Positions 1 through 64,000 of a DNA stretch of 64,000 nucleotides are shown piece by piece. Within the stretch, counting starts at the first letter, position 1. Each line of letters begins with the position of its first letter. Where the stretch lies: NCBI GenBank assembly GCA_963969365.1, contig OZ017758.1, positions 806,001-870,000 on the forward strand. The letters are read 5' to 3'. A program made the position numbers and the translations under genes. The notes beneath the pieces are model-generated. The model was not told where the DNA came from. It was given only the letters and a program-made list of their open reading frames with translations, and did not search any database. The DNA is from Asterochloris sp. CNOR1. Its lineage: Eukaryota; Chlorophyta; Trebouxiophyceae; Trebouxiales; Trebouxiaceae.

Positions 1-662
1 GCTTCATTCAGCAGCAGCAGCTGCAAAGCCTGGGGTCTGGGTGATCAGAGCAGCCTCATGCCCCACATAGGCCTGCGCACTGCTGGGCCTCTCCTTAACA
101 GCAAAGTGGTGACTGCCACTGAGCTGGGTGTCCAGCAGGAACCCCTCGCGCCTCTAGTCACCCAGGCCCCAGGCCCTGCAGCTGCTGCTGCTGAGTGAAG
201 CCACCACAGATGGGTACTTTCATGCCAGAGTGACCACAGGCCACCACTGAAGCCAGAGCTGTCTCTGCTGCTGACACCAGCAGGAGCTAACTGCTGACCC
301 ATTGTGTCCAGCATGAATTGTCAAGGCACCAGTCGCAGGATGCCCCCAGGCATTGAAGCTGCTGCTAGATCCAGCCCTCAAGCTCAGCAAGTCCACCCCG
401 AGAAGGGCCCAAGGCCACCCAGCCACCAGAGCCCAAGCCCGCCGCTAACAGACAAAAGCAATCCTATTGCGGACCCACCGCTGAGCAAGGCATCCCGCAG
501 GAAACCCTCACGGCTCCAACTGCATCAAGTCCCGGGCATTGCAGTCCCTGCTACTTGATACAAGCCCCACCCAGCTTCTGTATCTCAGAGAGCCAGGGGC
601 CACCAACTTGCAGGAGCTCATCCCATCCATGGACAGTAGGAGGCACCCCAACGCCAACCTAC
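1..662. repeat. ValRS intron with decayed copies of the exon 5 donor region
   Basis: The end of ValRS exon 5 (about 663-745) recurs in degraded form at about 485-535 and 128-200, and in part at 327-385. The copy at 128-200 aligns over the QQQ-LRRLGA and [12 protein letters not shown] stretch but has lost the frame. A further copy at 1-60 lies in opposite orientation to 150-200, so 1-200 is an imperfect inverted repeat. All copies lie downstream of the true donor in the direction of transcription. Confidence 0.7.
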
Positions 663-1926
663 CACTAAGCTGCGCGTCCAGTGTGAACCCCTCGCGGCTC
701 CAGTCGCAGGAGGCCCCCAGGCGCCGCAGCTGCTGCTGGATGAACCCGCCATACTGCTCCCGCCACTTCCACACCTGCTCAGTGAAGGCCTCCCGCCCCA
801 TGCCCAGGCGGGACTTGCCCTCAGCGGCCAGCATCTTCTCGACCACCATCTGCAGCAGCAAAGACCAGCTCAAATGGTGTTAGGGCAGACACAAAGATGC
901 CCTTGCACACCCTGTCAGCCCTGCTGCAGGGATGGACATGGAGAGGGAGGGTTGGATGGCCTCATCAGGTGCCAACTGTCAAGGGACTGAGTGCAAGGCC
1001 AACCCCCCTGCCTGAGCGGTGGAGCAGGGCATTCAGGCGTCACAAGCCAGCGCTGGCACACCTTCCTCACCTGGGTGGCGATCCCGGCATGGTCGGTGCC
1101 AGGCAGCCACAGAGTGGGCCGCCCCCTCATGCGGGCTGTGCGGGCCATGATATCCTGCAGGGCAGCAGGGAGAAGGGCCGTCATCACTTTCATGGCAAGA
1201 CGCACTGATAGTGGGAGTCTGCCAAAGGACCGCTGAGCTGCAGGGTCACCATCGCAAAGCACCCAAGAGACAAGCCTGCTACGGCCAGTGCAGGAAGCGG
1301 GCCGGCCCAGGACCATGATTTGCTGCTGCAGAATGCATTGTGCACTTCTGTTACCTGGAGGGTGACAAACATCGCGTGACCCATGTGCAGTCGGCCAGTC
1401 ACGTTAGGTGGTGGCATTGACATGGTGAACGGCTCGCCGGTTGCGTCCTCTGAAGGGGCGAAAAAGCCTTGCTGCTCCCACCTGCCAGCAGTGCACGCCG
1501 TCAGCAGGTGGCTGCAAGCTGTTGCGGCAGACGATCCACAGTGTCTCACCAAGCATACAGTCGCTGTTCTGTGCTGGCTGCATCAAAGTTTTTGGGCAGG
1601 TCTGGCCTCTGAGGCGCCGGCTGCTGGGGCTGGGCTGCTTCTGTAAGTCATGGAGTTCTCAGGACAACTGGATGCTGCAACAATGCAGGACAATGGTACA
1701 GCAGAGCCCTGCAACCACCTTGCTCAACAGCAGTGCTTGCTGCTCTGGGAATGGTGCCGCTGTACATGCCATGCCTTGCTGCCACACATGGTCTGGCTCT
1801 CCATAGCCTAGGTCGTAGAGCGGCCCGCTGGAGGGAGAACTTGGAGCAACTGAGGCGCTGCAAAGCATTGGCAGTGAATGAGGCTGGACTCCCCTCGGCT
1901 GTCGATCTCACAGGGAAACTTCTCAT
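1..1926 (-). CDS. Valyl-tRNA synthetase, organelle-targeted, 5' part only
   Basis: Class Ia aminoacyl-tRNA synthetase that charges tRNA-Val. Predicted exons on the minus strand are 1926-1719, 1640-1550, 1481-1355, 1154-1071 and 849-663; the rest lies beyond the left edge. Exon 1 starts at ATG 1926 and gives about 70 residues rich in Arg, Ser and Ala with few acids, which looks like a mitochondrial or plastid presequence. Exons 2-3 give the ValRS N-terminus ([29 protein letters not shown]) and the HIGH-type signature [15 protein letters not shown]. Exon 4 gives [19 protein letters not shown], diagnostic of ValRS. Exon 5 gives the connecting segment ending [12 protein letters not shown]. Phases agree at each junction. 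The KMSKS motif and anticodon domain are not in the window. Positions 1-662 are intronic and hold decayed copies of the exon 5 end. Family assignment is very secure; organelle targeting is inferred. Confidence 0.93.
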
Positions 1927-2080
1927 GCCACACAGAAATCTTCCCAGCCTGAGCTGCCCCTGTCTTAGTACGGGGGGCAGGGGCCTCATGGAAGGTCAAA
2001 GTATGAAGTCAAAAGTATGACTACATCAAGGCCAGCATCAATCTCACTCCGCTCAAGTGCGGTTAGAGTTGTTGAGCACA
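1927..2080. other. Divergent intergenic region ValRS / DUF2045 gene
   Basis: About 154 bp separate the two predicted start codons (ATG at 1926 minus, ATG at 2081 plus). It presumably holds both promoters. No TATA box or other named element is recognised. Confidence 0.4.
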
Positions 2081-4649
2081 ATGGGCGATATGCTATCCGA
2101 AGCTGTTCTCCAGCAAAGCCTGCTCAATTGCCAGCCCTCCCAACGGGAGGATGATCACGATGGATGGCTTTCTCTAGGAGGTGGTTTCCAGGAGAAGACA
2201 GGATCTCACTTGTTGTGGACCTCTGAGGATTGGCAGCATGCATACCAGCAGCTGGTAAGTGCAAGCTGCATGCGCTCATCTGATGCAGGGCAATGCTGCA
2301 TGGCAAGCTGATCAGAGTCGCGCTACCTGCAGGTGCTGCATGCCCCGCTGCAAGCACAGAGTCTCCCGCAGCAGGATGACTTGCTCTTTTATGTGCTGCG
2401 GTTGCCATACCAGGCAAGCATCAGTGACAGCAGTGGATGCCAGAATTCTCCACTGTTGCTGAGATGTTACTCCGACGAGCTTCCATCAATGCAATGCACA
2501 GCTCCTCTGCTCTGAAGGCACTTGCCAGCAGCCTGCAGGGCGTGGCACGCCTATCTGCATGAGCTGCTGTCAGTGGGAGAGCTTGGTGCGCCCAGAGACG
2601 CTTGCAGAAGAAAGGAGCATGGCACGACAGTCTCATGAGCAGCCAGTGTGCATGTGGTCTTGTCCGAGGAGCCCTTCAATGCAGACTGAGGAGGAGCCGT
2701 ATCTGGTGCGCCGAAAGAAGCAGGGCGCATCTCCCGAGCTGGGCCCTGGTGGCAGCAGGGCAGGCCAGATTGACTGGCGCCAGAGCCTGCTGCTGAACCT
2801 GGCGGTGCACAGCGCCTACTGGCTGACAGTGGCAGCCGGCCCCACAAAGGTCCTTCCAGCTGGCGTCCTCGGCACTGCAGAGGCCCCACCAGGCAGTGTG
2901 AAGGTGCGGCAGCACTAGCATACTCCCTCTGATGTGCATGACCCCAGAGGTTGTGCAGATGAAGGGGCAGGACGCTGATTGCTCGGGCCAGTGGTGCTTG
3001 GCTGTCCTACAGGCTGCACCAAGGTCAGCCTGCATGCAAGGGGTCCAGCAGTCAGCAGTTGCTCCTTTGCTGGCCAGTGCTGTCACCACCAGGGCGTGGG
3101 CAGGCCTCTCAGCCCCAGCCTGCTGCAGGTCACCAAGCCTGTGTATGCATCCACCACCAAACGCAATCTGGACGGCCTCAGCAGCAACACGCAGCGTGAG
3201 GAGGCCCCTGCCCTGTCCTTTCCAGACATTTGTTTTGCTGTGGAGGACTCTGAGGCAGTCTTCGATACCCTGGTAAGCAGGCTTTGCTGCATGAGCAGTG
3301 CGTGCTTGCAGGGGAGTGCTTGATGCTGCCTGTGAGCTACAGTTACTACCAGATGGTGGCAGCCCTGCTTGGCTGTGGTCTGGCTTACTTCCAGACTCTG
3401 TCCCGCTTCCAGCAGTCAGCTCAGCTGACAGCAGACTTGCCCTGGAGGTCAGCAGCAATCCTTGGGTTGACCACTTGGCAGATGGCTGTGAGCTGTCCTT
3501 GTTGACTGACCTTATCAAATGCCTTGTGCTGCAGATCTTGAGGCCTGGCACCCAGGAGTCTGTATATATAGTAGAGCTCTCTGCACAGCCTTGGCTGAGC
3601 GTTGCTGCCAAGAAGCAACAGCAGCCTGTACCTGCCCAGCCGCAGGGGCCCGGGGATCCCCTGCGACAGGAGGCCCCACCGCCTGCATCTGGGAGACAGC
3701 CTGGCGCAGCTCCTGAAACCCCTCATGATCATCGCTGCGCCCCATTTGTCATTTTCACGGGCTTGGTCAGCCACACCCAGCTGGCTGCCGTCCTGCAGCC
3801 CCAGCAGGCGCGCCCACAGAGCGCACCGCCGCCCCAGATTGTGAGGATGAGGGGGCCTGGTGAGCAGATGAAGTACTTTCGAAACCTTTTTCCGGCTGTT
3901 GTCCACTGAGTGCGTGTGCCGCTGGGGGGGTTGCTTATGCATGCTGCTCTGGGTGGCAGATCTGGCGCATGCTGTGCTTCGGGCTGGTGTCATGAGGAGA
4001 AAGCTTTCCAGAATGAGGACTCGCTCCCCCACCTCCAGACAAGGAGCCTGGGCAAGCCCCCAAGTTGACCCTGAAGCGTGCTCACCTGCTGGGTTTCTTG
4101 TGCCTGCCGTCTGTGCCCTGCCCTGGGCCTACAGCAATCCCATCATCATCAAGCTGAAGCGGCATGTGTTGTACATGCTGTTTAGACCATGCCCACAACT
4201 CCAGACAGACAAACTCAGCCTGGCATGCAGGGGACCTTGGCCTCTGCGAGGTGGCAGTCTGCCGGGTTGCTTCAGCAGCAGAGGCAGAGCCTGGTAGTCC
4301 AGTGCCGCTTCCAGACGCCGCCTTACAGAGCGGCGGCGGAGATGTTTCCAGCTTCAGTGTGGGGCCACGCAAGGGTGTGCTGGGGCGTGCCTTTGGCGCA
4401 GCCACAAATGTTGCTCGTGCTGCTGCTTCGACTGCGAAAGGTGGGTCTCCTCAGCCTTGCCCCTGTGCTCAGCATTCCCTGGACTTGCTGAGCTGGATCC
4501 TTGGTGCAGGCCTTCGCAACCAGGGCAACTTGGCTTGGCAGGATCAGCAGTGCTTCTCTGACAGCTACAGCATACGCTGTGCTCTCATGCAGCTGAGCTT
4601 GCCATTGGACACCTTGGCCAACAGATTGCTGCAGTTGGAAGTGGTGTAG
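2081..4649 (+). CDS. DUF2045 (KIAA0930-like) family protein
   Basis: A eukaryotic protein family of unknown biochemical function, typified by human KIAA0930. Predicted start is ATG 2081 (MGDMLSEAVLQQ). Exon blocks match the family in order: QDDLLFYVLRLPYQ near 2375; EPYLVRRKKQG and IDWRQSLLLNLAVHSAYWL at 2692-2830; KPVYASTTKRNLDGL and LSFPDICFAVEDSEAVFDTL at 3134-3272; SHTQLAAVLQPQQARP and PPQIVRMRGPGEQMK at 3760-3872; a C-terminal block YSIRCALMQLSLPLDTLANR at 4566-4625 ending in stop TAG 4647-4649. The central Ser/Ala-rich region (4330-4440) looks like the variable linker of the family. Internal exon edges are not all resolved. Presence of the N-terminal, middle and C-terminal signature blocks in one strand and order makes the family call firm; the function is unknown. 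Confidence 0.82.
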
Positions 4650-5877
4650 ACTAGCTTCACCTTCTTTGGTCTTATGCCATGGCTGTGTGTATTGAGGCAA
4701 CTCAGACAGCTGTTCAGCATATACTTCATGGCACTTGTCAGCCTGCACCCTTGCACTGAGGTACAACCACACACATCTTGTGCTGCCACCTGCTGCCCTC
4801 TAGTTTGAGACTATGTGACACGCTCCACATTGAACTGTCATGTTTGTCGGAGTGGGGCCTTCACTGGTCTCATGCGCCCACTCAGCTGTTGGCTCTGGTC
4901 ACTGCATAGGTAGCAGCTGCCCGGCAAAGAGCGCCATGCCGTATTGCAAAGCAGAGCGCGCATGTGATGCAAAGAAGCATGAAGTTGTGGATGCCAGCCA
5001 TGCATCTGTTTCAGTACGGTGTTTTCCCACTCCTCCAGCACATGTGCTGCACGGTTGCGCAAGCTGCAACATTGCCTTCGGGCAGGTGCTCTCTCACAGT
5101 TGCACCCTGTGGCATAGCACGCCCTGCTGTTTACAGCGGCAGTTTGTTTTTTTGCACGTTAGGCCACAGCCATGCAGCCTTGCTGATGCTGCTAGCGATC
5201 TGCAGGCAACAACATCTTACTGGTAACTGCTTGACCATGTTGCGTGGTTGTTGGGCAGTACAGAGCATGCATAGCCGCTGCTACCTACCTCAAAGGGCAG
5301 CCAGCGCCCTGACTAGGGACGTTGTTCATTGTTTTGCCCTCTGTGGGGCTGGCCTGCCTGGTACATGCCACTGGTTTCCAGGACCTGCCTTAGTCCTGAA
5401 AGTATGACAGCATTGCTGTGGTCTTCACAGCCCGCCTGAATGCACTCCTGCTGGTGGGTAGCGAGGCATCTGATGTCAGGGTCAGCCCGCTGCTGGTCTG
5501 TGTAGGCAATGCATGTACTTTGATTCAATGCTGCTGCTTGAGAATGTCAATGGGTCAGCAGATAGAGTTTGCGTGTTTCCCTGACAGCTTTTGGGACGCA
5601 GGCAAACTTGTATGCTTCAGACACCCACTTCCACATAGGTGTAGCCTGCAATTCCAGTTCAAAGCCACTTTGTGTGTGCCAGCAACATCATCAAGAAAAA
5701 TAAATGAAAACATCTGAAAAGTCCGGGGATGGCAGTCAAGGACGGCGGGCACAGGAACACAAGGCACAGCATTGTGTTCATCAGAGAGCATTGGAGGGGC
5801 ACCATTGGCTGATCTCAGCATGCCAATGGTCAAAGTGTTGATTCAGTCTGAGCACAGAGGGGTTGTTGTAAGGACAC
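4650..5877. other. Convergent intergenic region, no supported gene
   Basis: It lies between the DUF2045 stop and the cyclin stop. It contains only short Cys-rich open frames without homology or splice-consistent structure, and an AATAAA at about 5698 that may be chance. It should contain both 3' UTRs. No tRNA-like cloverleaf or transposon end was noticed. Confidence 0.5.
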
Positions 5878-7449
5878 CTATCTGACCCAGCCAAGCAGGG
5901 GCCTCCAGTCCAGCAGCTGCATGATGTGCAGCTCAATCTGGCCCATGACGTGGCAGTGCACGCCCACCAGCAACCCAATTTTGCTGGCGGCTGGCAGGCC
6001 GCGGCGGCACTCCTCCAGCTTGGCTGCCACCCAGAGGCATGCCAGGCCAGCAGTTTCCACAGGCTGTGTGGCGCCCAGCCACAACAGGTCCTGCTGATCG
6101 ACCTGCACCAAAAGGGGCAGTCAGGAGGGGTCAGGGGTCACAACTACATCCATACATAGATCCATTCGGCCTGGTCCACCACTGGCAGACGCAGGATTTA
6201 TGGGCACTTCAGGTGGCAGCGCGACAGCTCATTGCACCTGCTTAAACCTCATAGCTTCAGATGGGAGATCTGTGACGGGGATTAGTCATGGCAGCACCAT
6301 CATCAGGGTTGAGCAGGGTGAGCACCGCTGAAACCTCACACACCTGCTGGTGCACACGGCTCCACAAATGCAGCCCCAGTTGCACGCTTTCCTGGCGGTG
6401 TAGCCCCAGCGCCACCGCCCACTGCAGCATGGTGTCTGGTGTGCCCAAGCCGATAGGCTTCTGGGGCCTGGGAGTGATAGCTGACTGCCGCAGCGCCTCT
6501 TGCAACGCCGCTGCCTGCCAGGGGTGCAGCTGAGGATTGGGCACCGCCACCACGATGGGTGCAGGGGGCGGCACAAAGCCCACTGCAAGGCGGCCCTGCC
6601 GCGGCTGCCTGACATGCAGCGCCGGCTGATTGGCGTGCTGCTGCTGCTGTTCCAGGAGGGGTTGGGCCAGAGCGTGCTGTTTGGTGGGAAGCCAGGCATG
6701 CCCCGCCTGGGGCACAAGCCCGCGTTGCAGGTGACTCATCCAGACGGCGACCTGCTGCTGCTCAGCGGCGTAGGCCTTTAGCACCAGCAGCTGCTGCAGC
6801 AAATGTTCCTGCAGCAATGCAGCTGCGGACAGCTTCCCCTGCGGCCCACAGGGCAGTTGCTGACAAATGGGTTGTGCCAGATCCGGCCGTGCTGGCTTCT
6901 GACCAGCCTCCTGCCAGCTTGGGCAGGAAGCCTGTCTGCTGGGCTGGCCTGCCTGTAGCCCATCCAAGGATCTGCAAACTCGTTTGCGCGACTGTGTGAT
7001 TTCCGACCCCCAATCCCCTCCAAGTGGCGAGTCCACAAACAGCGTGGCGGAGGAGTTGCCAGAGCACTGGCTGACCCCTGTGGAGGGTACCTGCATGCAA
7101 CCAAGGGAGTTCATGAGTCAGTGCATCACATGAAAGCTGCAGCCGTGGAAGGTGCGCACAAACCCCCTCAGGCTGTGTGAGCAAATTCAAAGCTGACATA
7201 TGCATCAGCAGACCCTTGAACAACAAGTACAGCTCCTGGGCATTGTGGCAAGGTTACCATGCTCAGCTGCAGAAAGCTCACCAGATATGATTCACCATCC
7301 AAGCCGGCCTTGCGCTTTGGAGGGCGCTTGACTGACGTGCATGGGCAATGCATGCTGCCCATGGGCGCAAATAGGATGTTGGTTCCTGCTGAAATGGGGG
7401 GCAGTGTTGCTGACTGAGCATCGGGCTGGTCTGACTGCGTCATGGCCAT
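5878..7449 (-). CDS. Cyclin-box protein with long Gln/Pro-rich N-terminal region
   Basis: Probable cyclin, a regulatory partner of a cyclin-dependent kinase. Three predicted exons, all phase 0: 7449-7282, 7090-6344 and 6102-5878, about 379 residues. The start is ATG 7449 (MAMTQSDQPDAQ). Exon 2 is low-complexity (Gln, Ala, Leu, Pro) until the cyclin box begins near LQWAVALGLHRQESVQLGL. The third exon carries the hallmark ETAGLACLWVAAKLEE (cyclin helix 3) and ELHIMQLLDWRPLLGW (helix 5). The frame stops at 5878-5880 right after that, so the C-terminal cyclin fold is absent or lies in an exon I could not find. The subclass (A/B/D/other) cannot be assigned; in many cyclins the MRAIL-type motif lies early in the box and is not evident here. 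Confidence 0.75.
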
Positions 7450-8307
7450 CGGCGGGCCAGGGGGTCATGTACGCTTACGACAGAGGTGTATCTGCCTGAC
7501 AGCTGCCTGCAGCAGGCACTACCAGCCCTCAATCTTGCATCATCATGCATCATGACAGGTGCAATGCATGTCCAAGATTCAAGTTTTGAGATTGATGCTG
7601 AGCCAATGCCAGGCTGCAGACCTGGCTCTGTGGCTGCCCTCGTGCTGCTGGCACGGCGCTTTGAAACGTTGCGTACGTGAGGGGGGTTTGCCACCAGGCC
7701 GAGCACAGTCACACCAACAGAACAGCGCTCACCCGCCAGCTGTTGCACAAAGCCCATCCTAGCCTGCCGTGACAGAGGATGCCTGCCCCTTTGTGGGCGA
7801 GTGCAGAAGCGTGTCTGCCTTGAGGTCCTACGACTAAGCTTGCGGTATCTGACGTCTACAGAGTGTGTCAGCTTGACTTGCTCTGGACCGGCCCATTCTG
7901 CCGGAGCATTTTGCTTTAATCAGTCAACACTGAAAACAAGGAAAGTGGAATAGGAGGCTTTGAGCGTGCCCATCTGCGGAGCAGAGGCTTGAGCTTATTG
8001 CTGTACGGAGCTCGTCGCCATCTTGGCAATGTTGAGAGGCTGGCGGTTGGGATTATGATGGTCGTACAAGGTAACACGGCTGCATGTGAAGCTGGGCGGG
8101 ACATGCTCACGCACCGTTCACTGTGAGTCCATCTCAGGGCAGGGTGACCCACATGGCCTGCATGAGGGCCTTATGACGGCACTTCTTGCCACAGCCTAAC
8201 TTCAGATTCAGGGACCTAGATGAAGCTGACAAGAGCTTGACTGACACTGCACTAACTGTCACTGACATCTGTCAGCCACAGGTTTTTTGGGGCGTAGGAG
8301 TGTGTGG
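7450..8307. other. Intergenic region between cyclin start and IFT70 stop
   Basis: About 860 bp. It should hold the cyclin promoter and the IFT70 3' UTR. A short open frame at 7440-7757 (minus) overlaps the cyclin start but resembles no known protein. No named regulatory element, RNA gene or repeat was recognised. Confidence 0.45.
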
Positions 8308-11300
8308 TCATTGATGCAAGAGCTCCAGGAAGGCTTTTGTCAGGAGCCTTGCCTCTGCCGCCACTGTGGCCCCTGACTCAGCGGGCACCCTGCTCTGGAA
8401 GGTTGCAGGGATGGCCTTGCCCCATCGCTCAGCCTCCGCCAGGAAGTGCATGATATCTGCCAGTACAGGATCCTGCGTGCACCCACATGTGCACCAGGTT
8501 TCGCTACGTTGCACGAGCACCTGTGCGGCCTTGGCACAGATCGCCTTGACATCCACAAAGGCACTGCCTAAGGGAGCCAGCCAACTGGTAGGATCTACAA
8601 CTGGAGGGCCTCATGGCAGGCAGCGATATAGCCCTCAGCAAGAGTCTGGCTATCTTGAACAACAGCTGCTGAGCACTGGTTACTGCAGCAGACCAGCACC
8701 ACCACCGCAGCCGTTTCAGTTGCACTTTATAGCAGCATGACCACATCCACACACCAGCAGGGCAACCATGCGCTAGGCTTGGCCTCTCAGATACACCGTC
8801 TCGGCACCCTGCCGTGCCCTGCCCCAGCAGCAGCCAGGGCAGGTCACTCACCGGCAAGGCTATCATGTGCTTGGTGAGGCCCTCCACCAGGGCCAGGAAG
8901 CAGCGCTTGACATAGAACCAGGTGTCCGTCTCCAGTTTCTGTGCCAGGGGCTCCATGCTCTTCATGACACGCACAATGCCAAAAGGGAAGTTGCCCTTGG
9001 CACAGTACAGGGTGCCAATAACCAGATTGATGATGCACAGGTGCACCGCATGCTTGCTGGGGTCCTGCAGTCAACAGGGGGTGTCTTCAAGGTAAGGTCG
9101 GCAGTAGGCAAGTACGTATGAGTTGAGCGCATGTCTGACAGTGATGAGCTCATCAAGCTGGCTGCCATCGCTGCAGTGGCTGTCTAGTGCTCCGTAGCTG
9201 TCCAAGCAGCTACTTCTGCAGAGTGCAGCCGCCAGCCACCCGAGCGTCACAGGCTGTTTGCGGTGTGCTCCTGCTGATACCCTGAAATTTTGCATTTTTC
9301 ATGCAAGGGGCCTGAAATGGCCCAGTGACTGCCCCAGGCTGTCGCTGCCATCACAGCACCAGATCTCACAAATGTGGCGCTCCTCTTGCAGACTGCATGC
9401 ACCGCTTCCAGCTGTCGCCCTGCAGGCACGCCCACAGCCTGCTGCAGGCCGCATGCTGGCCCAGCCATGCCTGATCTTTGGACAGGTTGCCAGCCTTGCT
9501 GAGCCTCCAGCCTGCGCTGTTCATAGAACACTGGCCTTGCAGCAGACCCAACAATATCCTGCCTACATGCCCAGCTGCACGTCTGCATGAGCTGAGGCTG
9601 CCACCACATCACTCTGACAGCGCACTGCCAGCTGCCTCACACTTCCACCACCAAACAATCCACGCACTCTCTGGGCCTGCAGCTCCTCCTCCTGCTCCAC
9701 CTTGCGCATGAGGGCCTCAGCCTCCTCATTCTGGCTGGTCATGATGTAGCTGACACACAGGTTGGCCAGGACGATGGCCGTCACAGACAGGAGGTCGTCA
9801 ATGTGCGCCCTCACAATGGGCTCATAGAAATGAATCACCTCCTTGAACTTCTGGTCTGCAGGACAGCACCAGAATGCAAGGGCTTGTGCATCGCAGGTAT
9901 GCTCTGTGTGCAAGAGCAGAGGTGGATATGCACTGTGCCAGGGCGGAGGCTGTGCTGCCAGAGAGGACTAGGTGATCCCGAGGAGCTCGGCCTTCAAGCA
10001 GCCAGCAGCAACATTGGATGCAGAGTGAGTCGATGTCAGGCCGCCAAAGTACACGCTGCCGTGGCAGCCCACTGAGGGCAAATCAGCAGCAGGTTGCTGC
10101 TGTGCTGGCGGAAGCCCCCACTTGGGAGCAGGGGTCTGCCAGTACGCAGGAAGGCAGCGCAGGTGCCCGCATGCACTGGGCACCTTGCATGAAGAGGGTG
10201 TGGGCCAGGTTAAGGCGCCAGGTCTCGTGCTCGCTGCAGAATTCGGCGCTCTGCTGGAAGGCCTGCTGCACGCGGCTGTACTGCTGGCGATCCCAGTAGA
10301 TGTGAGCTTGCAACATGAGCACTACAGGGCGCAGGCACAAATGTCGTCATGAAATTATGCACCATAACACTTGCATGGCCTGGCACACTGAGGGGCATCT
10401 GTGCTGCAATGCTGTGCTGCTGGGATGCTGTGCTGGCACGATTGGTGTGGGGCTGGCATGGCAACAGAAAATACAGGCCAGCCGTTGGGATCTCAGAGCT
10501 GATGCCAACCTACCACATCCGTCTATGCAAGCAGCCGCTCATCTCATCGCTGCGATGCTGCTGACCTGCCTGACATGTCAGGGAGCTACCTGTGCGCACC
10601 CTCCAATTGAAGAAGCTGGCAGATCCTTGCGTGGTCACTCCCCGTCTGCATTCCCCAGAGATGCTGCCGCTCCATGTAGATTCTCCCTAGATTCACCAGC
10701 CATCTGATGCCATGGTGCATCGACACCCTGATGGCAGGATGCACTCGAGAGCCGCTGGCCAGGTCACTACACAGTCACTAAGTGACCCCAAGTACACTTC
10801 AGACCCCTTCTGGGCACTTTGCGAATTCATGAAATTGACTAATTTCTCTGGGCCCCATGTGGGGATGCTGCGCGCAGAGCTTGGGATGTCTGCTCTGCTT
10901 ACAAATGAACGTTGCCTGCTGAGCCCACCAGAGACACCACCATGCCAGCCGTTCGGTCATTTGCCAGGGGATGTCTAACACTGGAGGTCCCCAGCATCTG
11001 TCACCCTTTCAGCCTTCCCCATTAGCTCCCAGCACCACATTGCAGTCAGCCCACCTGAGATGCAGCCATCCAGTGCCGCCTCACATGCCGAGCTGGCTGC
11101 CGCCCACCCATGGTGAGCATGCCCATTGGCAGAGCGGGTCGACAGTGTTTGCCACCTTGCTGGGTCTGGTCAGACCCACCTGGGATGCAGCCCTCCAGTG
11201 CCTGAGCCTGACAGACAGGGCTGTATGTGTGCCCCAGCAGACCTCAAATCACAACAGCAGCCCCACAGAAGGTCCCACGCTCAGCCCACCTGGAATGTAC

Positions 11301-14220
11301 CCCTCCAGTGCCTCTTCATATGCTGAAATGGCTGCCTTGGTGGCCTCGCTGTCATGTGCCAGCCGCGCGTCCTGCAGCTGCTTGGTCAGCCGCCGCAGCC
11401 TCTCCACGTGGCGCCCCGCCAGCTCGTCCAGCTTCCTGTAGGCCTCTTCAGGGGAGCTGGCCCGCAGCATGGCTGCATCCAGATACTGCTGCAGGTCCTG
11501 CAGGGAAAGGGCAGGCAGGAGGACTTCTGTTGCAGATGCAGCAGACTTCGTATGGTAGGCCGCTCAACGGCCACCCCGTTGTCATGCTGCAGGTCCTGCA
11601 GGGGGACAGACTAGAGGTGTTGTGGGGCAAAATAATACCAGACTATGCAGGCCATGTTTAGATGAGTGAGAAGGTGAGCCTGAGCAGTAGCGGGATTGCT
11701 GCAGCAGGTCCAGCAGGAAGGGCCAGGTGGCTGAATCTGGAAGGAACACTACCACATGTGCTCCCCTCTTCTGATGCTGGCCACCAAAAGGACTGAGCTG
11801 CCTGCTGGCTTTGGTGGGTGTGCACCTTAGCTGCCTTCCGAGTGCGTATCAGCGTGCATCTCTGTTCTGCGCAGCCGTTCAGCACCAGCTGGGGTTCCCG
11901 GACAGAGGCACACTCAAGAACAGATGTTCGTGGCTCACTGGGGGCAGCTTGGCCGGCAGATCGGGGTTCCAGGCCAAGACATGTGCAGGGCCAGCTGGCA
12001 ACCAGGCAGCACGTACACCATTTGGCGCCCTTGCCTGGGGGAGCTTGGCCAACAGGTCCGGATTCTCAGCCATCACGTCCGCAGCCAGGTCATAGAGGCC
12101 GCGCTGGGGCTTGCAGTAGAGCAGCAGCAGGTTGGCAAAGGTCACAGGTGGGAAGGGCGGGCTCTGTAGCAGGTGGGTCAGCTTCCTGAACCCCCCATTT
12201 GGATCTGTGTCCATGTTGACCAGTGCGATGTTGTGCAGTGTGACCTACACGGCCAGAGGAGCAGGCTGAGGTCAGGCTGACACAGCTACATTGCACAAGC
12301 ACAGACATGCTTGAATACAGTGGAGACACTGAAGCAAACACCTGAGCACCTGCCACAATTGGAGCAGTCAGAGGTAGGCAGGGCTGGGCTGGGCTGAATA
12401 AGCTCAAGCCAGCAGCTGAGCACATGCCAGCTGCGCTTGAGATGCTCGTGGCACCCAGGTCTGCAGATGTCCTTGCCAAATGCAGACAGACATGGCTCAT
12501 CAGTCCTGGCCGTCCCTCAAGCGCGCAGGCAGCCAACCAAATCATACAGGTTGCAGGTGACTTTGCCATGCTGCAGGGCTTACTGGATCAAGCTCAGCCT
12601 CGGCCCTGGGGGGCATGTCAATCAGTGCCTCCCTGGCTGCTGCCAGGTTCTTCATCTTACACTCAATGGCTGCCTTCAGATTGAATGCCTCCACAAGCGC
12701 TGACTCCTTCAGAGCCTGCATGTCACCAGTGCTTTACTGCTCTGCTTCACCTTGAGCAGGGGGCCCGGAGGAAAGACGGGACTGTGTGTGCATGCGGCGC
12801 TGTGGCTGCTTCATGCCATGCTGGCTGACAGCCGTCAGTGTGGCAGAGCTTGTGGTGCACACCATGCCGAAGGCAGCTACAGGCTGACCTGGCTGTTGCC
12901 CACACTCCTGACGCCTGCACGCTCAGCGCCCGCCCCCACAGCAAGGTCTGGGTGATCCCGGATGCCACGCTCAATGATCTCTGCTACCTGCACCACCGAT
13001 TTGCTGGAGTCCACATTTTAAAGGAGGGAGGGACAGCTCCAGCCTGCCACAGCCATATAGGATGATGTTGGATGCTGGCCCTGCTGAGAAGAAATGGGCA
13101 TGCCCTTCATCTGCATCACTGGAGAAGCACACGCAAGGCACATTGAGGGCTGTTGCCCATGGTAATGCATGGTGGACTGGGCCCCAATCCAGGGCGGACT
13201 CGTGCTGCGCCCGTGCAGGCTCTGAAGGTAGCAGTGCCCTACCTGTTTCAGAGCAGGTCCATGCTGCTTCATCTGATAAGAGCACAGGGCTGCGTTGTAC
13301 GTCAGCTCAGGCTGGTGCCCGCCAAAGCTGATGGCGTCCAAGAATTTCTGCCGAGCCTTGGCATAGCTCCTGTCCTTGTACAGCAGACAGCCCTCTGCCA
13401 CGAGGGTGCTGGCCTCTGCAGCAGGGAGCTGGTCCAGCAGCCGCTTGCATCCTGCACACCAGGCGAGACGTGACACATCAGCCGCCCTCCAGCAGACCCT
13501 CTTATTAGGGCAGGATGGCTGCCACATGTGCCCTGTGGCCTGCCGTCGTGTGCAAGTTGTGCTGGCAGCTGTTGCCTGAGCAGCAGCAGGTACAAGAGGC
13601 AGCTGCCTGATCTCAGGCCTGACCTTGCATGTCCTCCTGGTCATACAAGATGGCCAGCTGCAATGCTAGGCTTTGCTGCTTGGTGTTCTCAAGGCTGAGC
13701 GCCAGCTTGGTCGCCTCTGCATGGAGGCCTGCCTGCAGATGCAGACGCATTGTCAACTGCAGAGAGGCCCTGCAAGGCAGCACATGCCAGCTGCATGGTG
13801 ATCTCACCTTGTAGAGGCATTGAGCCTGGTGCATCTGATACTCCTGATTCGAGGGGACGAGCCTGCTGAGCTGTGCATACCTGCAGGCAGCAGCTCACAG
13901 GAGGTGAGCAAGTCCTGAGAGTTGCAAGGCATCCCCCGCCACGCCTTCATACTCACGCTGAAGCAGCAGCATCAAAGTTGCTGCTGCTGTAATGGCAGAA
14001 TGCCAGCAAGGATAGGGCAGCCCGGCTGGTGGGATAGTTCTGCATCACAGAGGAGGTTTCAGCAGGGCTGTCGCTCAAGGAGCATATGACCGCATACCTG
14101 AAGCTGAAATTGCAGGTGTTTGGTGGCCTCTGCGAACTTCCCGTCCCGGATCTGGCCATAGATTGTTGCTGTTATCTGGCCCTCAGGAATGCGCTGAGCT
14201 GCAGACCAGTACAGAGCCAT
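8308..14220 (-). CDS. IFT70: Intraflagellar transport protein IFT70 (TTC30 / FLEER)
   Basis: TPR-repeat subunit of the IFT-B complex, which moves cargo along ciliary microtubules and is linked to tubulin polyglutamylation. Start ATG 14220 (MALYWSAAQRIPEG). Exon 1 is 14220-14098 and exon 2 14039-13957. Later blocks match TTC30 in order: LLYKDRSYAKARQKFLDAIS near 13350; FANLLLLYCKPQRGLYDLAA near 12130; PEEAYRKLDELAGRH and LRRLTKQLQDARLAHDSEA near 11440-11350; LNLAHTLFMQ near 10200; VLANLCVSYIMTSQNEEAEA near 9740; CIINLVIGTLYCAKGNFPFG near 9030; ETDTWFYVKRCFLALVEGL near 8920. The C-terminus VAAEARLLTKAFLELLHQ ends at stop 8308-8310. About 650 residues, close to the family norm. Several introns carry duplicated splice junctions (separate entries). 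The intact gene argues that the alga keeps cilium biogenesis genes. Confidence 0.95.
11046..11335. repeat. IFT70 intron: three copies of one exon-end/5' splice site
   Basis: On the minus strand the exon encoding EEALEGYIP ends at about 11290 followed by GTGGGC. Its last 35 or so bases plus the donor recur at about 11171-11206 and 11046-11100, further into the intron, at a spacing of roughly 110-125 bp. Each copy keeps a GT directly after the CAG that matches the true exon end, so both could act as decoy donors. Confidence 0.75.
11478..11606. repeat. IFT70: duplicated 3' splice site before the DLQQYLDAAML exon
   Basis: The acceptor and exon start (CTGCAG then GACCTGCAGCA) occur at about 11478-11505 (used, because the frame continues into the TPR coding block) and again about 100 bp upstream in the transcript at about 11580-11605. 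The second copy soon diverges. Confidence 0.65.
11938..12080. repeat. IFT70: duplicated donor region of the AENPDLLAKLPQ exon
   Basis: The exon end at about 12035-12080 recurs at about 11938-11985 on the same strand, roughly 95 bp downstream in the transcript. In the coding copy the only plausible donor is CCCCCAG|GCAAGG, a GC-type site. The decayed copy keeps the LPAKLPP reading but has lost the donor. Confidence 0.65.
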
Positions 14221-15552
14221 GAGCAATTTCTCACGTCAGCATTGAGCAGGAGACCTGTATGCAAGGTGCCAAGCAATGCTGTGATGCTGCGCATCAAGCT
14301 TTCGAGCTTTGACCAGACTTGCAGTTGACCACGTGAACTTGCTGTACTTTGAACCAGCAAGACATCAATGGGCAAAGGGCGTGCAAGAAGAGTGTGTCAG
14401 ACCAGGCAGGGAGGTTCTGAGATTGGTATCAGTTCATTGCTGAAAGGAGTCATCCTGCAGCTTTGCCTGAGTCACGGCTGCTGGAGCTGGCAACTCTGAG
14501 GGTGGTGTAGAGTACAGCTGTTGTGCCTATTGCCTGAGTCAATCTTCAGCAGCACGGGGGGAACCTCGCCCACATGGGCACTCCGGCACTGTGCACTTGT
14601 GCGGTAGCTGGTGCTGCTTGAAGACCTTGCCACAAAGCCTGCATGCCCGGACAGCTGCATGTCAGTGTAAGAACAGGCAACACCGCCAGGTTGAGCTGCA
14701 AGGCATCGCTTGTTTGCCTGCAGTGTGCCATCATTGCCCTGCTTACTTGCACTGTGAGACCACCGGCACGAGCTTGATGAAGTTTGATGCTGTCCTCTGC
14801 CGCTTCCTGCTGTGCGATACCTGCAGCAAGCTGGTGAGTTGGGCGCCTCGCCCGCTCACATGTATGAACAGAGCTCATCGAGTCATGCCTTTACCTTGTG
14901 CTTGGGGACAGCCAGCCAGAGGCTGCTGCCAAGCATGTCCCGCATGGCATCTGCAAGACTGGGCAATGGCTGCTGTGCCTGACAGGCTCCTGCCAGTGCC
15001 AGCTGAGGAGTGGGTGGTCCTGTGAGTTGCCAAGTGTGCTGAACTTTCTGCAGGGCGCCCAGGCAAAGCCTTCTGAGCCCCATATGGGCAGCTCGATAAT
15101 TCTGACCCTGTGATGGAGCAGATCTTCCTGAGCCGCCGATGGCCAGGCTCACACTGGCATAGTTCCCAGGATCGGCGTTCACAAGCGTCTGATGCAAACA
15201 GGTCAAAGATGAGTTGCAGCTGCAAGCAATTGGCATCTCGGGACCTCAGCGCTGCTTATGCCACCAGACTGAATGCGCCTATCTGCCTGAGCCTGCAGTC
15301 GTTACTCTCACGAGTTGAGCCCCAGAGTCCATCAATTTGTCGATCTCAGTGCTGCCCGACAGCATGGTGCCCTAGCCCAGAGCAGCTGATATGGTACAAA
15401 GCTTCTCTGGGCTCCCCCTGCGGCATGCGCAGCAGCTGTGTTGAAGCGGCTTGAAGCAGACCATAATCCCAGACTTGGTCAAGACCAGTCCAGCCAGCTG
15501 CGTGCCGTGCTGAGGAGGTTGCTGAGCGGGGCAGGCACCCAGCGGGCTGCTC
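14221..15552. other. Divergent intergenic region IFT70 / MAP3K
   Basis: About 1.3 kb between the IFT70 start and the first recognisable MAP3K exon. Open frames on both strands (for example 14591-15025 plus, 14875-15225 minus) show no family similarity and no conserved splice structure. It may include a 5' UTR or a poorly conserved first exon of the kinase gene. Confidence 0.45.
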
Positions 15553-18500
15553 ATGCCAATCCGGGAGTGGCTTGGCATCCACCACCATGGGGCCCATGTG
15601 GGCAGGCATAGGCACCGCATTGAGCAGCCGCCTGGCGGCGAGCCCTCTGCGGAGCAACAGGTCCAACGGTTCACCCAGCAGCAGGACAGCCAAGACCCGC
15701 AGCAGGCACAGCAGCAGCAGCAGGCTCAGGCTGAATACGAGCGCCTGAACGAGGAGCATGACTTGGAGGTGGCTCTGGCCCTCAGCCAATCAGACTCGGA
15801 TGCCCGCAGAGTACACTGGTCTGAGGAGCATGAGCTGGATGCTGCCAAGCGCCAGTCCCTAGTGCTGGCCAGCAGCATGGGCCAGACAGAGGCGCTCTCA
15901 TACAAGCTGTGGGACAGTGACAGGTGAACCCTTCCCTGAGCTGCTGGGGACCCTCATCGACCTGGAAGGAGCACTGCATGCCTGACTGACAACGGCATGC
16001 GCATGCATACTGCTGGGCACACTGAGGGATGTTTGAGGTGCTCTTGCACCATATGAGGGGGTCGTGTTTTGTGGCGGTCTGAGCATGCTTGCCAGCGTAC
16101 GCCGATAGGGCATGCCATACTACTGCCCCGACTGCTAGTGCATGCAGTGGCTGGGGCCAGCCTGTTTCAGCGCTTTAATGCTGCTGGCAACAGCACGTAC
16201 CCACATGGTGGTATGCGTAGTCAGGCACCTGCCATGCTTGTGTCACTGCACCAGACTCACTGAGGAAGGCTTTGCATCTAGCCTTGACCACGTCACTGCG
16301 GGGCAGTGAGGGACTGGGTGACCCTGGGCTGGCGCAGCTTGTTGAATTCAGAGTATGCTGCTGGCTTAAGCCCAGCAGGCCCTGCTGTTAGTGGCTGCCC
16401 TTTCTGACTGCTTGGTCCGCCCGCTTCTGCCTTGCAACCGTGTCTGCCAGGCCACTGCTAGATACAACAAGAGTGGGGAGTCCCCATGCCCTTGCCTGGG
16501 TCAAGGAACGCCTCATGCGGTGCTGGGGGCAGCATATCTCATGTGGGGTGCCCCCTGGCAGGCAGCCTGGACAAAGCAGGGCATCAGCCTTCACAGGGCA
16601 GTACAACCCAACATCTTGCAGATTTGACTGGTGGATGCTTGCTGTCCTGCAGCCTGGACTACCAAGACGTGGTCACAGACGGCTTCTATGACCTGCACGG
16701 GGATTTCTCCCCCGAGCTGGAGAGGGATGTATTCCCCTCCCTGGCTGCGCTGCGGGCCCTGAAGCTCAATCCAGGGGACAAGCGTGAGGTGAGCAGGGCT
16801 AGGTCGATAACATCTGATACCCTGCCAGTTGCCAGCATAAGGAACCTGCAGACGAATGCTGGCCAGGCAGAGCAGAGGCCTCCTTGCGTTAGATGTCGTG
16901 TGTAAAGTGCTGCAAGCCCTGAACCCCAGGCGTCCTTACTGCATGACTCATGCTTGTATATTTGTTGTGCATGCTGCACCTCAGCAGCACTATCTGTCGC
17001 CAGGCTCGTGCTCCAGGTGAGTGCAGATAACATGGGCACCGTCAGGGCTCCAGCAATGTCCAAGACCATCGAGCTGTGCGTAGGTCAATTGATGGACATG
17101 AGCTGGACTGCACCCTTGACCAGACTGTTGCACATGCATTAGAAGGTTTGTGGACCGCAAGCAGGACTGTGCCCTCACCCGGGCTCCTGTGCTGCATTCC
17201 ACCAGTCGTGATGGATAGCAAGCAGGTTGACAGCCTCACCCAGGCTCCTCTGCTGCATGTCATCAGGGGAAAGACCACACACAGGAGCGTGGCCTCACCT
17301 AGGCTGTTGCGTTGTTGTGGACAGGGTTGCAACCTCGATCAAGTATGGTGTGCTGCGCGCAGGTGGTCGTGGTGGACCATGAGAAGGACTGTGGCATGGT
17401 GGAGCTAGAGGAGACCGCTGCAGAGGCTATCTCAGCAGCTGTGTCCAGTGGCAGGGCAGAGACTATCAAGGCAAGTCTGCCTGAGTGTCAGCCTGCAATC
17501 ACTGATGGTCGTGCTGGCCTTCACTGCCCCTCACTCCTCTCGGGCCTCAGATGGAAGGCAGCCTGCAAGGCACATGGAGGTGCAGTCTAGCATCATTGAC
17601 AGGCTGAGCATATAGGTAGGTCTGCGAACCCGCAAGAGCCTAGAATACACGCAGCCTCCATGCTGACCCAAGGCCAAGCAGCAGGCGCAGGCACTTAGGA
17701 TGCATTCAAGTCTCGCTGTGGCTGAAGGCCAAGCAGCAGAGGCAGGCCATCTCAGGCCCTCACGCACTCCTTTTGGACTGCAGGCCCTCGCATTGGTTGT
17801 GTCCAATCACATGGGTGGCCCAGCCACCAGTGCCTTGCCTGACCGCTGGGCAGCAGCCAGCCAGCAGCTGAAGGAGCAGGCTGGGGGCTGCGTCATTCAC
17901 CTGGGCAGCCTGCGGGCAGGACTCAGCCGTCACCGCGCTCTGCTCTTTAAGTCGTTGGCAGACGCCTGCCAGATTCCCTGCCGAATGCTGCGCGGCAGGT
18001 TCTATACAGGTGTGGATCTGTCTGCAGCAGCTATGTTACCCAGCGTCACGGTGTGCTGCATGATCTGCTGTCAAGTGGGGTCACAGCTGGGAGGGTGGCC
18101 AGATGACTCCCAGCAGCTGAGGGCTGTGCTGCGGTATCAGGTACATCTAGCAGAGGCAAGCTATGCTGCTGCTTGGGATTCAGGGTTCTCAGTGGCTGCC
18201 AGATCCCTTGCTGCATGCTGCACAGCAGGGCTACACAGGTGTGGAATGCCATCTGCGGCGGCTATGGGTTCCTTTAGCCAGCATCATGGTGTGCTGCTCT
18301 CCCCAGTGATGCCAGCCATGAGGAAGAGGGTGGCATCACAAAGTGTCCTTGTTGCACCATATGCTGCCATGTTTGGCAGGCTGCTTGCAGTGCAATGAAA
18401 GTGTAGGTGGCAGGCTGTGCATAGGCGCACAACATGTCATCCGCCAGCCTTCAACATGGTGAAGCTGCTTCCTCTGGGCTCGTCTTCGTAAGAATAGTGT

Positions 18501-21500
18501 CTGTTCCTGAAGGCGGCCGGCCTGACCAGGCCCATGTCATGGTAATGTCTGATCGGCGGGAGCTGCTGGTGGACTTGATGAGGCATCCAGGCAGGCTGTA
18601 CCCCATCAGGGCAGACAGCCGGACAGAGTTTCCAGACCTGGGCCTGCCCATGCAGTCTGTGGAAGGTGAGGGACCCTGGCCCCTGCCAGGCACAGCCGGG
18701 CTGCACAGCACGTGACAACTGCCTTGGCTTGGAGAGGGAGGCTGGACCTCTCCCAGTGTGCAAGCCGCCTGTGCTGTCACAAAGCTTTGGAAGGGAGCTG
18801 CTGAGTGAGTGATAGGTGCTGAATCCTGGCAGGCTATGGCAGCCACCATGTCCGGCCCAGAGCAAGAGTAGGACACTTCTCTGGACATGACATCAGTGAC
18901 CTGCCAGCAGACCTGCGCAGGCAGACAGCTGCTTGGGCGGAGCACGACAGCCTCCCCGCCCTTCAGCAAGCTGATAGCAGCAGCCAGAGAGCATGTGTGG
19001 GACACATGCCATACAGGGTTCTGTGGCCGCTACAGGCTGCAATGTTGCTTGCAGGTCTGGCCTGGGTGGCTTGAGAACTGTTCTGTAACAGAGGCTGCAC
19101 GCTGCTCGCAGGTCTGGCCTGGGATGAGGCTGAGAGCTCAGAGGAGCCCTCCCTGATCCACCTGGAGCGGCCCAGCATGGAGGTGGGGCCCCAGCATAGA
19201 CCTCAATCTAGAGGAGGGCTAGTGGTACTCGACAGCCACCACAGGGCAAGAGCAACTCACCGCTGGGCGGTGTGCTGCATGCGCTGCCCAGAGGTGACGA
19301 GAAATGATGGTGCGTATTGCTGTTGCATGCCCCCAAAATGTGCCCTGCTCTGCAGACTGCTGAGTCCCTGCAACGTCCCAATCAGAGCCTGTCATCCCGC
19401 TTTGGCTCCCACAGCACAAGCTCCATACACTCCAGCTTCCGGGACACCCTGCGGGTGAGTGAGGCCATCTTGTCCTTGATGAGGTGTCTCTCCGCAAGCT
19501 TGTGGCAGGCTGCCCCTCAGACTGCACTGCGGCCTGGGGATTGGAGCTGGCATGTCCAGTGTGAGTGCTACACAGCCAGTGCTGCTCAGATGGGGACATC
19601 AAGTGGATCATTACATCCACTGCAGCAATGCTCTAGGGTCCATCATTGCTGATCTTTGCAGGCATCTGCATGGCCTCCAGAAAGGTGCCAACCCAGGCTC
19701 ACTTTGGATGCACTAATGGACCTGGCTGGCTCATAGCTTGACCAGGCTTAACTGGATGGTCATCAACTTGTGCCAGAATCTGACTTGACCCAGGCTCCGT
19801 GCAGACAGCTCTCTGGAATGGGGCTAGCTTCCAGCTTGACCTGTACTTGTGGTGCAGGACACCTTGGTGGAGGAGCCAAGTGCCTCTCGGGGTAGCACTG
19901 AGGGCAGCGGGGTCCCACGGACGAGCATCGAAACCCCGGGCTCCAGTGGGCAGTGGCGCCAACCATCGCTGCCGGAGCCCCGGCGGCAGCGGGAGCGTCG
20001 GGCGTCAGTGCCGGAGGGAGCCAGCTCAGACGAGGGGCATGTGTGGCACCCTGTCAGCAACAGCATGAGCCCTGAGCGGGGGCGCCCTCCTGCTGGCGCC
20101 ACTTTGGGTGAGTTTGCCTCGGCCAGTAGGTTCTTTGCTGCCTCCAGTACTGAGCCGTTCGTCTCAAGGCATGCTGCAGCTTCAACTCTTGGCAGAAAAG
20201 TCTCTCTCACGGTTTGAATGGAACACCTGCTGGCGTCAAAGCATTCAGCTGAGGCCTGTTCCAGGTGACCTGACAGGTGCACACCCTGTGCATGCCCTGC
20301 TGCTACAAGGACAGCACAGAAGATGTGCAATGGCTCTCGCTGACCTGAGTCAGCATCCTGCAGCACGTTGGCTGCTGTGCAGCCTGCAGCTCAGTGGTGC
20401 CTTCTGAGTCTTCCAGTTGAAGGGCGCAGGCATGCTGCCCTGCAGGTGGTGATCGTGGCTTCCAGGGCAGTGAGGGCAACCTCAGTCAGCTCCCGACACA
20501 GCCAACGGCTGCCAGGGACCGCTGGGCGCTGGTGCGCGCCAACGTGCTGACCAACTTTGGCCACGAGCCCCGCAGCATGCGCAAGCAGCGGCAGCATAGT
20601 GCGGAGCTGCCGCTGCAGGGCCGCTTGACAGGCCCTGGCACTGGCGATGTGCCGCATCGGCTGGCAGGGCCAGGGCTGCAGGGCCGCGTGACAGCCCCTG
20701 GCACTGGCGATGTGCCGCATCGGCTGGCAGGGCCAGGGCTACATGTGGAAGACCCTGGGGGGCAGGCTGCAAGGCAGCAGAGGGAGGTGTCCCCCGACGG
20801 GAGCAGGCATAAGGCCTTTGGGTGAGGCGACTGCAGCAATGGAGGCTGTGAAGGACCGCAAGGGGTGCAGGCAGGGTGATGGAGGCATCTATGCTGGCGG
20901 TGCACCACCACCTCGTGTCAGACCATTGTTGCTTGGAGCAAAGCAGGCGTTATGTGCGCCGCCGGCCCCTGCAGACCACCACCCAGCACCGGCCACCACT
21001 GACAAGGATGTACATGACCAGGTGGCCCACTCCTGGAAGGCTCTGAGCCAGGTGTGGTCCTTCATGTGCAAGGCACCACCGCCTGCCCCTGTCACTGCAG
21101 GGCGCCCTTCTTGGCCGGGGACTCGCCTCCCCAGGAGGCCCACTCATGGGAGGCTCTGAGCGCAGACAGCCCCGGGCTGGGCACATCTCCCTCAGCCACC
21201 TCCAGCCAGCTGCTGGCCCGGGCAGGGCAGCCGCAGCGCACAGCTCCTCGCTTCAGCGATGGAGACACGGACGCAGCAGCTCACGCCTTTGCTCGCATGG
21301 CCTTTGGTGGCCAGTGGCCGCAGCATGGGGCCCAGCATGGCCCCTCGGGGCCTGTGGCTGTGCCTAGGGGAGGTTTTGCTGGCGGATTCCACCAGTATGG
21401 GAGCAGCCCGGAGCTGGGCAGGAGCGTCAGCGAGCCCCAGCACGTCAGGCGAGTGCCTTGCAGTTGTCAGGCCTCAGTGTGTAGCAGCCTGGCAGCAGTA

Positions 21501-24500
21501 CAGAGCTGGGCCAAGGTACAGCACACGCAGCATGTTGGGTGGACACTTGAGGACCTCGGGCCAGTGGACTGCTGGTCAGCACGCTGGGCTGCAACAGGCA
21601 GGCTGCTGCTCTTGCATGGCTGTGAGACTGTCAGGCCGAGCCTGGGCACGCAGTGCATGTGTCACAGAAGCACAAAGCCCCAGCCAGTGGCCTCACGTGG
21701 CCCCTGGCGCGCAGGGTTGCTTGCCCATACCTGGTGGCAGATCATTGGGCCTGACCGGCTTGCCGACTGTCTGTCTTGCGGCCACTAACTCTGAAGTCCC
21801 TGCACTGTGCAGGTTGCCTGACCAATTGCGGCCAGGTTTGCATGAGCAGACGCGGCCATTATCGCCCATGCGCAATGCACCAGAGCGGGAGCATTTCCTG
21901 GGGGATGAGACACAGCAGAACTGGTGGCAGGACTGGTCGGCCATGACTCACCAGCTGAGCCCGCAGCAGACGCAGCTGGTCAAGCAGGATCAGCTGCATG
22001 AAGCTAAGGTGGGTCTGAAAGGGCATTCAGCACTGTGGCTGCAGGATTTATACAATGTTGGCGGGGCCCACCCGACACTTTCCAAGGGTCTACTGCAGGC
22101 AAATGCACAGATCCCACCTTTGAGTGCGATGTTGGTGTCCTGCAATGCTGCTGTGACCCTTGAGCTATTGGCAGCATCAGTGAGGCCACTTGGAAACTGA
22201 GGGCTCTGCTAATAAGCATCCATGAGCAGTGTTCACTCCAGGCCGCAAGTCCTGGGCCAGTGTCAGCATGTGCCACGCCGCCTGGCAGCTGCAACTCTGC
22301 TGCTGTGCAAAAAGCACTCAATGAGCCTCAACCTGCAGGTCGGCCCTGCTGCGCCCCTGGCAGCAGTTCTGCACGTTCCAGAGCCCAGCTCGCAGGGCTT
22401 GCAGGCATCGCACACGCCCGCCCAGGAATCTGCCCTTGAGTCTGCCGGGGAGGCAGATGAGTGGGAGATTCCGTATGAGGAGCTGGAGCTGGGGCCCAGG
22501 ATCGGGATAGGCTCCTTTGGAGAGGTGAGGCCAACTGCTCTTGCCCACATGGAGGATTTGGATTGGCAGTGGTGGCTCTGTCAGTTCAGCTCTGCAGATT
22601 GCAAGCTGTAGTTGTGCAGCAGCCAGCTGTCGTGAGGGCACCTGCTTTGCTTCGGAGGTGCGTGGTGTTGCTGGGACATTTTGTTGTGTAACAGTCTCCA
22701 GGCTTTCTCACTTGGGGCAGAGCTGGCACGCATTTCCTGTGCCTGCCATAGCTGGTCTCAGCAAGTGAGCTGGGTTGGCATGGGCCTCAATACCTTTGGT
22801 AGTGAACACAATGCATGGCACAGCTGTGGTCAACACGCCTGCCTGAACTCGAACCTCCGCATCCTGCCAACAAAACGTGCCTATCAGCCCACATCAATGG
22901 CTTCAACTGATGAAGCACCTCTCTCCTTGGAATGAGGCTCTTTGAAAAGATGGACTCCATGTCTAAGTGGGCAGCACACACTGCCCGCCTTGCAGGTCTA
23001 CAAAGGCAACTGGCGGCACACAGATGTGGCTGTCAAGCGCTTCCTGGAACAGGACCTCTCCCCTCAGCTGATGAAGGTGGGTGCCATGCTCTGTCAATCA
23101 AGGCGCCTGCCTAAGAGGGGCTGTTCTCTAGGTTCATGTCTTAGTTTGTGAAGACCACTCTCATGTTGTCGTGATTTCTTCCCTGATGCGCAAGCTGATC
23201 CCTTTTGGATATATGCCTGGCCCTGCCTTGGGTGCCTGTTTCAGCAGTGCGCAACGCTGATTTGTGGTCCGATGCCTCATTGCTCATGTACCAGCCCCAG
23301 CTGCATGCAGCCTTGCGCACTTCCATGCTGACGCCTTCTTCTTGGTGGACCAGAGCCAGAGGCGTGCAGCGCCGTGCATTTCCAGCTGTGGCCTGGCTGC
23401 TTGTGCATCACTTGCGTTGCAGCACCGGTCTCCCCCCTGTGCTGCAGGAGTTCAGGGCTGAAGTCAGCATCATGAAGCGGTTAAAGCATCCCAACGTGGT
23501 GCTGTTCATGGGAGCATGCACTCGAGCGCCCAATCTGTCCATTGTAACCCAGTTCGTTCCCCGAGGGTCCCTCTACCGCCTGCTGCACAGGTGGGGGCCA
23601 GCCTCCAGACCGTGGCATGCCTATTGAACAGTCCACTGCACGCCTGGTGCTCGGCTGAGGGGCAGTCTGCAGCCCAGGGGCGGGCAGTGCTGAGCATCCT
23701 GGCATCACTGCAGTTGTAGTGTCTAGTCCTGAGGCCTAAACTAGTCAGATCTCTGCATTTCAAGGTCCGCTTGCAGAAATCCTGGAGCTGCCTGCAGCGC
23801 CCCGTCGTAGGAGCCCTCAGGGAGTGCACTCCGTCTCCGGCAAGCCTGCTGTTTTGGTTTGCAGGTCTGGAACCGCGACCTCGCCAGCATTGAAACTTGA
23901 TGACCAGAAACGCATTCGCATTGCGCTCGATGTGGCTCGAGGTGGGTGTCCCCTTGGCTCTCTGCCCCATGCTGCCGGAGCCTGCGATGTCTGCGTCCAA
24001 TCAGCTTCAGGCCCCCAGGAGTTCCCCTCTGTCGCGCCAGGGTCTGGTCTTAGCCTTCTCGCAAAAGGGATCTGCCCTGGCAAGGGCACCCCCTGAGAGT
24101 GACATGCTACCTGCAGGAATGAATTACCTGCACAGCTGCAAGCCCCCCATTGTGCACCGCGACTTGAAGAGCCCCAACTTGCTGGTGGACAAGGACCTCA
24201 CTGTCAAGGTAATCAAGTGCCAGCCACCGCTGTGGTGTGCCCAGAGAGTGTCATGCCTGCGGCTCCCTTGCGTGTGGGCCACTGATTTTGGCCCAGCACA
24301 GATGGTTCTTGCAACACAGCAGCTGTGCCAGCACAGTCTCAGGCAGAGTCTGGAAGGTTTTGCACGTGTGACCTGCCTGCAGACTGCTCAGCGCTCTTTC
24401 TGAGTGGCGTGTGACAGGCCTGGCAGGGATGCTTTGACAGCAACCTGCACCAGCGTAACCTCATCAGTGTCCTTGAGCCACGTCCACCTGGCTTGAGGCA

Positions 24501-27500
24501 ACATTGCACCCAAGGCGATAACCAGCCCATCTGCGGCTCTGCCCACTGCTCAATGTGACTGTGGCTGCTCATGTCAGCAGCATATGCAGTGCACCCTGCT
24601 GTTGGTCTGAGACCTTACTGTCAAGGTGACTGCATGGCAGCTCTGCCAGACAACACGACCGTGCGAGCGTGGCGTACAGCACCAGTCTGCGCACTGGAAT
24701 GATGCAACTCGCCTGAGCGGCTGTGGCTGCGTGTGCACTGCCACCTCTCCTTTTGGTATTGTAGCTGTGCTCCTCACAGCCATGCATCATCCAAGCCCAA
24801 TCCCAGTTGGACAGCTGACGCTGAGTGCCCTCGCCCCAAACCCTGCCCCAAACCCTGCCCCAACCCTAAAGCCTATGCCCCTGCAGGTCTGCAACTCTGG
24901 CAGAGCAGCCACAGTCCTGGTGTGATGAGAGCCAGGCACTGAGCGCCCCTGTCCTTTCCACTCTGCAGGTATGCGACTTTGGCATGTCGCGAGTGCGGCG
25001 CACCACCCTGCTGTCCTCCAAGACGCAGGCGGGGACCCCCGAGTGGACCGCCCCCGAGGTGCTGCGGTCGCAGAGCTACAACGAGAAGAGTGATGTCTAC
25101 AGCTTCGGAGTGAGCACTATCCTGGCTTGGCAGCCCCCGCTTGCAGCATGGTCTGTGCTGCGCATATGAGCCTGGGTTGTTCGGTGCTAGCCTGAGGAAG
25201 CACCGTCTTTGGGGTCAGTGGCGACTGCTGGCACTGTGCCCTGCATGCACTGAAACCCTGCATGAAATGAAGCCCTGTACCAAAACCCTGGTTGCACTGA
25301 AACAGCCTCGCTTGCTCCTCTCGGAGGAAGCTACAGCGTCATGGTAGTTACTGCCTGGGGGGCTGCATCTGCCTGTGCTGTGCCTTCTGCCCAGTGGAAG
25401 AGCTGTGAGATTGTGAATTGGTGTGCGGAAGTTGTGGGCGCCATTCATGCCTGTGCCCCTGCCTGCTCAGCGGTGGTGGCCAAGGCGGCTCCTGCAGCAC
25501 GCCTGGAGGCAACAGATGCTGTCTGGTGGCAGCGCTGTCTGGGAACAAGCGGCAGAGCACGCTTTCCACTGTGCTGAGGAGTTTTGGGGTCCTGCTGCAG
25601 GTGATCCTGTGGGAGCTGATGACCAACAAGGAGCCCTGGGGCGACATGACGCCCATGCAGGTGAGTTGGCAACAACTTGGCAAAGCAAGCACTGCTTCTG
25701 CTGTAGCAGTGCTGGCCTGCACTTTGCAGACTTTCAGGACCTTGCACACGCTGCTGGCTGTGTATCCGGGTGTAGATGTAGCCCCCTTCTCTACCTGTGT
25801 GCTGGCTGGCTGCTCAGGAGGCCTGTCTGGCAAATTCCATGTCCCTGCGCTGAGCAAGATGCACCTCTCTGCACTGAGCAGGAACCTGTCTGGCGGCTGC
25901 AGGTGGTGGGGGCAGTTGGCTGGGCCAACAAGCAGCTGCCCATCACGGACGACATGCAGCCTGCAGTACTGCGCAACCTGATCGTGCAGTGCTTCAAGGA
26001 GCCCCAGGAGCGCCCCAGCTTCAGCGACATCATCGGCATCCTGAAGCCCCTTCTGGACGTGAAGCACCTGCACCCGACGCCGCCGCCGCCGCCTGCCACC
26101 GCAGAGGCCGCGCCTGCTGCAGCAGGGGCACAGGCCCTGGCTGAAGCTACTCTGGCGGTCCTACAGGACCCGCAGCAGCAGGCCAGCGTTGTGCCTGCTG
26201 CCTCGCCTTTTGGCGGGCAGGAGCAGCAGGACTGGGTGCCGGCATCCGGCCCCCCTCAGCGGCAGCCAGGGGCAGGGGCTGCACTGGGGCCTGTGCCGGC
26301 AGCGGCTGCTTCCCCATTTGGCGGGCAGGAGCAGCAGGACTGGGTACCCCCTGGGAGTGCACAGGGCACGCAGATGCCTGGCTCCCAGCCGCCGCCTGCA
26401 CCTGCATCCCCCTTCGGCAGCAGAGAGCAGCAGGAGCAGGGGGGGCCTCGCCCCAGCCCTGCTCCACCTGCCTCGCTGTCTGGGGACAGCCAGCAGCAGC
26501 AGAGGCCCTCTCCCACAGTCAGATCATTCTTTGGGGACCCACAGCAGCGGCGGCGGCGGCCCCCCCCTGCAGTCAGATCTTTTTTTGGGGACTCACAGCA
26601 GCAGCAGCAGCGGGCCCCCCCTGCAGTGGCCTCGCCACTCACAGACGGTGTGCAGCAGGACGCTGTCTCTGACGGTTCTGCTGCTGCCCAGCAGACGCCT
26701 GTGCGGCAGTGGGCGGCCTCACCTTTTGCTGATGAGGCTCAGCAGGGTCGCCTGCCTCCGCCAGGTACGCAAAAGGGAGGGCCTGGCGCCAGGCGCCAGC
26801 ATGAGCGCGTGCTGCCGGAGGCAGCGCCCACTGCAGGAGGCCCATCCCCAGGTCAGTGCTTCCGGCCCTGTCCGGAATGATTGGGTGCTTCTTGACATGC
26901 AGTGAAGCTGCCATAGATTGTCTGCTGCCACAGCCTACCTACCTGCTGCTGCTCTTACTGCCTGCATCTGCACAGGCATTCCCATGCCTGCCCTCCTGCT
27001 TTCCTGCATGCTGCTGTACCTCACCGTGAGCAACCTGGGCTCAATGCAGGGCAGCAGCTTGGCGTGGCAAGCCAGGCAGCTGCTAAGGCCCCACAGGAGG
27101 CATCGCCATCCCAGGCGAGAAGCCCCCTCGTCATGGCCAGCCCAGCTGCCGCCTCAGCGCAGCAGGTACCCTGGGCCAGAATCTCCCCAGCAGCACCTGC
27201 TGGGAGTGCAGAGGAGCCGCCGCAGCCACCAGGCGGGAGGGCAGAGGAGCCGCCGCAGCCACCAGGCGGGAGGGCAGAGGCGCCAGAAGACCCTGCTGCC
27301 GGGGTCAAGCCGACCTCTGCCCCGCACACCAGTCCTCATGAGGAGGGCAGGCCTCGGCAAAGCCAGGCCGAGCAGCAGCAGCAACGCTCGCATGCTCCGG
27401 CCCATGGACAGGCAGCTGGCAGCCAATCAGCTGCCTCACGAACAGGGAAAGCTGCCTCTCAGGCAGACAAAGGTCATGTGCTTGCCTCCCTGCCTGAGGC

Positions 27501-27792
27501 GTCTGAGGCCAAGCGCAACGAGCGGCACCTGGCCAGGCCTGAGCTCATCAAGGAAGGCTCAGACTCGGGCGACTGGGTCAAGCTGAACGGCTCTGAAGCT
27601 GAGGAGGCAAAGCAGCCTCCTCCTGCCGGGCCACAGGCAGCAGACCCCAGGCGGCAGCTGCAGAATTTGCGCAAACTGCCTCAGCAGGGCGATGCAACGG
27701 ACAGCAGGGCGCTGGCCGCAAGTTTTAATTCCCTTTCTCAGTACACTCAGTTGTCAGACCTGCTGAAGGAAGCCCCTTCAGCAGAGCAGTAG
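15553..27792 (+). CDS. Raf-like MAP3K, EDR1/CTR1 type, with long Gln/Pro-rich tail
   Basis: Predicted cytosolic Ser/Thr kinase of the plant Raf-like MAPKKK group that includes CTR1 and EDR1. Start ATG 15553. The N-terminal block [18 protein letters not shown] and the EDR1 domain (exons 15553-15923, 16653-16788, 17363-17470, 17784-18009, 18513-18665) include [30 protein letters not shown] and [18 protein letters not shown] variable region follows to about 22340. Kinase exons: 22341-22524 (glycine loop GIGSFGE), 22996-23076 (VAVKRF, catalytic Lys), 23448-23590, 23865-23941, 24117-24208 ([10 protein letters not shown]), 24969-25109 (CDFGMSR instead of DFG preceded by Ala; GTPEWTAPE), 25601-25660, 25903 onward. 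After the kinase a tail of several hundred residues has repeated [17 protein letters not shown] and [11 protein letters not shown] motifs. The last exon starts about 27048 and ends at TAG 27790-27792. Domain order is textbook; the exact edges in 18700-22340 are less sure. Confidence 0.93.
17089..17362 (+). repeat. Four ~60-bp tandem units resembling the exon 3 acceptor region of the MAP3K
   Basis: Units at about 17089-17146, 17147-17205, 17207-17266 and 17267-17325 each begin like the following exon (GTGGACCxxAAGCAGGACTG against exon 3 GTGGACCATGAGAAGGACTG at 17372) and end in AG. They lie directly upstream of the true acceptor at 17361-17362. Confidence 0.7.
17963..18298 (+). repeat. MAP3K exon 4 end and donor duplicated in the intron
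   Basis: About 100 bp spanning the exon end and 5' splice site (17963-18060) recurs at 18196-18298 with high similarity, including CTACACAG|GTGTGGA against CTATACAG|GTGTGGA. A third, weaker copy may lie at 18125-18170. The copy keeps a usable GT. Confidence 0.8.
19043..19130 (+). repeat. MAP3K exon 7 acceptor duplicated 57 bp upstream
   Basis: GCAGGTCTGGCCTGGG occurs at 19051-19066 and 19108-19123. The downstream copy continues into the open frame [15 protein letters not shown]; the upstream copy runs into a stop. Confidence 0.75.
20613..20738 (+). repeat. 63-bp tandem duplication inside MAP3K coding sequence
   Basis: Two nearly identical 63-bp units (20613-20675 and 20676-20738) encode [15 protein letters not shown]-type repeats of 21 residues in frame. 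It lies in the variable linker between the EDR1 and kinase domains. High identity suggests a recent event. Confidence 0.9.
20953..21159 (+). repeat. MAP3K exon 11 acceptor region duplicated upstream
   Basis: About 100 bp (20953-21053) resembles 21068-21159, both running from a CCCCTG..CAG acceptor to GGAGGCTCTGAGC-like coding sequence. Only the second continues in frame as the kinase linker exon from 21101. Confidence 0.7.
24185..25000 (+). repeat. MAP3K intron with copies of both its donor and its acceptor
   Basis: The intron between the [10 protein letters not shown] and CDFGMSR exons holds a copy of its donor region at 24602-24640 (ACCTTACTGTCAAGGT against ACCTCACTGTCAAGGT at 24195) and a copy of its acceptor region at 24876-24913 (CTGCAGGTCTGCAACT against CTGCAGGTATGCGACT at 24963). 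Confidence 0.7.
24833..24872 (+). repeat. Telomere-like CCCAAACCCTG tract
   Basis: A short tandem of CCCCAAACCCTGC units followed by CCCTAAA. It resembles degenerate plant-type telomere repeat sequence, but only about three units exist. Confidence 0.5.
26195..26620 (+). repeat. Degenerate in-frame repeats in the MAP3K tail
   Basis: [13 protein letters not shown] occurs twice and a diverged [11 protein letters not shown] once, and RSFFGD plus Gln/Arg runs occurs twice. All are in frame and Gln/Pro/Ala rich, suggesting an intrinsically disordered interaction region. Confidence 0.8.
27208..27273 (+). repeat. 33-bp perfect tandem repeat in the MAP3K last exon
   Basis: Two identical 33-bp units encode [11 protein letters not shown] twice; a third, truncated start follows (AEAPEDP). 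Confidence 0.85.
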
Positions 27793-28059
27793 CGCTGCAT
27801 GCCTCTCCTTTCACAATGCAATATCATTTGTACAAGAGCATATGCTGGCCCAGCCATGAAGCAGCGTGTAGATCACCATCCCACCAAGGAACTTGACTGC
27901 TGATCACGCTGGTCTGCCTGTGAAATGTCTGTGTCGCCTTGACTGAACCAACAATGCTGAGCCCTATCTATGAATTCATTTGCAAGACTGTGCCCACAGG
28001 AAACCCAGGCTGAGAAAGTGTTGATAAGCTCCCTGAAGAGAAGCCTTGCTGTGGCTGCG
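27793..28059. other. Convergent intergenic region MAP3K / NDUFB7
   Basis: 267 bp between two stops, presumably shared 3' UTR sequence. No conserved element was recognised. Confidence 0.4.
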
Positions 28060-28554
28060 TCACTGATTCTTAAGGAGTGCCTGCTTCTTGACACGGCGCT
28101 TGTACTCTAGGTATTCGCACTTCTCATAGGCATGCCTCTCGTGCTCACACTTCCAGGGGAGATACATCTCTTTGCGGCGGCACGCATTCAGGGGAATCAG
28201 CAGGTGTGCACAAAAGTCCCTGTAGCCGATCTCCAGCTTGGCATTGTTCATGTCTTCCTGCAGCCACAGAAAGGGAGGTCAATCAGTCAAGCATGTGTTG
28301 AGCTTGCGTGCCGGGGACGCGCTGCGCATGCTTGATGGGGCTGGCTGGATGCTCCAAGCTGACAGCAGGCTCCATTTGTAGGCAGCAGCATTGCAGAGCA
28401 TAGCCTCCACTTGAGCTATGCATTCAGGGAGAACAGCTGGCTTCATCGTCGGCTGGCTCTGGAACGGTACTGGCTTGCGCATCTTGCAGCTATGCATACA
28501 CAGTGTACTTGCCTGGCTGGCCTGCATCTCCGGGGGAGGTGCAAGATCTGCCAT
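28060..28554 (-). CDS. NDUFB7: Mitochondrial complex I subunit NDUFB7 (B18)
   Basis: Accessory subunit of NADH:ubiquinone oxidoreductase on the intermembrane-space side. Two exons are predicted: 28554-28513 (MADLAPPPEMQASQ) and 28257-28060, joined in phase 0, about 80 residues. The fused sequence reads like the plant protein around the junction. Exon 2 carries twin CX9C motifs, CAHLLIPLNAC and CEHERHAYEKC, which form two disulphides via the Mia40 import route and are diagnostic of this family. The basic C-terminus YKRRVKKQALLKNQ ends at 28060. The intron starts GCAAGT, so this is a GC-AG intron if the first exon is right. The first exon is less certain than the second. Confidence 0.9.
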
Positions 28555-28805
28555 GCTCTGGGGCACTGCTCTGGCAGGGCCTCAGTCCACCACGCGCAGC
28601 CCGGCAATCGTGATTCTCTCTTTATCCTTGGGCAGGTGGGTACAGAATTGGTCCAAGAAGAGCCTTAGCTCTTAGCTTTCTTGCTTGGGAGGAACATAGG
28701 AATCTGCTCTGCCATACGTGTTGAAGGAGTCGTGAGCCCTGTATTGCAAACAGCTGCCTCCGACCTGTGAACCTGTTGGAAAGAGATAAGGTTGCCAAAA
28801 GGAGC
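28555..28805. promoter_or_regulatory. Divergent promoter region NDUFB7 / PsbP-like gene
   Basis: About 250 bp between the two predicted start codons, serving a mitochondrial and a plastid protein. No recognisable TATA box. The role is inferred from position only. Confidence 0.35.
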
Positions 28806-30699
28806 ATGCAATTGAAAAGCTGCAATGTGCAGCTCGCACCAGCAGCCTGGGGCTGTGCCATGCAGCCGCGGTGCAGGTGCCATGCTCAAAGCAGCACCAC
28901 CACCTCTGAGAGGCACAGGGAAGCTGAGGGCCAACCCAGCGTCAACAGGAGAGCACTCTTGCAGATGGCCGCCGCAGCAGGAGCTCTGCTGGTGCCTCAG
29001 CCACACGCAATGGCCGTGCAGGGCTACACAGCCGGCAGAATCCCTGGTGCGTGGCATGTTGCCGTGCACTCTCCAATGCTGTAGCTTGCCTTGATGGGTG
29101 TCAGGTTTGTGAACTGTCCAGAACGTGCACTCCCTCCCGATGGGGCTCAGTCCTGGGCTTGTCTCTGTTGGCCCTAACTCTGTGCCTGCCTGCAGGTCGA
29201 CCTCATTAGTCCCCAAGTCAGCGCACTTGCCTGCAGGTGTGACCTCATCGGCCCCAAAGTCAGCAAGCACCCCAGCTCACAGGGTGCAGGGTGCCACAAT
29301 CGTAAGCATGTTGAGGAATCAAGGATTGTGGGCTGCCTGCAGGGGTGACATCCAGGCCTGACAGTGAAGGCTACTTTACATACACGCGCCCAGAGGGCAA
29401 GCAGGGGGGGCACGGCGTGGGCTGGAGCGAGCTGCCCCGCTACAGCTTCAAGGTGCCACCCGGCTGGAAGGAGACGCCGGTCAGCATTGCCGACCTGGGC
29501 GGCACAGAGGTAGGCAGGCAGGCTGCCAAGCTTGTTGGGCAGCAGTGGCTGCAGTAGCGCTGCATGAGGCAGGGTTTGCTGTCCACCAGTTTATGGCAGG
29601 TCACCACAAGAGCCAATCTGCCACCATGGCCGTCCCTGCAGCTGTGTGTGCTGGCCTGAGACTGCTGGACCTGGCTGCAGCAGCTCATGCATGTGTTGAC
29701 CCCTTTCCTCAAGCCTGCCTGCGGGTGACCAACCCATTTTGACGCATGACATTGTGTGCTGCAGATTGACCTGCGATTTGCAGACCCAGACGAGGGCGAT
29801 CTGGAGGTTGTCGTGGCGCCCGTGATGCGCTTCAAGGTGAGGTCAACTCTTGCCATCTGCTTGAACAGCGCACTTGGCAGGATGCATGCGGCATGCTGAC
29901 TGCCAGCCTCCTTCTTCTGCTGGTAACATGCCAAGGGTAGTGCTTCACATGAGTCCCTGTGACTGCCTGATCACAGGTGCCATGTGGGCTGTTGTGTGGG
30001 GTTCAGGGTCCTGCTGTGTCAATCTACACAGAATCTCTGCATTTAGGGTGGGGCAGAGGGAGGGCCAGGGGGGAGGGGACATTCAAGAGTCTGATGCTGC
30101 AGGGCATTGACATGCAAGCTGCCGTGGCAAGTTCCAATGACTTGCTGCTGTGATCGTCCTGCAGGACATCGACTTTAATGCAAATGTGAAAATCGAAGAC
30201 GTGGCGCCCCCAGACCGCCTGATCAGCGGCTTTGCTCTTGAGATGTTTGGGAGCCCACTGGCAGTGAGCAACCTTCTGCAGCCGTTCCACCAAGACTATG
30301 CAGTCTTGATGCATCTAGCAGGTTCTTTGACGCGCTATGTGCATTACAAGCAGAGAATGCATGCGCCCCCATCAGGCTTTGCAACTTCACTGACATGTAT
30401 ATGCTGTGCAGGACGGCGATGTTCTGCAGCAGGATGTTGATGAGCATGATGGCTTCACATACTACTCCTGGTGAATGAGGGAGCAAATGCTATGGTCAGG
30501 CTGCAGCTTGTGCATAGCTTGCACTGAGACGAACAAAGCGCCATGCTGCAGGGAAGTCAAGCCTCACAGGCTTGTGAGTGCGACTGCAGTGAAGAACAGA
30601 GTGATTCTGATGAGCATCAGTGCAAACGGCCGGCAGTGGCGCAAATCGTCTGACAAGCTCAGGCACATGTGGAAGTCACTGAGAGTGGTGGCAGTTTGA
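28806..30699 (+). CDS. PsbP-domain thylakoid lumen protein (PPD4-like)
   Basis: Probable lumenal PsbP-family protein, distinct from the oxygen-evolving PsbP. Six exons: 28806-29046, 29343-29509, 29765-29836, 30165-30263, 30412-30470 and 30552-30699, with consistent phases. Exon 1 gives a transit peptide and then a twin-arginine lumen signal, NRRALLQMAAAAGALLVP, ending near the AMAVQG cleavage-like site. The mature part shows GWSELPRYSFKVPPGWKETP, SIADLGGTEIDLRFADP and LEVVVAPVMRF, a pattern I associate with plant PPD4/lumenal 29.8 kDa proteins. It ends with VKNRVILMSISANGRQWRKS and stop TGA 30697-30699. The Tat-type signal implies folded import into the lumen. The subfamily name is from memory and less sure than the PsbP assignment. 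Confidence 0.9.
29183..29360 (+). repeat. PsbP-like gene: acceptor of exon 2 present three times
   Basis: Two 40-bp units (29183-29222 and 29223-29262), each with GCCTGCAGGT and a GACCTCAT..CCCCAA body, precede the true acceptor GCCTGCAG|GGGTGACATCC at 29335-29353. Confidence 0.75.
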
Positions 30700-30877
30700 G
30701 GGTACTCTTGTCTTTGATGTTGACCAACAGATCATACTTTCCCAATTGCACTGATCCAGGTGTGCTGATGTGGGCCTGTTTGCGCTTTTATTAACATTTC
30801 ATTCTTTTACACTGATGAAAAGTGATGTGAAGAGCATGCATTTGTGGACATGGTATCCGGGCAGCTGCAGATTGGGC
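30700..30877. other. Convergent 3' region PsbP-like / RPT1
   Basis: 178 bp between two stop codons. It must hold both 3' ends. Nothing else seen. Confidence 0.4.
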
Positions 30878-36153
<5,276 letters not shown>

Positions 36154-36234
36154 GTTGTTGTTAAGCCTCGTGAATCCGAGCCTGCCGGGTGCAAGTAATT
36201 TCCTGTCTGGGCATGGAAGGAAAGTGTAGGCACC
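36154..36234. promoter_or_regulatory. 81-bp divergent promoter region RPT1 / acyltransferase
   Basis: Only about 81 bp separate the RPT1 ATG (36153) from the first candidate ATG of the plus-strand gene (36235). If that start is right the two genes share a very short bidirectional promoter. No element recognised. Confidence 0.3.
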
Positions 36235-39200
36235 ATGCTTCAACAAGCTGCATTGCTGGTGGCCATGAGCATCTTGTTTGCAGCAGGCTCAGGTTGTGAC
36301 AAAAAAAAACATCCAGGACTGGTGAGTGCAGCAAGTCACAGCCTGTTCTGCAATTTTTTGAGGATCAGGAATCTTGAGCTGACCAATGATATTGATGCTG
36401 GCCTGCAGATTGCCAGCAGATACAACATGGCCCACATGGCACTTGGGGCCAGGCTGCTCCGGCAGGAGCTGATTAGGGGTGCCGGCGATTCTATACAGGC
36501 CCCATTTCCCCTTGGCGCGGTGGGTCTCACCACCTGCTGCACTGCAGACCTTCCCAGCTCCACAGAACAGTAGCACATGTTATACAGTCAGCAGCTCATC
36601 TCTGCTGGCAGTCAGCAGAGCAGGGAGCCTTCTTGTGCTGCCTGCAGGGAGACCTGGATGTGTTTGCGCGTTACGTCATCACCAATAGGGCTTTCCTCTT
36701 CAGACGGGCCATTGACAGCTCTGTGCTGCAGCACGCTGTGGCAAAGCTCATCAGCCTGCAACCTTACATTTCTGGAAGGTGACACATCTGCTGTCTCAGG
36801 CATTGTGCTCCACTGGCCATCGGTGATCCAGATCTCCCTTGGACGCCCCCCCTCATGCTGAGCTTGCTGCGCACTGCGTGCAACAGGCTCACTGGGCATG
36901 GTGACGGGATCTACAGTGTGGACTGTAACAATGCTGGAGTGCTGCTTACTGAAGTTGACTGGCAGCAGGGCTCAGCGCCTGGCTTCCTGCCGGCTGTGGC
37001 AGAGTGGGAGACAGGTTGGCCTTGCATCAGAGGCCCCGTCAGTCTGCTGGCTCAGCCCTGCTGATGAGGCAAGAGCACTTAGCTATGTGGGACGTGCAGC
37101 ATGTTTGAGGGCGTTCCCCACTGTGTTGCAGCCCACCAGCTACCAGCCTTCACAGAGGAGCCGCCATGGCATGACAGCATTGACATTGCCGGTGGGCTGC
37201 AGCTGTCCAGTGCCTTCAGTAAAGCCATCACCCATGCATGCTTTTGTAAGCAGCTTACAACAGCATGCCTCAAAGCCTGGCAACCCAGTCAGTGCCAGCC
37301 CAAACGCTGGAAGCCCTCTCAGTTCAGTGCGTGAATGCAAGTCAATCGTACTTCTGCACCAAGCCACACTGCCACTCAGTGACCTCATTGGTCTCCTGCA
37401 GCCCTTCTTGCTGGAGAGGAGCCGCTGATGAAGTAGGTCAGCCAGCACGGTTGCTGCCCAGTGTACGAACGCAGAGCTGTGCGCCTTGCTGGCCAGACTG
37501 TGGCAAGCCTTTGCATGCCTGAGCGCTTGCACCCCCACTGCAGGCTGCGCCTCACACACCTGGGGGATGGCGGCTGCATCCTGGGCATCTGCAACTCCCA
37601 CATGCTGTACGCAGGGGCTGGGTGAGTTGATGCATGCAGGCTGGGAGCACCTGCCTGTGGCCAGAGGCACTGATGGGTTCTGTTTGCATGGGCTCTTGTA
37701 GCAGCAGCGCATTCACCAGGTGTGTGTCGACTGAGTGCGCAGCTGAGCGCAAAGTGAGACATGCTGCAGGGTAGCCCAGCTGGCAGTGAGACTTGCTGCG
37801 CTGTGCCGGGGGGAGGAGCTGCCGCATATCCCTCCAGAGGACAGGTGAGGCATGTGCCAGCAAGGGGTAGACATGCTGACCTGCTTCTGATGTCAGCCTC
37901 TGTGTTGCAAAGCCAACTCGGGTGTCTTCTGGCAACATTGCAGCCGAGCTGCATGGTAACATAGTCCTTTGCCGCCCTGCAGGCTCCAGATGTGGCCAAA
38001 GGCGCTGCTGGACAGAGCTCTGGCCACCATGGGCCCAGACGCTCTCAGGGGCCTGAAGGTACACCAAGCTTTTACAGCAGGGCTGGCAGACAGGCCCTGT
38101 GCAGTCTTGTGCAAGATTGTGCAAGCTGCTTGAGACCTGTGATGTCAGCATTGACAAAAGCCTTGAGCGCCTTTCTAGGCTGGGGTCAAGAGTGACTGCA
38201 AGTCTGCTGTCCAGGATGTCAAGGTGCGTGGATCCCCGGAGGTTCTGCAGAAGATTGCTGCGGGCTGGCAGGGCCCCAGCAGCAGCCCAGCAGCACAGCC
38301 TGGGCCACCTGTGGGCAACGCGCTGGGGCAGAGCAGGCCCACGCCGGCTGAGGGGGAGGCTGCTGTCGTGCTCAGGGCCTTTGCAGCCTACAACTGCCTC
38401 CAGTCGCAGCCAGGTGGCTTCAGGCGCTGCCTGCTGCACGTCCCCGGGCGTGAGCTGCAGAGGTTGCGGGGGCACATACAGAGCGGGCTAGTGAGGCCTG
38501 AGGGGTCAACTAGCAGCCCAGCCCAATGCAGCGGACTCTCCACAAATGATGTGGCAGCTGCGCTATTATGGATGCTGATGGCCCGCAGTCAGGCAAGTGA
38601 GATGGCTTTTGCTTCACCTGAGCAAATCCGAATCGCCACCTGTTGATTGCTCATGATGTGGCTCCTGCACACTGTCGTAAGCACTGATATCTTCGAGCAT
38701 TGGCAACTTGTCAGCTGTTGAGGTGGTGCACTACACAAGACTGCAAGGCTTCTTCTGCACAAGCTGTCCCAGTACAAACGCAGGTGTGGTATGGGCTGGG
38801 GTGGCTTGGTGCAACATCTTTGCTGTTCGCCCCCAAGCTTGTCACCTTCAAAATTTCATGGTACATCATCGTCCTACGGGTGTATCAACATGCATTCTTT
38901 GAAGGTCGGCCACATTCAGAAAAAACTGCCTTTCCGTGCAGGGCATGGCATTCCCAGAGCAGCCTGGCCACCCAGGGACGACACTGATGATTACCGCTGA
39001 TTTGCTGCGCAATGGCTATCCGCCAGAGGCACTGCCTGCCCATGCTGGCGGCAATTTTGTGGCACTGCTGCCATGCACCTCACAGCCGGGCACCAATGGG
39101 TCTGCAGATGGCACAGATGCAGGGTGGGTCTGTTTGGGCCATCGACGATTGTGCTTTGCAGCCTCCGTCAGCTGGAGTGCTGTGACCAGAGATCTCAGCC

Positions 39201-39884
39201 CCCGCTTTGGCTCCTGCAGAGAGCTGGACGCTTCAAAGCTGGAGTCACTGCTCAGTAAGATTGCACAGCAGATCAGGCTCGGGCTCACTACCTTCCGAGC
39301 GGTACGCTTCTTCTGCTCCCTGTCGGCATCAGACAATGGCTGGCGGTCACATGAGCTTGGCTGTGTGTGTCTCCTGTTCGTTGCTCAGAAGTGCGATGTC
39401 TGCAGGACCCCACTTTGCCCATTTCCAAGGCACTAGCGACAGCAGACTCGATTCAAGCAGAGGTACAACATCAGCTGTGCACATCAAGCCAGGCCCAGCA
39501 ACATGTCCCCCTGAGACACTACTAGCTGCAGGCCATTGAACAGCAAGGCGCTCAGATGGAGCCACCCATGCTGGCCATGTCCACCTCGTGGCGCTTTGTG
39601 CCAATGCAGCTGCTTGACTTTGGCTCAGGTGACACCAGGCTTGTCTTTGCCTTGAGGTTGTCTCTTCAGGGTGTTCCGTTATTTGAACACTGGTTCATGC
39701 TGCAGGAACACCAACGGTGATGGTCGGTCATTGGCAGCCTTGGACTGCAGACTGGCCGCTGCTGCTTCCAGGCCCAGATGGTGACGGTATGATTATCCAG
39801 ATGGTGCTGCAACTTGAGCAGCTTGATGCTGCTCTTGCTGGGGACTGGCTGAGTCGGCTGTCGCCAGACTGCAAAATGCTCTGA
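36235..39884 (+). CDS. BAHD-like acyl-CoA acyltransferase
   Basis: Transferase-family enzyme (plant BAHD group) that would move an acyl group from CoA to an alcohol or amine; substrate unknown. Supporting blocks in order: RAFLFRRAIDSSVLQHAVAK and LQPYISGR (36685-36780), LTGHGDGIYSVDCNNAGVLL (36889-36948), LRLTHLGDGGCILGICNSHM (37542-37601), LSTNDVAAALLWMLM (38537-38581), a variable middle with LMITADLL near 38985-39005, and the C-terminal DFGSG motif (DFGWG equivalent) at about 39616, then LLLPGPDGDGMIIQMVLQLE and stop TGA 39882-39884. The catalytic HXXXD is not intact as I read it: the exon gives NSHMLYAG. Either the Asp comes from a splice I did not resolve or it is lost. The N-terminal exon(s) before 36640 are weak and the true start may lie later. 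Confidence 0.7.
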
Positions 39885-39996
39885 TGTCTTCATCTCCCTG
39901 ACAAGAACCCATAGGTGACCTTACCCACATCGTCACATCACTGGCTTGTGTATGAATTAAATCAACACTGATGAGCAAGACCGAGAGGGTGTAAGT
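39885..39996. other. 112-bp convergent 3' region
   Basis: Between the acyltransferase and TRAPPC12 stop codons. Nothing recognised beyond expected 3' UTR sequence. Confidence 0.4.
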
Positions 39997-42900
39997 TCAA
40001 GCAGTTCTTGTGCATGTGGTGTCAAAGTCGTCAGGCGCAAAGTGAGCAGCCCAGCCTGCCAGCCTCTGCTTTGCAGCAGCACTGTTTGTGGCCATGGTGC
40101 TCAGCTCGTACATGGAGCAGAGATTTGCAAGGATGGGCTCCTTCAGGTGAGCATGCGGCTGATGCTGCAGGTCGCCTTCCAGGCACTGCAGCCAGGGGGA
40201 GCATGTGGGCAAGCGTCGTGTCAGTCTGCAGCGATACTGCGCATGGTCCTACCTGGATGGCCCCCTGAAGGTTGCAGGCATACATGTGGCAGAGGGCTCT
40301 GCCGTTTGAAGCAATGGAGTCCCGCGGCTGCTCCTGAAGGATGTTCTCGAACCTGCTCAAGGCACCTGCAACTTGAACCAGACGCACATGTGGCAGGGGA
40401 GTTGCCAGAGGTGTGATGAGTAGGACCAGCGGCTGACCTGGAAAGTCCTGCCTTGCGAATAGCACCAGCGCTTCATGCCTTCGCAGGAACAAGCGGGCAG
40501 CGAGCTGCTGCTTGGGATTGTTCTGAGAGGCCTGCAGGGATGACAGATATTGTTATCAGCATGATGGCATGGTGCTCAAGCCTACCTTCACGACATCACA
40601 GACATGCAGTCAGCCTGGCAGGGCCTGCCGTGCATGCCATGGCAAGTGCCATACAGCTACCCAGCACTGTGGCAGGCGCACCCACCTGGAGAAGGGCTGC
40701 CAGCCGCAGGATGGTCTGCTCTGCAGCAGATACGTCCCCGATGCCCAGCTGCACATACATCACGCGGGCCCATAGCTCCGGCTCATCGCCGCGCTCCCTG
40801 AGAAGCCAGTCCAGCCACCGCAGGGCCGCCATGAACTCTTTCTGCCTGCGGCAGGGCCGCGAGGCAGATACGTATGCACATGCCAGCGGCACAGCAGAGC
40901 ACTCTGAGCCGGTCCAGCCTTCTGAGGCAGCTGAGGGTCGTCTGTCAGCACCAATCAGCTGCATGTACTGCCCCACAGAGCAATATCCCCAGCAGCAGCT
41001 GCCAGGTGCTGCTCTTGAGCTGCGCACCTCACACCCTGCAGCCTGCCGGGTGTGCTTACACGGTCAGCTCGATGCAGCAGCAACCCAGTTTGGCCCACAG
41101 GCGCCCCTCACTCCGCCTGCTGGCAGGGGAGAGCACCATAGAGCCTGCTACCCCCTGCCAGGCTGCTGGCCCTGGCACAGCACCCACCGCGCGTGGCTGC
41201 TAACCAGGGCAGAAGCCCAGTGATTGGCAGACGCCCCTGTAGGGCTGCTTGATGAGCCCCACAGTCTGTATGTCATGCGCCTGTTGGCCGGGGCGGACGA
41301 GCACAGGCATTGGCAGGTGCCCCTGTGAGCCTGCACATTTCTGCATGCTCCTCACCTCATGTGCCTGCTGGCCAGGGCAGAGGCAACAGCATGCTGCCGC
41401 CTTGTCCAGAGGCGGACATGTGCCTCTGCAGGGGTTGTTGGTGGGGCCTCTGCCTGCGCTGTGCCCAGCAGGTCTGCATCGCTGGCAGGGTCCTCCATCA
41501 GCACAGCCACATCGTCCAGCGGAATGCTGTGCAGGCGCTGCGTGGCGCGCAGGCTGCAGGCAGCAAAGGACACTGGGATGCAGCCTGCTTTTGCAAGCAA
41601 GCTGCAGGCAAAGGCAGAACTTGTGTTGTCTGCCAGCGCTGCGTGGTGTGCAGGCTGCAGGCATGGACACAAGGTGTCAGCCACTGTTTGATGATGTCCA
41701 GCCCGCACGCAACGCCAAGAGCACATGACAGCAGCTGCTGTGTCGTCCAGGGGAATGTCGTGCAGGCGCTTGCCTGAGCTCTGAAGGCAATGTCTGGAGC
41801 ACAGGCTGCAGGCATGGGCAGTTGCAGCATGACTGGGCTATGATGGCCTTGCATGAGATGCAGGCTGCAGGTACAGATAGCAGCAGTGTTGGCCCGCTCA
41901 TTTGCAGCTGAATTTCTTGCGGCCTGGCCAGCTGAGAGCAGATGTCAAGATTGCCATCTTACATGCTCCACCCTAAAGTTTGCAACCCTTTCACCAGCCC
42001 CGCATGAGATTGTCCTACCTGCCCGCACGATTCTGGCTGCCTCCTGTTACCATGTCTAAGGTTCCCAGACTTTGGCTGGCTGGCTGTGTGCCAGTCACAG
42101 CCCTTGCGAGCCCTACCTGCGCGCCGTGGCAGCCAGGTCGGCGTCGCTGGTGGCCTCCTGCTGGCAGCGATGCAGCAGCGCATACTGCAGCTCCTGAGAC
42201 TCGGCTGGGGACCCCAGGCGCTCCGGGAGGTCTGCCTGCAGCCAGCGCAGGGCAAAGGGGACCAGGGAGGCCGACCGCCCTGCAGAGCACACGGGGGCAG
42301 TGTCGCTTCTCAAGCACTCCTGCAAATGCTGCAGCCTTGCTGCCTGCAGACTCGCGTGGAGTGTGGAAGGGGTTCCTTGCAAACCACATGCTGAGCAGCA
42401 GAGATTAGAGAGCCATGCTTGAGCAGTTGCTGAGTCGGAAGTCCAGGTCGGCTTGCAAGCTGCGTGCACAGCTGCTGCTGTGCCGGGCCAGAACCAGGTG
42501 CACAGCTCTGCTGGAGGCCAGCATGTGGTGTCTCAGTCCAGGATGATGCGCAGCCAGCCCTCAAAGAGGTGAAAGGTGCTGCCCAGCTGGCTGGCGCTTC
42601 CAGTCATACAAGGACAGTGCTGGTTGACTGTTGCCAGGGACACAACCCCTCAGTTGTGGCTCGCCAGCTGCCATGGGGGGAGCTCCTGGCCGAGGCCTGG
42701 CCGGCATGCATCAGTCCACCTCCAGCACCTGATCTCTGGGTGGTGTAGTGCTGCGCATCCAGATCGCCGAGCTTGCTGAGCTCCTCGGCAGCTGTGGTAT
42801 ACTTGCGCAGCTTGACGAGAGACAGGATCAGCCACGAAGCACTGATCAGCAGCTGTGGGGCATCCTGAATGTGGACTGCCCTGACATGCTGCTCAATGGC

Positions 42901-43119
42901 ACGCCAGGATCCCTGGAACGAGCAACAGGGGTTGATGTAGAGGAAGTCTCCTCTAAGCAATCTCTTGAGTGCTGTACAACTTGCCTGGGCAGCCAGTTTG
43001 ATGAGGCCATCCTGCCCTTCAGGCAGCTTTGAGTCGTCCCTGAAGGTGTCCACTTGCTGGGAGAATGGGCTGCCTGGCTGAGTGGAGCCCAGTGGGTCCT
43101 GCCAAGCTGCCTGCTTCAT
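39997..43119 (-). CDS. TRAPPC12: TRAPP complex subunit 12 (TRAPPC12 / TTC15)
   Basis: TPR-containing subunit of the TRAPPIII tethering complex acting in ER-Golgi and autophagy traffic. Start ATG 43119 (MKQAAWQDPLGSTQPGSP). Ordered matches: SWLILSLVKLRKYTTAAEEL and LGDLDAQHY near 42830-42750; SLVPFALRWLQADLPERLG and GSPAESQELQYALL near 42270-42170; LHSIPLDDVAVLMEDPAS near 41520; HVRLWTRRQHAVASALA near 41400; FMAALRWLDWLLRERGDEPE near 40830; VMYVQLGIGDVSAAEQTILR; LSRFENILQEQPRDSIASNG near 40330; last exon 40185-39997 with EPILANLCSMYELSTMATN and a FDTTCTRTA C-terminus. The end resembles the human protein closely (LTTMYELES, FNTQC). The N-terminus is shorter than the long disordered animal one. 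Confidence 0.88.
41188..41395. repeat. TRAPPC12: three tandem copies of one exon end
   Basis: The exon end encoding SALASRHM plus donor (about 41353-41395) recurs at about 41270-41310 and 41188-41225, downstream in the transcript, at a spacing of roughly 80 bp. Translated, the copies read RPGQQAHD and LPWLAATR, i.e. decayed versions in shifted frames. Confidence 0.7.
41510..41815. repeat. TRAPPC12: acceptor-side copies of the LHSIPLDDV exon
   Basis: The exon start (about 41510-41562 on the minus strand) recurs upstream in the transcript at about 41625-41667 and 41738-41815. All share TGCAGCCTG at the acceptor. The last copy retains the LHDIPLDD reading, clearly related to LHSIPLDD. Confidence 0.75.
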
Positions 43120-43610
43120 GCTGATCTTCAACCCTTGGTCAAAACCTAGCAGTCAACGCATGCCGCCCGATATCCTCCGGACCTTTACGATCCATTCTCT
43201 TTTTATGGGCGATCTCCCTTCATAAAATATGCCTAGATCCCATAGAGGGCTGGCTTCAAACTTGAGAAGTTCCATCCGCTGCCCTGACAGTGACTTTAGA
43301 TGCTCGAACCTCCTCATCAGCCTGAGAAGGCCACTAAGCAGTAGTGCCAAGCAGTCAGCATCTGCAATCATGCAGATGTAGGCTACCATATTCTGGGGCC
43401 TCTCACACAGAACTGAGATCTGCTTAAGAGCCAGACGCCAGGCTGCTTGCACTGAAGGGATTTTGGGTGCCATCTGTGGACCACAGCTGGTGGACCACTG
43501 GTTGACCAATCCTTATGTGCCCACATTAGACTGCCCTCCTCTAGCTGCACCGCCTCCCAGACGCCAGCTCTCCTGGGCTTAGCCATTGCCATACTCATCT
43601 CCTGACAAGT
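43120..43610 (-). other. Intergenic region with unusual uninterrupted open frame
   Basis: It lies between the divergent starts of TRAPPC12 and the SYLF gene. On the minus strand an open frame 43509-43153 (about 118 codons, ending IKREWIVKVRRISGGMR) overlaps another frame at 43637-43383. The stretch is AT-richer than its surroundings and lacks the CTGCAG/TGCATG texture of local introns. I recognise no family. It could be a relic of a transposable element or a lineage-specific exon. Confidence 0.35.
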
Positions 43611-46600
43611 ATGGCAGATCACGTCAAGCTGGCACATGACTGTGAAAAGGGCATCTCACTGCTGCGCACGCTGACTGACCCGGCAGCAGGCAAGCCCCCA
43701 TGCACATGTAGCGCAGGGTGCATGTGCTGCATTGCCTGTCTGGAGCCAGCCGCCTTGTGTGTATGCAAATTCTGCCGTGACAATGGCCTCTAGCCAATAT
43801 TGGCAGCTGGTGTACTGGCTACTCGTAGTACCTTACAGTGGGCCCCTGTCCAGCAATGAGGGCTGCTGCCAGCTGCCAAGGCTTGGGTAAAGCATCTCCT
43901 TCATGGCACTGCTTTGCTTCCGGGCTGCAGCTGGAGGGGATCCCAACAAGCTGCTTACAGAGTGGGAGCTGCGCTGGAGCTATGGACTTGTGAGCGTGCT
44001 TGCCTGTTGCTTTGGCTGCTGGTGCTAAGCAGGATGCTGACAGGGTTCAGTCTGTGCCTGCAGGTGTTTGCATTCATGACCAAGGCTGGACTGGCTATTT
44101 CAGGAGCGTTGATCTTGAGCTGCTGGCACAGCTCACGCATCATGCGGCATGGGCTGCTCTGGCCACTTTGGCTTCCTCACTGCCCAGTCAGTTCTCAAAA
44201 GCCGGACAATACTCCTCGTTGAGACGCCTGTGCTCCTGCAGGCGTCAAGGGTCACGGCTTCCTCATTGCCAGGGTGCAGTCCCCCCACTTTTAATGCAGT
44301 GCTGGACACTGTGGCTGGCACAAAAGCAGCAAGCAACTGTCCTTGAGATCGACACCATGTACAGCAGCAGCATGTCTGCCCTGCAATGCCAGCAGCCCAC
44401 AGCATCTGAGCTGTGCCCGCACCTGCTGACTCTGCCTCAGTCTGCAGCTCCCTGAGGGGACTTGCGCGCCCTGGAGCCCGGTCTACAGTGCCCCACTGTT
44501 TCTCAAGGTTTCGGGCGCAGGCATTGGGGCCACCATCGGCCAGGAAGAAATGGAGGAGGTAAGTATCCCTGCACGCACACAGCCCGCTGCGCACAAAAGG
44601 ATGAGATGTGTACAGCCCAGGCCTTGGGTCGCCCATGGGCATGGAGGCCATTGAGAAGATGAGCCTGCTTGCATGCACACAGCCTCTTATCAAAATGCAA
44701 AAAGTCGTCGTACAACTTCCTCAAAGCCATGGCTCCTGTGCGTCCCAATCTGCCTGTTGCCGACTGTACAGCATACCTTGAATCAACCACAGCCTGCATA
44801 CGCTTTTGCTTCATCTGATGATGGCTGAGGCCGCCTTGCTCACAACATATGTACCACCAAGCGCCAGCCCTGCAGAGCACAGCTCAGCTGCAACCGCCTG
44901 GCACTCCCTTAGCCGAGAAACATGCCATGTGGCCAGCAGATGCAAACCTGCCTCACCTGCAGATCATCACGATGGGCAGCGCCCGTGCTGTGGAGAAGTT
45001 TGCTGAAGCCAAGCGCGGCAAGGTCAGCCCCCCTGCTTCATTCTCACCTGCCCCCATGCACGGCACCCTGCATCCATTCAAACTGCTGCTTGCCCTCTTG
45101 TGATAGAAGGAAGCCACCTGCACCAGCCGGTAGCAGGCATGGTGGTGCAGCATTCATGCAGACACAACCCCCATGCACTGCAACCATGGCGCTGCGCCAG
45201 CCTGTGGGCCAGCTTACTGTCTGAGGCACAGAAGCTGCTTCAAGCTGCCTGATGCTGTCCCTGGCCACAGCTCAGTCTAGCAATGCGTTGCGCCGTGAAC
45301 CAGCGTCCCTCCAGTGCTGAGAGCGTGGCTGGCTCGTGCTGCGCAACAAGCCGCTTTATTGTCGGTCTTGTGACTGTGCCAGCCTGAAAGTAGCTCAGTT
45401 TTGAGCTCTGAGAGCACTGCACACTCAAGAGACTCAAGCAGCTGGAGTGCTCAGCTTGCGCTGTCTGCAGGCCACCGGCAAGTACCTGTGCGCTGATTGG
45501 CGCACCATCTCCCTATCACACCTGCGACCTGCTTGATTTCGTGCCAACTTGCACCTGCAGAGCATTGGTGGAGTGGAAGTCATCATGGGGGCTGGGAACG
45601 AAGTGGCTGAGCTTGACGTGGGCAAGACCGCCCCAAAGCCAGACAAGGCAGTCAGGCCGCGCCAGCACATTGTGCGCAGAGGGACCATCATCGACCTGGC
45701 CTTCCGGGGTGAGTCTCACTTGAGCATGCCTCAGCAGCTGGAACAGCTGGCTTCTGATGCTGGGCATACGGCATGGGTTTGGCGCTGCTGAGCAGCCTGC
45801 ATGCCAAGGTTGCTGTGTGCAACTGCGGCAGGCATGTGGGCAGCTGCGTGCTCCCTTAGTGCTTGGCAGATCACGTGCTGCTGCAAGCCCAGGACACCTG
45901 GAGCTGCTGGCTCACATCAAGGCTGCTGTTTCCCTGAGCAGATTTATTTTTAACGCTGGTATCCTGCATAGGTGCTGCTGAAGGCTGGATGGCAGTGGCC
46001 TGTCATGTTCCCTGCATGCACTGGTACAGGGGTGCCCCTGCACATCAGCTGCCATCAGGCATGATGCTGGGGCCCATGCACGGCTGCAGGTGCCAGCTTC
46101 AAGCGCGACGATGCACGCAACGACCTGGTGTATGGCCCTGGTGTGTCCCCCTCTGACATCATCCACGGCGATGTGCCGCCGCCCACCGAGTTCCTGCCTC
46201 TGTATGATGAGTTGCACAAGTGAGCCGGCAGGCACACACAACTTGTGCTGCTCAGGTAGCAGGCAGCATCATGGTGAAGCTTGCCGTGGTGCATTCCTCC
46301 ACCTCTTGCTATGTCCAATGATGAGACCCAGCAGGCTGTGTGACTGCTGTGCTTGTTGAGCATCCTGCTCAAGCCAGGTACCCTGCTTCCTGTGCTGCCG
46401 GTCCCTGGCTTTTCCGCTGTACGTCCAGTGCACATCTGCTGGGTGCGGAGGGCTGGAGATGCACACAAAGCCTTGCAGACTGACCCTACCTGCAACTCTG
46501 CAGTCTGGCTGGTCTGGCCTGGCCGGCCGGTCCAGAGACCAGCCCTGACCTGGCGCTGGCAGAGGTTGAGGTTGAGATCGACGCCCCGGTTTCTGAGGCG

Positions 46601-46618
46601 GATGTCATTGTCCCCTAA
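43611..46618 (+). CDS. SYLF (Ysc84/SH3YL1-type) lipid-binding domain protein
   Basis: SYLF domains bind phosphoinositides at membranes and in yeast and animals link to actin and endocytosis. Start ATG 43611 (MADHVKLAHDCEKGISLLRT). Blocks in order: EGIPTS near 43937; VFAFMTKAGLAISGA from 44064; KGHGFLIARVQ near 44242; SPVYSAPLFLKVSGAGIGAT and IGQEEMEE at 44477-44560; TMGSARAVEKFAEAKRGK near 44972; GGVEVIMGAGNEVAELDVGK from about 45566; a late SYLF motif DLVYGPGVSPSDIIHGDVPP near 46122; an acidic C-terminal tail EVEVEIDAPVSEADVIVP ending at TAA 46616-46618. No SH3 or FYVE partner domain is visible. The first donor may be GC (GCAGCAG|GCAAGC). The family call is good; some exon edges are uncertain. 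Confidence 0.82.
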
Positions 46619-47253
46619 CTGACGCTCCCTATATCACTGCATGGCTGGTGAAAATGAATGCATGCAATTGTAGCTGCTTCCAGGTGCCAAGATGAACCAC
46701 TAGAACTTGTAGCTCGAAGCTGTTCAACCTGAGTACATTGGGTCAATCATTCGCATACGTTGACTGCTCAGAAAGAGCGCTGAGATGATGGCTGACACAA
46801 GTGCGAGATGCCAGGGACCTTGATGAACGATCCTGATACCAGAAGCTGGCTTGACAAGGTGCACATGAGCCCATGGCGTGTAACCCTCATGTCAGACTTA
46901 AGATGCTCACAATGCACAACATCCAGCACGCAGAAGCTCATGAATCATTGATGGAGCCATGCTCATGCAGTTGCTGGACTCATCCATTATAGGAGCCCTG
47001 AGCGTGTTCCTGCGGCTGCTGCTGCTGCCCCTCCAGCTCCTGTCCAGGATTGTGGAGAACTTGCGCAACCCAGCGTGATCAGCAGGCAGCACACAGGGCC
47101 TGCCACGGCCGTATATTGCCAGCACGCCTTGTGTCGCAGTCCTCAATCTTGGATCACGTTTACATCATCGTGCCTCACAGGCATGAGACATGCTGCGTGC
47201 TGAGACACTAGCCTGAGGCGGGAGAGCTGCTGCGGGCTGCACCCTGCAGCAGC
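46619..47253. other. Tandem intergenic region SYLF / RCE1
   Basis: 635 bp between genes on the same strand. It holds the SYLF 3' UTR and RCE1 promoter. No conserved open frame or element was recognised. Confidence 0.4.
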
Positions 47254-49381
47254 ATGCACCCCCTGCTCAGCTGCCTGGGGCTGGCAGTTGCCTATGTGGC
47301 GCCTTTCTACCTGAGGCCCAAGCGCAGCCGCAATGTGCGCGAGACGGTGGTCTTCCGCATGACCTGCACCTGCGTGACGAGCAGTGTGGCCTGGGTGCCC
47401 CTGTGGCTGGAGCTGGCCAAGTCGGTGAGTCACATGACCTGCTCCGCATTTGAACTAGCCTGCTCACATGGTGTGCAGTGGTCTGAGCTCATTGTAGCAG
47501 CACTGTGAGCACCTGTTGTGACCAGCCGCAGGGCTTGTGTCCCCCTATGGCTGAAGCTCTCCCTGAGTTCAGAGCAACACCGTCGTGGCGGTGCATTCCC
47601 AACCAAGACAATGCGTGGCAGTGCATTGGGCCTGTGGCGCAGTCCTGCCTTGCGTCGGTCAACCTTTGCAGCATGTCGTCACCAGCTGGGCAACAGGCAT
47701 GCAGGTGCAGCAGGGCATGTTTTTGGAGGCCCTGCAGGGGGGTGGCAGCGAGTCCAAGACGCTGTCATGTCCTGCGCACTGGATGGTCCCCTCTGCCTTG
47801 TGACAGCAGCAGACCGCACATTTTGGGTGTTGAAGGGTGCGCCCTGAGCCGGCACCAAGATCCCTGCTGCCCATGCTACAGGCCATGCTATTGTGCCGCT
47901 CTGCAGCCTGCCCTTGTGCCAATAAATGCACCCTGGGTGCCAGAAGGCCTTGATGCAGGAGCTGCTGCTGAGCCTGACCAATATGTGCCTGAGCTCCCTT
48001 CTCACAGGCAGCCAGGGCGTCGCTCCCTTTGCTGCAGGGGCATGCCACCCGCGAGACGCTGCTGCTGCTGCTGGGCCTGCGCTGGCGGAGCCTGCCCTCC
48101 GCCGTGATGCGACCCCTGGCCCTGACAGCAGTGCTTTTCACGGGGCCCATAGCCACAGAGGCGCTCAACTGGTGGGACGGGGAGCCGCTCCCCCACCGGC
48201 AGCCCCTGCTGACCCGCCTGGGCCTCAGGAACTTGGTGGTGGCCCCAGCCACTGAGGAATTCACCTTCAGGGCCTGCATGGCGCCGCTGCTGCTGCTGCA
48301 TGTGAGCCCAATGACCCGCAGATTGCGCTGTGAATGCTGGGCCCGCATGACGCCCCTGTCGCTGCTGCAGCTCGTGGGCTCATGTGCCTGCTGTTTGACT
48401 TCCACGGCCTTGCTGCCTGCCACAGCAACACATGGTCTGGGGCCTGGCCTGCGCCTGGGTCATGCATGGCAGTCAACTCACCTACTTGTGCCCTCATCAG
48501 CAGAGACACTGCATAACCTCTGCATGCACCTGGCCTTGCCCGGGCACCAAGTGGGCTGCACACGTACATAGTTGCAGCACTGCTGAGTGACCCCCATCCT
48601 CCTTCCCAACCCCCCTCCCCCACCCCCCACCCCAGGGGTCGCTTGGCATGCCTAGACACAGTTTGACAGTTCTGCCTCAATCGCCTGCAGGGGGCGGGCC
48701 TCAGGAAAACTATCCTGGTGACCCCCATCATGTTTGGCGTGGCTCACCTGCACCACCTGTATGAGCTCGTCCGCTTCCAGGGAGCTAGCCTGCCTGGCGC
48801 TGCCCTGATGGTGAGGCAGCCCTGCACATCCTGTGTGTCTGCTGCTGCAAATAGGATGAGGCATCCCTGTGCCAGCTGGTGTGTCTGCTGCAGCACTTGC
48901 TGTGCCCACAGGGCCACCACAGCATAGTTGGGCTGCGGCGTCCTGGCACGTCAGCCTGCCCTCACAAGCAAATTCGCCGCCCACCTGTGCTTGGAGGGTC
49001 CAGTACTAGATGCTTTGGACATGCACTTCTCTGCAGCAGCGCAACTGTGCCGCTTTGCAAGCACTGGCTGTCTGCCTGCAGGTGTCCTTTCAGTTCTTGT
49101 TCACAGGCCCAGCCTTCGGCACCTATGCCACGTTTGTCTTCCTGCGCACTGGCCACCTAGCGGCGGCCATTGCTGTCCACTCTTTCTGCAACTGGATGGG
49201 ATTTCCGCCTATTGCAGATGTCCTCTCTCACCCCCAAAGCAGAAAACTGCTTGCCTTCTACATGCTTGGCATATGCGGATTTGCCGCCCTTGTACGCCCC
49301 ATCACTGACCCAGCCTTGTACAATAACACTCAATATGATCAGACTGTTAAGGCTGTTGTGGCACAGCGAGGCATGCATTGA
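47254..49381 (+). CDS. RCE1: CAAX prenyl protease 2 (RCE1), CPBP family
   Basis: ER membrane glutamate protease that removes the -AAX tripeptide from prenylated proteins such as Ras-like GTPases. Four exons, phase 0 at the joins: 47254-47424, 48037-48301, 48691-48810 and 49082-49381. Start MHPLLSCLGLAVAYVAPFYL includes the first membrane segment. Exon 2 holds further hydrophobic helices and the catalytic motif ATEEFTFRACMAPLL (EExxxR). Exon 3 has FGVAHLHHLYELVRF (second motif, metal-independent catalytic His). Exon 4 has HLAAAIAVHSFCNWMGFP (HxxxN motif) and stop TGA 49379-49381. All CPBP key residues are present and length is about 285 residues, in the usual range. Intron 1 contains a faint copy of the exon 1 end at about 47530-47565. 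Confidence 0.95.
48598..48640 (+). repeat. C-rich tract in RCE1 intron 2
   Basis: A polypyrimidine run dominated by C (CCCCCCTCCCCCACCCCCCA core), about 90 bp before the 3' splice site. It could extend the polypyrimidine signal or form a G-quadruplex or i-motif on the DNA. Confidence 0.6.
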
Positions 49382-49442
49382 GGGCGCCTCAACACCCCTT
49401 GAGCTGAACAGTGCAAACACCAGAATTGTGTTGGTGAAGCGA
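49382..49442. other. 61-bp convergent gap RCE1 / eIF2D
   Basis: Stops face each other across 61 bp, so the 3' UTRs of the two transcripts almost certainly overlap. Confidence 0.6.
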
Positions 49443-52400
49443 TCAACCTTTGCTTTTGGACTTGGTCTCGATGAAGTCTGACGAAAGGCCGTATGTCGCC
49501 TGTAAAAATGCTGGGATCTCCTGTAGGGGTGACAAAATGTTCATTGCTGGCAGTCAGTGCCAGTCCGCAGTGGGGCTATCTGCCAAGGCATTTGAGGACG
49601 CACCTTTAGGAGGTTGCCCTGCAGAGCAATCTCCTTGCCAGTTTCCGTCTTGCCAGGCAGGCGCTGGACACTGCTCGAGGTCTGGAATTTCTTCTGGAGC
49701 TCAACTGCAGAGACCGAGACAACACCGTCGCTGGCACCCTTGCCTTTGCCAGCTGCCTCAGCAGGGCAGGGGTGCATAAACTAGAAAGGGCATGGAAGGG
49801 CCACTGACTTTACAGGCCTCACCTCCTAAAGCATCTGGATTAAAGCCGAAGCTCTCAACATGAGTGACCCTGGTGAGATGTTTTCTACCTCCTTGCCTGT
49901 CTTCCAGCTGAACAAAGACATGCTTTACTGTGCCCTTCTTCACCACCTCAACGGGACCCTGCAGCAGCAGGCATGAGGATGTAACAGCTTGTCAGAAAGC
50001 TGGCTGCTGCCTAAGGGAATTGGACAACGGGTTTGTCCTTTGAGATAACCCAGCCCACCTGCTCTGACACGCGAGACACCTTGTGGAACAGCTGCAGCTT
50101 CCCCAGCAGCCGCTGCAGCACCTCCTCAAAGCGCTCCTCTTGGCCCAGCGGGGGGCGCTCCTTCTTGCCATACAGCCCAGAGATCAGCAGATCATCCAGC
50201 TTGATGCTGGCTCCAGCCTGCAGGGGACAAAATTAACATATCAATCAGACCTGCCTGCTTCCTGCAGGCTGGCTGTCTGCAGCTCCACTGCAACGTTCTG
50301 TAAGCTCTGGCGAAGGACATCTGACTCCAAGCTAGATGCTGACTGTTGCCTACATGCCCACATGCTGGTGGTTTCCCACGCACACATGGGTCACACACTG
50401 ACATGCAGCCATGTGGGCACTTTTGTGCAATGATGGGTCTTCAGGGGTGGGCTCAAACGAGACCCGTCTGCAGGGTGCCGCCTGCCAGTCAGCGCCATGC
50501 CCTGCCTGCTCGCCTGCAGGCCTTGCTAGCACACAGCAGTGTGCAGCGTTCAGGGTCACGCCCAGCCTGATCATCTGCAGAGCAGTTGCTCTGCGCTGCG
50601 ATTGTGGCCTGCCTGCACAAGGCATCCAAGCTCCTAAAGAGGCAAGTTAGCATCAAGCACAGGCTACTCCCCTGCAAGCCATGCTGATTTGCACATCAGG
50701 CAGACCTGCACAGCTCGCCAGCATCGTGTCTGCTCAGGCTCTCACCTGCAAGCCATGGTGCTCTGCATAGCACTGGAGGGCGTCGTGGACCTGTGCCTCT
50801 GTGTAAAGCTCGTCCTTCACACCGCTGACATCCCCCATCACAGGGCGCAGGCTGGTCGGCACGCGGTAGCAGTATACAACCGACACCTGGCCGACGGCTG
50901 GGGCACTCGTGCTGGCAGCATCACTGGAACGTGCAGCTGCGTCTGCCGGGGGTGCCTGCACACAGCAGGCTGCACCTGAGGAGCCAGACTTGGCTCAAGC
51001 ATGCAGTGGCCGCCCTGGCAACTTAGTCACTGGGGTGGCAAGCTGCATCTGTTCAATTGCAGTCACACTCAGCGGAAACATGCAGCAAGGGCGCTGGCAA
51101 CCGTGGACACTGCAACGACTGTTCACTGCAACGGTCCATGGTGGTGGCAGCCTGGCATGCCCTGTGCAGCGCGAGAAGCAACCTGAGCTTCATAGGGGGT
51201 GGTGAGTGGGGAGCCGCACCTGTGCTGATGTCTGCTCAGCCACCTCAAAGCCAGTGTACAGCTCGTGCTGCCGGTTGACAGAGGCCAGATGGTCCTGCTT
51301 ATGCACCAGCTTCTGTCCCAGCAGCCCCTGCAGATCACTGAACCAACGGGCTGGTGAGGCACACACAGCTCCACCCAAACCCTTCCTGACAGGCAGCATG
51401 CTATGACTCACAGCAACTGGTGAAGCTGCATTTACAGTGCACATGCCCCTTAGGCACTGCCCCAGCTTGGCGAGCCTGTGCTGTGCAGCAAGGTCACCAT
51501 GCTTGACTGGAAGACAGCAAGCTTCCTGATTGCAACCAACAACAGAACAAAATGTGCTGCAGCCCACCTTCTTCTCATACTTGCTCAGCAGCTTGCCCAG
51601 CTTCTTGTAGCTGGTTTTCTTGATGTCCAGCACAGCTTCTGCAGGCAGGCAGTCACTGGCACAGCTGCAAGCAGAGCAGGCAACAAAGCAGTCTTCGGCT
51701 GGTGTACCAGCATAATGGAGCCTGATCTATGCACAGCCTCATAACGCATTGGGCCTGACATGATAGGAGGCCACCCAAACACAGCCAACTGCATGCAGGA
51801 GAGCAGGACACCATGTTGACATTGCTGCACATCGTCATGATGCGGCTTTGAATTGCTGTGGGCCTGCGCCTCCAGAGCGACTGACCTGTGGGTTTGCAGG
51901 CCAGCATGCACCTGCTGTAGAAGTCGCTGGTCTGCATGGGCAGCTCTGAGTCTTGCACCCTGTGCAGGCCAGCCACCAGCAGCCACTCCACCAGCCCATC
52001 CGGATCCTGAGGGATGCTGGGACCTGCAGGCATGCCAGATTGAGCACAAGTCGGCCCAGCAATATACCAGTGGCACTGCAGGGAAGCTGGTAGCTGCAGC
52101 CCCAGCAGCAGGGGCTCACTAGACTACCCCACTACTCTGTATCGGTCAAAGAGCACCTCTGCATGGGGCAGGAAGCTGGCCAGCATCGCTGACCAAAACA
52201 CCAGCTCTAGCGCGTCTCTCAGCCATGGAAGATGGCCAAAGCCAAGGTGCTGTGCAAGGGAAGGCCACCCAGAGCAGCACCTTCGGCAGCATACCTGCAG
52301 CCTCTTGCGGCATGTCTCCTGCTTCCTGTGCCTCGGCATCAGCCTGGGAACCTTCAGCGGCCTCAGCCGCCTCCTCAGCATGACCATTGGCGCCTTCATG

Positions 52401-54209
52401 GTCATTGACGCTCAACGAGAGGCTGCCCAGCTGCTCTGCAGAAGTTGCTGCTGCCTGAGATGCTGCTGTGCGGCCACTGTTCTGCTGTGCTGCTGCGTCT
52501 GCCTGCATCCAGCAGGCATATGTGGCCTGCTGAACCTGGGAGTTGATGACTGCTGCAGTGCACCACTGGTTGTTTGTCTATGGCAATTGGCAGCACTCCA
52601 CACTGCCTGGCCCACAGTGACAGGTGCTGCGCGCTGATGCACCCACACCTGCTGAGGGAAGATCCTGCCGATCGTGAAGCTGCTGTCCGGGGTGCTCTTG
52701 TCCCCCAGCGCCCACAGGAGGTCTGGGTAGTGGTGCAGCAGCTTCAGTCCCTTGCCCTTCAGCCCCGACCTGGCGACGTCCGCGCTGCTGACCTCCATGG
52801 TGCCCACTGCAGCTGCACAGGCATCTCTTGTACAGGAGGGAGTGGAGCGCTCAGCCACAGGCCACCAGGGCAGTTTCCCCTGAGCAGCGCTAGTGCAGCA
52901 TGTGTCAGCCTGCCTAGGCAGGCTGTCCTGGACCCATTGCAGCAGGCCATACGGCGGCGGTGAAGCCAGCAGCATCAGACAGTGGCGGCTGTTCTGTGGG
53001 GCACTTGCATTGCCTATCAGATGCAATCCTCTCATACACATGGCCCTGCTGCGCATGCGTCAGCAATCCCCAGACATGCTGCAGCAGCAGCATCTGTGGC
53101 AAAGTTAGGACCGGCCAGCCCTGCTGGGGCACAATGCCTCCTTGAGCACTCTGGCAGCCTGGCGGCCGCCCCTCCCTTGCCATGCACCTTGAAGAGAGTG
53201 CCACATAGGCTGGCATGCCCGTCCAGCCCGCCTGGCTGCAACACGGGCTGGCAACATGTGCAGGCTGCATCTGCGCACCTGCAAAGGGGTACCTGTTGCC
53301 AGGGATGCTGATGGTGCGCACCTCTCCGGCCACTAGCTCCCCCAGCCCAAAGGAGGGCACAATGAGCCCCTGGAGGAACAGATCCGCCCCACCCAGCACC
53401 TGCACAGGGACAGGTATACGCATCAGGAGCTGCTGTCGGTGATCAAGAGTAACTAGTGCTTGAGGGTGCCTCCTGCAGGGGCATATGGGCGGCAGCCAGG
53501 CTGTCCGTGAAGAAGGTTGCTGACAGGTGCTGCTGAGCAGCTGTAACTGGGGCCTGCCTGCTGACGGAGGGGGTCAGGCGCAAGGAACGATGCATGCACA
53601 GGCTTTGATCAGCTGTTTCAAGCAAAGAGCAGTCCTGATTGCCTTACAGCTGGGCCAGCAGTGTGTTATGGACCAGGGACTAGCCTTCCCAGCTGAATGT
53701 TGTGTGCATGGCAGCCAGCGACACGCACCTTGGGCGAGACCTCAGAATATGTAAAGAGAGGCTGCAGCATGTTGGGGCAAGCCCACAGGGCATAAACTGT
53801 GGGCACCAGCATCTCGTCTCTCCCTGCAACCATGGCACAGCAATTGTGGAGGAGTGTAAGCAGGTTGTAGCAGGCTTGACTGCAAGCAGACCTCCCCTCC
53901 TTTGCCATTTCACCTGTTGGATCAAAGAACAGGGGATTGCCGCTGGGTCCAGCATAGGCAACGGCTTTGTTGGACAGCTTCAATACAGTGACGTCGCCTT
54001 TCCCCGGCAGCAGCAGTGCAACATCCTCCTCAGACAGCATGGAAAACTGCTCTATGACATCCCTTTTGAGCTTCTTGGCGTCCTTGCCACTGAGAGGCCT
54101 GGACTGGACAACCTGCGATAGCCACACAAGCATTCACATCAGATCCAGATAGTGTCTTTGTCGAAGTGGTTGCAGTGCTGCCACTTACCGAGATGTGCTT
54201 TTTGAACAT
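49443..54209 (-). CDS. EIF2D: Translation initiation factor eIF2D (ligatin)
   Basis: Non-canonical factor that delivers tRNA to the ribosomal P site and recycles 40S subunits. Exon 1 is 21 nt (54209-54189, MFKKHIS). Next blocks: VVQSRPLSGKDAKKLKRDVI (DUF1947/pre-PUA) near 54110; LLLPGKGDVTVLKLSNKAVA and YAGPSGNPLFFDP; VPTVYALWACPNMLQPLFTY near 53760; PUA domain with LGGADLFLQGLIVPSFGLGE near 53370 and ARSGLKGKGLKLLHHYPDLL near 52740; an acidic Ala/Glu-rich linker near 52330-52500; a winged-helix region ELPMQTSDFYSRCMLACKP; KKTSYKKLGKLLSKYEKK near 51590; SUI1 domain VKHVFVQLEDRQGGRKHLTR and FGFNP near 49850-49900; LQKKFQTSSSVQRLPGKTET; final exon EIPAFLQATYGLSSDFIETK and stop at 49443-49445. 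All eIF2D domains occur in order. Confidence 0.95.
50500..50780. repeat. eIF2D intron: copy of the EHHGLQ exon donor
   Basis: On the minus strand the exon end ATGGCTTGCAG|GTGAGA (about 50744-50760) recurs as ATGGCTTGCAG|GGGAGT at about 50669-50685, about 75 bp into the intron; the GT has become GG. Confidence 0.6.
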
Positions 54210-54296
54210 CTAAACAGCAAGGTTCAAGGGCAAACAGGGGCTGCAAATGAATGAATGGGAGGCACTAACCTAATGTCAGGCATGCCACATGTAGGC
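54210..54296. promoter_or_regulatory. 87-bp divergent promoter region eIF2D / PPTase
   Basis: Only 87 bp lie between the two start codons, both supported by protein similarity. They must share a bidirectional promoter unless one transcript starts inside the other gene. No named element recognised. Confidence 0.5.
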
Positions 54297-55644
54297 ATGA
54301 GGCTCAGATGGGCAGTGATTACGCAAGGGTGGCAGCCGTCAGCTGCAGAGTGGTCCCAATGCCTTCTTCTGCTGCCTCCCAGTGATCAGCAGGATGTCAT
54401 GCAGATCCAGCATGCAGAATGCAGGAAGCTGAGGCTTGTCAGCAGGCTTCTGCAGCGTCACGCAGTCCACACAGCAACAGGCGCAAAGCCAGATTGCATC
54501 ACAATTCATCGAGCAGCTGGGGCAAAGCCCCACCTGGTCCTGCCAGACAGTATCAGTGACAGTGATGGCACCTGTCATCAGCTGGCCCAGACGTTCACCT
54601 TCAGCACCGCTGGCATGGTCAGGAGCCGAAACGCACGCTAATGACTCAGCGCAGCAGCTTCATTCCTCATTGCCTTTTGCTGCAGGGGCATGCAGTTGTG
54701 CTGGCTTCTGAATCAGCCAGGCTGTGTGGAGTGGACGTCGTCGGCCCTGCACACCTCAGAGCTGGCCCGCATCTCAATGCTCAGCAACTGTGTGAGAGCC
54801 TCAGAGACTGCTTCACCACAGCAGAGGTGACTGCTGGCACACGTGGAGGACCCTGGACCCCCGTCGGTCAGCAGCGCTGAGCCACCTGCCTGCACTCTGC
54901 AGTTGGTGTGGATTGAAGCACAGGAAGGAGAAACCAGGCAGTATGTGGCCCTGCAGCGGCTCTGGGGTCTTAAGGAGGTGCTGCCGTCATGGGCAAAGAT
55001 TTGCTGAGATTCTCTGGCGGCTCTGAGTATGGCTGTTGCTGTGCAGGCCTTCTGCAAAGGCACTGGCGACGGCTTGAGCTTTAGATTCAGGCGGGCAGAG
55101 TTTGAAGTAGATGCAGGCAACCCCCGCAACATCTCGCTCAAAGTTGATGGACAGCCATGCACTGGGTGGGATTAAATGGTAAACCGCTGCTGCCCTGTGC
55201 CTGGGAGTGCCCCATCACCTGCAGCACTGTTGCAGGTGGCACTTCACCCTTCAAGAGGTTATGGAAGGCCACATCATGGCAACGGCTGTCACCTTCAACC
55301 CTCAGGTTTGTTCTCTGAGAGATTGTGGTGCACCTCCATAGGCCTCGAGGAAGCGGCACTGCTTTACAGGAGCCGACGCCAGCAGATAACTGCCTCAAGC
55401 TGTGGTCAGTCAGTGAGCTGGTTCAGAACATCTGGGGCAGCATTTGACCTTTGATAGCTCTGTACCGCCCAGACGCAAAGCATCATCAGCACAGCAGGTT
55501 GCCGCTGCCAAGGTGAGTCAGCCACTGTGCTCCTTTGTCAACAGGCATATCTCTGCTGTGCCTCTAAAACGCGCTTTTGTTGTCTGTAGCATTGTGTTGC
55601 CAGTAGCATTACATTCATGTCCACACCAGGGCAAGTACAGGTAG
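54297..55644 (+). CDS. 4'-phosphopantetheinyl transferase (AASDHPPT/Sfp type)
   Basis: Transfers phosphopantetheine from CoA to acyl or peptidyl carrier proteins. Exons 54297-54617, 54686-54826, 54903-54977, 55047-55165, 55236-55305 and 55441 onward, with matching phases. The start MRLRWAVITQGWQPSAAEWS matches the human N-terminus (RWAFSCGTWLPSRAEW). Further matches are LRLVSRLLQRHAVHTATGAK, then AGAKPHL (GKPxL motif). The Mg-binding motif CGVDVVGP, the motif LWGLKEAFCKGTGDGLSF and a late WHFTLQE block follow. The usual FNxSHxG motif reads FTFSTAGMGHAVVLASE here, without the CoA-contacting Ser-His. The last exon is weakly defined and may contain another intron, so the stop at 55642-55644 is provisional. 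Confidence 0.82.
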
Positions 55645-55808
55645 CAGCTGCAGCATGACAGGCATCACTCTGCACATGTTCTGAATCTGTCAGCAGTCCA
55701 CACATCAGGCATAACATACACCAGACCAGCATTGAGGTGCTTGAGACGAAAGCAAGGGGAGCACATTTGAGTCTGAGGTGGGCAAATCATGAAATGTCAG
55801 TGACACTG
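55645..55808. other. Convergent 3' region PPTase / RecX-like
   Basis: About 160 bp between provisional stops. No feature recognised. Confidence 0.3.
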
Positions 55809-58294
55809 TCAGAAGAGCTCCAGCTTGCGCAGAACCTGAGAGATCGTGTCCCAGGAGTGACCCCTGCGTTCAAGCCAGGCCACCATTCTGCGCCTTCTGG
55901 TCTGGAGGGGCATGCCGCGCGTTACTTCTGTCTGCCGCCGTGTAGACTCCAGCAGGTCCAGATCCAGGCGGCCTGCACATGACAGCAGCAGCATAAGAAA
56001 TTTACGCAGTGGCTGGATCTCGAGCCATAAAAAGAAGCCTCAGCAATTCACCACAATTTGTAGGCGTGGAGTTTAAAGGCAAAGCCAAAAAGGGTGCGAT
56101 TGTGTGTGCTGAAAGCCAGAAAACTTCATGCACACCATTGCTCATGCTTAGCTGCTGACAGCTAATCTTACATTTCTATCAACCCACCATGAAGTGCTGA
56201 CAAGTCAGGAGCCTCTGCCTCCTGAAAGTCCACATTCAGACGCTCGCTGTGCTCCCCAAACACGCTCTCCAGCCCGGCCTCAATATGCTGCTTGGCCACG
56301 CCTCGCTTGACCAGCTCCATCCGGATTCTGGAAGGTGCCCAGCGGGACTGTCGCCATTTGGAGCGCGCAAATACCTCTGCAAAGTCTGCATCGCTCTGCA
56401 GCCCCTGCAGGAGGGCCAGCAGGTTGCCGAGGACACCTGGAAATTTTGCTTGAAATGGGCAGACACCTTTGCAATGTCGTACCGCTCTGCAGCCTCTGCT
56501 GTAGGGCCAGCAGGCTGTCAGGCAGATGCGACAGCCACTTGAGGTGCACAAACATGTCCCCATGTCAGCATCTATGCAGGCCCAGGATCAGCTGTGTCAG
56601 GCTAGCTGCATCTCCATCGAGTGCCAGCACTGCACCAGGGCAGCGGAACACAGTGTTGGGTGAGCATAAAGCGGGCGGCCTAGTCTGTAGTGCAGATGCA
56701 GTGCAGGTTAGCCTGTGCAAGTGTAGCAACCCCTTCCTGATGCTGCACTACAGCAATCGATGATGCCCACTGCCATTTATGCCAATCCAAACAATTCAGA
56801 TAATACTAAGCTTACAAGCTCTACCATGCTGTCTGGGAAGCCCACGATGGTGCTGGCCTACTGCTCCTACCTTACAAAACCCCCATGCCTCTCAGAAAGG
56901 TGATAGCTGACAGCTCGCGAGGCTCTCAGGGCCTGCTGTGCCACACAACGGTGTGTGCCTCCGTGCTCACACTGATGAATGAGAGACCTGACCTTGCTGC
57001 TCTCCAGCCCTGCCACAAGATCCGAACCACAAAGGGGTTCATTTGCCTGGGTTCAACTTCGGACCCCAATGTGGCTGCTCACCCCCTCAGCAAGGCAGTT
57101 GTGCAGCTTGCTAACCCGTTTACACGGCAGCAGTGAACACACTGCCCATCCTGCTGCTGCTGCTGCTCCCCAGCTCAATCAAGCACTGCCTGGGCACCAT
57201 GCTTTTCCTGGCTTGCAGCAAGGTCCCAAGACTCAAATAAGGCTTATTGCTGACCAGCAACAGCAGGCCACACAGAACAGTGATGCCCCTCCATGAGTGC
57301 AGGAGTGCACCTGACCCCCCAGTCCTGCTGCTCACCAGCTCTGCCAGTCGCTCCAAAGCCTGCTGCACTGCCTTGGCATCGTGGCCCTTCTCGTGCAGCT
57401 TGTGTTCCAGCTCCTGCCGGGAGTGCGGCCTCCGTGCCAGGTGCCCAGCTGCGGAGTTCTTGGCTCGCTCGAATTGCTTGTGGGAGGGCGAGCTGCAGGG
57501 AGGGACAGCACTGTCACCAGGGGCAGGGGCAAGGGAAGGTGGCAGGGGGCAGCAGCATGCTTGCCAGCTGCAGCACTGGGCTGCGGGTGCAAGAGTGGCA
57601 GCAGTCAAGGCAGATGCGTGACCTGATGCAACATCGGGCGTGCACATCCTGAATGCTTGCTGATCAGCTGTGCCAGCATACAGCACCAGCAGAGCAGTAT
57701 CATGCTGCATGCAGGACAGCTGCACCAGCAACTGTTTCTTTGGGGTGCGACAGTAGTCCGGTACTCACAAGGCCACGACAACTCACTCAAAATCCTCTCC
57801 CCTCTCGTCTTCCTTGGTGAACAGCATGCTTGGCCCCTCATCTGCCGATGACAACACGCTTTCCCTGCTGTGGGGAGTTCGTGCAAGAGGCCCCCCATGT
57901 CCAGAGTTCACTCGCCACCGTTTAGGTGTGCTGCTGTGCCAGGAGTGTGCGCGGTGCTGAGCGCGGCTGGGCAGAGAGATGCTGATGGCGCTGCTTCTGT
58001 TGTCGGCAAAGGAGGAGGTGTGATGCCGCAGTGTGTCAGCTGCTGGTGCAAATCCCTCAAGGGTGACTGTGCTGGGTACAGTGGCTGCAGACACACAGGG
58101 ACCTGCTGATACACGCCTGGGCTGGAGCCAGCTGCAAAGCAGGATGAGCAGGATGGACAACAGAAGCGCTGTATCTTACCCAGGTACAGATTCCTAAGGC
58201 GTTTTGCATTCCTGGCCATCTTGTTGGGAGTGAGCATGCTGGTGGCCTGTGCCACACTGACACTGGAGCAATTGGCGTGGAGCAGCATTAGCAT
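55809..58294 (-). CDS. RecX-like protein, probably organelle-targeted
   Basis: RecX proteins bind and restrain RecA recombinase in bacteria; plants carry organelle-targeted forms. The candidate start ATG 58294 (MLMLLHANCSSVSVAQAT) leads a basic, Ser/Arg-rich N-terminus (to about 57785) that could be a transit peptide. The RecX three-helix repeats are visible: RAKNSAAGHLARRPHSRQEL, EHKLHEKGHDAKAVQQALER near 57440-57340; EVFARSKWRQSRWAPSRIRM and ELVKRGVAKQHIEAGLESVF near 56380-56260; TRRRRMVAWLERRGHSWDTI and SQVLRKLELF ending at stop 55809. The order (SR-EL-KL-KG then RRG-W) is the family pattern. The joins within the N-terminal 120 residues are uncertain. Confidence 0.82.
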
Positions 58295-58428
58295 TCACTT
58301 CGTTACTGGCAGTGCTAAGGCAGGACTTGGAAGAAGCTGAGTACAAATATCAATATGGAAATATTGATTCATCACAGAGAGATCTTGACAGGTCGGCTTC
58401 AGCCTCTGGGTCTCTTGATGGCTGCATT
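58295..58428. promoter_or_regulatory. Divergent promoter region RecX-like / PhyH-family gene
   Basis: About 134 bp between predicted starts (ATG 58294 minus; first in-frame ATG 58429 plus). The plus frame stays open upstream to 58312 without an ATG, so this stretch is probably 5' UTR. No element recognised. Confidence 0.35.
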
Positions 58429-59960
58429 ATGGTGGATGGACGCCAGTGGCCTGCCCAGGTCATGGCAGGCAAAGGGCTAGTGACTGCATGGCCCATGCTG
58501 GACAGCAGCAAACTGTTGGCAGATGAGGACTGGGTTCAGCTCCAGTCCAAGCTGCAGCAGGATGGTTACCTGCTGATACGTGGCGCCCTGGACAGAGCTT
58601 CTGTGCAGGAGGTGAGGCTAGTGGCAATCCAAAAAGCGTTGGCAACATGTTGCTGGCCTTGCTCACCTGCATCACCCGCTGCAGGCATGTGGCCAGGTCG
58701 TAGCAAAGCTGAGGGCCTGGAAGCCAGAGCAGTTTGCAGGAGGTTCCAGTCAGGTATGCCCTGGTGCAGCGCGATCTCTCCAGGTTGTCCAACAGCTGAG
58801 TTTGGCAGCAATATATGCCTGCAGCTCAAGCTCACAGATGGAGCAGGGAAGATTGGGCTCCTGAAGAGGCAGGACATTGCCTCTTCACTGGAGGTTCGAC
58901 GAGTGTTGGAATCCAGCTACTTGTTCAGGCTGATGAGGGGTCTCATGCAGGTGGGTAATCCATGCCTTGATAGGTGTAGTGCAGTATCGCCTTCACAGCA
59001 GAGGCTTCCAAATGCGCTGGGATATTGCCTATTGTCACGACAGTCGGGGGGGTTGCTTTCTCCTGACATGGCTGGCTCAGGCAGGCAGAGGCCACTGTGG
59101 CTATGCTCTACCTGGCTGATGTAGCCAACGGCAATCAGTGTCATGCAGGTGGAGCAGGTAGCCACCACTGGCTACAAATGGCTCCGTGCGGTGGCTGAAG
59201 GGGAGTTCACAGGCCTGCACTGTGACAAGGTCTTTCTGGGCAGAGGTTCACAGCGCCTGCTGACAGCATGGCTGCCACTCAGCCAGGTGGGCCAGCACTG
59301 TGGCTCTGCACACAGGTCGCACCCAAGGCCAGGCTTGGCCAGGTGCTCCCGCCCAGGGCGTGTTGTTTTACATCTTGGGGCAGAAGGAGGCTCTGTGACA
59401 CTGGCTGTGGACACCCTGGCCATGCCTCCCATTCTGCAACTTTCTTATGCTCTAGCGTAGCAATATCAGTCTCCGCCAGGCTTGCAGCACTGACTGCCAG
59501 CAGCAGCTTGCAGGTGGCTGTTGAGGATGGCAGCATGCTGGTCTGTGCAGGCTCTCACCGGATGCGCAGCTTTGCCAAGCTGCGAGATAGCTATGGAGGC
59601 TCTCAGGTAAGCTTAAGCCTAGGCTTGGAAGCTTGTGCTGCGGTGCATCCTGTGGGGCCATGAGACCTGTGCAACTCACTGCTACGTCTTGACATGTAGG
59701 TGGGCCAGGATGGCACGGTCTCAGGCTGGCTGACAGACAACGGGCAGCACTTGAGCAGAATGGTGAGCGCCCAGGCGATTTCATGGCACACAGCTGATTT
59801 CCAGCCAGGCGATGTGGTGGTGCTCCACCTGGGCATCTTCCACATGTCAGCAGCCAATGTAAGCAACACACTCAGGATCAGCTGTGACACACGGTGGCAG
59901 CCTGCCCAGGATGAACGTGACCCCCGACTGCATGAGTGGCGGGACCAGATGTTTGAATGA
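58429..59960 (+). CDS. PhyH-family Fe(II)/2-oxoglutarate dioxygenase
   Basis: Probable non-heme iron oxygenase of the phytanoyl-CoA dioxygenase superfamily; substrate unknown. The start ATG 58429 (MVDGRQWPAQVMAGKG) is the first Met of the open frame. Blocks: WVQLQSKLQQDGYLLIRGAL to 58611; VVAKLRAWKPEQFAGGSS; KIGLLKRQDIASSLEVRRVL; VATTGYKWLRAVAEGEFTGL and HCDKVFLGRGSQRLLTAWLP near 59160-59280; EDGSMLVCAGSHRMRSFA near 59523-59576; DFQPGDVVVLHLGIFHMSAA near 59800-59857; C-terminus RISCDTRWQPAQDERDPRLH, stop TGA 59958-59960. The iron ligands are read as His-Cys-Asp (HxD) and the distal His of IFHMS; Arg in DTRW may bind 2-oxoglutarate. All core elements are present, so it looks functional. Confidence 0.88.
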
Positions 59961-60385
59961 AGTGTTACTGACAGCATGACTCATCTGCTGGGCAGAACCA
60001 GTGCTTTGCTGCAGCACTTGGCTTCTGTTGTCTCAGTTGCCTTCTTGTGGGCAGCAACAAAGCCTCAGAACAGAGGTATCTGGCAATGCTCTCTTGTGAC
60101 CATGTGGTCGTCCATTCTCTGGCCTGCTGGCCATGCCACACATCGACTACCAGCTCATGCCAGGCAGCCACGGCTTGCAGGGACCGCATTCCCTGCCTGG
60201 CTGTGCATCACAGCTTAATGCAGCAAATGGGGCCTCCCTGGACTGTCTAGTGTCAGTTACGGCCTTGACTGTCTGTCAGGCAAAGCAACAAGCTAAGCTC
60301 TCACATACTCGCACATTGCAACCTCTCACATGCATTTTGCTAAGAGATGGACTGGCAAAAGGTGCCACCAGAGCAGACTGCTGTT
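59961..60385. other. Convergent intergenic region PhyH / EF-hand gene
   Basis: About 425 bp. A frame at 60133-60260 reads MPHIDYQLMPGSHGLQGPHS, which faintly recalls the GSH part of PhyH proteins, but it is too short to support. Otherwise 3' UTR sequence. Confidence 0.35.
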
Positions 60386-62437
60386 TCAATTGTCCTGGGT
60401 CCACCAGCTTGATGAGCGAGCCATGCGCCTCAGCATCTTGGCCTCAGCAGTGTGTGCCCTCACGGCTTCAGCTTCATATATTGCAATGAATTGGTCCAGT
60501 GTGATGAAGCCATCAATGTCCTGCATGCAGAAGAGCACATGTCACAGCTGCTCAGGTGTGCCTCCTGTGATTTTGAGAGCTTGCAGCAGCAGATGTGCCG
60601 CTCGCGTATTCACCATGCTCTCAAAGATAATCTGCACGGTGCGGGCTGACAGCTCGTCGCCCAGACTGCGCATAGCATCTGTAGGACAGCAGGTGTGCTT
60701 GGTTTGACCTGGCCAGGGGGCGTGAAGCATGTGGCTGCAGGCAGGTGCAAGCTGCTCTGCTCACCTCGGAACTCTGCAACATTGAGCTTTCCATCGCTGC
60801 AGTCATTAGAAGTGCTTGAGCGACACTCGAGTGCAGGTGCTTTGGAGCAGAAGCAGGCAACACGTTCAGCCAGGGAGGCCCTCACTTGTTGGTATCACAG
60901 CTGTAAAACAGTTCAACGAGGCGGCTCTTCCGAACATCTGCGTTGCCAGCAGCCTTCACCATTGCTGCAGCCTGCTTAACTTCAGCGTCTGCGGGCTCTG
61001 CAGTGTGCAGACACAATGTGAGTAAGGACTGAGGACCTCTTGAGTCACACAGCAGTCTCCAATGTGCTGTTGCCAAGACCACATGCAAGCCAGCAGCTCA
61101 AGTGACTGGCAATGCTGCAGTGCTGCCAGCTAGCATCTGCAGATCAATTTTGGAGAAAGCGTGCTGCAGCTGGCAGGAGCACTGGCAGGAGGATAAAAAC
61201 ATTGGGACTGTCTGCTGCCTCCTCAAAACTGCAGCCCAATCATCAACAGAGTTGCAGGAGAGGATGGCGCTTGCATCACAGCAGCAGCGACAGAAGAGCA
61301 TGATACAGCCCTGTCCCTCCTGAGAGTAGCGTAGTGGCAACGCACGCATCTCAAACATCTGAGGAATCTCTCACCCACACTGCAGCCTCAAGGCCCAGAG
61401 CAGGACAGCCCACTACCTGCCGCCCTACTAGCACTGCAGTCTGGACCTGTTGCGAGGCTGTTCCGCCTTCTGCAGCACTCACCATCTTTTGCATGCATCT
61501 CAAGCTCCTTTGCCAGGCGGCGCTTCTCTGCATGGCTGAGCGCTTGCAGCGTCTGCACAAATCTCTCCATGTGCGCCTCTCCAACACTCTGCCGCACAAA
61601 AGACTCGAAGTTCTCCAGCCTCTCGCACTGCTCGCCGGTGAGGGCATGAGAGTCTGCAAACTCCACCTCGCAGCCTGCCTCTGCATCAGCCTGCAGAGCA
61701 GATTAAGACTGGGTGAGGCCCCAGAGCGGTACATCTGAAGCTCAGATGAGGTGCTGGGAGTCAGCAGGTTGCCTCACAGCCTGTCTTTGCACCAACCTCC
61801 AGATCAGGCAGGCATCTCCTAAAGTGAACTGCAGTCCACCACGCTGCCTACATCTCTGCCTCAGCACACATGTGAAGCAGTGCATTCAACTTGTCTAGGA
61901 CCACTGGCAGCGACTCACCCTCTGTTTTCCAAGGTAGTGGTAGGCCTCCCAACACCCTTCTGAGTCTTGATCGCCAGGAATGGCTGAGCAGAAACCTGCA
62001 GGGCGATGAGAAACATGATCGCTCCCAGGCCTCAACAAGGAGACCCCTTTGCCACACCGGCCAGCTTCAGGCACGGCCCAATGTCTGTAGGTATGGCATG
62101 TGCTGGCAGGTACTCCAACCTGCAAGCTGATGCTCTGCAGTGTCAAGGATGCTGGGGGGCTTTGCATCCCTCTCCTCCTGGGTGGACTGCAGCCGTTTCG
62201 TGACGCGATACTGTGGTGCAGCAGAGTCCTCAGGGGTCTGCTCCTTGGTCTGTGGGGGTGCCTGTGAGCCTGCCTGTAAGGCAGAGTTGCCTCCATGTCA
62301 GCATGCCACATCAGCTCACACTGAAGGCAGGCTGTTGCGGACTGCAGACGCACCTTGGTGGGGCACAAACCTCTGACCCTCCGCGCCAAGGGTGAGGAGG
62401 AAGTTGGACAGGCAATGCCAGGTTTTTGCACAATCAT
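60386..62437 (-). CDS. EF-hand domain protein of unknown function
   Basis: Not assigned to a named family. Candidate start ATG 62437 (MIVQKPGIACPTSSSPLARR) with a basic N-terminus that could be an organelle presequence. Exon blocks on the minus strand: GSQAPPQTKEQTPEDSAAPQ and TKRLQSTQEERDAKPPS near 62270-62150; SEGCWEAYHYLGKQ near 61950; ADAEAGCEVEFADSHALTGE, ERLENFESFVRQSVGEAHME and QTLQALSHAEKRRLAKELEM at 61690-61490; VELFYSCDTN then CGATGG.. near 60900 and 60810, which when spliced form a canonical EF-hand loop DTNNDGKLNVAE; SARTVQIIFESMVNTRAAHL near 60620; DIDGFITLDQFIAIYEAE near 60510, a second EF-hand-like loop; stop 60386-60388. The last intron phase could not be reconciled, so the 3' end is provisional. 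Confidence 0.62.
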
Positions 62438-62685
62438 GCCTGTGATCACCAGCCCAAGGGTTACTGCACTTAGAGGCAGAGCTGACAGCGTTTGAGTGGT
62501 CTCGGGACGTTATCAGCAGCTCAAAGCTTATGAGTAGCTTAGGTCAATGTCAGCTCAGCACAGCAGATGTCTTCGTTGTGTCCTAGATCGCAGCAATCCT
62601 CCACCCGAGCCTTGATCGGTCTTTACAGGGCGCCTGCTTTCCCACGACAGGCAGGTCTTCTCAGCCCTGAACGGCCGCGGCTGAC
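62438..62685. promoter_or_regulatory. Divergent region EF-hand gene / MRE11
   Basis: About 248 bp between predicted starts. Probably contains both promoters. No element recognised. Confidence 0.35.
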
Positions 62686-64000
62686 ATGGACCAAGAGGCG
62701 TAAGTTATGGTGGCCAAGCAAGATCAGGCTGAGCGTGCAGGCTGCTTATCCATTCCTGTGCTACAGGCTGAACATCCTCAAGGTCCTGGTAGCCACTGAC
62801 AACCACCTGGTGAGGCTTCTCTCAACAGCCGTATCAAGATACAACATGGTGCAAGGCAGGAGCTCAGGGCCACATGATGTCCAAAAGCCCAGATCTTGGC
62901 TGGGCTCTGCAGGGCGTGTGGGAGAAGGATGAGATCAGGAAGGATGATGCCATGACCACCTTTGAGGAAATTCTGGGCATTGCCACCGACCGGGAGGTCG
63001 ACTTTGTGCTGCTGGGAGGTGGGCAGGTGCTTCGATACATCTGAGTAGATGAGGCCCCTTGTCAGCGGTTTGTTGGGTTGAGCAGGTCACAGCACTGTCT
63101 ATGCTGGGCAGTGCTGGATGACCTCCATCACGACATGATGAGGGGCTCACCTCATTGGGCCCACACCTGACAGCATTTGCATACAGCCTGTCTTGTCTGA
63201 CAGTGCCTCGATGCATTTTTCAGCTGCAGGCTGGCTGTCCATGGTCGGGGAGACGCACCACACATTGAAGCTGCCTGCATCCTTTGGATGTCAAAGCACC
63301 TCCTGCACCTAGAGTTCCTTGCAGGCTAGGGCCCTACTTTGAGCTGCATTTAGCTGATTTGGAGCTGCTTGCTGCCTCTCCTGTCTGTGCTGATAGAGGC
63401 CCACCCTCTTTGCAGCTGTGAGATACCTGCCAGTGCCCCCTGCTGCATGCTCCTGGTGCCAGCAGGAGAGAAAGTCAACACAGCAGAGCTGCCTGCAGCT
63501 GCGGCACTCATGGGGTGGTTCACTGCTGCACACCCCAGCACCTTGTTCCAGATTGCCAGCGCTCATCTGCAGCAGGTCTTCCTCCAGTTGGTGACAGCTG
63601 CCTACAGTCAACAAGCTCGGCAAGGCTTGACTGCAAAGCTCACTGCACAGCTTCGCTTTGTTGGCAGGAGACCTGTTTCATGACAACAACCCTTCCCGCA
63701 CAACTCTGGTCAAGGCCATGGACATCATCAAGCAGCACTCCCTCAGCGACAAGCCCATCACCTTCCAGATCCTCAGCAAACAGGACGACAACTTTGAGAA
63801 GAGGCAAGCAGGCAGGAGTCGGACAACCCTTTGAGGTGTTGTGCTGGCATTGGTTTGTGGGCAGCCGCTGGTCTTGGATGGCAAAGCAGCACAGCCAGAT
63901 GTGGGCCTGAGGCCAGCAGAGCCTGGCACATCCCCCAGGCTTACTTCTCCTGCCTCAAGCACTGCAGCAGCTGCCTTGCGTACAGACATGGTGCTGATTT
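62686..64000 (+). CDS. MRE11: MRE11 double-strand break repair nuclease, 5' part only
   Basis: Mn-dependent nuclease of the MRE11-RAD50-NBS1 complex that processes DNA double-strand breaks. Exons: 62686-62699 (14 nt, ATGGACCAAGAGGC), 62767-62809, 62913-63018 and 63668-63803, with matching phases; the rest lies beyond the right edge. Visible metal-site motifs are LKVLVATDNHL (motif I; the Asp and His ligands) and GGDLFHDN (motif II), split by an intron. EKDEIRKDDAMTTFEEILGI and SRTTLVKAMDIIKQHSLSDK match the family. Exon 4 ends at AAGAG before GCAAGC, a GC donor. Only about 100 residues are covered, so nuclease motifs III-V cannot be checked. Confidence 0.93.

What the first reader, a model, noticed from the sequence alone, without database searches (positions are those of the whole stretch)
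1..63900. Introns grow by absorbing tandem duplications of their own splice junctions
In at least seven genes (ValRS, IFT70, MAP3K, PsbP-like, RPT1, TRAPPC12, eIF2D; faintly RCE1) introns hold one to four decayed copies of an adjacent exon/intron junction. The polarity is consistent: donor-type copies lie downstream of the true donor and acceptor-type copies upstream of the true acceptor. That is the expected outcome of a tandem duplication spanning a junction when the outermost sites stay in use: protein sequence is unaffected, the intron lengthens, and the inner copy becomes neutral sequence. I do not know a published description of this as a genome-wide mode of intron growth in green algae. 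It could explain why introns here look like coding sequence (CTGCAG-rich, open frames in many phases).
Basis: partly seen in the sequence, partly recalled or inferred. Interest (0 to 1): 0.85.

Follow-up and report, generated by a model that had tools for sequence, protein, structure and literature searches.

The report
Introns lengthened by duplicated exon edges
In one stretch of a green alga's chromosome, roughly one in eight to one in five of the introns examined carries a worn copy of the neighbouring exon's edge, left by a small tandem duplication that made the intron longer without changing the protein; the ingredients are known, the frequency is the surprise.

Summary
The window lies in a 56.4 Mb genome; I read 280 kb of one contig and annotated it with a home-trained gene model. 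Among 338 strong predicted exons, the last 60 bases recur in the downstream intron 33 times (control 0.2), upstream 2 times (control 1.6). The first 60 bases recur upstream 33 times (control 1.8), downstream never (control 0.6). Mid-exon probes give 4 hits in 314 trials. Gaps with a copy have median 561 bp; subtracting the duplication step gives 359, like gaps without one (330). Copies are local and direct and decay like neutral DNA. Introns here did lengthen by tandem duplications spanning splice junctions.

Nothing shows that junctions are targeted: duplication occurs throughout noncoding DNA, and junction copies stand out because selection freezes the exon partner. The polarity follows from tandem geometry plus selection. 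PsbP-like was not confirmed. The copies do not explain CTGCAG-rich introns. Intron birth by duplication (Rogers/Hellsten) was tested and not supported. One puzzle remains: most copies look old (about 0.3-0.4 substitutions per site), suggesting a past wave. No RNA-seq or related genome was available.

The parts
659..849 (-). ValRS exon whose donor side is duplicated (donor just below 659)
   Evidence: PDB hit valyl-tRNA synthetase E=4.5e-19; predicted exon
478..576 (-). decayed copy 1 of the ValRS exon end and donor region
   Evidence: BLAST 116-438 vs 478-809 and 128-576 vs 304-758
304..400 (-). decayed copy 2 of the ValRS exon end (outer limit approximate)
   Evidence: BLAST; probe hit 306-347
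113..206 (-). decayed copy 3 of the ValRS exon end; part of it (67-151) was miscalled as an exon by my gene model
   Evidence: BLAST 113-206 vs 659-751, 78% identity
11290..11497 (-). IFT70 exon, donor CCAG|GTGGGC
   Evidence: gene identity from a neighbouring exon, PDB IFT70 E=4.4e-22
11169..11203 (-). decayed copy 1 of the IFT70 exon end and donor (CCCAG|GTGGG kept)
11055..11101 (-). decayed copy 2 of the IFT70 exon end and donor
   Evidence: score 25
17784..18009 (+). EDR1/CTR1-type MAP3K exon, donor ACAG|GTGTGG
   Evidence: Pfam PF14381 E=7.6e-23
18196..18297 (+). decayed copy of the MAP3K donor junction; similarity continues into the intron
   Evidence: BLAST 17966-18059 vs 18196-18297, 75%; score 24
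21101..21443 (+). predicted exon of the same MAP3K gene with an acceptor-side copy
21018..21047 (+). acceptor-side copy of the 21101-21443 exon (starts 30 bases into the exon)
   Evidence: score 24
32763..32969 (-). RPT1 exon, donor GGCAG|GTGGGA
   Evidence: PDB 26S regulatory subunit 7, E=2e-40
32529..32590 (-). decayed copy of the RPT1 donor junction
   Evidence: BLAST 78% over 63 columns; score 25
33015..33053 (-). marginal acceptor-side copy of the same RPT1 exon
   Evidence: score 16, at the threshold
32285..32325 (-). possible copy of the acceptor junction of the next RPT1 exon (31993-32144), seen by eye only, not in the counts
   Evidence: sequence
41356..41553 (-). TRAPPC12-like exon with copies on both sides
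41115..41156 (-). decayed donor-side copy of the 41356-41553 exon
   Evidence: score 17
41743..41770 (-). decayed acceptor-side copy of the 41356-41553 exon
   Evidence: score 22
44448..44558 (+). predicted exon of an unnamed gene, donor GAG|GTAAGT (below the strong-exon cut, not in the counts)
44615..44684 (+). decayed copy of that donor junction, GT lost
   Evidence: BLAST 71% over 70 columns
47250..47424 (+). RCE1-like exon
   Evidence: Pfam Rce1-like below cut-off on other exons of the gene
47509..47558 (+). decayed donor-side copy of the RCE1-like exon
   Evidence: score 24
48038..48301 (+). second RCE1-like exon with a donor-side copy
48339..48369 (+). decayed donor-side copy
   Evidence: score 21
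50746..50955 (-). eIF2D exon, donor GCAG|GTGAGA
   Evidence: eIF2D winged helix and Pre-PUA domains in neighbouring reading frames of the same strand
50672..50698 (-). decayed copy of the eIF2D donor junction, GT lost
   Evidence: score 17; sequence
56188..56404 (-). predicted exon with an acceptor-side copy, assigned by me to the RecX gene (same strand, next to it)
56450..56494 (-). decayed acceptor-side copy
   Evidence: score 22
57311..57492 (-). RecX gene exon with a donor-side copy
   Evidence: RecX_HTH1 E=6e-12
56995..57026 (-). decayed donor-side copy
   Evidence: score 18
61483..61690 (-). predicted exon of an unnamed gene with an acceptor-side copy
61747..61794 (-). decayed acceptor-side copy
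   Evidence: score 18
31677..31913 (-). intron-intron tandem pair in an RPT1 intron (31677-31717 and 31872-31913), no junction involved
   Evidence: 86% over 42 columns

Best explanation
Small tandem duplications (detected steps 27-626 bp, 140 of 198 under 200) arose along the genome without regard to genes. Those that disrupted an exon were removed by selection. Those lying in an intron, or spanning a donor or acceptor, survived: the cell kept using the outermost splice site, the mRNA stayed the same, the intron became longer by one unit, and the inner copy drifted as neutral sequence. Junction-spanning cases are the most visible because one partner, the exon, is held still by selection. Shown: local direct copies, polarity, length bookkeeping, neutral decay. 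Inferred: that the outer site has always been the one used, that the duplications arose by break or nick repair with fill-in and end joining, and that most events belong to a past wave.
For: Direct repeats with 34 bits or more at 100-400 bp: 60 (59 outside a tandem gene block), about 70-500 times the per-pair rate beyond 5 kb; inverted repeats at 60-600 bp: none. Probe test on 338 strong exons: 33 and 33 on the predicted side against 2 and 0 on the other, controls 0.2, 1.8, 1.6, 0.6; mid-exon 1 and 3 of 157 (controls 0.6 each). A second scoring scheme and a stricter exon cut agree. Length: 561 with copy, 359 after subtracting the lag, 330 without (p=0.36; 57 and 217 gaps); in the strictest set, gaps with no predicted exon inside, 478, 277 and 268 (21 and 138 gaps, p=0.52). 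Mismatch by codon position 0.187, 0.218, 0.243 in 51 copies, so no strong protein constraint. GT kept in 9 of 16 donor copies and AG in 10 of 15 acceptor copies that reach the junction, as expected from 78-80% identity. Intron-side similarity is as low as a simulation of old neutral copies predicts. In 6 of the 16 strongest direct pairs with lag under 450 (two of the six in ValRS) the alignment covers at least 0.9 of the lag, so the copies abut.
Against: Gene models are predictions, not RNA. Donor-side copies show almost no similarity on the intron side beyond the splice consensus (ungapped 0.274 against 0.259; 3 of 21 with anchored extension 10 or more); this fits old neutral copies but also exon-only copying. 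The third-position excess (0.041, bootstrap 0.007-0.074) is smaller than fully neutral synonymous change would give in the simulation (about 0.10-0.12). The scarcity of young copies does not fit a steady process. In 10 of the 16 strongest pairs the alignment does not span the lag. One contig only.
Confidence: 0.85

Rival explanations
1. Introns were born by tandem duplication of an exonic AGGT segment (Rogers/Hellsten): the start of the intron is a copy of the next exon's start and its end a copy of the previous exon's end.
For: Donors and acceptors here share a proto-splice core, CAG|G, and local duplication is common.
Against: In register, exon end against intron end 0.256 against shuffled 0.256, and intron start against exon start 0.263 against 0.257, in 229 introns. 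No copy abuts the far end of its gap: 0 of 66.
Confidence: 0.05
2. The copies are functional: alternative exons, decoy splice sites or recursive splice points kept by selection.
For: Some copies keep GT or AG, and the gene model calls a few as exons (RPT1 32548-32607, ValRS 67-151).
Against: Splice dinucleotides are kept no more than other bases; mismatches are nearly even over codon positions.
Confidence: 0.06
3. Duplication is targeted to splice junctions, for instance by transcription-linked nicks or R-loops.
For: Only 5 of 87 BLAST pairs were intron-intron, against 17 expected on random placement, and acceptor-intron pairs were 16 against 9; junction windows score above noncoding ones (55 of 1145 against 167 of 5782 at score 18 or more).
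Against: Opportunity and detection bias predict a ratio of about 1 to 5; observed 2.0. Donor and acceptor counts are equal; donor-intron BLAST pairs were at expectation, 10 against 9.
Confidence: 0.1
4. Copies are made in an error-prone step (or mutate fast at first), so they only look old.
For: Few near-identical pairs; third-position excess lower than a full clock predicts.
Against: In the exons of the five window genes confirmed by homology (ValRS, IFT70, MAP3K, RPT1, eIF2D) the third-position excess is large (positions 1 and 2: 25 of 150; position 3: 22 of 75; my sum), as a clock predicts; the substitution pattern is transition-biased without strong direction.
Confidence: 0.1

Closest known systems
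Junction-crossing tandem duplication in potato RdRp (Ma et al. 2016, PMC4974935; abstract, introduction and results sections read)
   Same: A tandem duplication crosses an intron-exon boundary and reuses its splice signals; the same paper also notes an 83 bp duplication inside an intron that did not change gene structure.
   Different: There the outcome was a new intron in one gene; here existing introns became longer, in many genes, with no change to the exons.
Novel intron positions by sliding or tandem duplication in Drosophila (Lehmann et al. 2010, PMC2891723; abstract and one results section read)
   Same: Regional tandem duplications near splice sites alter gene structure.
   Different: They concern new intron positions from exonic proto-splice sites; the authors say the surrounding sequence no longer supports the duplications.
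[quoted passage not shown] not held; known from its citation in PMC4974935 and from recall)
   Same: Tandem duplications inside genes are common.
   Different: As cited, it concerns whole duplicated segments and intron creation, not decayed junction copies in introns.
Small tandem duplications as the commonest short insertions, made by break repair (Schimmel et al. 2021, PMC8355091, abstract and introduction read; PMC2374710, passages seen; Messer and Arndt 2007, seen as a citation)
   Same: Likely mutational source: direct, local copies.
   Different: The human ones described there are under 100 bp; detected steps here are often 100-350 bp.

Membership tests
Small tandem duplications | local copies in direct, not inverted, orientation | tested here: met
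   24 inverted self-matches closer than 60 bp are hairpin-like and of another kind
Small tandem duplications | copies abut (homology as long as the spacing) | tested here: inconclusive
   6 of the 16 strongest pairs
Small tandem duplications | breakpoint microhomology or fill-in signature | not testable with these tools
   breakpoints decayed
Rogers/Hellsten intron gain by AGGT duplication | intron ends match the opposite exon edges in register | tested here: not met
   229 introns, no excess; 0 of 66 copies abut the far end
Introners | similar introns scattered over many genes | tested here: not met
   within the 280 kb only: beyond 5 kb, 34-bit matches are equally rare direct and inverted (107 and 107)
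Tandem exon duplication / mutually exclusive exons | copy keeps coding constraint and splice sites | tested here: not met
   codon-position mismatches nearly even; splice sites decay
Tandem exon duplication / mutually exclusive exons | alternative splicing of the copy | not testable with these tools
   no RNA data

The most novel reading that the evidence does not exclude
An ancestor of this alga went through a wave of tandem duplications of about 60-350 bp that built a large share of today's intron sequence, so that its introns are in good part worn-out exon edges; because each exon is a frozen reference, the genome holds a datable record of a mutational process that has since slowed.
Probability: 0.3. 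Interest if true: 0.7.

Novelty: new variant of a known kind. Interest (0 to 1): 0.5.

Why it matters
It gives a concrete, testable source for intron lengthening that needs no transposons, and a method: exon edges frozen by selection reveal old tandem duplications that are hard to see in plain noncoding DNA. Decayed junction copies also mislead gene finders (mine called RPT1 32548-32607 and ValRS 67-151 as exons), so annotations of such genomes need care. The apparent lack of young copies poses a clear question about how the rate of small duplications changes over time.

Tried and rejected
Intron birth in register and copies abutting the far splice site: none. Functional copies: splice dinucleotides and codon positions show near-neutral decay. 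Directional hypermutation of copies: no strong direction in the spectrum. Lag in multiples of three (inner copy used in frame): counted by eye, 14 and 6 of 33 donor lags leave remainder 0, 1 and 2, no excess of 0. Junction targeting: not needed. CTGCAG richness explained by acceptor copies: no sense-strand excess. Organism identity: not settled (one search listed no paper with this assembly size; one search failed). The circular-shift comparison left out hits in a tandem gene block (280 kb positions 178000-181000) and is affected by the gene model calling decayed copies exons. One search skipped low-complexity windows (8501 kept). The strong-exon set is 338 of 780 predicted exons; weaker and shorter ones were dropped, and one of the 338 (67-151) is a decayed copy.
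Full report
What was read. The window is G000:C13:806001-870000 of a 56.4 Mb, 21-contig genome. There is no annotation, RNA or related genome here. I wrote a two-strand hidden Markov gene model, seeded with conserved peptides and self-trained. It converged on a donor CAG|GTGAGC and an acceptor CTGCAG|G. Known genes are recognised where it places exons: RPT1, EDR1-type kinase, eIF2D and RecX, ValRS, IFT70, RCE1-like weakly. It called 780 exons; I used the 338 with score above 10 and length of at least 60 bp. 'Intron' below means the gap from a strong exon to the next strong exon, up to 1000 bp; some gaps hold weaker predicted exons.

Local duplications are real and abundant. BLAST of the 280 kb against itself finds, at 34 bits or more, 60 direct pairs spaced 100-400 bp (59 outside a tandem gene block), a per-pair rate of 0.2-1.4 per million against 0.003 beyond 5 kb, and no inverted pairs at 60-600 bp; 24 inverted self-matches closer than 60 bp are hairpin-like. 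An annotation-free window scan with a 20 kb-away control agrees (score 18 or more: exon 47 of 1574, junction 55 of 1145, noncoding 167 of 5782; controls 1, 0 and 10). Its 198 merged pairs have steps of 27-626 bp, 140 of them under 200.

I searched the last 60 bases (donor side), first 60 (acceptor side) and middle 60 of each strong exon in the flanking introns, with introns of other exons as control. At Smith-Waterman score 16 or more: donor side in the downstream intron 33 of 338 (control 0.2), in the upstream intron 2 of 338 (1.6); acceptor side upstream 33 of 338 (1.8), downstream 0 of 338 (0.6); middle 1 upstream and 3 downstream of 157 (0.6 each). A stricter scoring scheme gives the same picture, also for the 131 exons scoring above 20. 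In the window alone: 9, 1, 6 and 0 of 69, middle 0 and 1 of 32. So copies come from exon edges, on the predicted side.

Introns did lengthen. Of 274 gaps between adjacent strong exons of one strand, 57 (21%) hold at least one copy. Their median length is 561 bp, 359 bp after subtracting the duplication step, against 330 bp for the 217 without (p = 8e-11 before and 0.36 after subtraction). In the strictest set, gaps with no predicted exon inside, 21 of 159 (13%) hold a copy, with medians 478, 277 and 268 (p = 6e-8 and 0.52); two intermediate sets agree. The steps sum to 9-10% of the gap length in each set (0.087-0.100). Longer introns offer more room to find copies, but the control rate is too low for that to matter.

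The copies decay much as neutral DNA. Mismatches by codon position are 0.187, 0.218 and 0.243 in 51 copies; fourfold sites 0.271, zerofold 0.209. GT is kept in 9 of 16 and AG in 10 of 15 copies that reach the junction, close to what their identity predicts. Beyond the junction, donor copies show little similarity (0.274 against 0.259, 21 events) and acceptor copies some (0.366 against 0.267, 20 events). A simulation in which the exon is frozen and both intron sides drift gives values in this range at 0.3-0.5 substitutions per site. In ValRS, exon against one copy reaches 78%, while two longer alignments that are largely copy against copy stand at 60 and 64%, as independent decay would give.

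No special attraction to junctions. Random placement of duplications on this gene structure leaves 42-56% in noncoding DNA only and 21-26% spanning one junction with at least 25 exon bases. In simulation, junction pairs are detected 2.5 times (0.3 substitutions) to 8 times (0.4) as often as noncoding pairs, 1.3 times at 0.2. At 0.3-0.4 that predicts a ratio of roughly 1 to 5; observed 113 to 57, or 2.0, among the 198 pairs. If the copies were younger, the observed ratio would exceed the prediction. The BLAST set, where only 5 of 87 pairs were intron-intron against 17 expected, is open to the same bias and is therefore not evidence of targeting. The polarity, too, is what tandem geometry and selection must give.

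Intron birth is a different matter and is not supported: no similarity in register in 229 introns, and 0 of 66 copies abut the far end of the gap.

Age puzzle. Only 3 of 91 edge hits with score 14 or more reach 30 (about 12 of the 91 are expected by chance). By simulation a steady process would give about 40% (my arithmetic). A very young copy could be called a strong exon and drop out of this test, so I also looked without annotation: only 13 places in the 280 kb show 90% identity over 40 bp at lags 30-1000; by my reading 4 lie in a tandem gene block and 3 in coding repeats. Against this, 18 of the 198 merged pairs contain some stretch of at least 30 columns at 90% or more. In a steady process older copies cannot outnumber younger ones per unit time, whatever the removal rate, so either the rate was higher in the past, or copies arise or become diverged quickly, or the assembly lost near-identical repeats. 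The codon-position data do not decide: the overall third-position excess is 0.041 (0.007-0.074), lower than a full clock, while the exons of five homology-confirmed genes show a larger one.

Literature. Searches found tandem duplication as a source of new introns (PMC4974935, PMC2891723) and as the main source of short insertions (PMC2374710, PMC8355091), and in their listings no paper whose title or abstract start describes decayed junction copies as a common mode of intron growth. A review of intron evolution (PMC3488318) was seen in passages only. The library holds open-licence papers only, so this is not proof of absence. The break-repair origin is inference from PMC8355091.

Verdict. A real, strong and orderly pattern with an ordinary neutral explanation, at a high frequency and with an unexplained age profile, shown on one contig of one alga. 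Whether the frequency is unusual for algae could not be tested here.

Noticed in passing
280 kb stretch, C13:600001-880000: Most local duplications are 15-40% diverged; near-identical ones are rare, which a steady process does not predict.
   Followed up: partly
C13 about 778600-780800 (window -27400 to -25200): A block of direct repeats with steps near 294, 581 and 920 bp and 68-77% identity, possibly a repeated gene or protein segment; left out of some counts.
   Followed up: no
window 20612-20740: A 63 bp unit repeated twice at 96% inside a predicted MAP3K exon, in frame: a young tandem duplication apparently tolerated in coding sequence.
   Followed up: no
window 55884-58288: A gene with a RecX domain, best known from bacteria (recalled), in an algal nuclear contig.
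   Followed up: no
window 62767 to beyond 64000: Predicted exons resemble MRE11 (recalled; the one exon given to Pfam had no hit); the gene seems to run past the window end.
   Followed up: no
whole 280 kb: Acceptor consensus is CTGCAG|G; CTGCAG, a palindrome, is also frequent inside the gaps (486 in 141.6 kb).
   Followed up: partly
G000:C18:1403137-1403243: A 72% match to the RPT1 exon on another contig, probably another proteasomal ATPase gene.
   Followed up: no
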